64,000 nucleotides of DNA, from positions 62,001-126,000 of the forward strand of contig JAUYQQ010000001.1 in assembly GCA_030697165.1 (NCBI GenBank), written 5' to 3'. Below the pieces are notes generated by a model. The model was not told the DNA's origin. It saw only the letters and a program-made list of their open reading frames with translations, and did no database searches. Of the stretch, positions 1 through 64,000 are shown in pieces. The position numbers and the translations under genes were made by a program. The number at the start of each line of letters is the position of its first letter. The first letter of the stretch is position 1. This DNA is from Acidobacteriota bacterium (lineage in GTDB: Bacteria > Acidobacteriota > Vicinamibacteria > Vicinamibacterales > UBA2999).

Positions 1-890
1 TGGCTGACGACCACGACGAGGTCCGCGATCTGCAGATTGGCCAGCTCGATTCGCTGCGACAACGCCTCGTGCTCGAGCGGTGATCCCCAGTGACGGCTCA
101 TCCAGATTTCCGAGCCGTTGTATTCCATGACGTACGGCACACGGTGGTGGACGGCGAAGCGGGCACCGGCGTAGCTGTTTAGGCTGTAGCGCTGGTAGAC
201 AAACGACACCGGGCGCGACCCAACCGTAGCGGCGGCCACCGACTGAAACTGGCTGTTCATCACCAGGCTGGGCAGTTCCGGGTATTCCCAAAACGCCTCA
301 GCCGGTGGCACCAGGTGCACCTCGATCGCCGGGTCAACGGTCGGGACCACATCGGTGGTCAGCATGACCGGCGCGCCACCAAAGGCGTGGAGATGGTTGA
401 TGACGCCCGCGATGTGTCCCACCGAGCCGCCGGCCTTCAGCCCGAAGCTCAGGTCGGTGCGCAGGTAAAGCGGTTGGTGTGAGGACGTCAGTCGACGCGG
501 CGGCTCGGCGGCGGCTCGGGTCACCAGTGCTGCAGCCTCGTCGTCGATCGATTGCAGCAGCCGCGCCTTCCCGAAGGGCTCGCGAATGGCCTGCCACGCC
601 CAGCGGGCGATCAGCGGATACGCCAGTGGCCGTTGATGGCCGCCCTCGTCTTCGACAAAACAGCGTCCGCGGCTCAGCACGCGCAAGAACAGGGCGAGCT
701 TGAGCGGGCGGCCGATCGTGTCGAGGCGATGCGTTAAGATGCGCGCCTCGTCGTAGCGGAACAAGTGTCGGAGCAGCTCACCGCCACGAAGGGACACCTT
801 CAACCGGTCGACGGTGGCGACGGACTCGGTCGCGCCTACCTCCCAGCGGCCCGATCCGTGGCGCAACACCGTCATTCGCTTCGGTGCCAC
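1..890 (-). CDS. GT4-type glycosyltransferase, N-terminal part (cut by window edge)
   Basis: Only the first ~296 codons are present; the reading frame runs off the left edge, so the sugar-nucleotide-binding half is unseen. About residue 142 there is 'LYLRTDLSFGLKAGGSVGH', which aligns with 'VYLRTDYWAKISSGGSYGH' in the fusion protein at 17511-20240. About residue 256 'EYNGSEIWMSR' matches 'EYNGSEISM' of both fusion proteins. It is therefore a third member of the same acceptor-domain family, with a different ~140-residue N-terminal extension. A GTG at 890 is preceded by GGAGG ten bases upstream. An in-frame ATG at 875 is the alternative start. It follows asnB by 2 bp, so translation is probably coupled. 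Whether it also carries a C-terminal methyltransferase cannot be seen. Confidence 0.85.
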   Translation of the reverse strand, partial: MAPKRMTVLRHGSGRWEVGATESVATVDRLKVSLRGGELLRHLFRYDEARILTHRLDTIGRPLKLALFLRVLSRGRCFVEDEGGHQRPLAYPLIARWAWQAIREPFGKARLLQSIDDEAAALVTRAAAEPPRRLTSSHQPLYLRTDLSFGLKAGGSVGHIAGVINHLHAFGGAPVMLTTDVVPTVDPAIEVHLVPPAEAFWEYPELPSLVMNSQFQSVAAATVGSRPVSFVYQRYSLNSYAGARFAVHHRVPYVMEYNGSEIWMSRHWGSPLEHEALSQRIELANLQIADLVVVVS

Positions 891-892
891 CG

Positions 893-2812
893 CTACTCGA
901 CCTCCAGAGCTTCACCGGCAATGAAGTGGCGCCACCACATCGCCAGGTTTAACAAGTACCAGGTCTTGGAGCCCTGCCCCGTTCCGACGAGATGCAGGGC
1001 CGCTTGCTTGTCGAGCAGACCGGTCTCATCACAGAAGCGCGTCAGCTCTTTCGTGGCGATCTGCGCGAGGCGTCCTGCGAACAGATCGTCAACCGGAACG
1101 CCAAAGCCCTGCTTACGCCGCTCGATCAGTTCCGCCGGCACCAGGCCTTTCACGGCCGTCTTCAACAGGTGCTTCAGCCGACCGTTCGGCGCCTTGCGCG
1201 CGCTCGGGATGCTCATGGCCATGGTCACGAACTCGTGATCCAGAAACGGCACGCGCGCCTCCAGCCCCACGCCCATGGTCATCTTGTCGACGCGCATCAG
1301 CAGCAGCTCCGGCAGCCGCAGGCGCAGATCGATGTAACTCATCCAGTTCAGGTTGGACGTCTCGTGCGCCTTGCTCAGGAAGTCGGCGCGAATCGGCGCC
1401 AGCGCGTCCCAGGACGTCAGGTCCTTGAACTGGTTGCGCAGCCGCGAGCCAAGCAATCGGCGTTTCTCCGCGTCGGGAAACGACTCGGCGCCGCCCCAGA
1501 ACAGCGGCTCGCCCCGCGAGCCGCGCCGAAGATACTCGTATTGCCACGCGTGATCGTAGCCGGCGGCCTTCAGCCCGGCCGCCGCCATTCCTTTGACAAA
1601 GCGCGGCACCGGCAGGTCGTCGTATTCCTGCCGTTCAAGTGCTTGTAGCCAGTTCGGATAGCCGATGAACAGCTCGTCAGCACCCTCGCCGAGCTGGCAC
1701 ACGATGGTGCCGCTCTCGCGGGCCAACTTCGCGACGTAGTGGACCGGCACGCACACCGGATCGGCGATCGGCTCATCCTGCAGGTGAACCATCCGCGGCA
1801 GGAACTCCACCACGTCATCGCGCGTGAGGCGACGCTCGTGATGCTCGGCGCCAATCCGTTCGGCCATCGATCGCGCGAAGTGCAGTTCGTTGGCATAGCC
1901 GGGATAGTCGCGGTCGTAGCCGATCGAGAAGGTGCGGACCGGCCGGCTTTCGCCCTCGGAGAACAGCGCCGCGTTGGTGCTGGAATCGAGACCGCCCGAC
2001 AGGAACACGCCGACCGGAACGTCGCTCACCTTCCTGAGCCTGACCGAGATCCGCAACTCGTCCAGAATCCGCTCAGCCAACGACGCATCGTCGGCCTCAG
2101 CTATGGGCCTGGCGGCATCCCAGACATCCCAATAGCGCTTCTGGGTCACTCGACCGTCGGCCGTCGCGCGCAGCCAGGTCCCGGGCGACATTTTGAGAAT
2201 GCCGTCAAACAATGTCTGGTTGCCCGGCGTCGTCAGGAACGAGAGGTAGTGAAACAACGCTTCTTCGTGGACGGCGCGACGCTGGCCCGGCACCTCGAGC
2301 AGCGCCTTGATCTCCGATCCAAAGGTCAACCGGTTGGCATCGACCGAGTAATACAGCGGCTTGATGCCGATGCGGTCGCGCACCAGCCACAGCGCCTGCT
2401 CGCGGGCATCCCACAGCGCGAACGCAAACATGCCGCGCAGGCGATGGACGACGTCGATGCCCCATTCCTCGAAACCGTGAAGAATGACCTCGGTATCGGA
2501 GTGGTCGGTCAGCCAGCGGTGCCGGCCTGATTTCGACAGTTCGGCGCGCACCTCGAGGTGGTTGTAGATCTCGCCATTGAAGACGATTCGCAGGTTGCCA
2601 TCTTCGTTGGCCATTGGCTGCGAGGCGGAGGTCGCCAGGTCGATGATCGACAACCGGCGGTGGCCAAGGCCGATGCGGCCCGTAGGGTCGACCCACGTGT
2701 CGCCGCCATCAGGTCCGCGATGGCGCAACGTTTCGCGCATCGCCGTGACCAGGGGCTCGGACACACGACTCACGCCGTGGTCGAACGCCAGAACGCCGGC
2801 TATGCCGCACAT
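893..2812 (-). CDS. asnB: Asparagine synthetase-type amidotransferase (AsnB family)
   Basis: The 639-residue protein begins MCGIAG, so after Met removal Cys2 is the nucleophile of a class II glutamine amidotransferase domain. It also has the RHRGPDG and 'NGEIYNH' glutaminase motifs. The ATP-pyrophosphatase P-loop 'SGGLDSS' lies near residue 272, followed by the C-terminal synthetase domain. Length and motif order are those of complete AsnB enzymes, which use glutamine, ATP and aspartate. In polysaccharide clusters relatives are thought to amidate sugar carboxylates or other acceptors, so the free amino acid may not be the substrate. It is one of two AsnB-type genes here (the other is at 39638-41506). 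They are clearly different in sequence (MCGIAGVLAF versus MCGICGMFGR), not a recent duplication. Confidence 0.93.
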   Translation of the reverse strand: MCGIAGVLAFDHGVSRVSEPLVTAMRETLRHRGPDGGDTWVDPTGRIGLGHRRLSIIDLATSASQPMANEDGNLRIVFNGEIYNHLEVRAELSKSGRHRWLTDHSDTEVILHGFEEWGIDVVHRLRGMFAFALWDAREQALWLVRDRIGIKPLYYSVDANRLTFGSEIKALLEVPGQRRAVHEEALFHYLSFLTTPGNQTLFDGILKMSPGTWLRATADGRVTQKRYWDVWDAARPIAEADDASLAERILDELRISVRLRKVSDVPVGVFLSGGLDSSTNAALFSEGESRPVRTFSIGYDRDYPGYANELHFARSMAERIGAEHHERRLTRDDVVEFLPRMVHLQDEPIADPVCVPVHYVAKLARESGTIVCQLGEGADELFIGYPNWLQALERQEYDDLPVPRFVKGMAAAGLKAAGYDHAWQYEYLRRGSRGEPLFWGGAESFPDAEKRRLLGSRLRNQFKDLTSWDALAPIRADFLSKAHETSNLNWMSYIDLRLRLPELLLMRVDKMTMGVGLEARVPFLDHEFVTMAMSIPSARKAPNGRLKHLLKTAVKGLVPAELIERRKQGFGVPVDDLFAGRLAQIATKELTRFCDETGLLDKQAALHLVGTGQGSKTWYLLNLAMWWRHFIAGEALEVE

Positions 2813-2827
2813 GAAGGTTGGAAGAAA

Positions 2828-3649
2828 CTACTCGTAGTCCAACAGGACGCTGCGGAAGGCGCGGAAGAAGGCGGCGCCCACCGCAAATGTAACCACGGCC
2901 ATCGCGACGTAGATGCCGGCGACCTGCGGCGTCGGGAAGCGACCGAACAGCAGGCTGTCGCGATACACCTCGAGCAGGTAGTAGACGGGGTTCAGATACA
3001 GGACGGCGGCCACGTTGGCCGGGACCATGTCAGGCGTAAAACCAATCGGCGACACCCACATCAACAGGAACAGGAACAGGCTGATGAAATAGCTGATGTC
3101 CGGCAGGCCGACCGCAATGCTCGACAGGATCCACACGATGCCGAACAGCATCACGATCTGCAGCGCCCACACCAGCGGCAGCCACAGGATGTGCCACGAC
3201 AGCGAGCCGTTGAGCGCCGTCAGTAGGATCACGACCGCCAGTCCGACCGCCTGGCTCACCGTCGCGACCAGCACCGCGCGCACCGGGACCAGCTCAATCG
3301 GCAGCATCACGTTCTTGACGAGGTGGATGTTCTGCTTGATCGACACCGAGCCCGACGTGATGGCATCGATGGTGCCCAAGTAGGGGATCAAACCCGTAAA
3401 GACATACAGCACGTAGTCGAGGCGGCTGAATTCGGCGAACCGCATCTTGAACACGACGAGGTAGACGAAGATGTAGACCGACAGCAGCAATCCGGGCTGC
3501 AGAATCAGCCACAACGGACCGAGCACCGATCCGGCGTACTTCTTTGAAAGCTCAACGCGCGTGATCGCGACGAGCAGGCGGGCGTTGCCCGCAAGCGTGC
3601 GGGTCATCGCGGCACTGCCGCCAACGAGGGCCGAAACAGGGTTAGCCAT
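2828..3649 (-). CDS. ABC-2 type polysaccharide export permease (Wzm/TagG-like)
   Basis: A 273-residue integral membrane protein with about six hydrophobic segments. The N-terminal block 'LSKKYAGSVLGPLWLILQP' is characteristic of Wzm/RfbA/TagG permeases, which export lipid-linked polysaccharide with a Wzt-type ATPase. It overlaps the 3' end of the heparinase-like gene by 8 bp and is followed 15 bp later by asnB. No ABC ATPase with Walker motifs is found anywhere in the window. The partner is presumably downstream of the left edge or elsewhere in the genome. The short C-terminus ends ...FRSVLLDYE, usual for the family. The gene implies ABC-transporter-dependent export rather than Wzx/Wzy export of at least one product. 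Confidence 0.92.
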   Translation of the reverse strand: MANPVSALVGGSAAMTRTLAGNARLLVAITRVELSKKYAGSVLGPLWLILQPGLLLSVYIFVYLVVFKMRFAEFSRLDYVLYVFTGLIPYLGTIDAITSGSVSIKQNIHLVKNVMLPIELVPVRAVLVATVSQAVGLAVVILLTALNGSLSWHILWLPLVWALQIVMLFGIVWILSSIAVGLPDISYFISLFLFLLMWVSPIGFTPDMVPANVAAVLYLNPVYYLLEVYRDSLLFGRFPTPQVAGIYVAMAVVTFAVGAAFFRAFRSVLLDYE

Positions 3650-5666
3650 TAGCGTGCGGTCCGATCACAAAACGGTAGTCAGGCGCGGACGCCACGTCGG
3701 CCGTCACCGTGACGCCAATGGCGCGGCACGGCACCCGCACACCATACGACGGTGAGTACCACGCCTCAGAGAGGCTGACCTTCAAGTGCTGGGGCGCCCG
3801 CAACTCCCAGGTTCGGTCGGCGGCCGCAAGGGTGAACCGTCCGTCGCCGAGCTCGGCCACAACCACGCCCGGCCCCACGTGAAAGTGCCACGCCAGCTCA
3901 TGCCTCCCGTCGCCGGTCAAGTGATCGGAGATGGTCAACGTGCTGGTGTCCTTGGAAAGGGTAAACGCTCGCTCGTGCTTCACGGGCGACGGCAGCCGTT
4001 CATAGCCGGTGTGGCGGCCTCGGTAGGTCGTCACTGCTGGGGAGTCTTCAAAGGTCAAGTGCTCGACCTTGGACGTCTCGAACATCCGGAAGAGGTAATC
4101 GAGCCGGACATCGTTCTGCTCGACGTCATCGATGCGAAGGGTGTTGTGATACCCGGTCATGCGGAACAGGTTCCTGGCATCGGGATCCGAGGTGTACACA
4201 TAGCTGCCTGGATCAACAATCAGCGGCACGCCATTGGCGTGGAACTCAAACGACAACAAGTCGTTGTGCTTGTGGTTACCGAATCCGTTCGTGCCGACGC
4301 GACTGTTGGTGACCAACAAATACGTGCCCCCGGTGCGCGACACGGCGATGCCGGCGTGCGGAAACAATCGTGCCTCGTCTGCCACTGCCCCAGGTGCGGC
4401 AGGGGCGGCAATCGGTGCGCCCCACCACGCCGCTTCCCACAGTCCATCGTCGCCACCAGCTGCGTTCCAGGACGCTTCGCCCAACACGAACGCCGCCGAA
4501 CCGGCCAGGTGCCGAGCGTCCTGTGGCTGCCACGTGCCGTAGTCCGTGAAGATGTGCAGACGGCCATCATCCGCGTCACCAACCTGGGGCATCAGGCCGT
4601 CTGGCCGCTGCACGGCAATCAGGAACTCGACCATCCGGCGCAGGCTCGCAAGGTACTCGGCCGACAGCGGTTGGCCTTCGAGTTCGGCGACCCTCGCGCC
4701 ACCCAGGAACAGCTCGGCGACCAGGCGATGGTACGGGATGGACGACTCGTAGTCGGCGCCATCCTCGAGCACCTGCACCCGCATCTCCTGCTCGAGCCAC
4801 TCGCGACCTTGCCGCAGCCACCGTTGGCCGGCGGCAAGGTCCTGGAACACGAGACCGACGCCGTAGAGCCCGACCACGTTACTCAGGAAGTGATTGCTGG
4901 TGACCTCGTACTTGTTCTCGAGGTTGCCTTCGATGAACACACCGACGTCGAACAGTGACTCGTAGGCGCGGGTTATCGCGACAGAATCAAACGCGGCCGA
5001 TCGGCGGATCAGCTCGAAGGCCAGCGCCCAGTTGAAGGCACGGATGGCGACGTCCATGGTGCAAACAAACTGCACCCCGATGCCGACCGGGTTGGCGGCC
5101 ATGAAGTCGCCGTGCTGGCGCACAATCTCGACAGCGTAGCGCTCATCGCCGGTGAGGCGGTACGCCTGCCCCAAGGTAACCCAGTGCTGGCAGCGGCCAA
5201 TCTCCCACGGCCACTTGATGTCGGCCAGACCCGGTCGCATACTCGGATTCCACTGCTTATGCGGAAAGCCCTCGGGAAAGCGTAGCCCCAAGATGGGATC
5301 AACCGCCCAGTCGATGGGCCGGTAGCCGAAGCCATCGACCGGACGAGCGAGGTCGGCGATCGCCCGCGGGCCGCTACCAAGCAGATCGAACTCGTGGGCG
5401 ACCACCCGGTCAGCAGCCGCGAGTAACCGCGCCGCGCGTTCCGGCCAACGCGCGCGCAGCAGTTCGACCGCCTCTCCGGGCAGGTCGGCATACAACCGGC
5501 CGGCGGCGCGCCGCTGCTGCAACCAGGACTCCGTGGACACGCCGAGCGCAGCGATCTGCTCGCCCCAGCGCTCTGGTGGAGGGGCACCAATGGCCGCCGC
5601 AGGCATCGCGGAAGGCGGCGCCACGGCCCTGCCTAGCAGCTGTTTCAGTCGAGTGACAAGGCTCAC
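3642..5666 (-). CDS. Heparinase II/III family protein (first copy)
   Basis: The 674-residue protein has an alpha-helical N-terminal toroid-like region (conserved 'PWEIGRCQHW' near residue 155) and a C-terminal beta-sandwich. The hallmark 'GNHKHND' is near residue 460, followed by 'VDPGSYVYTSD' and 'TGYHNTLRID'. Family members are polysaccharide lyases acting on uronate-containing glycans. In biosynthetic clusters their role is usually trimming, editing or clearing mislocalised polymer. No signal peptide is visible: the GTG-initiated N-terminus (SLVTRLKQLLGRAVAP) lacks a hydrophobic core, so a cytoplasmic location or non-classical export must be considered. No good Shine-Dalgarno precedes the GTG. 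A paralogue lies at 22900-24990. Confidence 0.9.
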   Translation of the reverse strand: MSLVTRLKQLLGRAVAPPSAMPAAAIGAPPPERWGEQIAALGVSTESWLQQRRAAGRLYADLPGEAVELLRARWPERAARLLAAADRVVAHEFDLLGSGPRAIADLARPVDGFGYRPIDWAVDPILGLRFPEGFPHKQWNPSMRPGLADIKWPWEIGRCQHWVTLGQAYRLTGDERYAVEIVRQHGDFMAANPVGIGVQFVCTMDVAIRAFNWALAFELIRRSAAFDSVAITRAYESLFDVGVFIEGNLENKYEVTSNHFLSNVVGLYGVGLVFQDLAAGQRWLRQGREWLEQEMRVQVLEDGADYESSIPYHRLVAELFLGGARVAELEGQPLSAEYLASLRRMVEFLIAVQRPDGLMPQVGDADDGRLHIFTDYGTWQPQDARHLAGSAAFVLGEASWNAAGGDDGLWEAAWWGAPIAAPAAPGAVADEARLFPHAGIAVSRTGGTYLLVTNSRVGTNGFGNHKHNDLLSFEFHANGVPLIVDPGSYVYTSDPDARNLFRMTGYHNTLRIDDVEQNDVRLDYLFRMFETSKVEHLTFEDSPAVTTYRGRHTGYERLPSPVKHERAFTLSKDTSTLTISDHLTGDGRHELAWHFHVGPGVVVAELGDGRFTLAAADRTWELRAPQHLKVSLSEAWYSPSYGVRVPCRAIGVTVTADVASAPDYRFVIGPHANG

Positions 5667-5714
5667 GGGCGGGCGGGCATCATTCTGGAAGACACGATTT
5701 CATCCATCTTAACC

Positions 5715-8700
5715 TCACCGCCCTCCCCCGATCCGCCGGGCCCCTTCGTCGTAGGCCCAATGGTAGGTCCCAGTCTTCCTTTCAATAGCCAGCTTGTTGC
5801 CCCATTGCTGAAGAAATGACTCGAACTGTTCGTCCGGGGCAGAAGTCTGGTCGCCCTTCCAGGTCAGGAGGTAGAGGTCGCGCCGCCCGGTAGCTTCGTG
5901 CCTGACCAGTCGCATGCGAGACCTGATCGAATCAGGAGCGAACAGTGGTGCAAACCCGCTGAACATCACGTCAGAGGCTGCGACATCGAAGAGAAAATAA
6001 TGGATCCCTGCCGCTCGATACGTGGCGGCAGCTTGCTCTTCAGTGCCGTACAGGATCGTGGTGTAATTCTTGATGTAAGCGCCGCCATCTGGCCGCTGGA
6101 ACGGCGTGGCGGGCACCGCCGTGAAACCAGGCAGGAAGTTGAGCAACTCCACTTTTTCGTGGGCAGGAATGGCAACGGCCACGCGGCGGGCGGCGACGGT
6201 GTCCCAGTTCTGGTCGTACATCGCCGCGTACGTGTTCTGGCCCAGGAAGAAGCCGACACTCGGCCGCCACAGCTGCGCCCACATCGGGGTCGAGCCGTAG
6301 TAGAGGGCAACACACGCGACAACTGAAATGGAGGCGGCGAGCACTCGCCGGCTCAACCGGCTCATTGTCAAGGACCAGGCTGCGGTAAGGATCACGGCCC
6401 CGAGCGCGATGCCGAGGGGCGTCGTGAAGTCGGTGAACCGCGCCATCGACGACCCAGCTCCGCCTCCGAACAGCCGGAGAACCGTGACCATCATTAGGCT
6501 CGCCGCGAGGTAGAACGCGGCCCAGGCTGGCCCTGTTTCGAGGGTCTTGCCGCGTGGAGCGCCGAACCCGCGCCGCGCAGCGAACGCGCATGCCCCGATC
6601 ACGGCGGCACCGCCGAGCCAGATCCCGGTCGATTGGTTCAAGACGCCACCCAGGATTTGCATCAGGGGCAGGACTTCCGGCAGCGTCACGGGCGAAGCGA
6701 CGACGACGTCGTTCGCCGACACGACGAGTTGCAGAAACCCCAGTCGATAGTCGACAAACGCGAGGCGCGGATCGAGCCACTGGCTGAGCCGCTCGAAATC
6801 GACCAGCCGGCCGACCGCTGAAGGCATGTTGTGAAGTTCGGGGACGCCGACCTCGAAGTAGTTGTAGGCGCACACCAACGTCGTCGCGGTGAGCGCCCAG
6901 GCCGGATAGATCAGCGATCGCCTGGCCTCGGCGATGCGGCCCGTGAGGGCATGGAGCATGCCCTCGATCACGAAGATCGGCAGCACCAGCACGATGGCGA
7001 GGGGCGACAAGAGGATGACTGCGGCAGTCACGACGATGCGACACAGCGCGTGGCTCCTGGTGTCGACCACCTGGAAATACAACGACCGCGCGAACGAGAG
7101 AATCAGATAAAGGATCAGGATGTTGCGGACAATATGGCCCTTCGCGTAGGCCCCCTGCTCCGCAAAAAACAGCAGGTAGATGGCGGCGCCGACCAGGCCG
7201 ATGGCCTGGCCACCAGACGCGTAGCGGGTCGCCAGCCGCCAGATCATTCCCGCTCCCAGCATCAGGACCAGCCAGGAAGCAAGCGCCGCTCCCTGGACGT
7301 CGGAGAGAATGTTGAACAGGAAGGCCAGGCCGTGGCCCTTCGATACAAAGTAGTGCACCCAGTAGTCGTTCGGGCCGTTCGAGTGAGCGCGTAGCACGGC
7401 TTCGTAGTACGGCAGGTAGTTCCCAGGTACGTCGTTGTCGGGCCCAACGTTGCCCCAGAGGGCAATCGTCAACAGCAAGCCAGCGGCGAACACCCCAATC
7501 GTGAGCCTGAGGAGCAGACCGACGACACCCCATCGCTCGTGAGGCTCCGCGCTCGCGGTAGCGGGGCGAGCGGCGCGACGATCAGCCACGAATTGAGAGG
7601 CCGCTAGGAAGAGAGCGATGCCAACCAGCGGCAAGATGACCCAGAGGTAATAGAGGCGCAGCGTCGCCAGCAGAGCCACGCCGACAGCCCACGCGGCGGC
7701 CCCGCAAACGGCCTGGTCAAAGAATCGGTCCGTCCAGTGTTCCGGTAGCCGCGCTGACGTCGGCCGAGCGGCCAGAATGCGGGAACCGGTTGTCCAGAAC
7801 ACCACCAGCAGAAGCGCGAGGGTCCAGAGCCGCGAGAGATTGTAGACAACGTATCCGTAGCCCTGCTGATCGTAGTGATTCCAGTAGAAGCGGCTCAACG
7901 ACAACCACACTACCGGCGATAACGCGACCAATGTAGCCAGGGCGATCAGGAGGCTCGTCGCCCAACCCTGCTCGTTGCCGATGACGCGACGCCGGGCCGA
8001 CGCCCACGTCGAGGCGACGGCATTGGCAGGCCAGGCACGTGTGGTCTCGCTGTTCCCGTACCGCAGGAACGCGAGCACACCGGCCGCAGTCAATCCATAC
8101 CAGAGCAGGTAGGCGCCCATCATCGAGGGCGCGCAGAACTGGCTCCACAGGTTCTCGTACGACAGCGCCCATGCCGCTCCAGCCCAGCCAAGACGTTCCC
8201 ATATTTCTGCGCCAATCTGCGGCGGAGCGACCGGACCGCCGATGGGCGAAAAGACTCGAGACGAGAGGGCCTGCACCAGCACGAGACTGGCCGTTGCCAC
8301 GGCTGCCGGGCGGATCGCAGCTAACGTCATCGCGCGGCCAATTACGAGGTACACCACCGGCGACGCCAGCACGAGGAAGCGCTCGGTGTCGCCGCCACCC
8401 ACCCACGCCAACACGGCGAACATGCTGACGTAGGCCAACAGCGCCGGTTGTTGCCACAGCCAGCCCAGGCTTCGCCGCCAGAAGTAGATCGGCACAGCCA
8501 GGAGGGGGCCAAAGACCAGGAACCAGGCCACGACGTACTGGACGATCGATTTGTCGCGCAGCCACCGAAGCAGTTCACCCGATGCTGAGTAATCGGAGGG
8601 CGTGGCAGCCACCCAGGCATGAATGGCTGCGAGCATCGCGCCCCCACTGATCAGCGGGAGCCAGGCACCGGTTCGATCGAGGAAGTGCAGCCGGTCACGC

Positions 8701-9353
8701 CAGCTCGAATGACGCGGGTCGTCGGGCGGTGTGGGGGTCGAAACGAACAGCATGCAGACGCCGACGATGAGCACGGCCTCGTGGAAGACCACACCGGCGC
8801 CGACGATCAGAGCCACCACTGCCGCGCGCCCCGGACCGGGGCGGGACTGGAACCACTCGATGCCAAGCAGACCGGCGAGCAGGCCGGCCAGCATCGCCGG
8901 CTCCACGCTCAACGGCTGGAAGTAGGACAACCGCACTGGCGAATGCGGCTCCACCATGAACGCGATCACGACCAGCAGTCGCACGGCGACGCTGGTGACG
9001 TGCCGCTGGAGCAGCAACAGCAGCAGCGCCACCGACAGCGCATTGAACGCAACATTCAGCCGGTCGAAGCCGGCGCTGATCACCCAGTCCTGGCTCTTGG
9101 CCAGGGTCGCAGCGAGCAACGGCGTCCCCAGTCGATAGACGAACGGCGCTACGCCTTGCGGTGGCAAGTCGCGGGGCATGCCCTGGGCCATGGCGTGGTA
9201 AACCTGCCCATCGACCCCCGGTTCCTCGTGCGCGTTGCTATCGAGAAAGGTGTTGAGGGGTTGACTACCCGCATACGCCAGGTTCAGTACAAGGAAAGCG
9301 AACAGAGCACAGCACCACTCCGCCGTTCGCGACATCGTCAAGGAACTGGTCAA
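5715..9353 (-). CDS. Large polytopic membrane protein, possible double GT-C-like protein
   Basis: The 1212-residue protein has many hydrophobic helices in two blocks. The N-terminal block (about 15-450) includes 'DGQVYHAMAQG' and 'PFVYRLGTPLLAA' in the first loop, reminiscent of GT-C/EpsG-type membrane enzymes. A second block starts about residue 460. It has its own loop 'GPDNDVPGNYLPYYEAVLRA' and 'AYAKGHIVRN', which loosely resembles the LRDYAKAPF motif of the family-A proteins elsewhere in the window. The C-terminal ~200 residues are soluble and include 'NTYAAMYDQNWDTVAARRVA', as expected for an extracytoplasmic tail. The frame abuts the FkbM gene stop. The start is TTG at 9353, or ATG at 9335 (MSRTAEWCC). 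Function is not recognised; a lipid-linked-sugar glycosyltransferase is an inference. Confidence 0.8.
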   Translation of the reverse strand: MTSSLTMSRTAEWCCALFAFLVLNLAYAGSQPLNTFLDSNAHEEPGVDGQVYHAMAQGMPRDLPPQGVAPFVYRLGTPLLAATLAKSQDWVISAGFDRLNVAFNALSVALLLLLLQRHVTSVAVRLLVVIAFMVEPHSPVRLSYFQPLSVEPAMLAGLLAGLLGIEWFQSRPGPGRAAVVALIVGAGVVFHEAVLIVGVCMLFVSTPTPPDDPRHSSWRDRLHFLDRTGAWLPLISGGAMLAAIHAWVAATPSDYSASGELLRWLRDKSIVQYVVAWFLVFGPLLAVPIYFWRRSLGWLWQQPALLAYVSMFAVLAWVGGGDTERFLVLASPVVYLVIGRAMTLAAIRPAAVATASLVLVQALSSRVFSPIGGPVAPPQIGAEIWERLGWAGAAWALSYENLWSQFCAPSMMGAYLLWYGLTAAGVLAFLRYGNSETTRAWPANAVASTWASARRRVIGNEQGWATSLLIALATLVALSPVVWLSLSRFYWNHYDQQGYGYVVYNLSRLWTLALLLVVFWTTGSRILAARPTSARLPEHWTDRFFDQAVCGAAAWAVGVALLATLRLYYLWVILPLVGIALFLAASQFVADRRAARPATASAEPHERWGVVGLLLRLTIGVFAAGLLLTIALWGNVGPDNDVPGNYLPYYEAVLRAHSNGPNDYWVHYFVSKGHGLAFLFNILSDVQGAALASWLVLMLGAGMIWRLATRYASGGQAIGLVGAAIYLLFFAEQGAYAKGHIVRNILILYLILSFARSLYFQVVDTRSHALCRIVVTAAVILLSPLAIVLVLPIFVIEGMLHALTGRIAEARRSLIYPAWALTATTLVCAYNYFEVGVPELHNMPSAVGRLVDFERLSQWLDPRLAFVDYRLGFLQLVVSANDVVVASPVTLPEVLPLMQILGGVLNQSTGIWLGGAAVIGACAFAARRGFGAPRGKTLETGPAWAAFYLAASLMMVTVLRLFGGGAGSSMARFTDFTTPLGIALGAVILTAAWSLTMSRLSRRVLAASISVVACVALYYGSTPMWAQLWRPSVGFFLGQNTYAAMYDQNWDTVAARRVAVAIPAHEKVELLNFLPGFTAVPATPFQRPDGGAYIKNYTTILYGTEEQAAATYRAAGIHYFLFDVAASDVMFSGFAPLFAPDSIRSRMRLVRHEATGRRDLYLLTWKGDQTSAPDEQFESFLQQWGNKLAIERKTGTYHWAYDEGARRIGGGR

Positions 9354-10205
9354 CTAGATTGGCTGGACCGAGGCAATCACGTTGCGGCTCCCGCCGTTTG
9401 GGATCGAGTGCAGCAGCGCATCGAGATTGGCGGGGAGCGCGGCGAACGACTCTTCGTCGTACAAGTGGTAGCCCAGGCCGAGGAACAACTGGGGCAAGTC
9501 GCTTGGCGAGTCGCCCCGCTCCTCGAGGAGATAGGGCGCCAACTCGAACACCACCACCGGATGGTGCTTCTCCAGCGTCGCGAAAGCGCCCCTCAGCACC
9601 GGGAGTTCGTTGCCGTCCACGTCAAGCTTGATCAAGTCCACCCGGGCCAGGCCCAACTCGGCGACCAAGCCGTCCAGCGTGGAACCCGTCGCGCTCGATC
9701 GCTCAGGGTTGCCTTGATGGACAGGATGAGCGTTGGCTTTCGCCTCGAGCGGCCAGCTAGCAAAGTAACTCTCGGCCGGCCGGTCACCCGGCGCGCCGAG
9801 GGCTCGATGGACCAGCGTCATCCGCGAGCGGAGCTCGGGGTTGAGAGCGCAATTCCCCCGCAGCCGGGCCATCGCGCTATCGGCTGGTTCGACGGCAATC
9901 ACTTGTCCGGTCTGGCCGACTTGCAGGGCCAGCGGCAGCGCCTGGGCGCCAATGTTGGCACCCACGTCGATGGCGATTGCTCCCGGCCGTGCCACTCGCG
10001 CCAGAGCTCGGGTCGTCGAACGCTCGTAGACGCCGAGATACAGGGCCAGCTGAACGCCCTCGTTGAGGTCGAGCAGCCACCGTACGCCGTTCCGCCGGCA
10101 CGCGACCTTGCGCGGGTCTCCCCCGGTTAGCACAAGCCACGCCCCCGCGAGCCGGCGGAGAGACCTGGCGATACGCAACTTGGCGGAAGTCGAGAAGCGG
10201 AGCAC
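9354..10205 (-). CDS. FkbM-family SAM-dependent methyltransferase
   Basis: A 283-residue protein with SAM motif I 'IDVGANIGAQ' at about 79-88, 'VIAVEP' after it and 'LIKLDVDGNE' in the FkbM-specific core. The C-terminus 'LGYHLYDEES' also fits. FkbM proteins O-methylate sugar or polyketide hydroxyls, so this enzyme probably methylates a glycan residue. The open frame extends 65 codons further upstream, but that part lies over the preceding methyltransferase gene and looks non-coding. I chose GTG at 10205, 2 bp past that gene's stop and preceded by GAGAGG. The gene directly precedes the large polytopic protein without a gap. Confidence 0.88.
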   Translation of the reverse strand: MLRFSTSAKLRIARSLRRLAGAWLVLTGGDPRKVACRRNGVRWLLDLNEGVQLALYLGVYERSTTRALARVARPGAIAIDVGANIGAQALPLALQVGQTGQVIAVEPADSAMARLRGNCALNPELRSRMTLVHRALGAPGDRPAESYFASWPLEAKANAHPVHQGNPERSSATGSTLDGLVAELGLARVDLIKLDVDGNELPVLRGAFATLEKHHPVVVFELAPYLLEERGDSPSDLPQLFLGLGYHLYDEESFAALPANLDALLHSIPNGGSRNVIASVQPI

Positions 10206-10207
10206 GC

Positions 10208-11014
10208 TCAGTGGCTTACCTCTCTGCGGCGAAGGACGACAAGCGCAAACATTGCCCACCGGTCGGCGCGCCGTTCCAGGCGACGGTCGAGCCAACGCAG
10301 GAGTCCACGCGTGGCGCTTGGCATCAGTGTGCGCAGCGACACGCCGCCCGACAGCAGGTAGCGAAGCGGCCAGCCGGGGCGTACCAACTCCACCTGCCAC
10401 TCAGGGTACTGCCTCTCAAAACGCTCGCGATCGCGCACGAACAGAATCCATGGCAAGGCCCCGTTGGCGGCGGACAGCGGCCCGCCGGCTGGGAAACCCC
10501 ACTGCGTCGCGGTGGGCTCGAATGGCTCGTGATGCAGATGGCGATAGACCCATTCCGACCAGGGCGACACCCAAGGCTCGATCGCGGTCAGCACGCCACC
10601 AGGCTTCACCGTCCGCGCGGCCTCCCGGAGAAACGACTCCACGTCGGAGAGGTGGTGCACGACGTTGGTCATCGCGATCGCGCCGAGCGCGCCGGTCCGG
10701 AACGGAAGCTGATGTGCGTCCAGCACGACCTGGGTCGCGGGCGTCGCCCGCACGTCAGACGTGACAATGCCGGGCACATATTCGGCGAGGTAACCGGCAC
10801 CGCTGCCAATTTCCAGGACCGGATGAGCGGAGCCGATTTGCGCGGCTAACGCGTCATACCATTCCTCGTAAACGTCACGCAGGAGGGGCTTCTGACGGAT
10901 GATCTGGCGATGAATGGACGGCGCCGCTGGATCGTCGGGGTCGATCGCCTGCGCCAGCGGGTGCGCAAGCGCATTCCTCAGGGCCTGGCCGACGTCACGA
11001 AAAGGCGCGGCCAT
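10208..11014 (-). CDS. Class I SAM-dependent methyltransferase (type 11-like)
   Basis: A 268-residue protein with SAM-binding motif I 'VLEIGSGAGY' at about 67-76. Downstream are 'LDAHQLPF' and the post-motif 'MTNVVHHL..VESFLREAARTVKPGG', typical of methyltransf_11 enzymes. The C-terminal third is basic and contains two possible amphipathic helices, suggesting loose membrane association. The ATG at 11014 lies 2 bp downstream of the stop of the MTase-GT2 fusion gene; the longer open frame upstream of it is the wrong-frame shadow of that gene. Substrate unknown. The position among glycan genes argues for sugar or lipid-carrier methylation. Confidence 0.85.
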   Translation of the reverse strand: MAAPFRDVGQALRNALAHPLAQAIDPDDPAAPSIHRQIIRQKPLLRDVYEEWYDALAAQIGSAHPVLEIGSGAGYLAEYVPGIVTSDVRATPATQVVLDAHQLPFRTGALGAIAMTNVVHHLSDVESFLREAARTVKPGGVLTAIEPWVSPWSEWVYRHLHHEPFEPTATQWGFPAGGPLSAANGALPWILFVRDRERFERQYPEWQVELVRPGWPLRYLLSGGVSLRTLMPSATRGLLRWLDRRLERRADRWAMFALVVLRRREVSH

Positions 11015-11016
11015 CG

Positions 11017-12342
11017 CTAGATGAACTTCAGGCGGCGGGCAGCGAACATCGTCATGCGCAGCAGCAGCAGCCCGTGCGCCCAGCGTCGGATGTTGGTGTC
11101 GCCGTAGACCCGTTCCCGATAGCGCACAGGCAATTCGACGATCCGGAAGCCCTGCCTGGCCGCGCCGAAAATCAGGTCGAAATCGCCAAACGGGTCGAAG
11201 TCCCCAAAATACGCCCGATCCCGCGCGATGGCCTCGTAGTGGGCCCGCCGCAAGACCTTCGTCCCACACAGTGTGTCCTTGAGCGGCTGGCCGAGCAGGA
11301 ACGAGAACGCGGCCGCAAAGAACTTGTTGCCCATCATGTTGATGAAGCGCATGGCGCGCTTCTCCATGGGATAGACCAGGCGGCTGCCGTTGATGAACTC
11401 ACCGACGTCATCGACGATCGCGCGGTAAAACTTCGGCAGCACCTCAGGCGGCACCGAGAGGTCGGCGTCGAGGATCATGAGGATCTCGCCGCGCGCTTCG
11501 CCGAAGCCCAGCCGCACCGCATCGCCCTTGCCCTTTCCAGACTGCTGGTAGATGCGGATGCTCCGGCTCGCGTGAACGGTTGCGACCCGCTGGATCTCTT
11601 CCCAGGTGCCATCGGACGAATGCCCCTCTACGAAGATCAGTTCGTCGTTGGGCCCCATGGCTGGAAGCCGCTGCACCAACGATTCAATGTTGCCCCGCTC
11701 GTTCCGCGCGGGCACGATCACCGAGACCGAAGGCGCGGGACCGAGCCGCTGAACCTTGCGCCGGGCGACGGCCACGTTGGCAAGCGACAACAGGCGAAAG
11801 CCAGGGAGCGGCGCCAGCCATCGATTGATCAAGTTGCTCAACACCGGCACATATACAGGCACGAGCACGCGCTGCGATTCGGCCACGAGTTCGAAGCCCG
11901 AGAGCGCCAGCAGATTCTTGATGTCGGACGGGGAAAGCCAGTTCTGCTCGGGGCCCGTGTCAGCCAGTCCGAGCAGGGAGGCCAGGCGAAAGACAGGCTT
12001 CCACAGGCTGCTGTAGTAGGTCAGGACGATGCGGGTATCGGGTGTGCAGACGCCTTGCACGCGCTCGAGCAGATCCTGCACATCGGGCGTAAAGTGCAGG
12101 CAGCCATTCAATATCAATCGATCCGGTGGCGCATCACGGAGACTGTCAAAACCGAAAACCTCGGACGACTGAAATGCATCCGGGTTAAGTGGCGCGACGA
12201 TAGTGACCGGCCGGACGCCGAGGGCCTCCCGAAAGCGTCTCGACGTCGGGCTGATCTCGGCAACCCGCGCGGCGGCCGGCAGGTAATAGGAGGCGTAGTG
12301 CGCCAGCAGTCCGTAGAGGTAACGTTTGTGGAAGGTTTGCAC
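11017..12342 (-). CDS. Degenerate methyltransferase-like domain fused to family 2 glycosyltransferase
   Basis: The 441-residue protein has two parts. Residues ~1-200 resemble the C-terminal half of a class I methyltransferase ('LILNGCLHFTPDVQDLLERV', 'IVLTYYSSLWKPV', 'NLLALSGFELV') but lack a clear glycine-rich SAM motif I. Residues ~203-441 are a GT2 domain: 'VSVIVPARNERGN', 'FVEGHSSDGTW', DXD-type 'LDADLSVPPE', and 'LCGTKVLRR'. The GT2 part is closest in style to dolichyl/undecaprenyl-phosphate glycosyltransferases. The C-terminus is basic and has at most one weak hydrophobic helix. The start is GTG at 12342, first gene of the leftward block facing fcl. Two neighbouring genes were considered as a frameshift artefact, but the frame is continuous. 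Confidence 0.82.
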   Translation of the reverse strand: MQTFHKRYLYGLLAHYASYYLPAAARVAEISPTSRRFREALGVRPVTIVAPLNPDAFQSSEVFGFDSLRDAPPDRLILNGCLHFTPDVQDLLERVQGVCTPDTRIVLTYYSSLWKPVFRLASLLGLADTGPEQNWLSPSDIKNLLALSGFELVAESQRVLVPVYVPVLSNLINRWLAPLPGFRLLSLANVAVARRKVQRLGPAPSVSVIVPARNERGNIESLVQRLPAMGPNDELIFVEGHSSDGTWEEIQRVATVHASRSIRIYQQSGKGKGDAVRLGFGEARGEILMILDADLSVPPEVLPKFYRAIVDDVGEFINGSRLVYPMEKRAMRFINMMGNKFFAAAFSFLLGQPLKDTLCGTKVLRRAHYEAIARDRAYFGDFDPFGDFDLIFGAARQGFRIVELPVRYRERVYGDTNIRRWAHGLLLLRMTMFAARRLKFI

Positions 12343-12430
12343 GAGGCCAAGCTCAACGCCAGAGTGAGTTTACCATGTCGACCGTCCGCGACCGTTCGTC
12401 TGCAACGACAATGATAGACTTTTTGTTCGA
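12343..12430. promoter_or_regulatory. Divergent intergenic region between the leftward block and fcl
   Basis: This is the only divergent gap in the window and its largest non-coding stretch, so promoters for both directions are expected here. On the plus strand a weak -10-like TAGACT at 12415-12420 sits only ten bases before the fcl ATG. It is embedded in an AT-rich run, with no recognisable -35 element and no Shine-Dalgarno. On the minus strand I see no convincing -35/-10 pair. No operator-like palindrome was found. The regulatory role is inferred from geometry alone. Confidence 0.45.
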
Positions 12431-13396
12431 ATGGAATCCGCCGCCCGAATCTTTGTCGCAGGTCACTCAGGACTGGTTGGCTCGGCGGTGCTCCGCAGGC
12501 TTCGCAGCGAGGGCTTCAAGAACATCCTGACCGCGACCAGAGACCAGCTGGACTTGAGGGATCAGGCGGCGGTGAACTACTGGTTCCGCGCCAACCGGCC
12601 GGACTACGTGTTTCTGGTCGCCGGCACGGTCGGCGGCATTCTGGCCAATTCCACTCGTCCGGCAGAATTCATTTACGATAATCTCCTGATTCACGCGACC
12701 ACCGTGCACGCCTCGCACCTGTACGGAGTGACCAAGCTCCTCTATCTCGGCAGCTCCTGCATCTACCCCCGCGACGTCAGTCAACCGATGACTGAGAGCA
12801 CATTGCTGACCGCACCACTCGAGCCAACGAACGAACCGTACGCCATCGCCAAGATCGCCGGTATCAAGTTGTGCCAGTCGTACCGGACTCAATACGGATC
12901 GAACTTTGTGTCGGCGATGCCCAGCAACCTGTATGGTCCGCACGACAACTTCGATCTGGAGTCGGCGCACGTCCTGCCGGCCCTGATGCGGAAATTCCAT
13001 GAAGCTAAAATCGCGGGGCGTCGCCAGGTGACCATCTGGGGCAGCGGCAAGCCGAGGCGGGAATTGCTGCATGTCGACGATCTCGCCACGGCCTGCGTCT
13101 TCCTTATGCATCACTACAACGACGAGAGCCACATCAACGTGGGCTCTGGCGAAGACCTCAGCATCCGGGAGCTGGCGGAAACCATTCAGGCGGTGGTTCA
13201 TCCCGCAGCAGAACTGGTCTTTGACGAGACCAAACCCGATGGCACCCGGCGGAAGTTACTCGACGTGACGCGGATGAGGTCCCTCGGCTGGCGCCCCACG
13301 ATTCCGCTTCGCGCCGGTATCGAATCAACATATCGATGGTTCCTCGAGAACCACGCCGCTGATGAGCCACTGGACCGGACGCGGAGCAACGCTTGA
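12431..13396 (+). CDS. fcl: GDP-L-fucose synthase
   Basis: The 321-residue NAD(P)-dependent SDR begins with 'RIFVAGHSGLVGSA' (Rossmann loop). It carries the Fcl-specific 'LGSSCIYP' (Ser109, Cys110), 'EPYAIAKIAGIKLC' (catalytic Tyr137, Lys141) and His180 in 'ESAHVLPALMRKF'. The enzyme epimerises and reduces GDP-4-keto-6-deoxy-mannose to GDP-L-fucose. The partner GDP-mannose 4,6-dehydratase is not in the window. In the usual 'AKVGGI' motif the lysine is replaced ('AGTVGGI'). It is one of only two plus-strand genes; its last 4 bases overlap the TTG start of the next gene. No Shine-Dalgarno is visible, so leaderless initiation is possible. Confidence 0.93.
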   Translation: MESAARIFVAGHSGLVGSAVLRRLRSEGFKNILTATRDQLDLRDQAAVNYWFRANRPDYVFLVAGTVGGILANSTRPAEFIYDNLLIHATTVHASHLYGVTKLLYLGSSCIYPRDVSQPMTESTLLTAPLEPTNEPYAIAKIAGIKLCQSYRTQYGSNFVSAMPSNLYGPHDNFDLESAHVLPALMRKFHEAKIAGRRQVTIWGSGKPRRELLHVDDLATACVFLMHHYNDESHINVGSGEDLSIRELAETIQAVVHPAAELVFDETKPDGTRRKLLDVTRMRSLGWRPTIPLRAGIESTYRWFLENHAADEPLDRTRSNA

Positions 13397-14913
13397 TACT
13401 GCGCGTCGCCTTGTGCGCCGTGGTGCCTGCCGCCTGGCTCGTGCTGGCAGGAATCACACAACAGGCGATGGGGCGGTACTCTCCGTTCGACCCCGACTAC
13501 TACTACCTGCTGTCCTCCCTGGATCTTGCCGAATCCAAGAGCCTGGGGCTCTTTCAACACCCCGGCACCCCGGCGGCCATTCTCGGCGCCGCGGTCATGA
13601 CTGGTGAGCAATTGCTGACGGGTTCTGGAGAGGGTGTCCAGGCGGACGTACTGAACCACCCCGAAAGATACCTGGCCCTGCTTCGCATCTGGTCCGCGAT
13701 CCTCATCGCCTTAGGGCTGGCCGCCGTCGGCGTCGTCACGCTGAGGGCCACCCGAAGTCCCTGGTTGGCCCTGCTCCTCCAGCTTTCCGTCTTCATGTCA
13801 CCGGTCGTGGTGAACGATTCCGTGGGCCGGTTCAAGCCGGAGCCGGTGCTGCTGTTTGCGTGCTTGCTGTTCGTGGCCGTCATGGTCGCGGCCGTTCGCA
13901 GTCCCAACCCGAGCAGCCGCTGGTTCACGATCGCGTTTGGCCTCGCGTGCGGACTCGGCTTGGCCACGAAGTTCACGTTTGCCTCGGTAACGATCGTGCC
14001 GTTCCTGCTGGCACGCGGATGGAAACAGAAAGCCGAAGTGATCGCCTGGACCCTGCTGGCATTCTTTCTGTTCACGTTGCCGATTGCCGATCGCTACGAC
14101 GACCTGCTGATGTGGACCCAGACCAATCTCACCCACACGGGACTCTACGGTAGTGGCGAGCCCGGTTTCGTCGAGACCGACAGCTATCTAGCCGGGGTCG
14201 CTGCCCTGGCAAGAGGCAATGCCCTCTTTGGTGCCGTCCTCATCATCGCGCTGGCGGCCATTGCACTCGTTGCCACCAAGGACCGCCAGAGCCAGGACTT
14301 CAGGGCCTTGTGCGCGCTCACCGTGTCGCTGATCGTCGGCTTTGCCCTGGTGACCAAGCATGGCTCGTTCGCTGACGCCAATCGCTATTTGTTTTGCTCC
14401 TATTGTCTACTGGGACTGACACTTTGGCTGAGCGTGACCACTTATACGAGGCTCAGCTTTGCTACCCCCGCCGTCAGGTACCTGGTCCCCGCCGCCGTCC
14501 TCGCGGTGGCAGCCTCGGTCATCACGGTCATGCCACCCAGCCTCTCGGCCCACATCAACCGGCTGCACGCCGCAAAGGCGTCACAACTGGATCGTGACTC
14601 CAAGCTGGCGGTACTGGAGGAAGGAACCTGGAAAAACTACGTCCGGATCTACGATCTGGGCACCCAGCGGACGCCGCTGAACGGCTTGTTCCAGGCTTCG
14701 TATTATTCGACCAGCCACCTTGAGGCCCTCGGCAGGACGTTCCCAACCACGTACTTCTGCGACTCGGGGAATTGCACGGCGGACAACTGGAAGACCAAGC
14801 ACATTGTCGGGCTCGATCACCAAGCCATCACGCCGACGGAGCTAATTGCCAGGCATGGCGCACACATCGTCATGATCTACGGCCATACCCCCACCATTGA
14901 AGCAGTGAAGTGA
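13393..14913 (+). CDS. Polytopic membrane protein, GT-C-like, unassigned
   Basis: A 506-residue protein with about ten hydrophobic helices and a soluble C-terminal ~100 residues. The first extracytoplasmic loop contains 'YSPFDPDYYYLLSSLDLAES' with acidic residues, and 'LFQHPGTPAAILGA' follows. This is the loop-1 arrangement expected of GT-C membrane glycosyltransferases that use polyprenyl-phosphate sugars. A conserved-looking 'NDSVGRFKPEPVLLFACLLF' resembles the 'RPD' helix of GT39 proteins. The start is TTG at 13393 overlapping the fcl stop, implying coupled translation. No family name is recognised; it lacks the LRDYAKAPF signature of the six family-A proteins. It ends 6 bp before the convergent GT4-methyltransferase gene. 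Confidence 0.75.
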   Translation: MILRVALCAVVPAAWLVLAGITQQAMGRYSPFDPDYYYLLSSLDLAESKSLGLFQHPGTPAAILGAAVMTGEQLLTGSGEGVQADVLNHPERYLALLRIWSAILIALGLAAVGVVTLRATRSPWLALLLQLSVFMSPVVVNDSVGRFKPEPVLLFACLLFVAVMVAAVRSPNPSSRWFTIAFGLACGLGLATKFTFASVTIVPFLLARGWKQKAEVIAWTLLAFFLFTLPIADRYDDLLMWTQTNLTHTGLYGSGEPGFVETDSYLAGVAALARGNALFGAVLIIALAAIALVATKDRQSQDFRALCALTVSLIVGFALVTKHGSFADANRYLFCSYCLLGLTLWLSVTTYTRLSFATPAVRYLVPAAVLAVAASVITVMPPSLSAHINRLHAAKASQLDRDSKLAVLEEGTWKNYVRIYDLGTQRTPLNGLFQASYYSTSHLEALGRTFPTTYFCDSGNCTADNWKTKHIVGLDHQAITPTELIARHGAHIVMIYGHTPTIEAVK

Positions 14914-14919
14914 ACGCGA

Positions 14920-17514
14920 TCAAGCGCGAGGGTTTCTGGCCTTGATGATGACGTTCCAGCCCATCAGGCGTTCGGTCAGGCCGATCGGCAGCAAGCGGAG
15001 CGCGCCGGGGATTTCGCTGGTCATCAGCTGGCGCTTGTAGATAACTCGGTTCTCGAACCCGTCGAACACGCGCTTCAGCCGGGCAGCCGTATAGACCTTA
15101 ACCAGCGGCCGCGCGTCGTTCTGCGAGACCTCGACGTAGCGCGACATGATCTCCGCGATCGAGTGGTTCTTCAACAGGTCGCGATCGAGCCCGAGGGCAC
15201 CCACCAACTCGCGCCAGTAGTGAACCGAGTGCTCGGCATACATCATGACAATCGCCTTGCCGCCCGGTTTTAGGACGCGTCTGATCTCCGCGACGACCTG
15301 GCGAGTGTTCGGCGTGTGGTGGAGCACGCCGTTGGAATAGACGAGATCGAAGGTGTGGTCTTCGAACGGCAGGGTCTCGGCGTCATAGTGCACGAACCGT
15401 CCGCGCAGGCCGCGGCGTTCGAAGTTCTCCTGCGCCAGCGCAAGGTGCCCCGCCGACAGGTCGAGGTCAGTAACTCGTGCGCCGTGGCGTGCGAACTGAC
15501 TCAGATCCGTACCGATGCCGCCGCCGATCTCAAGCACGTCGTGACCGGCGTGCTGATCAAACTCCATCAACGCCGGCATCCACGGAGCGTACGCGCCGTA
15601 GCGGTGTGACTCGACTTCCTGGAACCACTCAAGGGTGTGCGGCTCGGTCGTCTTCGCATAGTGCGTGCCGACCGGGTTGTGGTTCCACTGGTCCTGGACG
15701 TGCTCCTTGTAGGCATCGCCGGTCGTGACGCGCCCGGGATCGATCGCGGCGCCCGGACCCGCCGGTAGCTCGTCACGAACGAAGCGCCACACGTTGCCAA
15801 CGTGACGCGCCCAAGTGAACCGGTCGAGCACGGCTTGCCGGGCATTTCGCCCGAGCGACATCGCGACGTCAGCTCGATCCACCAATCCGGTCACGGCATC
15901 GACGAGCTCGTCAACGCTGCCAGGTGTGCACAATACGGCGCGTTCTGATCCGACGCGCAGATCTGCCCGCACCAAGTCGGCAGGCTGCAGCGCAGGGGAC
16001 AGGACCTCGCCCAACTGCTCCAGATCGCTGCCGACGATGCCGGCGCCCATTGCCATGTACTCGAACAACTTGGTCGGTGAGCCGAAGAACTTGCTGTCGA
16101 CCATGTGGCTGTTGTGTGGCGACACAAACAGGTCGCACGCGCCCAATAGCCGCGCGCCTTCCTGTTGCGGCACCCGGCCGGCGCTGTGGACCCGCGACTG
16201 CAGCCCGTGCTGTGCCACCGCTTCGTCCAGCAACGGCTTGTGCGAGCCGTCGCCGATCAACAGGAACTTGGCTTGCGGCGCTCGCGCGCAAATCTTCGGA
16301 ATCGCCGCCGCAAGGACGTCAATGCCGTGCCAGCCGCCGAAGGTTCCCGAAAATCCGACCACGCGGTCGTCGTCCGTGAAGCCGAGACTGGACCGAACAG
16401 CTCTCCGGGCCTCGAGCGGCGGCGGCGCGTATTGCACGGGGTCAGCGCCGTTCGGGTTGACCAGAATCTTCCGCGGGTCGACCTTGCGGGCGATCAGGGA
16501 ATCCTTCAGCACCTGGGACACGACGGTGATCAGCGTGGCCTGCCTGAAGGCAGCATCTTCGGCGCGCACGAACAACTGCTCGTGCTCGAGGCTGGTGCCG
16601 TTGAAGCTGCGGCTCATCGAGATCTCCGATCCGTTGTACTCAAGGATGTAGGGGATGCCGAGTTCGCGACTGACCAGCGCGGCCGCGAAGTTGCCGAGGC
16701 ACAAGCGCTCGTAGATGTAGGCCGGCCGTTGCATGCCGAACGCCACCTTGAGAATGGGGTAGTAGTGCCACGTCGCGGCGAGCAGCGGAATTTCGGCCGC
16801 GGAGTCAGAAGCGGACGGCATCACCACCTGCCGCAGGCCAAACTCGTCCAACATGGCGAAGGGGCTGGCCATCAGGCACGTGAAGCCTTCGGTGACCGCC
16901 GCCAGCTCCTTGGCCACGTAGCAGGTGTGCCCGTAACTGCCACCTGAGGTCAGCTGCACCCAATAATCAGTGCGCAGGTAGACACCGGTACCGGGGATCC
17001 GATGATCGGTTGCCGGCAGCGGAAAATCTGCCGCGAATGGCACCGGCGCTGCGACCGTGTACAGCTGCCGCAAGGCGTCACTGCAGCGTTCAACGACGTC
17101 GGCGCCGGGATCGTGCACTTGCGGCCGAATTAAGCCCGTGAGACGGCGCTGCAGCAGGTCGGTGGTGCAGAACACCCACAGCCGCCAGTAACTGCCGAGC
17201 GTGTCTCGATCGATGACCTCGACCGCCTGCTCGGCGGGCCAGTAGAACCACACGCGACGCCGCTGCTTGAGCACTGCGGACGCAAGCCGCAGGTGCGACG
17301 AGCCGGGCCAACCGCGCTCCATCGCCACGATCACGCCCAGCAGGTCAGGCCGCCTGGCGAGTTCTCCCAGCGGGTCAAGGCACGTCGCGAGCGGACCCAG
17401 GCGAATCGCCAAGTGGTGCCGCTCGGTCGTCCCCGCCAGCCCCGCCTCGGTAACCGTCGTCGCGGCGCCCAGGTTGGACGCGACGTAGAGGCACGAGTCC
17501 ATGCCCTGGCTCAT
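14920..17514 (-). CDS. GT4 glycosyltransferase-methyltransferase fusion (copy 2)
   Basis: An 864-residue two-enzyme protein and paralogue of the next gene upstream. The N-terminal ~180 residues ('AMERGWPGSSHL', 'RRVWFYWPAEQAVEV') form a family-specific domain. The GT4 region includes 'YLRTDYWVQLTSGGSYGH', 'EYNGSEISMSRSFNG', 'GFSGTFGGWHGIDVL' and the donor-site 'SPTKLFEYMAMGAG'. The last ~240 residues are a methyltransf_11 domain with 'VLEIGGGIGTD' and 'YSNGVLHHTPNTRQVV'. The combination suggests that a transferred sugar is methylated by the same polypeptide. I chose ATG 17514, whose ATGA overlaps the upstream stop; ATG 17502 (MDSCLYVASN) is the alternative. It is the last gene of the rightward-originating block and converges on the plus-strand membrane gene. 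Confidence 0.88.
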   Translation of the reverse strand: MSQGMDSCLYVASNLGAATTVTEAGLAGTTERHHLAIRLGPLATCLDPLGELARRPDLLGVIVAMERGWPGSSHLRLASAVLKQRRRVWFYWPAEQAVEVIDRDTLGSYWRLWVFCTTDLLQRRLTGLIRPQVHDPGADVVERCSDALRQLYTVAAPVPFAADFPLPATDHRIPGTGVYLRTDYWVQLTSGGSYGHTCYVAKELAAVTEGFTCLMASPFAMLDEFGLRQVVMPSASDSAAEIPLLAATWHYYPILKVAFGMQRPAYIYERLCLGNFAAALVSRELGIPYILEYNGSEISMSRSFNGTSLEHEQLFVRAEDAAFRQATLITVVSQVLKDSLIARKVDPRKILVNPNGADPVQYAPPPLEARRAVRSSLGFTDDDRVVGFSGTFGGWHGIDVLAAAIPKICARAPQAKFLLIGDGSHKPLLDEAVAQHGLQSRVHSAGRVPQQEGARLLGACDLFVSPHNSHMVDSKFFGSPTKLFEYMAMGAGIVGSDLEQLGEVLSPALQPADLVRADLRVGSERAVLCTPGSVDELVDAVTGLVDRADVAMSLGRNARQAVLDRFTWARHVGNVWRFVRDELPAGPGAAIDPGRVTTGDAYKEHVQDQWNHNPVGTHYAKTTEPHTLEWFQEVESHRYGAYAPWMPALMEFDQHAGHDVLEIGGGIGTDLSQFARHGARVTDLDLSAGHLALAQENFERRGLRGRFVHYDAETLPFEDHTFDLVYSNGVLHHTPNTRQVVAEIRRVLKPGGKAIVMMYAEHSVHYWRELVGALGLDRDLLKNHSIAEIMSRYVEVSQNDARPLVKVYTAARLKRVFDGFENRVIYKRQLMTSEIPGALRLLPIGLTERLMGWNVIIKARNPRA

Positions 17515-20240
17515 CCTCGAGGTTTGGTCGCCTTGATGATGATGTTCCACCCCACGAGCTTGCCGAGGGGACCCACCGGCAGCCATTGCATGGGTTCGGG
17601 CAACTCCGATGTGACCATCTGGCGCTTGAAGAACTGGTGCCCGGAAAAGTCCTTGAACATGCGACGGAGACGGCGAGCCCCGTAAACCTTGACCAGTGGC
17701 CGCGCGTCATTCTTGGTGATCTCGACGCGGCGAGACATGATCTCGCCGATCGAGTACCGCTGCAGCATGCCGCGCTTCCACCCCTGCTCCCACACCAGGC
17801 GATACCAGTAGTGCCAGGAGTGCTCGGCGTAGAGCATGATGATCGCCTTGCCTCCGGGCTTGAGCACGCGGCGGATCTCGCCGACGACACGTTCGGTGTT
17901 CGGGGTGTGGTGGATCACGCCGTTGCTGTAAACCACATCAAAGGTATTGTCCGCGAACGGTAACGTCTCGGCGTCGTGATGCACGAACTCCCCTGTCAAT
18001 CCTCGCAGGGCGAAGTTCTCGCGCGCGTGACCCAGGTGGCCGGCCGAGAGGTCCACGTCGGTGACAATGCTGCCGTGACGGGCGAACTGACTGAGGTCGG
18101 TGCCGAGACCGCCGCCGATTTCCAGCACTTTCTCGCCAGCGTGACGGTCGTATTCCATGACCTCGGGCATCCAAGGTGCGTACTCGGCGTAGCGGTACCG
18201 CTCCACCTCCTTATACCAATCGAGGGTGCGCGACGGGTTCTCCGTGGCGTAGTGGCTCCCGACCGGATTGTTGTTCCACTGGTCCTGAACCTCTTCTTTG
18301 TACTCATCGCCCGTGCGCACCCGGTCCAACTTGTCCCCGCCGGGCGCGGCCGAGACGGCAGCCTTCCCCACGCGAACGGCCGCCGGCGCGGCCTCACCGG
18401 CGAGGAACCGCCAGACATTGGCGACGTGCCGCTGCCAGGAGTACGAGTCGAGCACGGCCTGCCGGGCGTTGCGGCCAAGGGCCGCCGCGAGCGCCGGGCG
18501 CTCTGCCAACGAGACGACGGCTTCGACGAACTCCGTGACATCGCCCGGGACGCACAACACGGCGCGCTCATTGGTCACTTGCAATCCGGGCTTGAGGAAG
18601 TCCTCGACGCGAAGGGCCGGGGACAGCACTTCGCCAAGTTGCTCGAGGTCGCTGCCGACAATGCCCCCGCCGACGGCCATGTACTCGAACAGCTTGGTCG
18701 GCGAGCCGAAGAACTTGCTGTCAACCATGTGGCTGTTGTGCGGTGACACAAACAGATCGCACGCCGGCAGCATGCGCGCGCCGTCCTGCTGCGGGACGCG
18801 GCCCACGCTGCGCACGTGGTAGGCCAGGTCGCGCTCGGCCACGACGTTATCGATCAGGTGCTTGTGGGTGCCGTCTCCAATGAGGAGGAAGCGAAGGCGG
18901 GGGGCGCGCGCGCAGATCGCCGGAATGGCATTCGCGAGCACATCGATGCCGTGCCAACCGCCGAAGGTGCCGGTAAAGCCGACCACGCAGTCATCGGCCG
19001 CGAAGCCCAACTCGTCGCGCAACTCCTGGCGGGCTGAACCGGTGAGCGGCGCATAGGCCACCGGATCGGCACCGTTCGGATTCACCAGAATCTTCGCCGG
19101 ATTTACCCCTCGGGCAATCAATGAATCGCGCACGACCTCCGAGACCACGCTGATCATCGTGGCCTGCCTGAACGCGGCGTCCTCCGCCTTGATAAACACG
19201 TCCTCGTGAGTCAGACCCACGCCGCCAAAGCTGCGGGTCATCGAAATCTCGGACCCGTTGTACTCAACGATGTAGGGAATCCCAAGTTCGAGGCTGAGCG
19301 CGGCGCCGCAGAAGTTGCCCATGCACAGCCGCTCGTAAATATACGCGGGACGCAGTGCCTCCATGGCCAGCTTGAGCTGCGGATAGTAGACCCAGTGTGC
19401 CCTGAGCAAATCTGTTTCGTTACTCGTTTCCGATGCCGGTGGCAAGACCACTTGGCGCAGGCCATAGTCGTCGAGCATGGCGAAGCGGCTTCCCATGAAG
19501 CACACGAAGCGCTCGGTGACCGCCGCCAGTTCCTTCGCCACGTAGCAGGTGTGGCCGTAGCTGCCACCGGAGGAGATCTTTGCCCAGTAGTCCGTGCGCA
19601 AGTAGACGCCAACGCCAGCGATGCGATGCGCCGCATCCGGCAGGCCGACATCCATTGTGACGGGCGCAATCGCCTCGAGCAACTGGTCCAGCGCCAACCG
19701 CGAGCGCTCGGCGAAGTAAACTTCCGCCGGTGGTAACTCCACGGGCAGAGGCGAGGCGACCGGCGCCGCGACCGCGTCTTCATAGCCTGGCGGATACTCG
19801 AAGGCGGCGTCACTCGCCGCGCGATACATCCGCCGCACCACCAGGTACAAGCGGTACGGAGCGGTGATCCGGCGCCACAGCGCGCGACCGGCGCGCAGGA
19901 TGGTCACGAACAGCCAGAGGTTCCAGTAGCTGCGCAACCGGTCCCGATCAAGGCACTCACACGCCGCCTCGTTGGGCCAGTAGAACCACGCCCGGCGGCC
20001 ACGACTTAGGACCTTGGCGGCCAGGGTCAGGTGGGATTGGCCTGGCCACCCTCGCTCCATCTCGATGATGACGCCGGCGAGACTGGGAAGGCGGTCAAGC
20101 TCGGCCAACGGATCCGCGCACGGTGGCATTGGCGCGCGAGGAATCACCAAACGGTGCCGTTCCGTCGTGTTCTCCAGGCCATCACAGTCGACGACCCGGG
20201 ACGCCTTCAACTCCGTCGTCAGGAAGAGGCACATTGCCAT
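17511..20240 (-). CDS. GT4 glycosyltransferase-methyltransferase fusion (copy 1)
   Basis: A 909-residue protein with three parts. Residues 1-200 are a family-specific N-domain ('IEMERGWPGQSHL', 'RRAWFYWPNEAA'). Residues ~208-615 are a GT4/GT-B enzyme with 'GGSYGHT' at 225-231, 'EYNGSEI' at 326-332, 'GFTGTFGGWHG' at 421-431 and 'TKLFEYMAVGGG' at 515-526. Residues ~640-905 are a class I methyltransferase with 'VLEIGGGLGTD' at 705-715 and 'YSNGVIHHTPNTERVV'. It is collinear with the next gene over its whole length, so the pair arose by tandem duplication of an already fused gene. Most divergence is between residues 110 and 205. The start ATG lies 2 bp after the oxidoreductase stop. Confidence 0.9.
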   Translation of the reverse strand: MAMCLFLTTELKASRVVDCDGLENTTERHRLVIPRAPMPPCADPLAELDRLPSLAGVIIEMERGWPGQSHLTLAAKVLSRGRRAWFYWPNEAACECLDRDRLRSYWNLWLFVTILRAGRALWRRITAPYRLYLVVRRMYRAASDAAFEYPPGYEDAVAAPVASPLPVELPPAEVYFAERSRLALDQLLEAIAPVTMDVGLPDAAHRIAGVGVYLRTDYWAKISSGGSYGHTCYVAKELAAVTERFVCFMGSRFAMLDDYGLRQVVLPPASETSNETDLLRAHWVYYPQLKLAMEALRPAYIYERLCMGNFCGAALSLELGIPYIVEYNGSEISMTRSFGGVGLTHEDVFIKAEDAAFRQATMISVVSEVVRDSLIARGVNPAKILVNPNGADPVAYAPLTGSARQELRDELGFAADDCVVGFTGTFGGWHGIDVLANAIPAICARAPRLRFLLIGDGTHKHLIDNVVAERDLAYHVRSVGRVPQQDGARMLPACDLFVSPHNSHMVDSKFFGSPTKLFEYMAVGGGIVGSDLEQLGEVLSPALRVEDFLKPGLQVTNERAVLCVPGDVTEFVEAVVSLAERPALAAALGRNARQAVLDSYSWQRHVANVWRFLAGEAAPAAVRVGKAAVSAAPGGDKLDRVRTGDEYKEEVQDQWNNNPVGSHYATENPSRTLDWYKEVERYRYAEYAPWMPEVMEYDRHAGEKVLEIGGGLGTDLSQFARHGSIVTDVDLSAGHLGHARENFALRGLTGEFVHHDAETLPFADNTFDVVYSNGVIHHTPNTERVVGEIRRVLKPGGKAIIMLYAEHSWHYWYRLVWEQGWKRGMLQRYSIGEIMSRRVEITKNDARPLVKVYGARRLRRMFKDFSGHQFFKRQMVTSELPEPMQWLPVGPLGKLVGWNIIIKATKPRG

Positions 20241-20242
20241 GC

Positions 20243-22885
20243 CTATTCGCCCCCTTCCGTTCGATGGTGCAGGAGGTCTTCGACATGCAGCGACACCGCG
20301 GTCGTCTCGATGATTTCGTCGAACGAGATCGGGGCGGCACCGCCGGTGGCGATCGCGTCACCCAGCAGGCTGAACTCCTCCGCGTGGCCCTTGTCGGGAT
20401 CGCTGCTCTGCCACATCACGTTCCCGTCGCTGGCGCGGGTGAGCTTCTGGAAGTTGTCCACGACATAGGCGTCGCCGTCGCAGAACACCTCGATGCGTTC
20501 CTTGCTCATGCCGGTCTTCGGCCCGAGCGCAGTGTAGACGAGGGTCGCGACGCTGCCGTCCTCGTAGCTGATCGTCGCGGAGAAGTTATCGTTACGCAGA
20601 TACGGCAAGGTGCCGGGATCGATCGAGGCCGCCGAAATCGAGCGCACCGGCGAACCGGTCAGCGACCGGAACACGTCATACATGTGGCACGCCTCGCCGA
20701 TGTTGCGGCCACCACCTTGTGAGCCTTGCACCCAGCTGTCCATCGGAATGTAGCCGCCATTGAGCCGGTATTCGATCATCAGCGGCGCGCGGCGACCGGC
20801 CACGGCTTTTTTGATCTCGGTGACGGCCGGCGAGAAGCGCCGGTTGAACCCGACCATCAGCAGTGGCTTGTGCTCCAGGCTGTTGTAGGCCTTGACTACC
20901 TCGTCCAGCCCCTGCCAGGAAATCGCCAGCGGCTTCTCGACGAACACGTGCTTGCCGGCCTGGAGGCTTTCAATCACGGGGCCGACGTGCTCGTGGTGGC
21001 GGGTCGCGATCACCATTAAGTGGAACGACGGATCATCGAGGACGGTCTTGAGCTCGGACGCGAGCACCTCGACACCGTTCTCGCGCGCGAAGTTGCCGCC
21101 CTGCGCGTTGTTGCGGGTCACCACACCGCGGAGAAAGAAGCGGTCTTTCCGCTTCTTCATCTGCGGCACCAGCATCGCCATGCCGAACGCGCCGGCACCG
21201 ACCAGCGCGTAGTTGATCAGTTCCGGGTTGGGCGGCTTGTGGCCACGCACCGTGATGCGCGTCGAATCCGCCGGCTCCGGCAGCGTGCGCGCATCATCGG
21301 GGTAACGAATCAGCACGCCCAGTGGCGGCTTGGCTCCGGCAGCAAGTTCCTTGTACGCGGCCGTCGCCTCGTCCACCGTGATCACGCGATCGATCAGGGC
21401 ATCGAGATTGACCCGGCCGGAGCCGATCAACTCGAGATAGGACTGCATGTTGCGATTGAGCGTCCACCGCACGTAGGCAAAGGGATAATCGCGCCCGTCG
21501 GTCTCGTAGTTCGAGTCGTAGCGGCCGGGACCGTACGAGGTGCTCATCAGCAGGTCGATTTCCTTGCGATAGAACACCGCGCGCTGCACGTTCAGGCCGA
21601 CGTCGCCGACGATGACGACGGCGCCCTTGGCGCGGGTGATGTCCATGGAGAGGTTGACGACGGAGTCGGATCGCGTGGCGGCGGTCATCAGGGTCTTGTC
21701 AACGCCTCGTCCTTCGGTGAGATCCCTCACCAGCGCCTTGAACGCCTCGGGATCCGACGCGCCCGCATCCATCCCGAGTGCCTTCGCGCGCGCCACGCGC
21801 TCGGCATCGAGGTCGAGACCAATCACCGTGCAACCGGCACTGCGCAGCAACTGCACCGTGATCTGGCCGATCAGCCCGAGGCCGAGCACCGCGATGCGCT
21901 CGCCCAGCTGCGGCGTAGCGCGACGGACCCCCTGCAACGCGATCGACCCAATCGTGGCCGACGCCGCCGCGCTGGTCGCGCAACCAGTGGGAATCTTGCA
22001 GACCAGGTTGCGCTTCACGTTGACGAAGTCAGCGTGATTCGCGGCGCCGGCGCCGGCGCATGCCACGAGATCACCGGGAACGAGATCGGAGATGCCCTCA
22101 CCCACCGCCACGACCTCGCCCGAGACCGAGTAGCCGACGTTCCAGCCGGTCTGGTCCATCTCGCTGTACGGCAGCCCCCCCGGCGTGGCCGGCGCCATCT
22201 GCACGTCGACGGTATCAACCGTGACCGCCGACGGCCCGCCATTGGAATTGGCGATCACCACCGTCACCTGTCGAGAAGACCCCGGATCGAAAATCAGGTA
22301 GTCCTCGAAACGGCCCGCGTCGAACGTCTTCGACCCCATCCAGGCCTGGCGGCCTTCGTTGAGGATGCCGATGGCGATCGCTCCTGAGTGAACCGTGCCG
22401 GCCACCCGAATCAGCGGCACCAGTCCTTCTGGCACCGCCAGCTCGCGCGTCATCACCTGGTACCCGGCCGCGGAATCGTCCGTGCTGATCTCGAGCCGCC
22501 CGTCCTGCGCCGTGAACTTGACGGCGTTCGCCTGGGTCCACTGCAGGTCGCCGGTGCTGACGACGGGCGCGAGCGTCTGCTTCGCCTCGGGCTTCATCTG
22601 CGCCAACTGCCGGCGCGCGATGGAGGCCAAACGGCGGGCCGCCTTTTCGGGATCGCGCCACGACGCCTTCAGGTAGTGGGTCGCGAGGCTGGCGTAAGCA
22701 GCCCCCTTCTCAACGGCACTGGCATTCTCGGACGTCGGCGCCAGGGGCGCCTTCAGCGGCGCCAACTCGGTGCCGACGCTGATCAGCGAATAGTGGACCC
22801 GCACCAGCACACTGCCCGCTTCGACCGCGGGCCTCGGCACACGGGCGACCACCGCCCCGCTGCTGTTCATCAAGATCTGACGCAT
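20243..22885 (-). CDS. Bi-domain oxidoreductase: MDR dehydrogenase plus Gfo/Idh/MocA, with inserted beta module
   Basis: The 880-residue protein starts with a medium-chain dehydrogenase GroES-like domain ('VRVHYSLISVGTE', 'GYSVSGEVVAVGEG', 'GDLVACAGAGAANHADF') and a Rossmann fold with 'VLGLGLIGQ' near 333. A second NAD-binding domain of the Gfo/Idh/MocA family follows ('ALVGAGAFGMAML' near 562, then 'VFVEKPLAI'). Such fused oxidoreductases occur in exopolysaccharide clusters and presumably oxidise or reduce a sugar nucleotide. The odd feature is an extra ~120 residues (about 110-232) inside the first domain that resemble a module of the membrane protein at 60839-63823. ATG 22885 was chosen because the longer frame overlaps the upstream heparinase-like gene. 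Confidence 0.88.
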   Translation of the reverse strand: MRQILMNSSGAVVARVPRPAVEAGSVLVRVHYSLISVGTELAPLKAPLAPTSENASAVEKGAAYASLATHYLKASWRDPEKAARRLASIARRQLAQMKPEAKQTLAPVVSTGDLQWTQANAVKFTAQDGRLEISTDDSAAGYQVMTRELAVPEGLVPLIRVAGTVHSGAIAIGILNEGRQAWMGSKTFDAGRFEDYLIFDPGSSRQVTVVIANSNGGPSAVTVDTVDVQMAPATPGGLPYSEMDQTGWNVGYSVSGEVVAVGEGISDLVPGDLVACAGAGAANHADFVNVKRNLVCKIPTGCATSAAASATIGSIALQGVRRATPQLGERIAVLGLGLIGQITVQLLRSAGCTVIGLDLDAERVARAKALGMDAGASDPEAFKALVRDLTEGRGVDKTLMTAATRSDSVVNLSMDITRAKGAVVIVGDVGLNVQRAVFYRKEIDLLMSTSYGPGRYDSNYETDGRDYPFAYVRWTLNRNMQSYLELIGSGRVNLDALIDRVITVDEATAAYKELAAGAKPPLGVLIRYPDDARTLPEPADSTRITVRGHKPPNPELINYALVGAGAFGMAMLVPQMKKRKDRFFLRGVVTRNNAQGGNFARENGVEVLASELKTVLDDPSFHLMVIATRHHEHVGPVIESLQAGKHVFVEKPLAISWQGLDEVVKAYNSLEHKPLLMVGFNRRFSPAVTEIKKAVAGRRAPLMIEYRLNGGYIPMDSWVQGSQGGGRNIGEACHMYDVFRSLTGSPVRSISAASIDPGTLPYLRNDNFSATISYEDGSVATLVYTALGPKTGMSKERIEVFCDGDAYVVDNFQKLTRASDGNVMWQSSDPDKGHAEEFSLLGDAIATGGAAPISFDEIIETTAVSLHVEDLLHHRTEGGE

Positions 22886-22899
22886 ACGCTTCTCGTCCT

Positions 22900-24990
22900 T
22901 CAGTGGATGCGCGCACCGTGCGCATCGAGTTGGGCCACCGCTTCGCGGCGCGCCTCCGCCGACAGGCAACTGTCGGCGAACAGGCACGCCAGCGAGGTTG
23001 GCATCTTGTTGTCGGGAATCACCAGCACCGAGGTTTCCGCCCGCACGCCGTACCCGGATGACACCCACCCGCGCTCAAGCTGCCGCGGACGCGCATCGTG
23101 TTCGTCGGCCGCCAGCAGCCACACCTCGCGGCCCGCAGCCCGCAGGCGGCAGTCTGGACCGATCAGTTCCGCCGTCGCCGCCGGGTCAAAATGAAATCGC
23201 CAGGTCGTCGCTTTCGGAGCCGCGCTGGTCAACCGGTCCCTGACCACGACGCGGGGACGCATGGGATCAACGTAGATTTCCCGAACCGAACCGACCGGGG
23301 GCACCAGCCTCGCATAGCCATCGTGGCCCCCACAAAAGTATCCCCCGAATCCGCCTGTTTTCCATTGGCGATCGACAGGGTGGGCGTCGTAGTGCAGCTG
23401 CCACAAGGCGTCCGGGCCCAGAAAGCGATTGAGCTCCTCGTCCTCCACCTGCGCCACGTTATGGAACGCGGTGCTGCGGAAGCGATTTCGCCACTCGCGC
23501 GACGCGGTATAGAGGTACGCCCCGCAGTCGGTAATCACGTTCAGGCCGTTCATGAACAGCTCGAAGCTGGTGATGTCGCTGTGGCCATGGCCGCCGCGGC
23601 CGTGCATGCCAACCTCGCCGCAGTCGACCACGACGTGCGCCGAAGGACTGCGCAACACGTAGAAGCCGCCAGCAGGAAAGGCCACGGAGCCTGGCTCAGA
23701 CTGGCTCTCAGCCAGCGCATCGAACGCGCCAGCCCCGGCCGGCCCCAGCATCCAGAACGACTCGGCCCAGAACTGGCCGGCGGCCGCCTTGAAGGCCGGC
23801 CGCGCGAACTGCACGGCCCCGGTTGAAACAAGGTAGCGATGGTCGTTAAGACGCTGCGCCCCCAACTTCTGCACTCGCCCATCGTCGGCATCGCCGATCA
23901 GCGGCGCCAAGCCATCGGGCTTTGTATAGGCCGTCACGAACTCCAGCATCCGCGCGAGCCGATGTGATTGCGCCTTGGGGATGCGTTCGCCATGCAACTC
24001 GAGTAGCAGATAGGACGTCTGGAACAGCTCGAGGACCAGGCGCTGATACGACGTCGACTGCTCGAAGTCGACACCGTCTTCGGAGACCTGCAGCAGCATC
24101 TCGTCGATCACGATCGACTTGCCGGTTTCCAGCCAGCGCTGGCCTTGCGGCGTGTGCTTGAAGAAGAGGCCGAGAAAGACCAGGCCGGCACCGTCGCTCA
24201 GGTAGTGGTTGCCGTTGACGTCGCCCTTCTCGAGATGCTGAAAGACGAACTCGCCGTGAAGAAAGAGGCTCCGCAACAGCAGCCGGCGGAACGCCGGGTC
24301 GGCGCACGCCACGGACCCGGCCATAAAGTAGAAGCCCCAGATCCAGTTGATGGCGCGCAGCGCGACGTCCATCGCGCAGGCCCAGTTCACGCTGAAGGCG
24401 AAGGGATTGGTGGCGATCCAGTCTTCGATCTCGGAGCGGTATTCGGCGGCATAGCGTTCGTCACCCGTCAGCCAATAGGCCTGCCCCAGCGCCGTGAAGT
24501 GCTGGCAACGGCTCAGCTCCCACGGCACCTTCACATCCGTGGGCTTCTCGAGTTCCATGTACTGGATGTCGCGGCAGTACTGCAGCGGGTAGTGACGGCC
24601 GGTCTTGAAGTCATCGAGCCACGGCAGCTTCGGTCCAAACGCCTTGACTCCAGAGCCGAGCAGGTCGAACTCGTGCCGCATCGCGGCATCGGCCGTGGCC
24701 AACACCTTCGCCACTTCGTCGGGATATCGCTCGCGAAACGCCGCTGCGTAGGTATCGCGGTTATCAGGCCCAAGAAAGAAGGGCGCCGTCATCTGCCTCT
24801 CCCACAACGCGTCGATGGTCGCGGCCCCGCTCTCGCCGAGGATCGTCTGATCCCGGAGCACGCGCGGATAGACCTGCGCCCACGGCCGGCGGGTCTGGGT
24901 CCGCACTTCCTCAGCCAGGCGCGCCAGCAACACTCTCGGCGGCATGCCCGCCGCCTTGCGCGCGCGCCTCACGAAATTCGACAGCGACAT
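22900..24990 (-). CDS. Heparinase II/III family protein (second copy)
   Basis: A 696-residue protein with the helical N-domain ('VPWELSRCQHFTALGQAYW', shared with the first copy's 'WPWEIGRCQHWVTLGQAYR'). The C-terminal sandwich carries the active-site-type motif 'GRGGHGHSDITSF' near residue 466 and 'DCGAYLYTASREWRN', 'STAFHNVAQVED'. It is a uronate-polysaccharide lyase-like protein. The first and second copies are diverged, so they may act on different linkages. The N-terminus MSLSNFVRRARKAAGM is basic and shows no signal peptide. The start codon at 24990 overlaps the epimerase stop (TGATG), and 14 bp separate its stop from the oxidoreductase start. Confidence 0.9.
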   Translation of the reverse strand: MSLSNFVRRARKAAGMPPRVLLARLAEEVRTQTRRPWAQVYPRVLRDQTILGESGAATIDALWERQMTAPFFLGPDNRDTYAAAFRERYPDEVAKVLATADAAMRHEFDLLGSGVKAFGPKLPWLDDFKTGRHYPLQYCRDIQYMELEKPTDVKVPWELSRCQHFTALGQAYWLTGDERYAAEYRSEIEDWIATNPFAFSVNWACAMDVALRAINWIWGFYFMAGSVACADPAFRRLLLRSLFLHGEFVFQHLEKGDVNGNHYLSDGAGLVFLGLFFKHTPQGQRWLETGKSIVIDEMLLQVSEDGVDFEQSTSYQRLVLELFQTSYLLLELHGERIPKAQSHRLARMLEFVTAYTKPDGLAPLIGDADDGRVQKLGAQRLNDHRYLVSTGAVQFARPAFKAAAGQFWAESFWMLGPAGAGAFDALAESQSEPGSVAFPAGGFYVLRSPSAHVVVDCGEVGMHGRGGHGHSDITSFELFMNGLNVITDCGAYLYTASREWRNRFRSTAFHNVAQVEDEELNRFLGPDALWQLHYDAHPVDRQWKTGGFGGYFCGGHDGYARLVPPVGSVREIYVDPMRPRVVVRDRLTSAAPKATTWRFHFDPAATAELIGPDCRLRAAGREVWLLAADEHDARPRQLERGWVSSGYGVRAETSVLVIPDNKMPTSLACLFADSCLSAEARREAVAQLDAHGARIH

Positions 24991-26078
24991 CAGGCCAAGA
25001 ATTTCTGTAGCACGGCAGCCACCCGCGGTGCGGTGTGGCCATCCCACAGAGGCGGGCGCCGGTGCGGCGCATGCTCGGCGGCCATTGCCTCTTTAAACCC
25101 GGCGATGATATTGGCCGTCTGGGTCCCGACCAGCCGATTGGTGCCATCGGTGATCGTGACGGGCCGCTCGGTGTTCTCGCGCAGCGTCAGGCAGGGGATG
25201 CCGAGCGCGGTCGACTCCTCCTGCAATCCACCCGAGTCGCTCAGGATGATGCGCGCGTGCGACGTCAGGCTGAGGAAGTCGATGTAGCCCATCGGCTCGG
25301 TGAGCTTCACGTTAGTGAGCAAATCTTCCACGCCGAACGTGGCGAGGCGCTGACGGGTGCGCGGGTGCACAGGGAACACGACCGGCATCTGCTTCGCGAC
25401 GTGCGCAATGGCCACAAGGATGCGGCGCAGGATGACCGGGTCGTCCACGTTCGACGGCCGATGCAGCGTCAGCACGCCGTAGCCCTTGTCGGTGACAGCC
25501 ACGCGGTCCTGGATACGATCGAGCGTCGCCATCGGCAGGTGGCGCATCAGCGTATCGATCATGATGTTGCCGACGAAGTGAATCTTCTCGCGCGGCACGC
25601 CTTCCTTGATCAGGTTTTCGTCGCCGTCGGTGGACGGCGTCAGCAACAGGTCGGCGAGGCAGTCGGTGACGATGCGATTCACTTCCTCGGGCATGCCGCG
25701 GTCGTAACTGCGCAAGCCCGCCTCGAGATGCGCGATCGGGATCATCAGTTTCGCCGCCACCAACGAAGCCGCCATCGTCGAGTTGACGTCACCGGCGACC
25801 ACCACCAGGTCTGGCTTCTCTTCGAGGCACACCTGCTCGAAACCGATCATCACCTTCGCGGTCTGGACGGCGTGGCTGGCCGAGCCCACTTCGAGATTGC
25901 GATCCGGCGCCGGTAACTGCAGTTCGCGGAGGAACGACTTCGACATGGCCTCGTCGTAGTGCTGCCCGGTGTTGACCAGAATCTGCCGGATGCCAGGGGC
26001 GCCCTTCAGCGCTTCCATCAACGGCGCGACCTTCATGTAGTTGGGACGTGCGCCGACGACGTGAACAATGGTTTTCAA
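24990..26078 (-). CDS. wecB: UDP-N-acetylglucosamine 2-epimerase (non-hydrolysing)
   Basis: The 362-residue protein begins KTIVHVVGARPNYMKVAPL, the invariant N-terminus of WecB/MnaA. It also has 'VNTGQHYDEAMS', 'VVAGDVNSTMA', 'HLEAGLRSYDRGMPEEVNR' at 117-135 and 'LSDSGGLQEESTALGIP'. It interconverts UDP-GlcNAc and UDP-ManNAc in the cytoplasm, supplying ManNAc-type residues. The frame is open for 49 more codons upstream, but these overlie the preceding membrane gene. The TTG at 26078 with AAGGG upstream gives a normal family length. It is translationally linked to the downstream heparinase-like gene. Confidence 0.94.
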   Translation of the reverse strand: MKTIVHVVGARPNYMKVAPLMEALKGAPGIRQILVNTGQHYDEAMSKSFLRELQLPAPDRNLEVGSASHAVQTAKVMIGFEQVCLEEKPDLVVVAGDVNSTMAASLVAAKLMIPIAHLEAGLRSYDRGMPEEVNRIVTDCLADLLLTPSTDGDENLIKEGVPREKIHFVGNIMIDTLMRHLPMATLDRIQDRVAVTDKGYGVLTLHRPSNVDDPVILRRILVAIAHVAKQMPVVFPVHPRTRQRLATFGVEDLLTNVKLTEPMGYIDFLSLTSHARIILSDSGGLQEESTALGIPCLTLRENTERPVTITDGTNRLVGTQTANIIAGFKEAMAAEHAPHRRPPLWDGHTAPRVAAVLQKFLA

Positions 26079-26086
26079 AGTGCCCT

Positions 26087-28111
26087 TCAGGGTTGGCGGC
26101 TCAAGAGCCGGGGAAGTTTCATCGATTGATACAACGGCTGCCCGGACCAGTCGGCGTCGGCCTGCAAGTGAATCCACAGCGGCAAGACGGCACGCGCGCT
26201 GACCTTTGAGATGGGGCCGAGGCACGACCCGGGACCGCCGACGACCTCCAGGCCGTCGAACTTCAGGTTGGTCTGGTCGCCAAGCCCCTTCCAGAATACG
26301 GGAATAAAGAGGCGGGTTGGAGCACCATTCCCTGAGGATATCGGAAGGTCGAGGGTTGTGGACAGATCGTGGCGCGGGCCGTCGGCCTGGTAGGTGACCC
26401 GCACTGCCGGCGGTGCGGCGCCACAGAGAGCGGGCTCAACCGAGACCGACAGGAGGTCTGATCCCCAGTGCTGCGGCGACACCCCGTAGTCCTGAGGATG
26501 CCAGTCGACGCGGACGAACGAGCCGCGCTCGATGACGGAGGCCACCGCTTCGGTCGGAGCCGCGAGATACTCGCCAACCAGCACCTCGACCGAGTGCGCC
26601 TGAATCACTCGAGCTGCGCCAAGAGCCCCGGCCAGGGCAAAGAGCAGCCCGGCGACGCCCAACGCGCCACGCACGAACGCCGGCTGCGTCCAGGCGCGGC
26701 GCGCGGCTGGCAGGACCTGTGCTATCACCACGAGGGCCGCCCACCATGGCAGGAACCGCAAGTGAAACCAGTGCCGCTCTTCAAACCGGATCGCGGGATA
26801 GCCACCGAGAAACAACACGAAGATCGACAACGCCAGACCCAGGCGTGCGGATTGCGCCCACGCGATGCCGATCGCCACCATGACCAGCAGCGGACCTGCC
26901 GGCGCCAGCAGCGAGGTCACGCGGTTGACAATGGCATAGCCAGCCGAGGCGACAGCGCTTGCCGGGAACGGGGGCACTGGCTGCATCATCTCTGGCACGG
27001 CAAGGCCTACCCGCAAGATCATCAAGACCGACGCATAGGCGCGCACCACCAGGTCAGCGGGAAACGTGGTCGCCATCGTTGTGTAGAGCTGACCCGTGGC
27101 GGCGTCGTACTCGGCCGAGCACTGGGCGGGCACTGGCACATCGAGGATTCGCGAGGCGAAGTCGGCGGCCTTCACCTCAATGAACTCATCGGTGAGCTGG
27201 TCACCGAAGCGGTAGATCGATGACGTCAGCCTCAACTCCTGAGTCAACGGCGTCGTCAACCCCAGCAGCGAGAAGTGATACTGGCATCCTCCAAGCTTCA
27301 ACCCGCCGATCACGGGCGCCGCCACCACTGCGAACGTGAAGAGGAGGACACCGGCAGCCAGACCATTGCGAAGCCAGTTCGCGCGGAGGGCGCCGGGTGG
27401 AAACAGCGCCACCATCAGGGCGCCAAACGGCACCATCAACGCCAGATCGGTGCGAAACCCGTATCCGAAGCCGACTACCGCACCATAAAGGCCGGCCAGC
27501 GCGAGCATCCTCGCACGCGACAGCGGACGAAGCAGCAGTACGGCGAGGATCCAGATCGCTGCGAGGACAAACGGCGCCTTGCTGTAATCGCGCAAGGACA
27601 ACAGCCGCGTCAGGTTGGCCGGAGAAAGCACCAGGAGCAGGGCGAAGACCACGGACACAGCTGGTCCGGCGACCGTGCGGAACAGTCCGAACAGCATGAC
27701 CGCGGACACAGCGCTCATCAACGAGACCAGCACATCGAGCGCCGTCCACGACACGCCGGTCAAGCCCCACACGCCGGCCGAGGCTCCGTACAGGTAGTAC
27801 CAGTTCGCATTCGCAGCCGAGGTGAGCGGCCGTGTCGACGTCGAGTCGGGCAGCAGCGCGCAGTCAAAGGCATCGCGCTTGACCTGCAGGAACTCGGCGA
27901 GCTCCTGAGGGGGTGACGCCGCAATTCCGAATCCGCGGCCGCACGCCATCATCACGGCCGGCTCGAAGTTGGATTGGTAGAAGAACGGCTGAACCCCGGC
28001 CTCACGGAACTGTCGCATTGCCGCCAACGAGACGGCGAACGCTAGGCCGAACAAGGCCAGCACGACAGCCGCCTCGACCACGATTGCCCGCGGGCGTGAG
28101 GTCAGGGCCAT
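26087..28111 (-). CDS. Family-A polytopic membrane protein 1 (LRDYSKAPF type)
   Basis: A 674-residue unassigned protein, first of six paralogues in this window (numbered along the sequence). After TM1 (about 10-30) the loop contains 'FEPAVMMACGRGF' (Cys57) and 'RDAFDC' (Cys84). Further motifs are 'LRDYSKAPF' 173-181, 'GFRTD' 218-222, 'GGCQYHF' (Cys276), 'AQCSAEYD' (Cys331), 'TTFPADL' and 'ERHWFHLRF'. The C-terminal ~150 residues are soluble and end near 'DWSGQPLYQSM'. I infer 9-11 membrane helices and an extracytoplasmic C-domain. No known family is recognised; a GT-C-like or lipid-linked-glycan function is only suggested by the neighbours. ATG 28111 overlaps the previous gene by 10 bp. Confidence 0.8.
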   Translation of the reverse strand: MALTSRPRAIVVEAAVVLALFGLAFAVSLAAMRQFREAGVQPFFYQSNFEPAVMMACGRGFGIAASPPQELAEFLQVKRDAFDCALLPDSTSTRPLTSAANANWYYLYGASAGVWGLTGVSWTALDVLVSLMSAVSAVMLFGLFRTVAGPAVSVVFALLLVLSPANLTRLLSLRDYSKAPFVLAAIWILAVLLLRPLSRARMLALAGLYGAVVGFGYGFRTDLALMVPFGALMVALFPPGALRANWLRNGLAAGVLLFTFAVVAAPVIGGLKLGGCQYHFSLLGLTTPLTQELRLTSSIYRFGDQLTDEFIEVKAADFASRILDVPVPAQCSAEYDAATGQLYTTMATTFPADLVVRAYASVLMILRVGLAVPEMMQPVPPFPASAVASAGYAIVNRVTSLLAPAGPLLVMVAIGIAWAQSARLGLALSIFVLFLGGYPAIRFEERHWFHLRFLPWWAALVVIAQVLPAARRAWTQPAFVRGALGVAGLLFALAGALGAARVIQAHSVEVLVGEYLAAPTEAVASVIERGSFVRVDWHPQDYGVSPQHWGSDLLSVSVEPALCGAAPPAVRVTYQADGPRHDLSTTLDLPISSGNGAPTRLFIPVFWKGLGDQTNLKFDGLEVVGGPGSCLGPISKVSARAVLPLWIHLQADADWSGQPLYQSMKLPRLLSRQP

Positions 28112-30288
28112 GCCGACTCTTGTGCGATTCCCCGCCGGCGCGCCTGCCAGCTGGCAGATGTCAGCGTGCCCGCGGCAGTGTATTGCGGTGGCTGCTGAAA
28201 CCGCTGGTACCATAGGCCCTCACGCCACGCCGGCGCCAGTACCGCGGTCAGCAGGGGCAGCGGCACGGCTGCAACCCGCGCGACCTTGCTGATTCCACGC
28301 AGGCAAGAGATCTGGGCCTTCAGTATCGCGACGCCCTGGAAGATCGTGCCCTCGCGGTGAGAGAAGGCCGGGGTCAGCAACCGCGAGTGCTCCACGCCCT
28401 GCGTCACGGGAACGTCAATGACGCGCGTGTAGGGGCGGTAGAACGCGGACTCCGGTGCGGTGTAGACCAGGCCCACGGCCACGTTCGGCACAGCACAATC
28501 GGCGCTCACATCCACCTGGAGATAGTCGACTGACACGCGGTCATCACCCGGTGGCGACTGCCAGTCAGCCGAGGGTCCGGCCAGACGAAACAGCGCGGCC
28601 GACTGCCAGTGCTCCCGATGCGATTCGGCACGACCCAGCCAGGGCTCCAGCAACCGGCCATCTAGGTCAACGGGGGGCGCAAACGGTTCCAGCACCAAGG
28701 GCACTGCGCTCCACGGCAGCGCCAACGTCTGCTCGAGCGCGCCGACGACCTGACGCTGTTGATACCAGCGCGCGGTCCACAACAGACCTGCCGCGGCGAC
28801 GACCACCGCCAGGGCCACAGCCGCGATCCTGCTTGAACCAGCCAGGACGCGCCGCGCATCCCGCATGGCGACGGCCGGCGAAGTGGCCATGATGCCGCGC
28901 CCCCACTCGATCGACATTCGCGCCGCGATGACGTAGAGGCCGATTGAGACGAGATCAAGGTGGAAGGAATGCCGCCTGGAGAATTGCAGCATCGAGTAGC
29001 CGCAGAAATAGAACACGAGGCCGACGCCAACCGCGCCGGCGCGCGCCGATCGAAGGGCCACCACAACGAGCACCAACCCGGCGAACAGCAGCGCCCAGCC
29101 CTCGACCGCCTTCAACGCCGCGCTTCGAGCAAGTCCAACCGCCCGGAACACCGGCGACTCGTTGAAGGGCACGATTCGGAGATACTCGCCGCGGGACGCG
29201 CCATCAAAGGGATACCGAATCGCCTGTGCTGTCGCACCGAGCGCGCGCACCATTGCGTCAGCCGGAAACCGTCGGGCCATCTCGGCGGCGAACTGGCTCC
29301 CGGCCGCGTCGTAACCGGGCGACAGGAATCTCGGGCCAGCGCCGCCATCGTTGACCCTGCCCGCGTGGGCCGTGATCAGGGAGAAAGCCTGGCTGTCGCT
29401 GTAATGATCGCCGACGTCATACGAAGGAGGTTCCAGTCCCAGGTTTCTCGTGAACTCCCTCATCAAGCCGAGGACGACCACATGCGACGAGTTTGACCCG
29501 TTCGACATCGGCGCCAGGATCGGCGCACCGATTCCGATCGACACCATGATGAACAAGGCTCCGGCCAGTGCCTTGGTGCCGAGGGAACGCCGATCGAATC
29601 CGGGCACCGCCAGCAGGGCCACTGCCAGGATCGCCGGAACGAAGACCAGGACGTCGATCCGAAACCCGATTCCGATCCCCACCAGCAATCCGGCCAGCAC
29701 CGCTGACGTCAACAGCTTCGGCGACGCACGCTCGATGTTTCGCGAGATCATCCAGCCAAGGACCAGCCACAACGCGAAGAAGGCGGGCGCCTTGCCAAAG
29801 TCCCTGAAACTGAGCAGGGCAAGAACTTGATCGGACCAAACCAGGGCCACCGTGCCCAGGGCGGCAAGGGCGGGGCCGGCCACTAAACGGAAGACCCCGT
29901 AGGCCAACCCCATCGTCAGGCCAAACAGGAGCCCTTGGTACGCGTCCAGCGTCTGCCACGACAGTCCACCAATCCGCAGCGCAAGACCCGCGGCGTGAAT
30001 GGCGTAACGTTCCCCCAGGGCAAAGAGTGCGGGGTGGGTGGCGCCTCGCCGATCGACGGCGTCACAGGAAATGCGATCGCTGGTCCGAAACAGGAACTCC
30101 TGCAGTGGGGCCGTCTCGAGCGGTTGCACGAAACCCGCCCCGCAGGCGACCATCACTGCCGGTCCCAGTTCCCAGGAGAACATGGTGACGGCGCCTCTGG
30201 CGGCGAGAAACCGCTGGCCGACCGTGGACGCCCCCGCCACCACCACCAGCACGATCGCGAGGTCGGCCAACCTCCGGCGCCAGGTCAA
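28102..30288 (-). CDS. Family-A polytopic membrane protein 2 (FRDFGKAP variant)
   Basis: A 728-residue paralogue and the most divergent of the run of three. The loop-1 motif is 'WELGPAVMVACGAGF' (Cys49) with 'RISC' (Cys75). The central motif reads 'FRDFGKAP' at 161-168 and 'GFRID' at 208-212. It lacks the GGCQ cysteine ('SNGSNSSHV') and also the cysteine before the 'YDAAG' motif, consistent with loss of one disulfide. 'RHSFHLDL' replaces ERHYFHLE. The soluble C-domain is retained, with 'DCAVPNV' and 'ISCLRGISKVA', and ends in a proline- and serine-rich tail. Its ATG overlaps the upstream paralogue's stop by 4 bp. Function unassigned. Confidence 0.8.
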   Translation of the reverse strand: MTWRRRLADLAIVLVVVAGASTVGQRFLAARGAVTMFSWELGPAVMVACGAGFVQPLETAPLQEFLFRTSDRISCDAVDRRGATHPALFALGERYAIHAAGLALRIGGLSWQTLDAYQGLLFGLTMGLAYGVFRLVAGPALAALGTVALVWSDQVLALLSFRDFGKAPAFFALWLVLGWMISRNIERASPKLLTSAVLAGLLVGIGIGFRIDVLVFVPAILAVALLAVPGFDRRSLGTKALAGALFIMVSIGIGAPILAPMSNGSNSSHVVVLGLMREFTRNLGLEPPSYDVGDHYSDSQAFSLITAHAGRVNDGGAGPRFLSPGYDAAGSQFAAEMARRFPADAMVRALGATAQAIRYPFDGASRGEYLRIVPFNESPVFRAVGLARSAALKAVEGWALLFAGLVLVVVALRSARAGAVGVGLVFYFCGYSMLQFSRRHSFHLDLVSIGLYVIAARMSIEWGRGIMATSPAVAMRDARRVLAGSSRIAAVALAVVVAAAGLLWTARWYQQRQVVGALEQTLALPWSAVPLVLEPFAPPVDLDGRLLEPWLGRAESHREHWQSAALFRLAGPSADWQSPPGDDRVSVDYLQVDVSADCAVPNVAVGLVYTAPESAFYRPYTRVIDVPVTQGVEHSRLLTPAFSHREGTIFQGVAILKAQISCLRGISKVARVAAVPLPLLTAVLAPAWREGLWYQRFQQPPQYTAAGTLTSASWQARRRGIAQESAWP

Positions 30289-32324
30289 TCTCTCACCGTG
30301 CGTTCCCAGTCGGTCAGACTCTGGTACAGCGGCCGTTCTTCCCAGTCAGGCGGCAACGTGGCGCCCAGCACGAGCGGGAACGGCGCGAGGTCGCCGAGAC
30401 GAGAGACCTGGGTGGCACACTCGTCGCGGGTTCCGGAGAACTTCAGCCCGCTGAAGTCGTAGAAGACTGGAATGTATATTCGCGTCATGCCGGCACGGAG
30501 CGGCGGGCGTACCGCAATCGTCCGCGTTAGATCCCTGTTCTCGGCGCCGGCATCGTAGTGAGCCGTGATTGCAGGAGCCACGGGACAAGTGGCCGCATCG
30601 ATGCGAACCTCCAGCAACTGGGGCCAGGCATTCGCCGCGATGCCGGACAACGGCTGGCTTGGTTCTTCGATCACCACCTTCGGCGCAGCCACGTAGGCAC
30701 GCATCAGGTCCCGCGCATTGCGCGCCTGATACCATCGAGCCGCAATCAACAGGCTGCCCAAGAGCGCACATGAGAAGCCGACGACGGCGACGCCTCGCGC
30801 GGCTTGATGCAACTGGGGTCGCCACTGGTCGGGGTGGGCCAGCAGCGCGCGCGCAGACAGGTAGCCGTGGTGGAGCACGACCCCAAAAGCCCACCACCCC
30901 AGGAATTCGAGGTGGAAGTAATGGCGCTCGTCGAACTGGATGGCTGGGTATCCGCCACAGTAGGCGAGAAGGAGGCCAAGGAAGAGACCCAGCCGCACGC
31001 TCCTCGTGGTGACCAGGATCACTGCGGCCAGCGTGAAGTAGGCGCCCCACCGGTGGTTGGGCCGCAGGACGAAGGCTCGCGCGCGATAGAACCCTGCCGA
31101 CCACTCTGCCATCGGTGGGCGGACCTTCCTGATCGGCAGCTCGACAATCTGAGTGATCGAGGCAACGGCCCTGGTCGCAAGGTCGGCGGGAAAGGTGGTC
31201 GCGATATTTTGGAGGTACTGGCCGGTCGCCACGTCGTACTCGTGCGTGCAGTAGCCGATCGGCGCGGTCCCGGGCTGCGTGCGATTCACGAAGCCCTCAG
31301 TGACCTGCCTGATGTATCCATCTGAGTAGGCGTGGCCGAACTCGTAAAGCGCCGGCGACACGCGCAGGTAATCATCAAAGGGCGACTGCAGCCCCAGCAG
31401 CGCGACGTGCCACTGGCAGCCGCCCTTGGTGTAGACCACTGACGACGCGGGCCAACTGACCGCGGCAAACGTGGCCAGGCACAGCGCGGCCGCTGATGCC
31501 TTCAGCGCGAGATGCCGGGTCACACCACCCGGCAGAAATCCGAACAGCGTAACGAAGACCAGCGGCACGTTGATCAGGAGATCGGTGCGAACGCCGTAGC
31601 CCACGCCCAGCACGGCGCCATAGGCAACCGACAGCATCAACAGCAAGTTGCGGCGGACGGGGCGGGTCACCATCACGCCGAGTAGAAAGACCAGCGCCAG
31701 CGTGAACGGCGCCTTTGCGTAGTCGCGCAGGTGCGGCAGATTGGCCAGTTGCATGGGTGAGGTCGCCAACAGACACGCGCACACAACCGCAAGAGCGCGG
31801 CCCATCCCCAGGCGGAACGCGCTATAAGCGAGCGCGGTGACCGCCCCGAAGAGGAGACCGAAGAGGGGGCCCATTCCACTCCACGAGATCCCCAGGATTC
31901 GCCAGGACCAGCCGACGGCCGTCTGCAGATAAATCCAGGCCTCCTGGTAGAGGTACTCCCGGCCCACTTTCAGATCGTCGGGCAAGTCGTGGCAGTCGAA
32001 GGTGTCGCGGCGCAACGACAGGAACTCCTGGAGCGATGGAGGCTGGCGCAACGAGGCGACAAACCCCTTGCCACAGGCCACCATCACGGCAGGTTCGAAA
32101 TAGCTCTGATAGAAGACGGGTTGGCCGCCACGAGCGGTCCACGTGTTCCAGAACTGAGCGGCCCACCATCCGGAGCCGAGCAGCAGCATCACCGCGATCG
32201 CACACTCAGCGGCAAGGCGGCGCCAGTCGACCGGTCGATGCGGGACGCGACTCGTCTCCGAGGCCTTAGCCACCGGCGCTGCGGCCACTGGTTGTGAAGG
32301 AAGGCTCGACACAGCGTCGTGCAA
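30285..32324 (-). CDS. Family-A polytopic membrane protein 3 (family reference copy)
   Basis: A 679-residue protein with a ~35-residue Ala/Pro/Ser-rich cytoplasmic N-tail, TM1 at about 38-56, then 'FEPAVMVACGKGF' (Cys84) and 'RDTFDC' (Cys111). Other motifs are 'LRDYAKAPF' 199-207, 'GVRTD' 244-248, 'GGCQWHV' (Cys303), 'GYCTHEYD' (Cys359), 'TTFPADL' 376-382 and 'ERHYFHLEF' 466-474. A last helix near 511-530 precedes a soluble C-domain (531-679) with Cys580 and Cys636 that ends 'WEERPLYQSL'. It is most similar to paralogue 6 at 47722-49707 ('GGQPVFYQSYFEPAV' versus 'GGKPVFYQSYFEPAV'). It lies 9 bp downstream of a GT2 gene. Function unassigned. Confidence 0.82.
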   Translation of the reverse strand: MHDAVSSLPSQPVAAAPVAKASETSRVPHRPVDWRRLAAECAIAVMLLLGSGWWAAQFWNTWTARGGQPVFYQSYFEPAVMVACGKGFVASLRQPPSLQEFLSLRRDTFDCHDLPDDLKVGREYLYQEAWIYLQTAVGWSWRILGISWSGMGPLFGLLFGAVTALAYSAFRLGMGRALAVVCACLLATSPMQLANLPHLRDYAKAPFTLALVFLLGVMVTRPVRRNLLLMLSVAYGAVLGVGYGVRTDLLINVPLVFVTLFGFLPGGVTRHLALKASAAALCLATFAAVSWPASSVVYTKGGCQWHVALLGLQSPFDDYLRVSPALYEFGHAYSDGYIRQVTEGFVNRTQPGTAPIGYCTHEYDVATGQYLQNIATTFPADLATRAVASITQIVELPIRKVRPPMAEWSAGFYRARAFVLRPNHRWGAYFTLAAVILVTTRSVRLGLFLGLLLAYCGGYPAIQFDERHYFHLEFLGWWAFGVVLHHGYLSARALLAHPDQWRPQLHQAARGVAVVGFSCALLGSLLIAARWYQARNARDLMRAYVAAPKVVIEEPSQPLSGIAANAWPQLLEVRIDAATCPVAPAITAHYDAGAENRDLTRTIAVRPPLRAGMTRIYIPVFYDFSGLKFSGTRDECATQVSRLGDLAPFPLVLGATLPPDWEERPLYQSLTDWERTVRD

Positions 32325-32333
32325 GTTCGGCCG

Positions 32334-33128
32334 TCAGTCGGGAAGGGACGTCACGCTTCCGGCGTGTTGATTCGGGTGTTCGCCTCGGATGACCCATCGA
32401 TACCAATTGCCGAGAATGTCCCCGACCGAGCGCACGATGGCGCTCGCTCGCGTTCCCGTACCCTTGCCTCGCCCTCGCTTCTGGAACCGCACCGGGACCT
32501 GAAGGAATGATGCGCCACCCCAATAAAGCTTCATCATGACTTCGGGATTGGTGAACGAGCCCTCCGACTCCAGGCGAAGAGGCTGGGCCAGGCGGGTCGG
32601 ACAGATCGTGACGTTCTGGAAATCGTCAAACGGCAACCGGAACAGGACGCGGATCAACGTGTAGTTGGTCAGCGACACGATGCCCTTGTAGAGACTGTCG
32701 GAGCGCCTGCGCAGCGTGCCCAGCGAATACTCGCCTGGCCTCACGCCCTGCAGGACATCATGGCGGAGCAGCTCGTCAAAGTGCGGCTTGAAGGCGTCGA
32801 TGTCGTAGGCCCAGTCCACGGTCTGCGCCATGAAGTAGGCCTTGGTGGCGGCGCCGATGCCCGTCCGATAGCAAAAGCCGGGGCCGCGGTTGCGGTCGTT
32901 CTTGATTGGCCGCAGCCAGGGACGGGTCGACGCCAACTCGCCCACGATCGTCCACGTCCGGTCGGTGCTGCCATCATCGAACAGGATCAGCTCGTAGTCA
33001 TCCGAGACGCTGGACAGGAACGCTTCGGCGCGTTGCACGTAGTCGGCGACGTTCTCTTCCTCGTTGAGCGCCCAGCCCAGCATGGAGAGGCTGGGACGGA
33101 ACCCTGCGACGGACGAAGCCTGGCTCAT
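32334..33128 (-). CDS. Family 2 glycosyltransferase
   Basis: A 264-residue cytoplasmic GT-A enzyme: 'LSMLGWALNEEENVADYV' at 14-31, 'ILFDDGSTDRTW' near 48-59, 'NDRNRGPGFCYRTG' near 77-90. In place of the usual DADLQ there is 'QTVDWAYDIDAF', so the metal-binding Asp pair is altered but present as D-I-D. It has no C-terminal membrane helices, unlike the two GtrB/DPM-like GT2 proteins at 52078 and 59799. The ATG overlaps the stop of the AAC(3)-like gene by 4 bp. It presumably adds or initiates a sugar on a lipid carrier for the adjacent family-A proteins, but the substrate is unknown. Confidence 0.86.
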   Translation of the reverse strand: MSQASSVAGFRPSLSMLGWALNEEENVADYVQRAEAFLSSVSDDYELILFDDGSTDRTWTIVGELASTRPWLRPIKNDRNRGPGFCYRTGIGAATKAYFMAQTVDWAYDIDAFKPHFDELLRHDVLQGVRPGEYSLGTLRRRSDSLYKGIVSLTNYTLIRVLFRLPFDDFQNVTICPTRLAQPLRLESEGSFTNPEVMMKLYWGGASFLQVPVRFQKRGRGKGTGTRASAIVRSVGDILGNWYRWVIRGEHPNQHAGSVTSLPD

Positions 33129-33952
33129 GAGGGTTGCGCCGATGGGAACGCACTACCGAGACGGGTGAGCCAGCAGGGCCACTCCCCCCGCGTGGCTTGA
33201 GCGGCGGCGTGCGACGCACACCACGCCGACCAGGCCCCGAGGTCCCACTTGAAGAACCGCGCTCCGGCGATCTCGATGGTGGCAAACACCTCGGCGGCCG
33301 GACGCATGACGTCACCAATGGCCGATGGGGTCGTGAGCTGCTGAAATGGCGGCCGCAAGCACATGCGCCGCACCACGCGAGACACCCCTCGCCCGTCGAT
33401 CACCGTAGTAGCGTACACGCGATCGTTGTAAACCGCAGCCGGATAGCCGGCAGCCGCACGAGAGTCGATCGCATGGATGAAAGAATTCGTGTTCAGGCTC
33501 ACGCCCAGTCCCACCAGCGTGGTGCCGCGTCCGAGCATCCGCTGGTAACTCGAGTCCGCGCCGAACGGGTCCGGCTCGGCCGGCTCGCGGCCGACGATCG
33601 CCTCGGCCTCCGCGCCGAGGGCACAGACGCTGAAGTCCGGATCGAGGCTGCGAACCACGCCGGCCGTGCGGCGAAACATCTCCGGCATGAGGCCGATCCC
33701 AGCGGGCGTGCGGCGCACATCGAACGTGGGCGCATTCCGCAGGTACTCCTGATGCGAGCTGTGAAACGGATAGCTCGGCATGACCAGCGTGCCCGCAGGG
33801 CCGGTCCAGTCCAGCAAGGTCGAGAGCATCTCGGGGGCCCGGAGGCCCGCTCGCTGCATCCAGTCGACGGAGGACTGAACGTAGACGATCCCGCCGCGCG
33901 GGACTTCCAGCGCGTCGAGAACGGACGCGGGGACCTTGGGACTATCGGCCAT
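33125..33952 (-). CDS. AAC(3)-family N-acyltransferase (glycan-associated)
   Basis: A 275-residue member of the aminoglycoside 3-N-acetyltransferase/YokD fold family. It has 'WTGPAGTLVMPSYPFH' near 49-64, 'FDVRRTPAGIGLMPEMFRR' near 77-95 and 'RSLDPDFSVCALG'. The motif 'SLNTNSFIHAID' with His160 corresponds to the family's catalytic His region. Relatives in polysaccharide loci are thought to acylate amino sugars using an acyl-CoA or ACP donor, and an antibiotic-resistance role is unlikely here. It overlaps the M20-family gene upstream by 11 bp and the GT2 gene downstream by 4 bp, giving an acylase-acyltransferase-glycosyltransferase trio. Confidence 0.87.
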   Translation of the reverse strand: MADSPKVPASVLDALEVPRGGIVYVQSSVDWMQRAGLRAPEMLSTLLDWTGPAGTLVMPSYPFHSSHQEYLRNAPTFDVRRTPAGIGLMPEMFRRTAGVVRSLDPDFSVCALGAEAEAIVGREPAEPDPFGADSSYQRMLGRGTTLVGLGVSLNTNSFIHAIDSRAAAGYPAAVYNDRVYATTVIDGRGVSRVVRRMCLRPPFQQLTTPSAIGDVMRPAAEVFATIEIAGARFFKWDLGAWSAWCASHAAAQATRGEWPCWLTRLGSAFPSAQPS

Positions 33953-35297
33953 CGGGCTTGGTCCGGCTAAAGCCGGACTCTACATTGGAACCGCTGGCCC
34001 GGCTAAAGCCGGACTCTACATTGGAGCCGCCGGACTCTACATTCGAAACGCCGCACCATTTCAGGGCGACGCATGCCAGGTTGCCCGCCACCAGCGGCAG
34101 GTGGGCCAACTCGAAGTACTCGTCCGCCCCATGGACATTGCGACCGCCACCCGGCCCGTACAAGCACGCCGCCGACGTCGTCGCGGTGTAGTGGCGAAGG
34201 TCGCAATGACCCGCGATCACGCTTTCCTGCAACACGGCGCCGTGTCGCCGGCCGACGGTCTCGACCAATAGCTGGACAATTGGATTGCGCGGGTCGCCGA
34301 CGTGCGGCGCCATCTCGAGGCCCACGAAAGCTATCGACGCCGGTGCCGCGAGTGGCCACTCGGGCGACTGCGCCAGCTCTCGCAACACCTCACGGAGCGC
34401 GTCCTTCGCGCCTGCGCACGTCTCAGGCGGCGGAAATCCGCACTGGCCCTCGATCACACACTCCGCTGGTACCGATCCCGGCCACACGCCGCCTCGAACC
34501 ATCCCAAGGTTGATGAAATGGGGGCGCTCGTTGGTTCCCCATGGCAAGGTCTGCGCCGCATTGCGACGCTCCACGTAGTCCTGCAGTTCGGACACGACCT
34601 GGCCCACAGCGGCGATCGGGTTGGGACCGGCCGACGTGGCATGACCGGCGGTGCCGGGCAGGCGAATCTGGAACGACACATGCCCCATGTGCGAGACGAT
34701 GAAACGCTCTGGCCAGGTGCCGTCAACAATGACCACCGCGTCGCCGACGTGACCACGCTTGGCGGCCGCCAACGACCCGTTGCCCGTGGACTCATCCTCA
34801 ACCACGCTGGCCACCAGGAGATCGCCTACCAGGCTGAGTCCGGCTTCGCGGATGGCGTGGGCCACCAGCAGGCACTCGACGATGCCGGCCTTGTCGTCGG
34901 CGGCGCCGCGGCCATAGATGCGGCCGTCGTCGACGACGCCGCCGTACGGCGGATAGGTCCACGCATCTGGCGCGTCGACCGGCACGGTGTCAATGTGCGC
35001 GTTCAGCACCAGCGAGCGGCCACCGCCACTGCCCTTCCGCTTCCCGACCACACAAGGCCGGCCGGCATAACCGCGAGGCGAGGGATTGAATCGCTCATCA
35101 CCGGCCAAGACAGACGCGTTGATGTCGAATACGTCGACATCGAGGCCGATGTCGCGCATGTGACCGGCGACGATCGCTTGCGCCGCGCCTTCTTCGCCCA
35201 CCGGACTCGGCGTCCGCACGAGCGACTGCAGCAGGGCGCGATACGCCGGCTCGAGGCGATCGATCGCCGCGAGCACCCGCGCTTCAGCCTCGGCCAT
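33942..35297 (-). CDS. M20-family metallohydrolase (ArgE/DapE-like) with repeat-encoded tail
   Basis: A 451-residue zinc-type amidohydrolase: 'LVLNAHIDTVPVD' (His101, Asp103), 'YGRGAADDKAG' (bridging Asp134), 'SVVEDESTGNGS' at 164-175 and 'NVHGADEYFEL' with the distal metal His. In the usual Glu-Glu pair the first residue appears to be Asp168, which would be the general-base position. Members hydrolyse N-acyl or peptide bonds, so this enzyme could deacylate amino sugars or an aminoacyl substituent. The last ~33 residues (repeated SNVESG(FSR)) are encoded by three copies of a dispersed palindromic repeat and are not part of the fold. GAGG precedes the ATG at 35297. Confidence 0.88.
   Translation of the reverse strand: MAEAEARVLAAIDRLEPAYRALLQSLVRTPSPVGEEGAAQAIVAGHMRDIGLDVDVFDINASVLAGDERFNPSPRGYAGRPCVVGKRKGSGGGRSLVLNAHIDTVPVDAPDAWTYPPYGGVVDDGRIYGRGAADDKAGIVECLLVAHAIREAGLSLVGDLLVASVVEDESTGNGSLAAAKRGHVGDAVVIVDGTWPERFIVSHMGHVSFQIRLPGTAGHATSAGPNPIAAVGQVVSELQDYVERRNAAQTLPWGTNERPHFINLGMVRGGVWPGSVPAECVIEGQCGFPPPETCAGAKDALREVLRELAQSPEWPLAAPASIAFVGLEMAPHVGDPRNPIVQLLVETVGRRHGAVLQESVIAGHCDLRHYTATTSAACLYGPGGGRNVHGADEYFELAHLPLVAGNLACVALKWCGVSNVESGGSNVESGFSRASGSNVESGFSRTKPDGR
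33961..34043. repeat. Three tandem palindrome-containing (REP-like) repeat copies
   Basis: Copy 1 has an exact 8-bp inverted repeat, GTCCGGCT (33961-33968) and AGCCGGAC (33971-33978), separated by AA and followed by TCTACATTGGAACCGC. Copy 2 (from 33997) has GCCCGGCT, AA and AGCCGGAC followed by TCTACATTGGAGCCGC. Copy 3 is truncated, keeping CCGGACTCTACATTCG. All three lie in the 3' end of the M20 gene and are translated. Such palindromes are typical of REP/extragenic elements, and I recall similar ones in acidobacterial genomes. Confidence 0.8.
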
Positions 35298-35303
35298 GCA
35301 TCC

Positions 35304-37886
35304 TCACTTGATGGGCTCCGCCGCAGGCGCGATCAGGCCCGCGCGCGACACGCTCACCTGGTTCTCGAGCGACATGCCGCGCAGGTTATTGGCCATCACC
35401 ACCTTGTAGTCGCCGTCTTCCGGCACCTTGATCACCACCGAGAACTCGCCGGTCTGCACCACGTGGAGCTGCACGACCCACAGGTCGTTGCTGACCATGC
35501 CGAACGTCACGCCACCCTTCTCAATCGTACCTTGCGCGATGAACGTGGTCCCCTTGGCGAGGCGCCGGGGTTTCATCTCGACAAGATAGAGAAGGGGCCC
35601 ACGACCGCCCACGCCACCCACACCCCTGGCGGTCCAGGCGGGGCCGTCCATCTCAAAGGTCGGTGAAACCTTGAGGATGTCCCCGGGGACAAACGCCGCC
35701 GGCGTGGCGGCCAGGCTCTTCTTGACCTCGCTCCGGGCCAGATCGCTCGGGAAGGTGTAGGTCTCTGCCGGATTCTGGCGTCCTTCGACGCCGCTGATCG
35801 TCGCGTACGGGGTCACGCGCTCCCATCCCGGTCGCAAGCGAAGGTCCAGCAAGGCCGGCAAGGCGGCGACGTCGTTGAGACTGGACATCCGGACGAGGCA
35901 GCTCGCGTGCTCGCCTGGCAACTCGAGGCCCGCGAAGCCAAACGGCTCGTCACCGGCACTGGTCGAGCCCGGATTTCGGAAGTAGGCCGGGAAATAGAGC
36001 GCCACGGGTTCATCGACCAGGGGCACCGCCACGACCGCCGAATGACTGAAGTCGTATCCCTTGGTCATCGAGTGGTAACGCTGGGTGACGCGCAGGTTCA
36101 TGGCGTCGCAGTTCGCCCCGCCGAGGTAAGCCGCCACGTAGGCGGCATGCACACCGCCATCGGTGGGCAACCCGCGCACGAGAGCCGGGCTCTCGAATCG
36201 GAGGTCGCCGTTCGGAAGCGAGACCGGTGTCAAGTCAAGGGTGGTACGCGGCGCGGCGTGGACGGTGCCGAGAAACGCGCGCACGTGCCCATCCTGGTAC
36301 CGACGCAGAAGCCACAGCGGGCCAATGATGACGCCGGCCAGAACGGCCCACATCGCCAGCGCCATGCCGGCAGCGCGCGGCCAGCCGGCAGCGGGCGTTG
36401 CGGCCGTGAGCCACTCGGACTGCCATTTGACAGGCAACCCTGAAGGGTTGCCTCCACTCACTACGCGCGTGATGACCGCGCCGGCCGTGCGTCCCGCCAA
36501 CATCAGGCAGAAGCCGAGGGCCCACCACCCGACGAACTCGAGGTGGAAGAAGTGCCGCTCCTGGAATTGCAGTGCCGGATAACCCGAGAGATACAGGACG
36601 AAGACCCCGGCGAAGAATCCAAGGCGAAGGCTCCACACGCTGAGAGCCGTCAGCGTGATGACCAGCGGCCATGGCCACAAGCCGCCAATCAGCCGCAGGG
36701 CGTCGGCCTTCAGCAACAGCAACCGCTGCGCGGCCGCCGGCAGGAACTCTGGCACCACCAGTGCCGCCGTGGTGGTCGAGTGCGGAAGTTCCGTGATTCG
36801 CACGGCCGATGCGTAAACGCGCGTGAGCAGATCGGCCGGAAAGGTGGTGGCCACCTCGCGAAGCAACTGGGTTGCGGTGCGGTCGTAGTCGGGACCGTAC
36901 ATCGGCAGGAAGCGGTGCTGGCCGAGCCGGCGATCCGCGTAGTTGTCGATCATCGCAAGCGCCAGCTCGTCGCGATACTCGAAACCTATTTCGTAGAGAC
37001 GGCTGTTGTCGACTCCCAGGTCAGCGCTAAACGCCGGCGTGAGACCGAGCAGCACGAGATGCTGCGTTGAACTACCGCCACCCGTCTGGTAGACCGACGA
37101 CATGGGCCACATCGCGACGTAAACGGCGGCCAGGTAGAGGGCAATCGCGCCGGCCCGGAGGCCAAGGCGCTCGCGCGGCGCCAGCGGCAGGAACAGCGCG
37201 AACACGCCCACAAACGCGGGAATGGCGACGAGCAGGTCGTTGCGAAAGCCGATCCCCACACCTGTCAGCAGGCCCGCGACTAGCGAGAGGCCCATCGTGC
37301 GCCGGACCGTCACTTCGCTGCGAACCAGGCGAATAGCCAACAGGACCAGCGCCAGGACAAAGGGCGCCTTCGCGTAGTCGCGCAGGTGCGGAATGTTATG
37401 GAGATGCAGCGTCGAGAACATCAGCGCCGTGGCGCCGAGGGCCGATAGCGTCCGCCCCATGCCTTGCCGGAAGATCGCGAAGGCCAGCACGATGGTGAGG
37501 CCATACAGGAACCCGTAAAGCGGGGTCAGCGCACTCCAGGCGACCTGGCCGTGCAGGCGCCAGGTCGCGCCGACGGTCATTATCAGGTAACGAAACGCGC
37601 GCTGCATCGAGGTCAGCGGGCGCGGGGCCACCGTCTGGAGGTCGGCGCACGACACCTCGTCCGCCTTCAAATCCAGAAAAGCAGTCAGCGCGGGGGGCGC
37701 CGTATCCCCCGGGTTTACGTACCCGAACCCGCACGCCTCCATCACCGCAGGACCGAACTCCTGCTGGTAGAACCAGGGCTTGCCACCGGCGGCGACAAAC
37801 TGCGGCACGTACCACGACGCCACCGCGAACGCCGCGACGAACAAGGCAGCCGCGACGGCGGTCTCAATCCCCCAGCGACGACTCAA
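35304..37886 (-). CDS. Family-A polytopic membrane protein 4 with C-terminal sandwich module
   Basis: An 860-residue paralogue. Loop 1 has 'EFGPAVMEACGFGY' (Cys52) and 'EVSC' (Cys80). Also present are 'LRDYAKAPF' 168-176, 'GFRND' 213-217 and 'ERHFFHLEF'. The GGCQ and CxxEYD cysteines are both absent ('GGGSSTQH', 'MYGPDYD'). After the family-A soluble domain there is an extra linker and a ~98-residue module (763-860; 'EKGGVTFGMVSNDLW', 'TGEFSVVI', 'YKVVMANN'), also found in the proteins at 45188 and 60839. A 20-bp palindrome is inserted in frame near residue 480 (GGNPSGLP). The start is uncertain: TTG 37886 lies just after the upstream TAG, and the longer frame overlies the dehydratase gene. 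Confidence 0.8.
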   Translation of the reverse strand: MSRRWGIETAVAAALFVAAFAVASWYVPQFVAAGGKPWFYQQEFGPAVMEACGFGYVNPGDTAPPALTAFLDLKADEVSCADLQTVAPRPLTSMQRAFRYLIMTVGATWRLHGQVAWSALTPLYGFLYGLTIVLAFAIFRQGMGRTLSALGATALMFSTLHLHNIPHLRDYAKAPFVLALVLLAIRLVRSEVTVRRTMGLSLVAGLLTGVGIGFRNDLLVAIPAFVGVFALFLPLAPRERLGLRAGAIALYLAAVYVAMWPMSSVYQTGGGSSTQHLVLLGLTPAFSADLGVDNSRLYEIGFEYRDELALAMIDNYADRRLGQHRFLPMYGPDYDRTATQLLREVATTFPADLLTRVYASAVRITELPHSTTTAALVVPEFLPAAAQRLLLLKADALRLIGGLWPWPLVITLTALSVWSLRLGFFAGVFVLYLSGYPALQFQERHFFHLEFVGWWALGFCLMLAGRTAGAVITRVVSGGNPSGLPVKWQSEWLTAATPAAGWPRAAGMALAMWAVLAGVIIGPLWLLRRYQDGHVRAFLGTVHAAPRTTLDLTPVSLPNGDLRFESPALVRGLPTDGGVHAAYVAAYLGGANCDAMNLRVTQRYHSMTKGYDFSHSAVVAVPLVDEPVALYFPAYFRNPGSTSAGDEPFGFAGLELPGEHASCLVRMSSLNDVAALPALLDLRLRPGWERVTPYATISGVEGRQNPAETYTFPSDLARSEVKKSLAATPAAFVPGDILKVSPTFEMDGPAWTARGVGGVGGRGPLLYLVEMKPRRLAKGTTFIAQGTIEKGGVTFGMVSNDLWVVQLHVVQTGEFSVVIKVPEDGDYKVVMANNLRGMSLENQVSVSRAGLIAPAAEPIK
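36433..36452. repeat. Perfect 20-bp palindrome inserted in coding sequence
   Basis: GGCAACCC and GGGTTGCC form a perfect 8-bp stem around a TGAA loop. The element is in frame in family-A protein 4, encoding GGNPSGLP on the minus strand, in the loop between two predicted membrane helices. The five paralogues lack this peptide at the corresponding place. It is a REP-like element distinct from the one at 33961-34043. Confidence 0.75.
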
Positions 37887-37887
37887 G

Positions 37888-38925
37888 CTAATGAAGCTCG
37901 GCCTTCCCCGATCCGGTGACAATCGGAATCTCGCGCATCCAGAGTTGCTTCTCCCACACGCTGCGGTGCGTGCGGTACCAGTCAATGGTCTTCTGCAGGC
38001 CCTGCTCGAAGGTCATGCTCGGCTGCCACCCCAGGACGCGGCGGGCCTTGGCCGCATCGGCGGTATGGCGGAACACCTGCCCGGGCCGCTCGCCAACGTA
38101 GGTAATCAGCGACTCGGGCTTGTCCATCAACCGGACGATGTGATGGGCCACGTCGGCGACGCTGAGGCTGTGATCGGTGCCGATGTTGATGACCTCGCCG
38201 ACTACGGCCTCCCGGGGCGCGTGCACGATCCGATCGATCGCGTCGCAGGTGTCCTCGACAAAGACCCAATCGCGCTGGGCGACGCCCTGGCCGTGCAGGC
38301 GCAGGGGTTCATCCAGCAGGCAGCTGGTGATGAAGCGCGGCACCGCCTTCTCGAGGTGCTGGCGAGGGCCGAAGTTGTTGAACGGCCGCACGATCACCGC
38401 GGGCAGGTGGTAGGTCGCCCAGTAGGAGTAGACCAGGCGGTCGGCTCCGCATTTCGCGCTGGCATAGGGACTGAGCGGCTTCAGCGGATGCTCTTCGTTC
38501 ATCAGCGTCGCCTCGGCGGTGCCGTAGACCTCGGAAGTGGAGATGTGCACGAATCGCTCGATGCGGTCCGCACAGCGCAGCACGGCATTTGAAATCACCT
38601 GCGTGCCCAGCACGTCGGTTTCGAAGAAGTGGTAGTTGTCGAAGATCGAGCGGGTGACGTGCGTCTCGGCCGCAAAATGCACCACCACGTCGACGCGCCG
38701 CATCAGGTTCTCGACGAGCGACGCGTTGCGTACGTCGCCGTACCAGAACTCAATTCGGCCGCTGGTGTGCGCATCCTGAAAATCGGTCGGCAGGTTATCG
38801 ACGCTGCCGGCGTACGTCAGCAGGTCGAGCACTAGGATGCGGTAGTCCGGATACTTGTTGAAGATGTGGTGCACGAAGTTGCTGCCGATGAAGCCGGCGC
38901 CACCTGTCACGAGGATTGTCTTCAT
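37888..38925 (-). CDS. Sugar-nucleotide 4,6-dehydratase/epimerase (RmlB/LegB-like SDR)
   Basis: A 345-residue extended SDR with 'ILVTGGAGFIGSN' at 4-16, 'DLLTYAGSVDNL', 'HFAAETHVTRSI' and catalytic 'SPYASAKCGADRLV' (Tyr154, Lys158). Overall length and the 'LTYAGSVDNL' motif are RmlB-like (dTDP-glucose 4,6-dehydratase). However, the catalytic TDE triad reads T-S-E ('HISTSEVYGTA', Ser131), as in LegB-type or related UDP-sugar dehydratases/epimerases, and the region 'RPFNNFGPRQHLEKAVP' also differs. The NDP-sugar substrate cannot be fixed. It presumably supplies a 4-keto-6-deoxy sugar to one of the DegT aminotransferases. No rmlA, rmlC or rmlD is nearby. The ATG overlaps the WbqC stop by 4 bp. 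Confidence 0.87.
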   Translation of the reverse strand: MKTILVTGGAGFIGSNFVHHIFNKYPDYRILVLDLLTYAGSVDNLPTDFQDAHTSGRIEFWYGDVRNASLVENLMRRVDVVVHFAAETHVTRSIFDNYHFFETDVLGTQVISNAVLRCADRIERFVHISTSEVYGTAEATLMNEEHPLKPLSPYASAKCGADRLVYSYWATYHLPAVIVRPFNNFGPRQHLEKAVPRFITSCLLDEPLRLHGQGVAQRDWVFVEDTCDAIDRIVHAPREAVVGEVINIGTDHSLSVADVAHHIVRLMDKPESLITYVGERPGQVFRHTADAAKARRVLGWQPSMTFEQGLQKTIDWYRTHRSVWEKQLWMREIPIVTGSGKAELH

Positions 38926-39641
38926 GCCGTGGGTCCGCCCTTGAGAATCTCGGCGCTCTGGTCGCCGCAGTTGAGAATCAGGTCGATCGCCGACAGGAAC
39001 GGCACGAACTCACCGTGGCGCTGAGGGTAGACCGGGTGTTGATAGTTTTGCCAGACCACCTCGACGCCCTGGCTCGCGAACAGCGGGACGTCCAGGTAGT
39101 CGCTGGCCGCATCGCCGCTCAAGTATCGAGTGGCGCCGAAATGATGGCAGATGTTGATCAGCCGCTGTGACGGCGTGCCCTCGATCCCAAGGGTTGACGT
39201 TCGGATCGTTGGCAACGGCAACTGGAGCCACCCGGCCATCAGGCCGGCCACGGCGATGTCGAGGTCGCCCAGGTGGGTCCAGGGACGACTCAACATCTCC
39301 TCGAGCTCAGGCAAGTAGCGCGCAGCATGTGGGGCCTTGGCATAGTACTGCTTCAGCGAGGCAATGTGCTTGCGTTGCCAGTTGGAGCGCGTGTCGATCA
39401 AGGTGTCGAGAATCAGGGGTTGCCCCTGGCCATGATGCAGCACCGGCACAGTGAGCCACAGCGGTCCCGCCGGCGTCTTGATTCGATTTCGGTTGCGCCA
39501 CCCATGCTTGTTGAACTGCACATCGTCGTAATAGGCAAAGACGTCGGCGCGGCGCATCTGATCGAAGAACCCAAGCCACGGCAGGTAACCGGGCTGGAGC
39601 ACGACGAGCGTCTTGGGAGCGGCAGCCACGGCGGCGGTCAT
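38922..39641 (-). CDS. WbqC-family protein (first copy)
   Basis: A 239-residue member of the WbqC-like family. 'VVLQPGYLPWLGFFDQM' near the N-terminus is the diagnostic motif, followed by 'DDVQFNKHGWRNRNRIK' and 'NICHHFGATRYLSGDAASDYL'. The biochemical role of the family is not firmly established. It occurs in O-antigen and other glycan clusters beside DegT aminotransferases and may transfer an acyl or aminoacyl group to an amino sugar. The start is ATG 39641, overlapping the asnB stop by 4 bp (ATGA). The alternative start seven codons upstream lies inside asnB. A second family member is at 54158-54853. Confidence 0.88.
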   Translation of the reverse strand: MTAAVAAAPKTLVVLQPGYLPWLGFFDQMRRADVFAYYDDVQFNKHGWRNRNRIKTPAGPLWLTVPVLHHGQGQPLILDTLIDTRSNWQRKHIASLKQYYAKAPHAARYLPELEEMLSRPWTHLGDLDIAVAGLMAGWLQLPLPTIRTSTLGIEGTPSQRLINICHHFGATRYLSGDAASDYLDVPLFASQGVEVVWQNYQHPVYPQRHGEFVPFLSAIDLILNCGDQSAEILKGGPTA

Positions 39642-41506
39642 GCGAGATAGAGATCGTACCACTCCTGAAACACCACGAACGCCAGCACCTTGTTGACGTC
39701 CGTGTAGTCGGCGCCCGGCTGATAGAGGCGATCGACAAGGGCGCCGATACGCGTCGCGTCAAAGAAGTCGTGCCGGCCAAGACGAGACGGGCTGAGCGTA
39801 TCGCGCACGTAGGACTGCAGGTCGCCCAGCATCCACTGCGTGACGGGCATCAGGAAGCCTTCCTTCGGCCGGTCCACCATCTCCGCCGGGAAGTATCGAC
39901 GGGCCGCCTGCTTCAGGAGGTACTTCGTGTCGCCCATCTTGATCTTCACGCGGCCTGGTAGGCGGGCCGCGAAGGTCACGACGTCGGTGTCGAGGTAAGC
40001 GCTGCGGACTTCGAGCGAGTGGGCCATCGACAGGCGGTCGCCGTAGGTCAGCACCTGGTCTGGGAAGATCGTCTTGAACTCGGCTTCGAGGATGCGGTTG
40101 AGCGGATCGGTTGCGGTCAGGCGCGCGAAGGTCTCTTTTAGGTAGTCAGCCGTGCTGCTGGCGGCAAGTTCGCGCTGCAGGTCCGGGTGGTAGAGGCTGC
40201 GCTTCTCGTCCTCACCAAACACCAACAGCTTGGCACGCCATTCCCAATCGAGCGCCGCCGTGTCACCACTCCCGAGGAGTCCCTGCAAGTACTCCGGCCG
40301 GCTCTCGAACGGCCGGATCAAGTCGGCATTGCCGGTGCGCTGGTATTCGGGAAACTGCGCCATCGGCTGCGCCAGGCGATGCGACAGGTAGCTGCCGAAG
40401 ATCTCGTCGGCACCATCGCCCGACAGGGCGACCTTCACGTGACGAGCAATCAACTGCGACAGGAAGTAGCTGGAGACGACGCCGGCGAACGGCTCGTCGA
40501 AGCAGCCCAGGATCTTGCGCAAGTTGTCCGGGTAGTTGCTGAACTCGATGGTCTCTTCGTGATGCTCGGTGCCGTATTTCTCGGCTACCCAGCGCGCCCA
40601 CCGGCGGTCCTGCTCCTTACCGGGCGTCGTCGACTCGTTCGCGTAGGTCAGCGTGAAAGTCTTGATGCGCCCGGTCGCCTCGGCGGCCATCGCGGTGGAC
40701 AGGCTCGAGTCGAGTCCGCCGCTCAGGAAGAACCCAATCGGTACATCCGAGAGCAGGCGGCGCTTCACGCCCTGACCGAGCAGGCGAATCAGCTCCTCGG
40801 TCAGCGCGTCCTCTGGCTGGCTGTCGAGATCGGGATCGACGGTGAAATCCACGTCCCAGTAGCAGCTGATGACCGGCTGCTCGCCGGGGCGGAACGTCAG
40901 CCGGTGAGCCGGCGGCAGCATGTAGACGCCCCTGAAGATGGTCAGCGGATGCGGGACGTGCTTGAGGCTGATGAAGTGGTGCATCGCCTCCAGATTGATC
41001 GTCCGCGTGAAGCCGGGGACGGTGAGCAGCGCCTTGAGCTCCGAGGCGAAATACAGCACGTCGCCGCTATGCCAGTAGTAAAGCGGCTTCTTGCCCATCC
41101 GGTCGCGCCCCAGCAGGCCGGTCTGCGTCTTCTCGTCCCACACCGCGATCGCGAACATCCCGTCGATGTGCTCGGGCAGCCCGGCGCCGTGCTCCTCGTA
41201 AAGATGCGGCAGCACCTCGGTGTCGCAGGTGGTGTGCAGGTGATGACCTGACTGTAGCAACCGCGGGCGAAGCTGCGGGTAGTTGTAGAGTTCGCCGTTC
41301 TCACAGGCCCAGATCGAGCCGTCCTCGTTCGACATCGGCTGCCGGCCGTGTTCGACGTCGAGAATAGCCAGGCGCCGCGCGCCCAACGCGAATCGCTCGC
41401 CGTGGACCACGTGGCTGTCATCCGGACCGCGGTGGCGCAGGGTCGCGAGCATCGTCTCGGTGGTGGCGCGATCGCCGCGCCCGAACATTCCGCAAATGCC
41501 ACACAT
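39638..41506 (-). CDS. asnB: Asparagine synthetase-type amidotransferase (second AsnB)
   Basis: A 622-residue protein starting MCGICGMFG (Cys2 nucleophile) with 'RHRGPDD', 'CENGELYNYPQLRPRL', the P-loop 'SGGLDSSLSTAMAAE' near residue 260 and 'VALSGDGADEIFGSY'. Both catalytic halves look intact. It may amidate a carboxyl group on the glycan or a precursor and need not make free asparagine. Immediately upstream of the ATG the DNA is a GATC-rich minisatellite with no purine-rich ribosome site. Initiation therefore probably depends on readthrough from the membrane gene ending 23 bp upstream, inside the same repeat. Confidence 0.92.
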   Translation of the reverse strand: MCGICGMFGRGDRATTETMLATLRHRGPDDSHVVHGERFALGARRLAILDVEHGRQPMSNEDGSIWACENGELYNYPQLRPRLLQSGHHLHTTCDTEVLPHLYEEHGAGLPEHIDGMFAIAVWDEKTQTGLLGRDRMGKKPLYYWHSGDVLYFASELKALLTVPGFTRTINLEAMHHFISLKHVPHPLTIFRGVYMLPPAHRLTFRPGEQPVISCYWDVDFTVDPDLDSQPEDALTEELIRLLGQGVKRRLLSDVPIGFFLSGGLDSSLSTAMAAEATGRIKTFTLTYANESTTPGKEQDRRWARWVAEKYGTEHHEETIEFSNYPDNLRKILGCFDEPFAGVVSSYFLSQLIARHVKVALSGDGADEIFGSYLSHRLAQPMAQFPEYQRTGNADLIRPFESRPEYLQGLLGSGDTAALDWEWRAKLLVFGEDEKRSLYHPDLQRELAASSTADYLKETFARLTATDPLNRILEAEFKTIFPDQVLTYGDRLSMAHSLEVRSAYLDTDVVTFAARLPGRVKIKMGDTKYLLKQAARRYFPAEMVDRPKEGFLMPVTQWMLGDLQSYVRDTLSPSRLGRHDFFDATRIGALVDRLYQPGADYTDVNKVLAFVVFQEWYDLYLA

Positions 41507-41580
41507 ATCAGGGATCGGGGATCAGGGATCAGGGATCGGGGATCGGGGGCCGAGGATCGGGGGCCGGGGATCGGGGGTCG
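41507..41580. repeat. GATC-rich minisatellite (GGGATCa/gGGGATC units)
   Basis: A run of imperfect 7-13 bp units built on GGGATC (GGGATCGG, GGGATCA, CGAGGATCGGGGGC). It spans the whole interval between the asnB start codon and the 3' end of the HTTM-like gene. The stop codon of the latter (41529-41531) lies inside the repeat, and the last ~16 residues of that protein (DPRSPAPDPRPPIPDP) are repeat-encoded. It contains no obvious promoter or ribosome site. Confidence 0.85.
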
Positions 41581-43043
41581 GCAAGGGGCGCATAGCTGCC
41601 GGGCCGCACGCCTTCGCGCACGGGCGACACGCTTGGGATGGCCCACGCGTTGGTTTCGTCGCTGAGCACCCGATCGACGACGGTGCCAGCGTCGAGGTCG
41701 ACGACGAACTCCGTGGCTGGCACGAACTCGAAGCGATCCGGGCGCGTCGCCACGCTGACCCATTCGAAGACGAGGCGAGCGCCTGTGGCGCGCGGAATGG
41801 TGCGGGCATAGCGCAACAACCGCTCCACAAACAGCGCGCGGTTGCTGGGGTAGTACTTCAGCGTGGTGAACACGCTGGTCAGCGCGATGCACTCCGCCAC
41901 CTGCGAGAAGCGCCAGGGGCCTGTCATCCGGTAGTCCGTCACCAGTCGCCGGTCGCCACCGTCGGCTGGCGCCTCCCAGATACGCACGAAGAAGTTAACG
42001 ACGTCGGCGGTGAACACCCGCCACAGGATCAGGCCAAAGGCGTTGGCGTAGCCATCGAGGGCCCGCTGGACGGGCGGCGGAAGGGACCGGTGTTTCAACT
42101 GGTTGTAGAACATGCCGGTCCGCACGAACGGCAGCAACGCGAGGTAGCCCCAGCACAATGCGGACAGCGTCGACTGCGCGAGGGCGGGCAGTGGCTGGCC
42201 GCTGACGGGCGCTGCCGATGGCAGGACGGCCAGCAACCAGGCGTTGACGATGGTGCCTTCGCCGACGAACAGCAGGCAGCACACCATCACCATTTCGGCC
42301 AGGAACCCGAGACGTATCTGGGTTGCGATGAAGACAAAGCTGGCGAGCATGACGAGGCCGCCCAGCATACGGGTGGCGGGAATCAGCATCAGGATGCCGC
42401 AGGCGACTTCGGTGCCCCACGCCATTTCGTTGAAGAACCGGAACAGCGGATGGGCCGGGGGCCACCTGGACCAGAAGCGCCACCAGTAACCCCATTCCGG
42501 GTTGGCCATACCCAGTTCCATGCCGCGCTGCTGCCGGTATCCGGCGAAGAGCTTGTAGAGGCCGGCCGACAGCATGATGGCGGCGAAATCGACTTGCAGC
42601 GTCAGCAGCGCCAAGCCTCGCAGGCCAGGCGCGTGGCGCGTCGTGAGTTCGAGCAGCAAGACCGCGGCGCCAAGCCACAGCGAAATGAAGCCGGGCGCGC
42701 CCATTCCTCGCGACACGCTCTTCCAGCGCATCCGGTTGAAGAAGTAGTAGCAAAAGACCAGGTTGACCAGGGCCGAGGGAAGGACCGCACGCCCCGAGAT
42801 GAGACCGAAGGCCGCGAGCACCCACAAGGCCAGCACCACGGGAATCACGACGGGGTTCTGGATGGCGTCGGCCAGTGCGCTCGATTGCGCATACCCACCC
42901 CACTTCTCGCTTCGGAAATAACGCCGGGCATGGGGCAACGCCGCGCCCAGCGTCAGGAGCATCAGGACGCCATAGGCGACACGAATCGCCGCCTGCAATT
43001 CGAGGCTGAGAGTCGGCGCGAGAAGAGAATCTGAACCGAGCAC
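41529..43043 (-). CDS. HTTM-like polytopic membrane protein
   Basis: A 504-residue integral membrane protein with about 8-9 helices in the first ~360 residues and a soluble C-terminal ~140 residues. The segment 'IMLSAGLYKLFAGYRQQRG' followed by 'NPEWGYWWRFW' resembles HTTM (vitamin-K gamma-carboxylase-related) and DoxX-like membrane proteins. No catalytic assignment is possible. The C-domain ('FTTLKYYPSNRALFVERL', 'RATGARLVFEWVSV') may be cytoplasmic. The extreme C-terminus is a repeat-encoded Pro/Asp-rich tail that is unlikely to be functional. It starts 10 bp downstream of the formyltransferase gene and probably shares its transcript. Confidence 0.75.
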   Translation of the reverse strand: MLGSDSLLAPTLSLELQAAIRVAYGVLMLLTLGAALPHARRYFRSEKWGGYAQSSALADAIQNPVVIPVVLALWVLAAFGLISGRAVLPSALVNLVFCYYFFNRMRWKSVSRGMGAPGFISLWLGAAVLLLELTTRHAPGLRGLALLTLQVDFAAIMLSAGLYKLFAGYRQQRGMELGMANPEWGYWWRFWSRWPPAHPLFRFFNEMAWGTEVACGILMLIPATRMLGGLVMLASFVFIATQIRLGFLAEMVMVCCLLFVGEGTIVNAWLLAVLPSAAPVSGQPLPALAQSTLSALCWGYLALLPFVRTGMFYNQLKHRSLPPPVQRALDGYANAFGLILWRVFTADVVNFFVRIWEAPADGGDRRLVTDYRMTGPWRFSQVAECIALTSVFTTLKYYPSNRALFVERLLRYARTIPRATGARLVFEWVSVATRPDRFEFVPATEFVVDLDAGTVVDRVLSDETNAWAIPSVSPVREGVRPGSYAPLADPRSPAPDPRPPIPDP

Positions 43044-43053
43044 AGAGTGACTG

Positions 43054-43977
43054 CTAATTGAAACGAGCGCCGGGCACGATGCCTATCCGGCGAAGGTCGA
43101 CGCGACTGGCCGGCTGCGCCGGCAACTCGACTTGCAGCAACTTGAGGTCCCCCGAGCCGGTCGACACGACCGGCCCTGATTCGTCAATGCGAACCACCGT
43201 GCCGGGCGCCGAGACGCCGGCGGCCTCGATCGGCTCACCCCGGCGCACCACCAGTTTCGCGCCGCCGATCGTGGTGAACGCGCCAGGCCATGGCGCGACC
43301 AGCGCCCGCACCAGGTTATGGATCTGGATATTGGACTGCGACCAATCGATCAACCCATCGGCGGGCGTGCGCATCCGGTAGTAGTGCGCGCGCGATTCAT
43401 CCTGGGCTGTTTGCGGTGCCGTCCCATCCACGAGGGCTGGCCACCACTTGGTCAGAAGAGCCGTGCCGGCCACCGCCAGCTTGCCCTGCAGTGAAGCGAT
43501 GTCCTCATCCGACTCGATGGCAAACCGTTCTTCGGCCACGACCGGGCCGGTATCGATCCCGGCATCGACCCGGTGCAGCGTGGCCGCGCTCTCGCGCTCG
43601 CCGTTGATCAGGGCCCAGATCATGACGTGGCCGCCGCGATACTCAGGGAGCTTGCCGCTGTGAATGTTGAATGCCCCGTTCACTGCGAGTGAGACCAGTT
43701 CCGGAGGCAGCAACATCGGGTACGACCACACCAGCATCAGGTCGGGGCGAAGTAACTGGATGGTTTCAAGAAACGGCGCCAGGTCCTTTCGGCGCGGCTG
43801 CACCAACAGCCTCAATGACTTCTCGCGCGCCCGCGCGACCACCATCTCCACATCGGCGCCGCTGCGAATACCCGGCACCACGACCGCGACCGGCGTGACG
43901 CCGAGTCGTTCGAGCGTGTCGAGGGCCGCGAGCGCCAGCCGCCCGAACCCAAAGACCACGACCCGACTTGCCGACAT
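43054..43977 (-). CDS. Formyltransferase family protein (sugar N-formyltransferase-like)
   Basis: A 307-residue protein with the folate-dependent formyltransferase core. 'NIHSGKLPEYRGGHVMIWAL' has catalytic Asn104 and His106, and 'GIDTGPVV' has Asp142. The N-terminal 'VVVFGFGRLALAALDTL' is nucleotide/folate-binding in style. The C-terminal ~100 residues resemble the Fmt/ArnA C-domain. Methionyl-tRNA formyltransferase is an alternative, but the glycan context and the departure from the Fmt 'NVHASLLP' motif (SGKLPEYRG) favour N-formylation of an amino sugar, possibly made by one of the DegT enzymes. It lies 3 bp downstream of the radical SAM gene. Confidence 0.88.
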   Translation of the reverse strand: MSASRVVVFGFGRLALAALDTLERLGVTPVAVVVPGIRSGADVEMVVARAREKSLRLLVQPRRKDLAPFLETIQLLRPDLMLVWSYPMLLPPELVSLAVNGAFNIHSGKLPEYRGGHVMIWALINGERESAATLHRVDAGIDTGPVVAEERFAIESDEDIASLQGKLAVAGTALLTKWWPALVDGTAPQTAQDESRAHYYRMRTPADGLIDWSQSNIQIHNLVRALVAPWPGAFTTIGGAKLVVRRGEPIEAAGVSAPGTVVRIDESGPVVSTGSGDLKLLQVELPAQPASRVDLRRIGIVPGARFN

Positions 43978-43980
43978 CCG

Positions 43981-45141
43981 TTACTTGGCTGGCGGCAAGT
44001 CGTGATGGGGCTGGTAGACCTCGACGTCCACGCCAAGGTCCTTCTTCATCACTTCCTTGACGTGATCCCCGGAGGTCTTGAGGACCTTCAGCCAGCCGTG
44101 CTCCCAATCGCGGACGCCCGCCAGCCACGCCGAACAGCCATTGCACGGCCACGCCTCGGCGCCCTTGCCTTCGAGGTGCAGGCGGCGGTACCAGTTGAAC
44201 CGCTCACCTTGCCAGATCTCCTTGAGGCTGGCATCGTTTACGTTCGGGAAGAGATCGGCCGTGCGGAACGAAATGTCCTGCCCGCACAACGCTACGCGCC
44301 CAAGGGTATCGACGTTGAGGCGTTCGAACGGCCATACGCACGGCTCCTTCCGCTCACCCGGCATGTGCTTGTAGAGATGCGGATCCATGGCGTGGCCCAG
44401 CTGGATGGTGGTGTTGTCGTCCCACGACAGGAACTTTCGGGTAATCACCTCGTCGACGCCAACGTCTTCCATCCAGAACTTCACCGCCGCTTCCATCTTG
44501 CCTTCCATGATGTCCTGCCGAATCATGGAGACGACAATGCGGTTGGTGGTGCGAAATTCCTTGCGCATGGCCAGCGCCGCACGGACGTTGCTGACGTGGT
44601 TGTCGAACCACTTCTGCGGATCGCGAGGCGCGCCGCCGTGTGGCGGACGCACCTTGGCATAGGTCTCGGCATCACCAGCATCCATCGAGAACTCGACCAG
44701 GTCGATGCCCGCCTTCAGGATGCGTTCGAGCTTGTGGCGGAACGCCGGCAGCGGGCCGAACATGCTGCCATTGGTGTTCATCCAAATGCGCGCGCCCTTG
44801 GCCTTGGCGTACTCGACCATCTCCACCATGTGCTTGTGGAGCATCGGCTCGCCGCCGCCGGTGCAGCGCATCCACGCGCCGTAGGGTCCGCACTCGTCGG
44901 CCATCTTCTCCCACAACTTCACCGGCATCAGGTCGCCATCGTGGGCGTGGTAGAACTTTCGCAGGTCCGAGTTGCCGTCGGTGTACGGGCACATCGGGCA
45001 GCCGAAGTTGCAGGGGTAGATGATCGAAATCACGACCATCAACGGGAACTCTTCCGCGCCGGGCCTGAGGCCGTACTGTTTCTGAACAGCTTCCTGATGC
45101 TGCGTCCTCACGATCGCCGCCGGGGTCTTGATGTTAATCAT
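43981..45141 (-). CDS. Radical SAM/SPASM-like protein
   Basis: A 386-residue protein with the CxxxCxxC [4Fe-4S] site 'CNFGCPMC' (Cys44, Cys48, Cys51), 'MRCTGGGEPMLHKHM' (GGE motif) and 'IWMNTNGS'. The C-terminal auxiliary cysteines include 'EPCVWPFERLNVDTLGRVALCGQD' split around 310-330 and 'AWPCNGCSAW', as in SPASM/twitch enzymes. Reactions of this subgroup are varied. In polysaccharide clusters such proteins may modify a sugar nucleotide or glycan-linked amino acid, but the substrate is unknown. The enzyme is cytoplasmic. A weak GTGGAA precedes the ATG, and a small inverted repeat lies in the 46-bp gap upstream. Confidence 0.88.
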   Translation of the reverse strand: MINIKTPAAIVRTQHQEAVQKQYGLRPGAEEFPLMVVISIIYPCNFGCPMCPYTDGNSDLRKFYHAHDGDLMPVKLWEKMADECGPYGAWMRCTGGGEPMLHKHMVEMVEYAKAKGARIWMNTNGSMFGPLPAFRHKLERILKAGIDLVEFSMDAGDAETYAKVRPPHGGAPRDPQKWFDNHVSNVRAALAMRKEFRTTNRIVVSMIRQDIMEGKMEAAVKFWMEDVGVDEVITRKFLSWDDNTTIQLGHAMDPHLYKHMPGERKEPCVWPFERLNVDTLGRVALCGQDISFRTADLFPNVNDASLKEIWQGERFNWYRRLHLEGKGAEAWPCNGCSAWLAGVRDWEHGWLKVLKTSGDHVKEVMKKDLGVDVEVYQPHHDLPPAK

Positions 45142-45187
45142 CGTTCCACGGTCATCACGCGCTCGTGATTCCTGCTGTGTTTGTTCG

Positions 45188-47686
45188 TCATGGCTCCCCG
45201 TCCAAGACCGCGATTCTCGAGATCGTGAAGCGGTTCCGGAGTGAAGTGTTGCTCAGGTAATTGGCAATCACCAGTTGATACCGGCCCGCGCGCGGCGCCT
45301 TGATGACAGCCTTGAATGCCCCCGGTGTGCCGATGGCCATTCGGGCCGCCCAACCGGCACTATCGGTTAGACCAATCGCCAGGCCGCCTCGAACCAACTC
45401 GCCCTCGACCAGCACGATATCCGCTTCATCGAACGGCCAGTCCGCCCAAGCCGCCAGATACGACCCGGCCGCATCGGCGACCCCCGCGACGTGCACGCTC
45501 GCGTCCGGCGCGACCCGCGCGATGCTTGCGGCATACGCCAACGGGGCCGCAAACCGCTCGACGGTGGCTCCGGCGCGCGACAAGCGCTCGCTGACCACGG
45601 TGCGGGAAACCGCCGGCCCCCAAAAAGTCTCTGGCTCCCGGCCCGCGCTCGTCGCATCGCGCTCCCAGCCTCGCAGGCTCTGGCGCAGCGGCCGCCCGCG
45701 CCAGTCGGGCGGCAACACCACTGGCAGCAACAGCGGGAGCTGATCGGCCAGGGCGAATCGGCGCAACCCCGTGACGCAGTGTTGCTCGGCTTCGGCCATC
45801 TCGATCCCTCCGAACTTCAGCGCGTCAGCACCCGGACCGGTTGGGCTGGAACGGTAGATCGGCACAAAGACTCGCGCGACACCTGCGCCGGCAGCCGGCA
45901 CTTCGATGTCGTAGGTGCGCGTGAAATCCAGATCAGGATTCTCCGTATCGTAAGTAAAGCTCATCGCAGTATGGCTGACGGGGCACCTTTCAGCAGACAC
46001 CTCGGCCACGATCACATCCGAGCGCATCGATCGCCTGGGACCCTCTGGCAAGGCGTCCTTCACCAGGCGTACGACCCCGGGCCCGGCCGACGTGACCGCC
46101 CCTACGAGCGGCTCGGTAGGTGCCGCGAGATAGCTGTCCATCAGTGCCGTCGCCGCTCGTTGTTGATAGGCGCGCAGGACCTCAAGAGGCAGTGTCACGA
46201 TCGCCACGACGCTAAGCGCAAACCCGAGCGGGCGCCAGATGACGCCGCTCCCGGGCACCGCATCACTATCTTCAGCCGGAACGCCGCGCCAACTGGCGAC
46301 AATCCTCGAACACGCGGCTGAGATCAGGAAGGCGAGAATCCAGACTGACAATAATTCCAGGTGGAACACATGCCGCAGTTGAAACTGAATCGCCGGATAG
46401 GCACCCAGTAACGCGACCACCCCGAACAGGGAGGCCGCCAGGCGAACGCTTCGCACGCTCAGCGCCAGAACCGCGGCCGCAAACAGCGCCGTGCCCAAGC
46501 CGGCGAACATGATGCGCACACGGCCCACCAGGCCGATCACGCGCGTCATGAACTCGGGGAGGATTCCCTGAGACAGGGAGTGCATCCCGCTGAACGGCAG
46601 GTCCAGCACCTGGATGATCGCCGCCCAGCCGCGTAGGAGCGCGTCGGCTGGAAACGTGCCGAGGAGCGTTGTGTAGTACGCGCCGCTGGCCTCGGCATAG
46701 CCCGGGACGCCAACCGATACCTGGGCGAAAGAGCCGAGCCTCCGTCCCGCGAACGCATCAATCGTCGTCGCTACGTAACTGTCGCTGTAGAAGTACATCG
46801 GCTCGTACGGACCGGGGATGATGTTCAGCGCACGGTCCCATTCGTGGGCGTAGCCCAGGAGCGCCCAGTGCCACAAGTTACTCCCCGACGACTGCGAGGT
46901 CAGAATCGGAAACGCGACCGCGACAAAACCCAGCAGGCATGCGGCCGCGGCGCCGATACGAATCCGCCAGGTGCCGACAAGACGGCCAGGCAGGCAGGCA
47001 CAGGCAACGCCCACGAGAAGCACCAGGTTGACGACCACGTCGGTGCGAATGCCAAACCCAAAGCCCAGCAAAGCGCCGCCGGTAGCGCACCAACCCACCA
47101 CTACCCTCGGCGGGCTGGGGCGCGTGATCAGCACGCCGGCGACGAGCAGATTGGCGAGGAAGAACGGCGCCTTCGCGTAGTCGCGCAGGTCGTAGAGGTT
47201 CGCGAGCTGGATAGGCGACAATAGCAACACCACCGCCACCGCGGTTGCGGCCACTCGTCCCATGGCGAGGCGGCCGATGAGATACGTGAGGCCGACCGAG
47301 GCCCCAAACATCGCGCCCTGCAGGTAGTCGATACCGGCCCACGTCAGGCCTGTCAACGCCCATGTGCTGACCACCAGTTGCAGCAAGTAGCGCGATGCTC
47401 GCTGCATCCCATCAAGTTCATCGGCCGGCTGATCCGCTGGAATCTCGCTGCACGCCAGCACCTCACGGCGCTGCTCGATGAACTCGACCAGCGGCCGATG
47501 TTCCGGCCGTGCGCGGGTCATTGCGTTCGCGGTTACGTCAGGCGTTTGAAGGCCGTGGCCGCAAATGCTCATGGCGGCGGCGCCGAACACACGCCGGCTG
47601 AAGTCCGGCATGTCGGCGACGAGGTGGGATTGACGCGTGATGCGGACGTAGCTGGAGCCAATCGCCAGGCCGGCGGCCACCAGCAA
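45188..47686 (-). CDS. Family-A polytopic membrane protein 5 with C-terminal sandwich module
   Basis: An 832-residue paralogue. Loop 1 is 'RRVFGAAAMSICGHGL' (Cys42), a diverged PAVMxACGxGF, with 'EVLAC' (Cys79). Other motifs are 'LRDYAKAPF' 167-175, 'GIRTD' 212-216 and 'LRHVFHLEL'. It lacks the second Cys pair ('SGSNLWHW', 'VPGYAEAS'). The family-A soluble domain ends 'DWRGRPLRQSL' and is followed by a ~130-residue extension whose last 92 residues ('VRGGLAIGLTDSAGW', 'YQLVIANYLSN') are the shared sandwich module. The TTG at 47686 would truncate TM1. An in-frame CTG at 47725, overlapping the upstream TGA, would give MSRPLRSDVVLCLLL and a complete helix, and may be the true start. Confidence 0.8.
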   Translation of the reverse strand: MLVAAGLAIGSSYVRITRQSHLVADMPDFSRRVFGAAAMSICGHGLQTPDVTANAMTRARPEHRPLVEFIEQRREVLACSEIPADQPADELDGMQRASRYLLQLVVSTWALTGLTWAGIDYLQGAMFGASVGLTYLIGRLAMGRVAATAVAVVLLLSPIQLANLYDLRDYAKAPFFLANLLVAGVLITRPSPPRVVVGWCATGGALLGFGFGIRTDVVVNLVLLVGVACACLPGRLVGTWRIRIGAAAACLLGFVAVAFPILTSQSSGSNLWHWALLGYAHEWDRALNIIPGPYEPMYFYSDSYVATTIDAFAGRRLGSFAQVSVGVPGYAEASGAYYTTLLGTFPADALLRGWAAIIQVLDLPFSGMHSLSQGILPEFMTRVIGLVGRVRIMFAGLGTALFAAAVLALSVRSVRLAASLFGVVALLGAYPAIQFQLRHVFHLELLSVWILAFLISAACSRIVASWRGVPAEDSDAVPGSGVIWRPLGFALSVVAIVTLPLEVLRAYQQRAATALMDSYLAAPTEPLVGAVTSAGPGVVRLVKDALPEGPRRSMRSDVIVAEVSAERCPVSHTAMSFTYDTENPDLDFTRTYDIEVPAAGAGVARVFVPIYRSSPTGPGADALKFGGIEMAEAEQHCVTGLRRFALADQLPLLLPVVLPPDWRGRPLRQSLRGWERDATSAGREPETFWGPAVSRTVVSERLSRAGATVERFAAPLAYAASIARVAPDASVHVAGVADAAGSYLAAWADWPFDEADIVLVEGELVRGGLAIGLTDSAGWAARMAIGTPGAFKAVIKAPRAGRYQLVIANYLSNTSLRNRFTISRIAVLDGEP

Positions 47687-47721
47687 CAGGCACAGTACTA
47701 CGTCACTTCGGAGCGGCCTGC

Positions 47722-49707
47722 TCAGGGCCGCCCGTCACTTTCCCAATCCGTCAGCTGCTGGTACAGCGGATGGCTTGCCCAATCGGATGCCAGCGTGACG
47801 CCGAGCAGCACCGGGAATCGTTTCAAATCAGTGACGCGCGAGACGCCGGTCAAGCAACCGGGCCGGGGATCGACCAAGTCGAGACCCAGATAGGTCTCGA
47901 ACACCGGCATGAAGAGCCGGGTCGTACCGGGCGTGCCCGACGACGACGCCGCCTTCACCGTATGCGTAAAATCAGCGCCGGCGGCCTTCTCGTCGTACCG
48001 AAACCTGACGGCCGGCGCTCCGCCACACGCGGCCTCGTTTAAATCGACTTGAAGCAGCTGCGGCCACTCCGTCTGGTCGAACTTCGGCAGGGGTTGCCCG
48101 GGCGACGTCACCGGTTCTTTCGGCGCCGCGAGGTAGGCATCGAGCAGTTGGCGAACCTGACGGGCCTGATACCATCGAGCGCCCCCGAGCGCCGCCACCA
48201 TGATCAGGGCGGCAATGGCAGCGTAAACACCAGATCGAGCCGCGGCCCTCGCGAGCGCAGGCACGTCCGGCGGCGCGTGCCTGAACTCTCTGGCGACACG
48301 CAGCGCTTGGTGCAGCACGAAACCGATGGCCCACCAGCCGATGAACTCGAGGTGGAAATAGTGGCGCGGCTGGAACTGGATAGCCGGATACCCGCCGAAG
48401 TAGACGAGGGAGAGCATCAGGACGAGTGCCAGCCGGATGCTGGCCATTCCCGTCAGCACGATGGCCCCCGCCGTGAACCACAACCCCCACCGGTGATCCG
48501 GCTCCAGCAACCAGGCGCGCACCGTATACACCGGCGTCAGCCAGTTCTGCAGCGGGCCGACAAAGGTGTGAAACGGCAACTCGACGATTTGCAGCACCGA
48601 GGCGTAGGACCGAACGAGGATGTCGGCGGGGAACCTCAACAGGATGGCCTGCAGGTAACGGCCGCTCTGAACGTCATATTCGTGAGAACAGAACACCATC
48701 GGCTGCGCGCCCTGGACGGTCCGGTATTGATAGCCATTGACGGCGCGGTCGACGTAACCGTCGGCATACGCATAGCCGAAGTCGTACGGCGCCGGCCGGA
48801 CTCTCAAGTAGCTATCGAAGGGCGACTGCAGCCCCAGCAAGGTCACGTGCCATTGGCATCCACCCGACCGGTAGACGGTGGACGTGACCGGCCAGCTCAC
48901 CACGGCAAAGGTCGCGACGAACAAGACTGCCGAAGCGGCCTTCAATCGCAGGTTGCGGGTCAGCCCGCCGTCGAGGAAGCACAGTATGACGACAAGCATG
49001 AAAGGCAGATTAATGAGCAGGTCCGTGCGGAATCCATATCCGACACCGCTTACCACCCCAGCTACTGTGGCGAGCGCCAGCACCGTCCAGTTGCGCACGG
49101 GCAACGTCACGAGCAAGCCGGCGAGCAGCACCAAGGCAAGCGTGAACGGCGCCTTGGCGTAGTCGCGCAGGTGCGGCAGGTTGACCAGATGTAGAGACGA
49201 CAGCGTCAGAAACACGGCGCCCACAATCGCCAGGGCGCGGCCCATGCCCAGCCTGAAGATTCCATAGGCGAGCGCAATGACGGCGCCGAACAACGCTCCG
49301 AACATCGGCCCCATGCCGGACCACGAGATGCCCAGCAGGCGCCAACCGTAGCCGACGGACACCAACAGGTAGGTCCAGGCCCCTTGGTAGAGGTAGCGCG
49401 TTCCGAGCGGGTGATCGGCTGGAATGTCGGCGCAGTCGAACGTGTCGCGGCGCTGGAAGAGGAAGTCTTCGAGCGACTTGGGCTGCGTTTGCGTCGAGAT
49501 CACGAAACCTCTTCCGCACGCAATCATCACCGCTGGTTCGAAATAGCTCTGGTAGAAGACGGGCTTTCCGCCCTCAGCAATCCAGGCGTTCCAGAAGCGG
49601 TCGGCCCATACTGATGAGCCGGCGAACAGGGTGGCGGCGATCAGCAGGTCGACGGCAATTCGTCGCGGAACGACCGGGAAGCCCTGGCGGACGAGCGGCG
49701 ATGTCAC
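47722..49707 (-). CDS. Family-A polytopic membrane protein 6
   Basis: A 661-residue paralogue, closest to number 3. It has 'FEPAVMIACGRGF' (Cys64), 'RDTFDC' (Cys92), 'LRDYAKAPF' 180-188, 'GFRTD' 225-229, 'GGCQWHV' (Cys284), 'VFCSHEYD' (Cys340), 'PRHYFHLEF' and the C-terminal 'DWASHPLYQQL'. All four loop cysteines are present. There is no additional module after the soluble domain. The open frame extends 118 codons upstream over the methyltransferase gene; I chose GTG 49707, whose GTGA overlaps that gene's stop. Its neighbours (methyltransferase and SGNH upstream, paralogue 5 downstream) suggest a modification subcluster. Function unassigned. Confidence 0.82.
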   Translation of the reverse strand: MTSPLVRQGFPVVPRRIAVDLLIAATLFAGSSVWADRFWNAWIAEGGKPVFYQSYFEPAVMIACGRGFVISTQTQPKSLEDFLFQRRDTFDCADIPADHPLGTRYLYQGAWTYLLVSVGYGWRLLGISWSGMGPMFGALFGAVIALAYGIFRLGMGRALAIVGAVFLTLSSLHLVNLPHLRDYAKAPFTLALVLLAGLLVTLPVRNWTVLALATVAGVVSGVGYGFRTDLLINLPFMLVVILCFLDGGLTRNLRLKAASAVLFVATFAVVSWPVTSTVYRSGGCQWHVTLLGLQSPFDSYLRVRPAPYDFGYAYADGYVDRAVNGYQYRTVQGAQPMVFCSHEYDVQSGRYLQAILLRFPADILVRSYASVLQIVELPFHTFVGPLQNWLTPVYTVRAWLLEPDHRWGLWFTAGAIVLTGMASIRLALVLMLSLVYFGGYPAIQFQPRHYFHLEFIGWWAIGFVLHQALRVAREFRHAPPDVPALARAAARSGVYAAIAALIMVAALGGARWYQARQVRQLLDAYLAAPKEPVTSPGQPLPKFDQTEWPQLLQVDLNEAACGGAPAVRFRYDEKAAGADFTHTVKAASSSGTPGTTRLFMPVFETYLGLDLVDPRPGCLTGVSRVTDLKRFPVLLGVTLASDWASHPLYQQLTDWESDGRP

Positions 49708-50579
49708 GGCCGGAATTCCAACCGGACATGGCGGCGACGGGCAACAACGAGCAGGGAGCCGCCGAACGGCAAGGTCGGGCCGGCCCGGAGGACCCACTCG
49801 TCGATGCGCATGATCCAGTCGAACAGAATATTGAGGGGCCGCGGCAGCGTCACGCGCTCGGCGAACTCGGTGGTGGTGTCGGCAGCCCGCGCCTCGCCCC
49901 GATCGAGGAGCCGCGACATCACCATGAACGGAAACAGTGTGGTGACAAAGGACGTGGCGTAAATCACCTCGAACCCCGCGCGGTGGAGTCGCTCGGTCAG
50001 TTGGCGGCGGGCGTAGCGCCGCTTGTGGTTCACAATTTCGTCGAGCGTGCTCCACATCCACTGGTACTGCGGCACCGTCACGACGAACAATCCATCTGGG
50101 CGCAGTGCCGCGTGCACTTGTCGCATGACGAGTTCGTCCTGCTCGATGTGCTCCAGCACGTCGAACGCTCCGACTACATCGAACCCGGCGTGGAACGGAA
50201 TGCTCGTGGCATCGAGCTGAATGAAGTCGACATCGGGCATCTTGCTGCGCGCGTACTTGAGACCCTGAATATAAATCTCAGACCCGGTCAGTCGTAGGTG
50301 CGGCAATTGCCGAAGCGCCCCAATCACGCCGCCGATACCGCAGCCGATCTCCAAAACGTCCAGAGGTCGCGAACTATCGGTGAATCGCCGGAACAGCTGC
50401 GTAAGCACGCGGTTGCGGGTCCGGCACCAAAAGCTGCGCGCTTCGACATCGGCGGTGACGTCGAAGCCGCCGCTCGGGTAGTCGCTGTAGTCGAGCGCCA
50501 CCGCAGGTGCATAGCACCTGATACCGTCGATGACCTGGAACGGCGCCCCGTCCAGGGGCGATGGACGTGAATCGTTCAT
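49704..50579 (-). CDS. Class I SAM-dependent methyltransferase
   Basis: A 291-residue enzyme with 'VLEIGCGIGGVIGAL' at 75-89, 'FDVVGAFDVLEHIEQDE' (motif post-II) and 'ALRPDGLFVVTVPQ'. The C-terminal ~60 residues contain a hydrophobic stretch ('ATSFVTTLFPFMVMS') seen in many lipid-linked-glycan methyltransferases. This suggests membrane proximity. The ATG at 50579 overlaps the SGNH-gene stop by 4 bp, and another ATG lies three codons upstream. The substrate is unknown. Its position directly before family-A protein 6 fits modification of the same glycan intermediate. Confidence 0.86.
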   Translation of the reverse strand: MNDSRPSPLDGAPFQVIDGIRCYAPAVALDYSDYPSGGFDVTADVEARSFWCRTRNRVLTQLFRRFTDSSRPLDVLEIGCGIGGVIGALRQLPHLRLTGSEIYIQGLKYARSKMPDVDFIQLDATSIPFHAGFDVVGAFDVLEHIEQDELVMRQVHAALRPDGLFVVTVPQYQWMWSTLDEIVNHKRRYARRQLTERLHRAGFEVIYATSFVTTLFPFMVMSRLLDRGEARAADTTTEFAERVTLPRPLNILFDWIMRIDEWVLRAGPTLPFGGSLLVVARRRHVRLEFRP

Positions 50580-52081
50580 GGGCGGCATGAGGACATGATG
50601 TCGCGACGGCTCATCAGACGGGGCGCATAGTCCGAGGGGTTCCGCGCGGGCAGGGGAGCGGCCGCGCGGGGCCAGCGCCCTGAGTCGAGGCGCGTAAGGA
50701 TGACCGGCACCAACTGCTGTAGATAGATCCACGCCTGCAGCCGCATGCCTTCCTCTCGAAGGTGAATCGCGTCCGCGAACAATAAAGGGTCGGGGGGGAA
50801 ATCGCGGGCAATGTCAAAGAACGGCAGGTCGTATCGTGCCGCGTAAGAGGCGAAGACCCGGTTCTGGAAGTCTGCGGTCCGGCGGAGGTGGGCGTAGGTC
50901 GCCGGCCAGTACATGTCATTGAGATACCGGTACAAGGTCAGGTGCTTGGACAAGTCGAGCTGCATGCCAGGGTAGACCATCCACAGGAACGACGAGACGC
51001 CCAACTCACCATCGCCCAGGGTTCGTCGCATGCGATCGAGGTTGCCGACCACGGCGTCGAGGTCCATCGGCAGCGGCTTCTGTGTGATGTCGGGATGACT
51101 CTCGTCGACACCGCCGGGCCACACCACCGGGTAGTCAGGCTTGGGCGCCTCGTAGCCATTGCCGCCGGTCCACATATCGAAGGCCGTCAGCAGCCGCCGG
51201 GCGCTGGCCAGGTAATCCTCGAGCGGCGAACGCTTCCGAAAAGTGGTGGTCGGCCTCGGAGCCAAGGCCGGCGGCATCCGCATCAACTTCCCAGGTGCGA
51301 ATTGATTGGCCCCCTCGTAGTAGATGACCAGGTCGGGGTCGACGGGCGCGACCTCCAGCCGCACGACGGCCTCGATCGAGGCGGAATCGATGCCCGCTCG
51401 GCCGGCGTTAATGACCTCGAACCGGAGCGGCAGGCCGCGAGCTTGCGACCACAGGTTCAGCCAGTGGCCCACGTGCTCAGGATGGGAGTTCGCTGCGCCG
51501 TGGACTCCGATGGTGGTCGAGGCGCCGACAAACGCGATGCGAATGGTATTGGGCGGCTTCTTGAGCGCCAACGCGGGCCCTCGCCAGCCGAAGGCGTTAG
51601 AGGTGAACCAACTGGGTGCGCTGTTGTTCGGCAGGTGCCGGTAGATCGGAAAGGTGCTGTCCTCGATTGGATCGAAGACCAGGAAGTCATCGAGGATCCC
51701 CAGCGACCCAGCAGTATTGCCGGCGCAGATCTGCTGCTTCAAGTACAACGGGTTCCAGACCAGCAGCGCCCCGATTGGGTCATTGGGGTACCGCTGCAGG
51801 CGTTCCATGACCAGGGGATCGTCTGGGTATCGCGGAATCGGGGTCGGGTCACTGTCGTACCATTCCGCATCGACGCCCGGAGCGAGCGGCATGGCCAATG
51901 CCGCCTGTCGGTCCCTTCGTTCCTCTGGCTGGCTGGCAGGCTCCGCCGGCGTGGTCGATGACTGACGCAAGCGGACCGACACCAGGGTGAATCCGTCCAG
52001 CCTCCTCACGGCAAGCTCGCCGGCCAGCAGAGCCGCGACGAGCGACGCGCTGACAACCATGACCCGCGTCAGGTGGTTCAT
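50576..52081 (-). CDS. Membrane-anchored SGNH-hydrolase-like protein
   Basis: A 501-residue protein with an N-terminal signal-anchor (about 5-22, 'VMVVSASLVAALLAGELAV') and a presumably periplasmic domain. SGNH blocks are recognisable: 'IAFVGASTTIG' at 182-192 with the candidate nucleophile Ser188, 'INAGRAGIDSAS' around 224-235, 'YYEGANQ' near 254-260, and a C-terminal D-x-x-H in 'FADAIHL'. Family members hydrolyse or transfer acyl groups, including O-acetyl or other esters on exported glycans. The ~160-residue region before block I is unassigned. Both ends overlap neighbouring genes by 4 bp, indicating tight coupling. Confidence 0.8.
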   Translation of the reverse strand: MNHLTRVMVVSASLVAALLAGELAVRRLDGFTLVSVRLRQSSTTPAEPASQPEERRDRQAALAMPLAPGVDAEWYDSDPTPIPRYPDDPLVMERLQRYPNDPIGALLVWNPLYLKQQICAGNTAGSLGILDDFLVFDPIEDSTFPIYRHLPNNSAPSWFTSNAFGWRGPALALKKPPNTIRIAFVGASTTIGVHGAANSHPEHVGHWLNLWSQARGLPLRFEVINAGRAGIDSASIEAVVRLEVAPVDPDLVIYYEGANQFAPGKLMRMPPALAPRPTTTFRKRSPLEDYLASARRLLTAFDMWTGGNGYEAPKPDYPVVWPGGVDESHPDITQKPLPMDLDAVVGNLDRMRRTLGDGELGVSSFLWMVYPGMQLDLSKHLTLYRYLNDMYWPATYAHLRRTADFQNRVFASYAARYDLPFFDIARDFPPDPLLFADAIHLREEGMRLQAWIYLQQLVPVILTRLDSGRWPRAAAPLPARNPSDYAPRLMSRRDIMSSCRP

Positions 52082-53028
52082 TGCGGGCTGCGACCGTCAC
52101 CGTGGGTAGCGCGCACGATGTAGTTCGGCTTCTTCTTCACTTCGTCGTAGATGCGCCAGACGTACTCGCCGATGATGCCGAGCATCAGCATCAGCAGGCC
52201 GCCGATCACCAGCAGCAGGATCATGATGGGCGCCCAGCCGGTGAAGGGCGTGCCATGCTGAAAGCGCGTGTAAGCGATGTTCAACGCGTAGAGAAAGCCC
52301 AGGCACGCGGTCGCCGCGCCGGCGACGCTGATGAAGCGAATCGGCAAGTACGACGAATCCAGGATGGCGTCGAGCGAATTCTTCAGCCGCTTCGCAAAGG
52401 TGTACTGCGAACGGCCGATGGTCCGCTTCGCGCGCGTATAGGGAATGAACGTCGTCTTGTAGCCCATCCAGAGCAGATCACCCTGGAAGAAGCGGTTGCG
52501 CACCTCGATGCTGTTGAACGAGTCGACGACGCGCCTGGCCATGAGGACATAGTCGAAACCGCCCGCCGGCATCTGCGGAAAGGACATGCGGATAATGCGA
52601 TAGAACAGGCGCGAGGTCACGCGCGAGGTCCATTGGTCTTCACGCTCGGCGCGATGGCCGATCACCAGTTCCGAGCCGGCTTCGTAGTCGCGCACCATCC
52701 GCGGGATGAGCTCGACTGGGTCCTGCAGATCGGCGGAGAGGTGCAACACGAGGTCGCCGGTGGCGCCCTTCAGACCGGCCAGGATCGCCGCCATCTGGCC
52801 GAAGTTGCGCGTGAACGAGATCACCCGCACGTTGGGGTCGGCCTCGCGGAGCCGCAGCAGTTCCGCCAGCGACCCATCGTCAGACCCATCGTCGACGAAC
52901 ACGAACTCGTAGTCGTACGCCGCCAGTTCGGTTGCCAACGCGCCCCGGATCTTCTCGTAGGTCAGCGTGACCGCGCGCTCGTTGCGGTAAACGGGAATCA
53001 CGAACGAGATCGTCGAACGGGTGCTCAT
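52078..53028 (-). CDS. GtrB/DPM-like polyprenyl-phosphate glycosyltransferase (GT2)
   Basis: A 316-residue GT2 with 'SFVIPVYRNERAV' at 8-20, 'FVDDGSDDGS' 44-53 and 'SADLQDPVELIPRMV' near 98-112. Two C-terminal hydrophobic hairpins ('FISVAGAATACLGFLYALNI', 'IMILLLVIGGLLMLMLGIIG') are followed by the basic tail 'VWRIYDEVKKKP', the layout of GtrB, ArnC and dolichol-phosphate mannosyltransferase enzymes. It should charge undecaprenyl phosphate with one sugar on the inner membrane face. That product is the donor expected for GT-C-type membrane enzymes, making it a candidate partner of the family-A proteins. It overlaps both neighbours by 4 bp. Confidence 0.9.
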   Translation of the reverse strand: MSTRSTISFVIPVYRNERAVTLTYEKIRGALATELAAYDYEFVFVDDGSDDGSLAELLRLREADPNVRVISFTRNFGQMAAILAGLKGATGDLVLHLSADLQDPVELIPRMVRDYEAGSELVIGHRAEREDQWTSRVTSRLFYRIIRMSFPQMPAGGFDYVLMARRVVDSFNSIEVRNRFFQGDLLWMGYKTTFIPYTRAKRTIGRSQYTFAKRLKNSLDAILDSSYLPIRFISVAGAATACLGFLYALNIAYTRFQHGTPFTGWAPIMILLLVIGGLLMLMLGIIGEYVWRIYDEVKKKPNYIVRATHGDGRSPQ

Positions 53029-54161
53029 GCGCGCGCCTGATTCTCAAGGACCATGTCGCAGATCCGGTCGACGTCCCCAAGCGCCAGGGTCCCGTAGAGC
53101 GGCAGGCACAACACCTGCGTCACCACTTCCGATGCCACCGGCAGCCGGCCGGGCCGCGCCGACGGCAGGTCGCGGTAGCACCCGTAGTCGGTGCAAAGCG
53201 GATAGAAATATTTGCGGGCCAGCACGTTGTAGGTCTTGAGGTGATCGAACACCTCGTCTCGAGTCCGGCCAAACGCCGGGCCGTCAATCCGCACGACAAA
53301 ATACTGGCAGCTACTCTCCACTCCCGCGGGCTCCGGCATGAGCGCCAATCCCGGCACCCCAGCCAGGCGCTCGCGGTAGCGCGCAATGATGGCCCGTCGC
53401 AGCCGAAGCTCGTCGGTGACGCAGTCGAGCACGGCCAGTCCGAGGGCCGCCTGCAGCTCGTTCATCTTGCCGTTGATGCCCACCACGTCGACTTCCTCCT
53501 GGTTGAGGATGCCAAAGTTCTTTAGGTGGTCGAAGGCGGCCTTGCTGTCGGCCTTCGGTGCCGTCAGCGCCCCGCCCTCGGCCGAGTGAAACAGCTTGGT
53601 AGCGTGAAAGCTGAACATCGAGGCATCGCCGAAGTTGCCAATTCCCACGCCATTGATCTTCGTGCCGAAAGCGTGCGCGGCATCGTACACGAGCTTCAGG
53701 CCCCGTCGGTTGGCAATGGCCTGCAGGGCGTAGACGTCGCACGGGATGCCATAGACGTGGACCGCCAGGATGCCGGTGGTCCGCGGTGTGATGAGCTCCT
53801 CTACCTTCGCCGGATCCAGGTTCATTGTCACCGGATCGATGTCGCAGAACACCGGCGTCGCGCCGCTCCAGCTGATCGCGTGCGGCGTGGCCGGAAACGT
53901 GAACGGTGTCGTAATTACCTCACCGCGCATCCCCAGGGCCCGAACCGCGGCCAACAGCGCGATGGTGCCGTTATTGAACAGCGACACGTGCGGCACGGCC
54001 AGGTAGTCCGCAATGGCCTGCGTCAGGCGCACGTGCTGCTGGCCGTCGTTGGTGAGCCAGCGCGCTTCCCAGATCTCGGCCAACCGCGCTTGCAGCGCCG
54101 GCAGGGGCGGCAACAACGGCCGCGTCACGTAGATGGGTTCGTCAAACGGCTTGATCGTCAC
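53025..54161 (-). CDS. DegT/DnrJ/EryC1/StrS aminotransferase (first)
   Basis: A 378-residue PLP-dependent sugar aminotransferase: 'ITTPFTFPATPHAI', 'DIDPVTMNLDP', 'VYDAAHAFGTK' (Asp160, His163) and Schiff-base Lys189 in 'SFHATKLFHSAEGG'. It transfers an amino group, usually from glutamate, to a keto-sugar nucleotide such as the product of the 4,6-dehydratase encoded at 37888. The amino group could then be acylated by the neighbouring GNAT, WbqC, AAC(3)-like or formyltransferase proteins. It sits between WbqC (overlap 4 bp) and the GtrB-like gene, an order common in O-antigen loci. C-terminal 'YYPLCTDYG' region intact. Confidence 0.92.
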   Translation of the reverse strand: MTIKPFDEPIYVTRPLLPPLPALQARLAEIWEARWLTNDGQQHVRLTQAIADYLAVPHVSLFNNGTIALLAAVRALGMRGEVITTPFTFPATPHAISWSGATPVFCDIDPVTMNLDPAKVEELITPRTTGILAVHVYGIPCDVYALQAIANRRGLKLVYDAAHAFGTKINGVGIGNFGDASMFSFHATKLFHSAEGGALTAPKADSKAAFDHLKNFGILNQEEVDVVGINGKMNELQAALGLAVLDCVTDELRLRRAIIARYRERLAGVPGLALMPEPAGVESSCQYFVVRIDGPAFGRTRDEVFDHLKTYNVLARKYFYPLCTDYGCYRDLPSARPGRLPVASEVVTQVLCLPLYGTLALGDVDRICDMVLENQARA

Positions 54162-54853
54162 AGCAGGTCGTACTCCCCGAGCAGGCGACGCACGGTGTCT
54201 GGAGAATTGAACATCATGACATCCAGAATCGACAGGCCGGGCACAAACGGCTGGCCGAACTGCGGATACATCACCGGCCTGGACTGGATGAACTTCAGCT
54301 CGACGCCGGCCGCGGCGAAGGCGTCGGCCTCATACAAGGTCCGCCCGCCGATGGTGTTGAGGTAACGGTTGGCGCCGAGCGCGCCGCACACGGCGAGCAC
54401 CTTGTCGCCGGCCTTCAGGCGGTGGTCGACCGGCACCGTGGACGAGACAATGATCGGCGTCTTGATCTCAAGGTAGGCGGCCGTCATCACCAGGCTGTTC
54501 AGCAGGTATTCGAACAGGTTGCGGGGCGCCGCGGTGACGATGGTCTCGATCATCGGAAAGACCGCATCAAAGAATGGCGCCTTTCGGTACGACTCGCGAA
54601 ATGGATTCAACAAGGTCGCGGGATTGAAATCGTCAGCCAGCGACCGCTCCCTCACGTCCAGGAAATCCGACCCTTTCTTGAGCGGCAGCGTGAATGTGGC
54701 GTCGGCACCATTGCGGAGGAACCGGTTGCGGTTAATCCAGCCCTTCTTCGTGTACTCGATGTTGTCGTAAACCACGAACCGATCCACGGCCGCCAGCAAC
54801 TGCCAGTAACCGAGGTACGGCAGGAAATACGGCTGCATGATGCCGAGGGTCAC
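54158..54853 (-). CDS. WbqC-family protein (second copy)
   Basis: A 231-residue protein beginning 'TLGIMQPYFLPYLGYWQLL', the family signature, then 'YDNIEYTKKGWINRNRFL', 'FTLPLKKGSDFLDVRE' and 'AVCGALGANRYLNTIGGR'. It is about the same length as the WbqC copy at 38922 but only moderately similar, so the two likely act on different substrates. The downstream DegT gene overlaps it by 4 bp, matching the frequent wbqC-degT pairing. Acylation of an amino sugar is inferred from such pairings and is not proven. GTG 54853 was chosen; the ~94 codons upstream in the same frame overlie the methyltransferase gene. A second option is ATG five codons further in. Confidence 0.88.
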   Translation of the reverse strand: MTLGIMQPYFLPYLGYWQLLAAVDRFVVYDNIEYTKKGWINRNRFLRNGADATFTLPLKKGSDFLDVRERSLADDFNPATLLNPFRESYRKAPFFDAVFPMIETIVTAAPRNLFEYLLNSLVMTAAYLEIKTPIIVSSTVPVDHRLKAGDKVLAVCGALGANRYLNTIGGRTLYEADAFAAAGVELKFIQSRPVMYPQFGQPFVPGLSILDVMMFNSPDTVRRLLGEYDLL

Positions 54854-54866
54854 GTGCGCATCCAGC

Positions 54867-55613
54867 CTACTGGTCGCCTGCTTCACACAGCAGGAAGATG
54901 CTCGAGCACAGATCAGGATAGACGTGACCAAGCTGGTAGCAGCCCTCGAGATAGTCAGGCGAGATAATGTCCGTAGCGAGCAGCCGATCCCACTGAAAGT
55001 TTGCCAGCGCCTTGAAGAAGATTCCCGAGCGATGCACCACGGTGAGGCCGGCGGCCTTCGCCTCGCGCTCGAGCGTGTCGAGCGAGTAGGTGATGCGGTG
55101 GCCATGTGCCGCCTCGGCCGGTGTGACCGCGGCATGGTGCGTGATCAGGCCCATGCGGACCGCGATCTGCCGTGATGCCGCGTTGGCATTGGGGCACACC
55201 AGGAAGAAGCGGCCGCCGGGCGCCAGCCACTCGCGGTTGACCCGGGCCATGACCCCAACCGGGTCGTCCAGGTGTTCGAGCACGTGCGTCAGGATGATGT
55301 TGTCGAATCGGCGGCCCAGCGAGACGGCTTCAAAAGTCCCGTTCACCACGTTCACCTTGTCGCCAAGCGCTTGGCGGGCGGCGGTGACCGCCTCGCCCGA
55401 GCCCTCCACGCAGGTGATGTCGGTGAAGTGCGGCAGCAGCCGTTTCGTGAAGTCGCCGCGGAAACTGCCAAGTTCGAGCACGCTGCCCGGCCGGAGGAAC
55501 GGCTGGAACGAGCGCAGCATGAACGGGTGCATGACGTCGAAATCAAATGTGTAGGCGTACTTGTGGCCCAGCGCGTCCTGCGATTCCCGATCTAAGTCTC
55601 TACTCACGCTCAT
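54867..55613 (-). CDS. Class I SAM-dependent methyltransferase
   Basis: A 248-residue methyltransferase with 'SVLELGSFRGDFTKRLL' at 44-60, 'ITCVEGSGEAV', 'GRRFDNIILTHVLEHLDDP' and 'LAPGGRFFLVCPNANAASR'. This type is common in glycan clusters with DegT and WbqC genes. The C-terminal third contains 'HHAAVTPAEAAHGHRITYSL', typical of its subgroup. The reaction is probably O- or C-methylation of a sugar nucleotide. Its start codon is directly adjacent to the stop of the beta-propeller gene (no spacer) and it ends 13 bp before the WbqC start. Confidence 0.88.
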   Translation of the reverse strand: MSVSRDLDRESQDALGHKYAYTFDFDVMHPFMLRSFQPFLRPGSVLELGSFRGDFTKRLLPHFTDITCVEGSGEAVTAARQALGDKVNVVNGTFEAVSLGRRFDNIILTHVLEHLDDPVGVMARVNREWLAPGGRFFLVCPNANAASRQIAVRMGLITHHAAVTPAEAAHGHRITYSLDTLEREAKAAGLTVVHRSGIFFKALANFQWDRLLATDIISPDYLEGCYQLGHVYPDLCSSIFLLCEAGDQ

Positions 55614-56567
55614 CTATTGCTCCAGGACCGCCACGCCAAAGCCGTCGCGACCGAAGGCATTGCCGTTGTACAGCAGGTAGGCCTGCCCATCGCTCCAGAA
55701 TACATGAGGATAGCAGAGCATCTCGGCGTCCCAGCCATCGGCAGATACGTCAATTCCCGCGCGCGCATCGTCGCGGGTCCAGTGCTGCAGGTCGTCTGAC
55801 CAGGCGTAGCCGAGCCGGTAGCCGCGCGCCTTGTTGGCCCGGAAGTCGGTGGCCTGGCGATAGCAGAAGTACATGTGCCAGCGCCCGTCCACCTCGATCA
55901 CGGTGGGCAACGCCTGGCATTCATCAGGCCCGAGCGCGTCATTGATAATCGTCTGCGCGTCGCGCTGCCATGACACGCCGTCGGCCGACCGGGCATACGC
56001 GAGCTTGTAGACGCGCGCCGGCCCCGGATCTGACGGACTCTCCACCCAGTTGGTGCCGAAGATGTACCACATGTGCCAGACGCCATCGCGCACGGTCACG
56101 AACGGGTCGCCGACCAGGAAGGGTTCGTGCGGCGTGGGGCCCATCACGGGGCCGGGGCCAACCCGCGCGAACGTCAGGCCATCATCATGGCTGACCGCCA
56201 GACCAATGGCGGTCTCGACCGGCACCGAAACGCGGCGACTCCAGCCACACGTGAAGGCGTAAATGTGGTGGTCGTGGCGAACCATGTTGACGGGAAAGAT
56301 GCCGTGTTCGTCGAAGGCGCCGAGTTCGCCCTGGGGAATCACCGTGGCTGTCGATGTCCGCAGGACCCGAGACACGGACTTGTCCACGTCCACAAACGCG
56401 ATGTGGCTCACATACTGGCCGCCGGCATCGCGGCTGCGCGTCGAGAAATAGATGCGGACGAAGTCGTCGAACACCAATGCCTGTGGCGACTGCGCGAACT
56501 CGGTGCAACCGTTGGGCAACGAGTATTTCTGCGGCTCGAATAGCAGGCCGCACTTGGTCCACTTCAC
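55614..56567 (-). CDS. Five-bladed beta-propeller glycosidase-like protein (copy 2)
   Basis: A 317-residue protein with repeated propeller-blade signatures ('DDFVRIYFSTR', 'WHMWYIFGTNWV', 'WHMYFCYRQATD') and the closing 'QAYLLYNGNAFGRDGFGVAVLE'. This is the pattern of GH43/GH32/GH130-like proteins found in polysaccharide loci. No signal peptide is present (VKWTKCGLLFEPQKYSLPNG at the GTG start), so it should be cytoplasmic, unusual for a glycan-degrading enzyme. A role in sugar-nucleotide or lipid-linked intermediate processing is possible. It is a tandem paralogue of the preceding gene. GTG 56567 overlaps that gene's TGA (GTGA). Confidence 0.82.
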   Translation of the reverse strand: MKWTKCGLLFEPQKYSLPNGCTEFAQSPQALVFDDFVRIYFSTRSRDAGGQYVSHIAFVDVDKSVSRVLRTSTATVIPQGELGAFDEHGIFPVNMVRHDHHIYAFTCGWSRRVSVPVETAIGLAVSHDDGLTFARVGPGPVMGPTPHEPFLVGDPFVTVRDGVWHMWYIFGTNWVESPSDPGPARVYKLAYARSADGVSWQRDAQTIINDALGPDECQALPTVIEVDGRWHMYFCYRQATDFRANKARGYRLGYAWSDDLQHWTRDDARAGIDVSADGWDAEMLCYPHVFWSDGQAYLLYNGNAFGRDGFGVAVLEQ

Positions 56568-57526
56568 GCGAGCACGCCGTCCAGTTCCGCGAGGCCAAAG
56601 CCGTGACGGCCGACGCCGTTGCCCAAGTAGAACATGTAGGTCTTGCCATCGAGCTCGAAGACGTGGGGGTAACTGATCATCTCGGAATCCCAGCCCTCGG
56701 TCGACACGTCGATGCCAGCCTTGGCATCGTCGCGGGTCCACGTGACGAGGTCGGGTGAACTCGCATAGCCGATACGGTAGCCCTTTTCACGACCGCGATA
56801 GCCGAGGCTGTAGCGGTAGCAGAAGAACATGTGGTACTTGCCGTTGGCGTAGATCACGTCGGGGCTCGCCTGGCACTCGTCGGCTTCGAGCCGGACGGGA
56901 ATCAGTTCCTGGCCGTGCCGGTTCCACGTCAGACCGTCCGGCGACGTCGCCATGCGGATGCGATAAACGGGTTCGGCGCGACCCTCACTGGGAAGCCACT
57001 TTGTGCCCGCGATGTACCACAGGCTGTAGAGGTCGCCGAACTGTCGGATCTTCGGGCCGCTGATCACGAACGGTTCGTGCAGGCTCGCACCCAGGACCGG
57101 CCCGCGGCCGTGCTTCTCGAACGTGACACCCTGATCGCGGCTGACCGCGTAGCCAATGGCGACGTCAAACGGCACCGACGAGCAGCGCGTCCATCCGCCG
57201 TAGTAGGAACGGACCTCGTCGCCATGGCGAATCACCGACATCGGATAGGTGCCGAACTCGTCGAACGCGCCGAGCCCGCCTAGCTCCATGATCGGCTCGG
57301 GCGACACGCCTACCACCTCGAACAGGTTGTCACGCTTGAGGTCCACGTAGGCGGCGCGGCTTACGTACTGCCCGGCGGCATCGGCGGGCGGGCGGCACGA
57401 GAAGAACACCCGCACGAAAGTGTCGAACACCAGTGTCGCCGGTGCCTGTGCGAACTCCCGCATCCAGTCGGGACGGTCGATCCGCTCGGGGTCGAAGACG
57501 TGCCCGAGCTTGCGCCACGAGAACAT
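56564..57526 (-). CDS. Five-bladed beta-propeller glycosidase-like protein (copy 1)
   Basis: A 320-residue paralogue of the next gene, collinear throughout. It has 'FDTFVRVFFSCRPPADAAGQY' region, 'GAFDEFGTYPMSVIRHGDEV', 'ASLHEPFVISGPKI', 'YSLWYIAGTKWL', 'HMFFCYRYSL' and the terminal 'TYMFYLGNGVGRHGFGLAELD'. Acidic residues in 'FDEFGTYP' and 'DECQASPDVI' are conserved between the copies and are candidates for the active site in the propeller centre. There is no signal peptide. ATG 57526 overlaps the GNAT stop (TGATG), so the four genes GNAT-propeller-propeller-methyltransferase are translationally linked. Precise activity unknown. Confidence 0.82.
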   Translation of the reverse strand: MFSWRKLGHVFDPERIDRPDWMREFAQAPATLVFDTFVRVFFSCRPPADAAGQYVSRAAYVDLKRDNLFEVVGVSPEPIMELGGLGAFDEFGTYPMSVIRHGDEVRSYYGGWTRCSSVPFDVAIGYAVSRDQGVTFEKHGRGPVLGASLHEPFVISGPKIRQFGDLYSLWYIAGTKWLPSEGRAEPVYRIRMATSPDGLTWNRHGQELIPVRLEADECQASPDVIYANGKYHMFFCYRYSLGYRGREKGYRIGYASSPDLVTWTRDDAKAGIDVSTEGWDSEMISYPHVFELDGKTYMFYLGNGVGRHGFGLAELDGVLA

Positions 57527-57939
57527 CAGAAAGCGACTTCCATCAGGTCCTTGGCCGCGCGCGTCTCGATCACCCCAAAGCCGAGAGACCGGTAGAGCGC
57601 GTGGGCCGTCACGTTGTCCCGCGCCACTTCGAGGCGGCACGACGTGAAGCCGCGGCTCTTGGCAAGGTCCAGGGCGGCGATAACGAGCGCCCGGCCGATA
57701 CCCAACCCGCGATCCTGGGGGTCGACCAAGACCAAGGTTATGTACGCTTGCCTGGTTTTCTGGTCGTTGCAGTAGAACGCCACCAGCCCCCGGCAGCGTC
57801 CGGGCGCGGAGGCCTGCACGAGCTCGGCGCGGTCAGCGATCTTGGCCAGGTAGGCATCGAGGTCGACGTCCGCGATGAACCGGCCGCCCTGGCGTGCTTG
57901 TTCCGCCCGGATCAGCGCGGTCACCTCCTTACAGAGCAT
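57526..57939 (-). CDS. GNAT-family N-acetyltransferase
   Basis: A 137-residue GNAT: 'ITLVLVDPQDRGLGIGRALV' (acetyl-CoA pyrophosphate loop R/Q-x-x-G-x-G/A), followed by 'FTSCRLEVARDNVTAHALYRSLGF' (motif B, N-x-x-A-x-x-L-Y). It is located directly downstream of a DegT aminotransferase (11-bp overlap), so N-acetylation of that enzyme's amino-sugar product is the simplest reading. A longer start eight codons upstream is possible (57963). I prefer ATG 57939, because the extra codons lie over the preceding gene. A strong TAAGGAGG within codons 4-6 has no properly spaced start after it. Confidence 0.88.
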   Translation of the reverse strand: MLCKEVTALIRAEQARQGGRFIADVDLDAYLAKIADRAELVQASAPGRCRGLVAFYCNDQKTRQAYITLVLVDPQDRGLGIGRALVIAALDLAKSRGFTSCRLEVARDNVTAHALYRSLGFGVIETRAAKDLMEVAF

Positions 57940-59065
57940 GCGCGGCCACCGACGCCTTGACATTCTCGATCACGAAGTCAATCTCAGCGTCCGTGAGCTT
58001 CGGGTAGAGCGGCAAGGTGATCGTGGCATCGCCGATTCGCTCGGCCACCGGGTACGTACCGCGCGGAATCCCCATGGTTTCCTGGTAGTACTTCATCAGG
58101 TGCACGGCGCGATAGTTGACAGCAACACCTACCCCGCGGGTCTGCAGGTCGTGGAGAACCTCGTCACGCCGGGCGGGCTCGACCCAGATCGTGAACAGGT
58201 GACGCGCGGACCGGGAGCCCGGCAGGACGGTCGGAAACGAGACGCCCTGGACGCCGCGCAGTCCCACCTCGTAGCGCCGCGAGAGATGTTCGCGCCGCTG
58301 CCAGAGCTCGCCAATCCGCTCCATCTGGCCCAGCAGGAGCGCGGCCTGCAGGTTGGTCATGTTGTACTTCCACCCGAGCAGCTCTATGTCGTAGTGGCGG
58401 TAGAGCCCGGTGTAACGGTCGCTCGCGCCCGCTGACATCCCGTGCTGGCGCAACAGTCGCAGCCGCGTATTGATGTCGTCCGAGTTCGTGACAACCGCGC
58501 CCCCTTCGCCGCTGGTGATGTTCTTGGTGGCGTAGAAGCTGAAGCTCGCCGCGTCAGACAGCGCGCCCGGCTTGACGCCGTCGCGTTCCGACTCAATGGC
58601 ATGGGCGCAGTCTTCGATCACCGAGAGCTTCGCGCGATTGGCGATCGTCTTGATCCGCCGCATGTCGGCCATCTGACCGTAGAGATGCACGGGCACGATC
58701 GCCTTTGTTCGCGGCGTCACCGCCCGCTCGATTGCCGCGGGACTGATCAGGCCAGTGTCCGGCTCCACGTCCACGAACACCGGCGTTGCCCCGGTGTGCA
58801 GGACGACGTTGGCCGTTGCCGCGAACGTCATCGGCGTCGTGATCACCTCGTCGCCAGGGCCTACGCCGACGGCCAGCAGCGCGAGGTGCAGGCCAGCGGT
58901 GCAGCTGGTCACGCCGACGCTGTGCCGGGCGCCCAGATATGCCGCGAACGCTTCTTCAAAGCGCTTGGTGTCCTGCCCCGTGGTGAGAAACACCCCGCGG
59001 CAGACTTCAACCAGGCGGGCGATGTCGGCCTCGTCGAGACTATGCCGGTAGAATTCGACCTTCAT
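57929..59065 (-). CDS. DegT/DnrJ/EryC1/StrS aminotransferase (second)
   Basis: A 378-residue PLP enzyme starting MKVEFYRHSLDEADI, with 'SVGVTSCTAGLHLAL', 'ITTPMTFAATANVV', 'VIEDCAHAIES' (Asp152, His155) and Schiff-base Lys181 in 'FYATKNITSGEGG'. It resembles the first DegT gene only at family level, so two different amino sugars, or amination at two positions, are likely. ATG 59065 follows 'AGGGAATCTTGAGG'. The 43 codons upstream in frame reach back over the methyltransferase gene and were rejected. The adjacent GNAT gene supports formation of an N-acetylated sugar. Confidence 0.92.
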   Translation of the reverse strand: MKVEFYRHSLDEADIARLVEVCRGVFLTTGQDTKRFEEAFAAYLGARHSVGVTSCTAGLHLALLAVGVGPGDEVITTPMTFAATANVVLHTGATPVFVDVEPDTGLISPAAIERAVTPRTKAIVPVHLYGQMADMRRIKTIANRAKLSVIEDCAHAIESERDGVKPGALSDAASFSFYATKNITSGEGGAVVTNSDDINTRLRLLRQHGMSAGASDRYTGLYRHYDIELLGWKYNMTNLQAALLLGQMERIGELWQRREHLSRRYEVGLRGVQGVSFPTVLPGSRSARHLFTIWVEPARRDEVLHDLQTRGVGVAVNYRAVHLMKYYQETMGIPRGTYPVAERIGDATITLPLYPKLTDAEIDFVIENVKASVAAHAL

Positions 59066-59097
59066 CCTCAAGATTCCCTTGTGCGGTGCGAGGGCGC

Positions 59098-59790
59098 TCA
59101 GGTGTTGACGCTGCCTTTGCGGCCCGACACAAAGTACTGGCCGCCGAGAGGTAGCCAGGCCAGTGCGGGCTCGATAAACCCCAACCAGCGCCACAACTTC
59201 TCGGGCAGGAACAACAGGTAGCCTTGCTCCACGGCGTCCAGGCCCGCGTCTTCAAAAATCTGCCGGAGCCGGGCGGGCTTGATCATGTGGCAGCCCCTAT
59301 CAATTGGGGCCCGCTCGAAGATCCGCTTCGTGACCGGATTGAACGGGTTGTGCTCGAAGATGCAGACGCGGCCGCCTGGCTTCAAAACGCGGCGCAACTC
59401 GCGCAAATGCCTGACGTGCTGCGCGTCGTCGATATGGTGATACACACAGAAGGCATAAGCCCCATCAAACGTTCCGTCGGCGAACGGCAAGTCGAAAGGC
59501 TCTTGCACCGCCACGGGGCCGCAATGAACCGCCTCCCGCACCATCGGCAGAGACACGTCGGTGCCGATGACGCGCGCTTGATTGCTGAGAAAAGCGATTG
59601 CTGTCCCCTGCCCGCAGCCGGCGTCGAGCAAGCGAAGGGTGCGGCCGACCGGCATCCGCGCCTTCAGGTGGCGCATCAGGACGCGGCATTTTTGATGGAT
59701 GAAGAAAGCGCCGTCGCCGGCAAACTTCTGACGCAGGGGATCATCCAACAGCTCGTCGTAATCACGCGCGTAGCGGTCAAAGGACTCCAT
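59098..59790 (-). CDS. Class I SAM-dependent methyltransferase (type 11-like)
   Basis: A 230-residue enzyme: 'LRLLDAGCGQGTAIAFL' at 52-68, 'RVIGTDVSLPMVREA', 'FDLPFADGTFDGAYAFCVYHHI' and 'LRRVLKPGGRVCIFEHNPFNP'. The C-terminus contains 'FLPEKLWRWLGFIEPALAWLPLG', likely a membrane-associated amphipathic segment. The ending motif 'GGQYFVSGRK' is seen in methyltransferases that neighbour GtrB-type glycosyltransferases. Methylation of a polyprenyl-linked sugar or of a sugar head group is possible. It lies 8 bp downstream of the GtrB-like gene and 32 bp upstream of the aminotransferase. Confidence 0.87.
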   Translation of the reverse strand: MESFDRYARDYDELLDDPLRQKFAGDGAFFIHQKCRVLMRHLKARMPVGRTLRLLDAGCGQGTAIAFLSNQARVIGTDVSLPMVREAVHCGPVAVQEPFDLPFADGTFDGAYAFCVYHHIDDAQHVRHLRELRRVLKPGGRVCIFEHNPFNPVTKRIFERAPIDRGCHMIKPARLRQIFEDAGLDAVEQGYLLFLPEKLWRWLGFIEPALAWLPLGGQYFVSGRKGSVNT

Positions 59791-59798
59791 GTGCTACT

Positions 59799-60809
59799 TC
59801 AGTCGTGCATGCCCGGCCGGCCGGCGCCGTCGGGCAGGTTCCGCGATTCGCGGACCAGATACAAGGGCCGCCGTTTGGTTTCTTCGTAGATGCGCCCGAT
59901 GTACTCGCCGAGAATTCCAATCGCTACCAGTTGAAGGCCACCGAGGAACAGGACTGCGACGGCGAGGGAGGTCCACCCGGGAATCAGTCCCGTGCCACCA
60001 GTAAATCTGTAGACCGTCAATGCCACCATCAAGGCCATGCTCGCGGCGGCGAAGAACAGACCTGCGTGTGAGGCCAGCCGCAGCGGCTGGCTCGAAAACC
60101 CGGTAATGCCATCCAGCGCGAACTTGACCATCTTGCTGAGCGGATACTTCGTCTCTCCGCCGTAGCGACGGTCACGATCGTAAAATACTGGCGCCTGATT
60201 ATAGCCGACCCAAGTCACCAGTCCCCGGACGAAGCGGCTCTGCTCCTGGAGACGTTTCAGGTCTTCCACCACGCGCCGTGACATCAGCCGGAAGTCGCCC
60301 GTGTCGAGCGGAATCTCGATGGTGGTCATCCGCCGAATGAGCCGGTAAAACGCGGTCGCCGTCGTCCGCTTGAACCACGTCTCACCATCGCGCTTGCGGC
60401 GTTGAGCGTAGACCACATCGAAGCCCTCCCGGTACTTCGCATAGAGGGTTGGGATCAACTCAGGCGGGTCCTGCAGGTCCGAGTCCATCACCACGACCGC
60501 GGCGCCGGAGCTGACGTCAATACCCGCGGTGATCGCGATCTGGTGCCCGAAGTTTCGGCTGAGATTCACGGCCTTCACCGTGCGATCGGCGCTCGCGAGA
60601 TCCAGGATCCCTTGCCAGGATCCGTCTCGGCTGCCGTCGTTCACGAGAACAATCTCGTGGGTCAACCCGGTCCCGACCAGCACTGCCTTTACCCGGCGGT
60701 AGGTCTCGGCCAGGCCGGACTCCTCGTTGAACACCGGTAAGACCACGCTGATCTCAGGCGTCGTCTCCGCACCGCCTCCGCCTGTTCCGCTCATGCTTCC
60801 CTCACTCAC
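59799..60809 (-). CDS. GtrB/DPM-like polyprenyl-phosphate glycosyltransferase (GT2)
   Basis: A 336-residue enzyme with 'ISVVLPVFNEESGLAETY' at 20-37, 'LVNDGSRDGSW' near 55-65 and 'VVMDSDLQDPPELIP' at 106-120. Two C-terminal hairpin helices ('AGLFFAAASMALMVALTVY', 'LAVAVLFLGGLQLVAIGILG') precede 'YIGRIYEETKRRPLY'. It should load undecaprenyl phosphate with a sugar. The GTG at 60809 has an excellent AAAGGAG seven bases upstream, better than the in-frame ATG at 60794. Upstream is the GT39-like giant, a plausible user of its product. It is distinct from the similar enzyme at 52078. Confidence 0.9.
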   Translation of the reverse strand: MSEGSMSGTGGGGAETTPEISVVLPVFNEESGLAETYRRVKAVLVGTGLTHEIVLVNDGSRDGSWQGILDLASADRTVKAVNLSRNFGHQIAITAGIDVSSGAAVVVMDSDLQDPPELIPTLYAKYREGFDVVYAQRRKRDGETWFKRTTATAFYRLIRRMTTIEIPLDTGDFRLMSRRVVEDLKRLQEQSRFVRGLVTWVGYNQAPVFYDRDRRYGGETKYPLSKMVKFALDGITGFSSQPLRLASHAGLFFAAASMALMVALTVYRFTGGTGLIPGWTSLAVAVLFLGGLQLVAIGILGEYIGRIYEETKRRPLYLVRESRNLPDGAGRPGMHD

Positions 60810-60838
60810 CGGGGCGCTCCTTTAATTTGGCTCAAAGC

Positions 60839-63823
60839 CTAGCGGCCAGCCGGACCCGGCTTCGCGACCAGTCCGAACTTGTTGAGCACAATCGAGGTGT
60901 CGAGTCCTTGTGGCAGGACGTTGGCGACCAGGATCGAATAGGCCCCTCGGCCGGGTGGGGCGATGACGACGGTGAACTCACCCGCCTCGGTGACGTTGAT
61001 CTGCGACACCCATTTGTTGTCTCTCAACAGGCCGATCGCGATCCCGCCCTTGGTGACATGGCCACTGACGAGCAACCGGCTGTCCGCATCGAGACGCCGT
61101 TCCCTGGTTTGCACCAGGTAGGTGTACGCGCCTTCGGCTTGTCCCTGGAAACTCCAGACGCCGGCGTCGTGGGTGACAATGCCGGCGCGGTAGCCAAGCT
61201 CTTCAGGAGTGACCGGCTCGATCGGTCCTGACACGGCGGCCGCGCTGACCACCAAGCCAGCGGGCACCGTCTGCACGTCTGGGCCAGCGCGCTCATCCAG
61301 CTGTTCCAATTCGGGATGCAGGGCCGCCACGACGAGTCGCCTGGCGTACGTTGCCGCTGGCGGTTGGTCGAGAATCTCTCCAGGCGACACGGCGAATCGG
61401 CTGGGCGGACTTCCCTCGCGCGGATTGCAGTTGGCGTACACCACCCGGAAGGCCTGCGTCTCGTCCACCGTGAACTGGAGCTCGCCTCGCGTGCGGTCCG
61501 GGGTGACCAGCCACTGCCGGCCGTCACCATTCAGGATGCCCGTGCAGACCCGGCCGCTCAAGGTCCGCATGGAGATGCGGATCGTCACCTCGTGGGATTC
61601 ACGGACGCGCACAAAAGGGCTCATGAGCTGGTAGCCTGACCCGCTACCGTCGCCGGTCACCACCAACTCGTTGCCCTCGACTCTGGCTTGGTTGCCAGTA
61701 GTCGCCTCCCATTTCTCGAGCGAAGGCAGCGGGAGCGCGCGCGAAGGCAGCTCATCGCGTTCGAGGAGCCCGACCACGGGGTAGGCCGTGACCGCGGCAA
61801 TCCGCGGGGCCGCACCATTATCGAACTGGCTCACAGACAACGGACCTCCGTTGTGATCGGCGAGCAGGAAGACCAGGGTGTCGCCGGCCAGATACGGCGC
61901 GAAGTCCCCTTCTGGGCCGAGCTCGCTCATGGTCTGAACCAACATGGACGACGAGGTGGCCGTAATCATCCGCCGCTCGGTGTCGCCGGCACCCGGCACC
62001 ACCGACACCCGCAACAGGTAGGGCCCCGGCGGGAGCTCTCCGGCGAGCGTTATGGACGGCCGGGTCTCGGGCGGCTCCGCTTCGTACCCGACGCGCAACA
62101 CGACGGGCGCGACTTCCTTGAACTCCGCTGGCGACGGCGGGCCGACGCGGTGCAGCCATTGTTGGCGTCCGGGCACGTAGACGCTCACGTGGGGCACGGC
62201 CCGGTCGGGATCGACATTGCCCGCGTGACGCGCATAGGTCCTGGAGACACCGTAAGGGGTCGCCGCGACGAGTGACACCAACCGGAGGTTGTGGCCCGGG
62301 ATAAACTTCTGCGTCTTAGCCAGGAGCCCCTCGGGACCACGGGTGGTCATGAGCATGTTGTCCCGCAGCTCCGGGTACCCAAGCACCACGTAGTCTGGGG
62401 ACAAGGACTCGCGGCGAGATTCGGGCACCCTGGAGAGGAGTGCCATCGCATCGACCCAGTTGATCATCTGAATGCGATCCGGGGCTTGCAGACCGAAGAT
62501 GACTGAACCCCACGCGGTGGCGCCATCCGGAAGTGGTTCGATGACCTTGGCGGCGTACTCGGAAAACGACACCCAGGTGTCGATGCGGCGAATCCGCCAA
62601 CTGTCGGCCGACAGTTGCCAGGCGAGTTGCCGTCCCGCCTGGGCCGTCACCAGCACCAAGGCGACGACGCCAACGACAGACCCAATTCGCGGGTTCCACT
62701 GACGGGCGAGCCACAAGGTTAACCAGAGCAGCGTCGCCGCTGTCCAAACGAAGAGCACCTGGTGCAGCACCGCGTAGCCGGAGTGGTAACTCGTGTACCC
62801 ACCGCCCGTCAGGGTGTAGCCGGTCCACGCGACAAGGGGCGGCAGCATGCTGGCCCGAACCACGCGGCGTTCGGGCGCGTTCATCCGCTCCCCTACTCCC
62901 GCCAGCACCCAACTTGCGGCAAACACCGCGCCGACCACGTAGCGCATGCCCGGAGAGAGGTAGACGAACGCGTAGTTGAGGTGATGACCGATCGCGACCA
63001 GGAACGTGTCCGATCGCTTGGTCAGATCCCGATAGGCCGTCAGGAACTGCCACTGGGTTCCGAAGTCGAAGCCAAACGACGCATAGAACATCGCCAATCC
63101 GAGGGCGATGCCGAGGATCAGCGCCAGGCTCGCGCGCCACAAGTATCGCCAGGTGCTCGGGCGATCGGTGCTCTCGCGCAGGTCCCCCCAGGCGACCACG
63201 GCCAGCACCAGCACCGCGCTCGGGATGAGGCTGGCCGCGATCAGGTGGGTAAAGGCCCCACACGTCGCGGCAAGGCCCGCACCGAACCAATAGACCGGGC
63301 GTGACCGGAGCGCGCCGAGGCCGGCGCACACCACAAACGCGAGTGCGAAACCGGAGACGAGAATGTCGGGCCTGGCCATCGGCCACTGGCTGGCTTCGAA
63401 CGCGTACAGCATCCCGAGTCCGTAGAGCACGGCAACCGTCGCGCGGTCGCGTCCGCTGAACCACGCACCAGCCACGCCGATGGTGGCCAGCAGCACCCAG
63501 AGATGGATTGACCTTACAAGGGTCAGGCTGAAACCAAACAACCACACCAGCCCACCGGCCAGATAGAAGTACCAGGGGCCATAGTTGAACTGGCCATCGA
63601 GCCGCGACATGTCCGCCAAGACCGGGCTGGCGGGAAAGCCGTAGCGACCGTAGGTCGCCAGGTCATAAGCGATGTTCGCCTCACTATCGTCCACGGCGAC
63701 ATAGATGGAACGATCGACGTAGCGATAGAAGTCGTGCGTCATCTTGGCCGCGGAGATCACCAGGGCGAGCCACAGCGCCAGGTACATCAACCGCCACAGC
63801 CCGCTTCGCATCCTGGTCAGCAT
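60839..63823 (-). CDS. GT39-like membrane protein with two beta-sandwich modules
   Basis: The 994-residue protein has ~10-11 helices in residues 10-400. Loop 1 holds 'YVAVDDSEANIAYDLATYGR' (Asp45/Asp46/Glu48) and 'WPMARPDILVSGFALAF', both typical of GT39-type mannosyl/arabinosyltransferases that use polyprenyl-phosphate sugars. Residues ~410-690 are an extracytoplasmic region. Residues 700-815 form module 1 ('GYQLMSPFVRV', 'SGRVCTGILNGDGRQW', 'FRVVYANCNP') and 885-985 module 2 ('TKGGIAIGLLRDNKW', 'GEFTVVI', 'YSILVAN'). Module 1 resembles the insertion in the oxidoreductase at 20243; module 2 resembles the C-termini of family-A proteins 4 and 5. ATG 63823 was chosen, overlapping the GNAT stop by 7 bp. 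Confidence 0.85.
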   Translation of the reverse strand: MLTRMRSGLWRLMYLALWLALVISAAKMTHDFYRYVDRSIYVAVDDSEANIAYDLATYGRYGFPASPVLADMSRLDGQFNYGPWYFYLAGGLVWLFGFSLTLVRSIHLWVLLATIGVAGAWFSGRDRATVAVLYGLGMLYAFEASQWPMARPDILVSGFALAFVVCAGLGALRSRPVYWFGAGLAATCGAFTHLIAASLIPSAVLVLAVVAWGDLRESTDRPSTWRYLWRASLALILGIALGLAMFYASFGFDFGTQWQFLTAYRDLTKRSDTFLVAIGHHLNYAFVYLSPGMRYVVGAVFAASWVLAGVGERMNAPERRVVRASMLPPLVAWTGYTLTGGGYTSYHSGYAVLHQVLFVWTAATLLWLTLWLARQWNPRIGSVVGVVALVLVTAQAGRQLAWQLSADSWRIRRIDTWVSFSEYAAKVIEPLPDGATAWGSVIFGLQAPDRIQMINWVDAMALLSRVPESRRESLSPDYVVLGYPELRDNMLMTTRGPEGLLAKTQKFIPGHNLRLVSLVAATPYGVSRTYARHAGNVDPDRAVPHVSVYVPGRQQWLHRVGPPSPAEFKEVAPVVLRVGYEAEPPETRPSITLAGELPPGPYLLRVSVVPGAGDTERRMITATSSSMLVQTMSELGPEGDFAPYLAGDTLVFLLADHNGGPLSVSQFDNGAAPRIAAVTAYPVVGLLERDELPSRALPLPSLEKWEATTGNQARVEGNELVVTGDGSGSGYQLMSPFVRVRESHEVTIRISMRTLSGRVCTGILNGDGRQWLVTPDRTRGELQFTVDETQAFRVVYANCNPREGSPPSRFAVSPGEILDQPPAATYARRLVVAALHPELEQLDERAGPDVQTVPAGLVVSAAAVSGPIEPVTPEELGYRAGIVTHDAGVWSFQGQAEGAYTYLVQTRERRLDADSRLLVSGHVTKGGIAIGLLRDNKWVSQINVTEAGEFTVVIAPPGRGAYSILVANVLPQGLDTSIVLNKFGLVAKPGPAGR

Positions 63824-64000
63824 TTGGACTTCGCTCCGTGGATCTCCGGACTCACAATGGTCACATACTCCCTGCCGATGAGAGCGAATCGCTCGCGCAC
63901 CGACCACCCGAACTTGGCGTACATCGCGATGACACCGTGATTTGCCGCCAGCGTCTTGGTGCGGCAGCGATTCACGTGATGGCGCGCCAGGTGGTCCAGG
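63817..64000 (-). CDS. GNAT-like acetyltransferase, C-terminal fragment (cut by window edge)
   Basis: Only the last 60 codons are inside the window. The visible peptide contains 'TKTLAANHGVIAMYAKFGWS', matching GNAT motif B (N-x-x-x-I-x-M-Y-x-K-x-G-W/F), followed by 'ERFALIGREYVTIV' and a short hydrophilic tail ending SKC. The stop (63817-63819) overlaps the ATG of the GT39-like gene by 7 bp, so the two genes are in one operon. It probably N- or O-acylates a sugar. The N-terminus and the acetyl-CoA loop are beyond the edge, so the family call rests on one motif. Confidence 0.7.
   Translation of the reverse strand, partial: LDHLARHHVNRCRTKTLAANHGVIAMYAKFGWSVRERFALIGREYVTIVSPEIHGAKSKC

Follow-up and report, generated by a model that had tools for sequence, protein, structure and literature searches.

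Glycosyltransferases of the GT-C fold take part in glycosylating proteins and in building arabinan and further surface glycans; accounts of their mechanism generally center on a single aspartate of JM1 (PMC12041525, PMC12041299, PMC7801869). According to a 2025 paper, this residue is essential and conserved at the tip of the JM1 helix in all GT-CA enzymes (PMC12041299). The proteins described here (family A) resemble the GT-CA enzymes STT3/AglB/PglB, PMT, ArnT, PimE, and AftB in the fold predicted for their membrane core, EL1 helices included, but lack the fixed JM1-tip aspartate that this paper gives as common to all of them (PMC12041299), and carry motifs of their own (RDYxKAP, GxRxD, FPAD, and RHxFH), unlike those enzymes. 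GT136, represented by ORF12 of Citrobacter youngae O1, is a GT-C enzyme with a C-terminal CBM that acts on polysaccharide and is encoded in an ABC-transporter cluster; unlike family A, it has a candidate aspartate after TM1, D31 (PMC11127046). TMTC1–4 consist of a GT-C domain followed by TPRs, an arrangement that TPR-model matches suggest for long members of family A from Hydrogenedentota, but keep an EL1 DD motif (PMC7801869) that is absent from family A. The combination of a GT-C fold and strictly invariant residues with no fixed JM1 acid makes the one-aspartate assumption testable.

The window, which is the whole stretch of 64,000 nucleotides that was analyzed, contains six paralogous family A ORFs on the minus strand, within a cluster of bacterial surface-sugar genes (Table 1). 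The sequence-only reading had taken their products for one homologous set with an ordered series of motifs, and that view holds: with the 28102 copy as query, the other five were matched at E-values of 1.1e-36 to 3.8e-58, far above chance similarity, and relaxed forms of the motifs ([PA]A[VA]MxxCGxG, [LF]RD[YF]xKAP, FPAD, and RHxFHL), together with GxRxD, are present in 6/6 copies. The literal forms PAVMxACGxGF, LRDYAKAPF, and RHxFHLE occur in four of the six copies each, and TTFPADL in three. A proposed common ending, DW..RPLYQSL, stood in part, being clear in 30285, altered in 26087, 45188, and 47722, and weak in 28102 and 35304, while the arrangement of three adjacent copies, two adjacent copies, and an isolated one is correct by the ORF coordinates. 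The 5' end of the copy 1 ORF (26087) overlaps a neighboring ORF, its real start probably lying downstream, and the initial ~120–130 residues of copy 6 (47722) probably lie upstream of the real start as well; since homology in copy 6 begins at about residue 130, the start is likely near 49.67–49.71 kb, in agreement with the end at 49707 assigned to this copy earlier. The cysteine noticed after the TM1 motif is one of a C84/C111 pair (30285 numbering) that is real across the family: of 101 rows, 46 have both residues and 47 have neither. The rows are related to one another, so that the p-value of this co-occurrence is too strong, but the pattern would fit a disulphide bridge within the periplasmic loop that comes first. 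Beyond the window end, at a distance of 8.7 kb, there is a seventh copy (G000:C1:134657-136702; E 1.2e-90 with the 28102 copy as query). In a quick tree most of the copies represent old lineages that have relatives in other genomes; the one sister pair is 30285 and 47722, and copy 2 (28102) groups with the seventh copy and with copies in two other genomes (G008 and G013). No tRNA turned up when the window was scanned.

Table 1. Features of the window discussed in the text (residues of copy 3 are in 30285 numbering).
Feature	Position	Strand	Remarks
ABC-2 (Wzm-like) exporter membrane subunit	2828..3649	-	
Family A copy 1	26087..28213	-	708 aa; GT-C-fold family
Family A copy 2	28102..30288	-	728 aa
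Family A copy 3 (30285; modelled)	30285..32324	-	679 aa; pLDDT 91.2, pTM 0.91; predicted GT-C fold
D335 to D381 (FPAD) stretch of copy 3	31182..31322	-	both residues invariant, 102/102 rows
LRDYAKAPF of copy 3, residues 199-207 (EL2)	31704..31730	-	R200, D201, K204, and P206 near-invariant
Loop and JM1 helix of copy 3, residues 66-84	32073..32129	-	site of the catalytic Asp in GT-CA; no fixed acid in the family
Family A copy 4, with additional C-terminal module	35304..37985	-	893 aa
CBM-like C-terminal module of copy 4, residues 744-889	35319..35756	-	fold taken from the homologous copy 5 module
Family A copy 5, with additional C-terminal module	45188..47686	-	832 aa
CBM-like C-terminal module of copy 5, residues 695-831	45194..45604	-	modelled; best CBM86, Z 11.3
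Family A copy 6	47722..50061	-	779 aa
GT2, ArnC/PgfS type, two C-terminal TM helices	52078..53028	-	probable polyprenyl-phosphate-sugar synthase
GT2, ArnC/PgfS type, C-terminal TM helices	59799..60809	-	probable polyprenyl-phosphate-sugar synthase
GT-C-like protein with JM1-type DDSEANIAYDLA motif and CBM-like C-terminal module	60839..63907	-	outside family A

As the sequence-only reading had suspected, the proteins fall under no recognized name: none of the six window copies attains the cut-off of any Pfam or NCBIfam model. The matches below cut-off, to TMEM260-like (0.036), excisionase-like (0.053), ALG3 (0.16), enolpyruvyl transferase (0.16), SLATT (0.24), and LA3751 (0.28) models, were rejected, and a PDB sequence search with the family A profile stayed at chance level (best E 0.037; GPCRs, a designed protein, and transporters). 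A sequence relationship was seen to PMT_2 (PF13231), an ArnT-like Pfam family, which aligned with family A over residues 136-292 in a single hhalign comparison with 23 PMT_2 proteins (probability 88.7, E 2.5e-6; reversed control 0.2, E 0.34). In hmmscan, however, none of 21 family A members reaches the PMT_2 gathering cut-off of 26.1 bits: the model is absent from the six window copies and, among the 15 other members, scores at most 22.1 bits, with below-threshold matches in three of the 21 (3.8e-4, 4.7e-4, and 1.9e-4; 20.8-22.1 bits). The seventh copy scored 30.1 bits, above the cut-off, in a genome profile search vs no match in hmmscan. Members come from six phyla by record title, between 5 and 11 matches, including split pieces, occur in each of eight Hydrogenedentota and Acidobacteriota genomes examined singly, and one plasmid match, a 'hypothetical protein' of Rhizobium sp. 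Q54, covers 47% of the query. No description of family A was found in the CC-licensed PMC literature. These searches support treating family A as a common polytopic membrane family that carries no Pfam or NCBIfam name and would be a new sequence family, so that annotation gains one.

A kinship with GT-C enzymes had also been suspected, and the predicted structure of the 30285 copy has the GT-C fold. The AlphaFold2 model was built from 61 rows (pLDDT and pTM in Table 1), and VIA rows 1-49 for it are all GT-C-fold proteins, judged by title, before row 50 falls to Z 6.6. The best is an oligosaccharyltransferase (OST) chain (Z 20.3, 318 residues, 5.2 A), with AglB (Z 20.0, 301 residues, 4.1 A), Pmt4 (Z 18.6), PglB (Z 18.2), and ArnT (Z 17.6) also among them. 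Foldseek was weak, with low TM-scores and no E-value under 1e-3, and its top matches were ArnT, EmbC, ALG3, OST, and AglB (best E 3e-3); the PMT_2 profile comparison agrees with the predicted fold. A confident match of all six proteins to one characterized family, named beforehand as refuting the sequence-only reading, is found at the level of fold only and for no sequence family. The VIA rows barely cover the common first C-terminal domain (residues ~549-657).

The invariance claimed earlier for the charged residues of LRDY and RxD is borne out: over 102 rows, D335, D381, R467, and G311 are found in 102, D201 and R200 in 101, K204, R246, and H468 in 100, and D248 in 98. At JM1, with positions counted backwards from the GxG anchor in 100 unaligned family A rows, the most acidic single position holds D/E in 28/100 rows, vs 23 of 30 proteins in the PMT_2 control (from each of the 30 loci, its best ORF), of which 28 have an acid somewhere in the motif columns. 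As the sequences provide no such fixed JM1-tip aspartate, we file family A under the GT-C fold and not as standard GT-CA. An ordinary GT-CA enzyme whose JM1 acid is present but shifts between subfamilies by roughly a helical turn, and so is invisible per column, would accommodate the acid found within 12 residues before the anchor in 68/100 rows, most densely at offsets -10 to -12 near the JM1 tip (11, 28, and 17 rows), as well as the D/E at column 74 in 39/102 and the E at column 77 in 12/102 rows of the aligned set, so that most members might have a shifting acid. We nevertheless consider it rather unlikely, since the 14 residues before the anchor are acid-free in 26/100 rows (vs 17% of same-length windows elsewhere in the loop) and the 19 residues before it in 8/100 (vs 9%), so that acid-free windows are no rarer there than in the remaining loop, and the latter eight rows represent about six tree lineages. 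Members such as L044 and L074 have no nearby acid, the adjoining anchors are themselves fixed (G85 in 97/102 rows, G87 in 98/102), PMT_2 proteins hold their acid at a fixed distance, and where FxPAVM stands in the window copies, three of them carry E and the other three G. Judged by these counts, family A may perform its chemistry with residues other than the JM1 aspartate; we tentatively entertain the possibility that this aspartate was lost and its task moved to D201, D335, or D381, or that the reaction is retaining or base-free. The missing fixed aspartate would also suit a catalytically dead GT-C fold acting as a scaffold, an acceptor-presenting subunit, or a lipid handler, like PIGU in the GPI transamidase, and GPI-transamidase chains, which we take to be PIGU, stand in the VIA rows at Z 15.2, 14.3, and 13.5. 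PIGU is named as a protein of GT-C fold with a different function (PMC12041525), but the four invariant or near-invariant acids, together with R200, K204, R246, R467, H468, and Q533, resemble an active site across six phyla and make a dead enzyme very improbable.

The surroundings of family A include sugar-modifying genes, GT2 donors, and Wzm, and in the window two GtrB-type synthases (52078 and 59799) stand near it; TM-less GT2s at 11017 and L009:12624 match models of polyprenyl- or dolichyl-phosphate sugar synthases (3.4e-25 and 9.3e-18, respectively) and may be additional donors. GtrA/GtrB/Gtr* systems likewise have GtrB/ArnC-type synthases, but GtrA (PF04138) gave no match in the window's genome at E <= 0.001 (a control search was positive in 7/14 genomes), and no such linkage appears among 91 neighbor ORFs from outside the acidobacterial clusters, about 72 of them from Hydrogenedentota, where Glycos_transf_2 is found in at most one and no glycan gene family is common to more than three members. 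It had further been proposed that the family was duplicated beside GtrB-type donors, each copy handling a different lipid-linked sugar; on this reading each copy would be paired with its own donor synthase. In favor of this, copy 4 (35304) has a relative in L031 (L031_5176, 56-59% identity) with nearly the same neighbors, AsnB2-WbqC1-GDH before it and M20-AntibNAT-GT2b after it, and 26087-like copies, among them L066_2689, precede an Epimerase_2 gene in L066, as in the window, and in L054. We find this reading doubtful, because seven copies face two clear synthases, with up to a few more possible, the 91 neighbors elsewhere show no such pairing, and the copy that follows GT2b is 26087-like in L031 and 30285-like in the window. 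Neighbor modules locked to paralogues were rejected by a permutation test in which concordance was 10/25, some of these rows being pieces of a single gene, against a mean of 7.7 (p 0.19), and the coupling is weak. Nor are the proteins at all likely, even in Hydrogenedentota, to be protein O-glycosyltransferases of the TMTC type (GT-C domain plus TPR): TPR models do match the C-terminal parts of 6/6 long Hydrogenedentota members scanned, and six genomes of that phylum carry 5 to 11 family A matches each, spread over several contigs, but scans of the six window copies and of nine other members showed no TPR, and the DD motif is missing.

The most likely role of the family A proteins is the transfer of lipid-linked sugars outside the cytoplasm, by way of a rearranged active site. 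In its fuller form, which we regard as reasonably probable, this reading makes them periplasm-facing glycosyltransferases of the GT-C fold that transfer from a polyprenyl-phosphate-sugar to an exported polysaccharide, the JM1 base being replaced elsewhere. In this scheme, for which we infer catalytic residues, donor, acceptor, and orientation alike, the sugar would be taken from the polyprenyl-phosphate-sugar at the outer leaflet and then passed to the exported polysaccharide of these Acidobacteriota clusters, while the CBM-like module on two of the copies could hold the acceptor glycan. R246 and R467/H468, which align with or lie near basic residues of PMT_2, would contact the donor phosphate; family A has basic residues where PMT_2 has K (at the TM5 end) and RY, and its EL2 acid is near that of PMT_2. 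Since the JM1-tip aspartate has no fixed counterpart, the base most likely lies elsewhere, and deprotonation, or another step if the enzyme is retaining, would most likely proceed from D201 in EL2, D335, or D381. If the JM1 aspartate has indeed been moved or lost, the GT-C scaffold would support a second catalytic plan, distributed over six phyla by record title. For uncultured Hydrogenedentota and Acidobacteriota, the family gives hints about their surface chemistry.

The additional C-terminal module of copies 4 and 5 is predicted from the model to be CBM-like, a putative carbohydrate binder. In the structure search with the copy 5 module, the CBMs are interspersed, at Z 9 to 10, with further jelly rolls, Vip3, Cry, and reelin included, and Foldseek on the C-terminal tail model gave low TM-scores, chiefly to cupins and to beta proteins of other kinds. 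No significant relationship emerged when the profile of family A was compared with that of the 60839 protein's family (E 0.096, reversed 0.2); both look GT-C-like, and the CBM-like module is common to the 60839 protein as well (1.1e-29).

The six proteins of family A, called by their start positions (26087, 28102, 30285, 35304, 45188 and 47722), are genuine minus-strand ORFs of the window, and the motifs listed for them by the sequence-only reading occur in order, in relaxed forms in 6/6 copies. None is assigned by Pfam or NCBIfam. They can be aligned over most of their length at approximately 30% identity (54% for 30285 and 47722), and the 28102 copy used as query matched the other window copies at E 1.1e-36 to 3.8e-58. 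The 30285 copy gave a confident AlphaFold2 model; Foldseek against the PDB ranked ArnT and EmbC first (E 3e-3), with ALG3, OST and AglB just below and no match under E 1e-3. In a second structure comparison (VIA), rows 1–49 were GT-C-fold proteins as judged from their titles, taking the chains of OST, translocon and GPI-transamidase complexes to be STT3 and PIGU, and ran from Z 20.3 (318 residues, 5.2 Å) down to EmbB at 9.6, before Z fell to 6.6 at row 50. The likeness to GT-C enzymes suspected from sequence is thus supported by the predicted structure. A family A profile also aligned over residues 136–292 with 23 proteins, taken from related genomes, of the ArnT-like Pfam family PMT_2 (PF13231; E 2.5e-6, reversed profile 0.34), and sub-threshold PMT_2 matches occurred in 3/21 members scanned. 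A seventh copy passed the PMT_2 cut-off with one tool and not with another, and is given no weight here. We conclude that family A is a genuine GT-C-fold family, so far uncatalogued, whose catalytic signature is altered.

The alteration concerns JM1, a helix in EL1. Excerpted accounts place a catalytically essential Asp at its tip in all GT-CA enzymes (PMC12041299), place it likewise for PimE, ALG6, ArnT and PglB (PMC12041525), and align the TMTC DD motif with it (PMC7801869). In the 30285 model, whose numbering is used here, JM1 spans residues 77–83. Across columns 66–84 of a 61-row family A alignment, acidic residues never make up more than 34% of a column, and no position of the unaligned sequence, counted back from the GxG anchor (G85/G87), is D/E in more than 28/100 rows. 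In the control, made up of the best ORF from each of the 30 PMT_2 loci, position −14 is acidic in 23/30, and 28/30 have an acid somewhere in the motif columns, the other two reading as a shifted motif. The main rival to an altered active site is the plain reading of a JM1 acid that drifts in position, which agrees with the 68/100 rows having some acid within 12 residues before the anchor, most densely at −10 to −12. Acid is absent from the 14 residues before the anchor in 26/100 rows and from the 19 residues before it in 8/100, the eight coming from about six lineages; in the rest of the loop 17% and 9% of windows of these lengths are acid-free, and JM1 of family A thus shows no enrichment of acids.

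Conserved charges in the family A alignment include D335, D381 and R467 (102/102 rows), D201 and R200 (101), K204, R246 and H468 (100 each) and D248 (98, with three E). By-eye counting from a common S-P region puts D201 at most one residue from the PMT_2 EL2 Asp, where hhalign places a gap. The GT-C cavity most likely binds an outer-leaflet polyprenyl-phosphate sugar, whose phosphate would lie close to R246 and R467/H468, as the alignment suggests. The acceptor, probably an exported polysaccharide, would be activated by an acid that does not occupy a fixed JM1 position. An extra C-terminal, CBM-like module may hold this polysaccharide in copies 35304 and 45188. The whole-tail model (mean pLDDT 86, pTM 0.72) resembled carbohydrate-binding modules in VIA, with CBM86 at the top (Z 11.3, 120 residues, 2.8 Å) and non-CBM jelly rolls, e.g., Vip3 and Cry, interspersed at Z 9 to 10, while Foldseek alone returned chiefly cupins and other beta proteins. 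CBMs have been described in the GT-C enzymes EmbA-C, AftD and GT136 (PMC11127046). A tail HMM built from seven such modules also matched the GT-C-like protein at 60839 (1.1e-29, small set). This protein has a JM1-type motif, DDSEANIAYDLA, and shares its C-terminal CBM-like module with family A. Long Hydrogenedentota members have C-terminal TPRs instead (6/6 scanned). At two Candidatus Hydrogenedens loci (L046 and L060), family A genes of approximately 1165–1175 aa stand in a tandem array; the tail of the one array member scanned was matched by TPR models.

According to the Pfam annotation of their neighbours, the copies sit within a large glycan cluster with asparagine-synthase-type amidotransferases, heparinase II/III-like proteins, WbqC, DegT aminotransferases, a formyltransferase, GT4–methyltransferase fusions, a GDP-mannose-dehydratase-like protein, an Epimerase_2 protein, an ABC-2 exporter subunit and several GT2s. 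The four amidotransferases suggest several amidated sugars in the region. The GT2s at 52078 and 59799 matched PgfS and ArnC models at 1.9e-46 to 3.1e-81, below equivalog cut-offs, have C-terminal TM helices and are probable polyprenyl-phosphate-sugar synthases. Those at 11017 and L009:12624 (L009 being a locus of the same cluster) gave AglJ (3.4e-25) and ArnC (9.3e-18) matches, respectively, and no TM helices in a hydropathy scan; they may be further such synthases. GtrA was not found across the window's genome. GT87, which one cluster protein resembles, is itself a GT-C-type family.

Features of the glycan region and family A members (window coordinates unless a locus or contig is named)
Feature	Position	Strand	Remarks
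Polytopic protein	5715-9353	-	1212 aa, same cluster; no Pfam/NCBIfam match
Polytopic protein	41529-43043	-	504 aa, same cluster; no Pfam/NCBIfam match
Polytopic protein	L009:5207-7471	-	754 aa, same cluster; no Pfam/NCBIfam match
Polytopic protein	L009:14551-16470	-	639 aa, same cluster; no Pfam/NCBIfam match
GT87-like protein	13393-14913	+	PF09594, 29 bits (cut-off 25); opposite strand within cluster
GT4–methyltransferase fusion	14920-17586	-	adjoins next
GT4–methyltransferase fusion	17511-20240	-	adjoins previous
Amidotransferase	893-2812	-	asparagine-synthase type
Amidotransferase	39638-41506	-	asparagine-synthase type
Amidotransferase	L008:11936-13852	-	asparagine-synthase type
Amidotransferase	L009:10702-12756	-	asparagine-synthase type
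GT-C-like protein	60839-63907	-	1022 aa; no Pfam/NCBIfam match; hhalign probability 96.3 to PMT_2
Seventh family A copy	G000:C1:134657-136702		~8.7 kb past window end (window = C1:62001-126000)
Family A member with fused N-terminal GT2 domain	L034:5896-8865		PF00535 1e-23, residues 5-131

The proposal that each copy serves its own lipid-linked sugar, next to GtrB-type donors, is possible locally. The set examined was 25 relatives with recognisable neighbours, some of them fragments of a single gene. In 10, the neighbour module was the one expected from the most similar window copy (permutation mean 7.7, p 0.19); some gene orders are retained in three loci (L031, L066 and L054), modules and copies also being mixed. 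Among 91 ORFs flanking family A proteins that lie outside these clusters (approximately 72 from Hydrogenedentota), no Pfam family occurred in more than four members, and Glycos_transf_2 was absent from the families with at least two members. Given the permutation result and this neighbour scan, pairing is not a property of family A as sampled.

A scan of bacterial and archaeal genomes gave 86 matching stretches, the best 80 of which (75 loci) belong by record title mostly to Candidatus Hydrogenedentota and Acidobacteriota, with a few in Pseudomonadota (Bradyrhizobium, Aurantimonas, Acetobacteraceae, Hyphomicrobiales), Nitrospirota, Gemmatimonadota and Myxococcota. The distribution is patchy: 12/193 genomes of the window's class (three only over 60–77 positions, E 3.8e-6 to 5.1e-4), 4/60 relatives, counting the window's own genome, and 5/396 genomes of the phylum sample (one only at 7.7e-4). 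When ten genomes were searched singly, six of Hydrogenedentota had 5–11 matches each, two of Acidobacteria 8 and 10, split-frame pieces counted, and Aurantimonas and Bradyrhizobium one each. A quick tree of 102 rows resolves the window copies mainly as distinct, old lineages whose nearer relatives are in other genomes; 30285 and 47722 are the sole sister pair. Two draft assemblies (G433:C134 and G434:C530) have matches broken over adjacent frames, which are sequencing errors or decaying copies.
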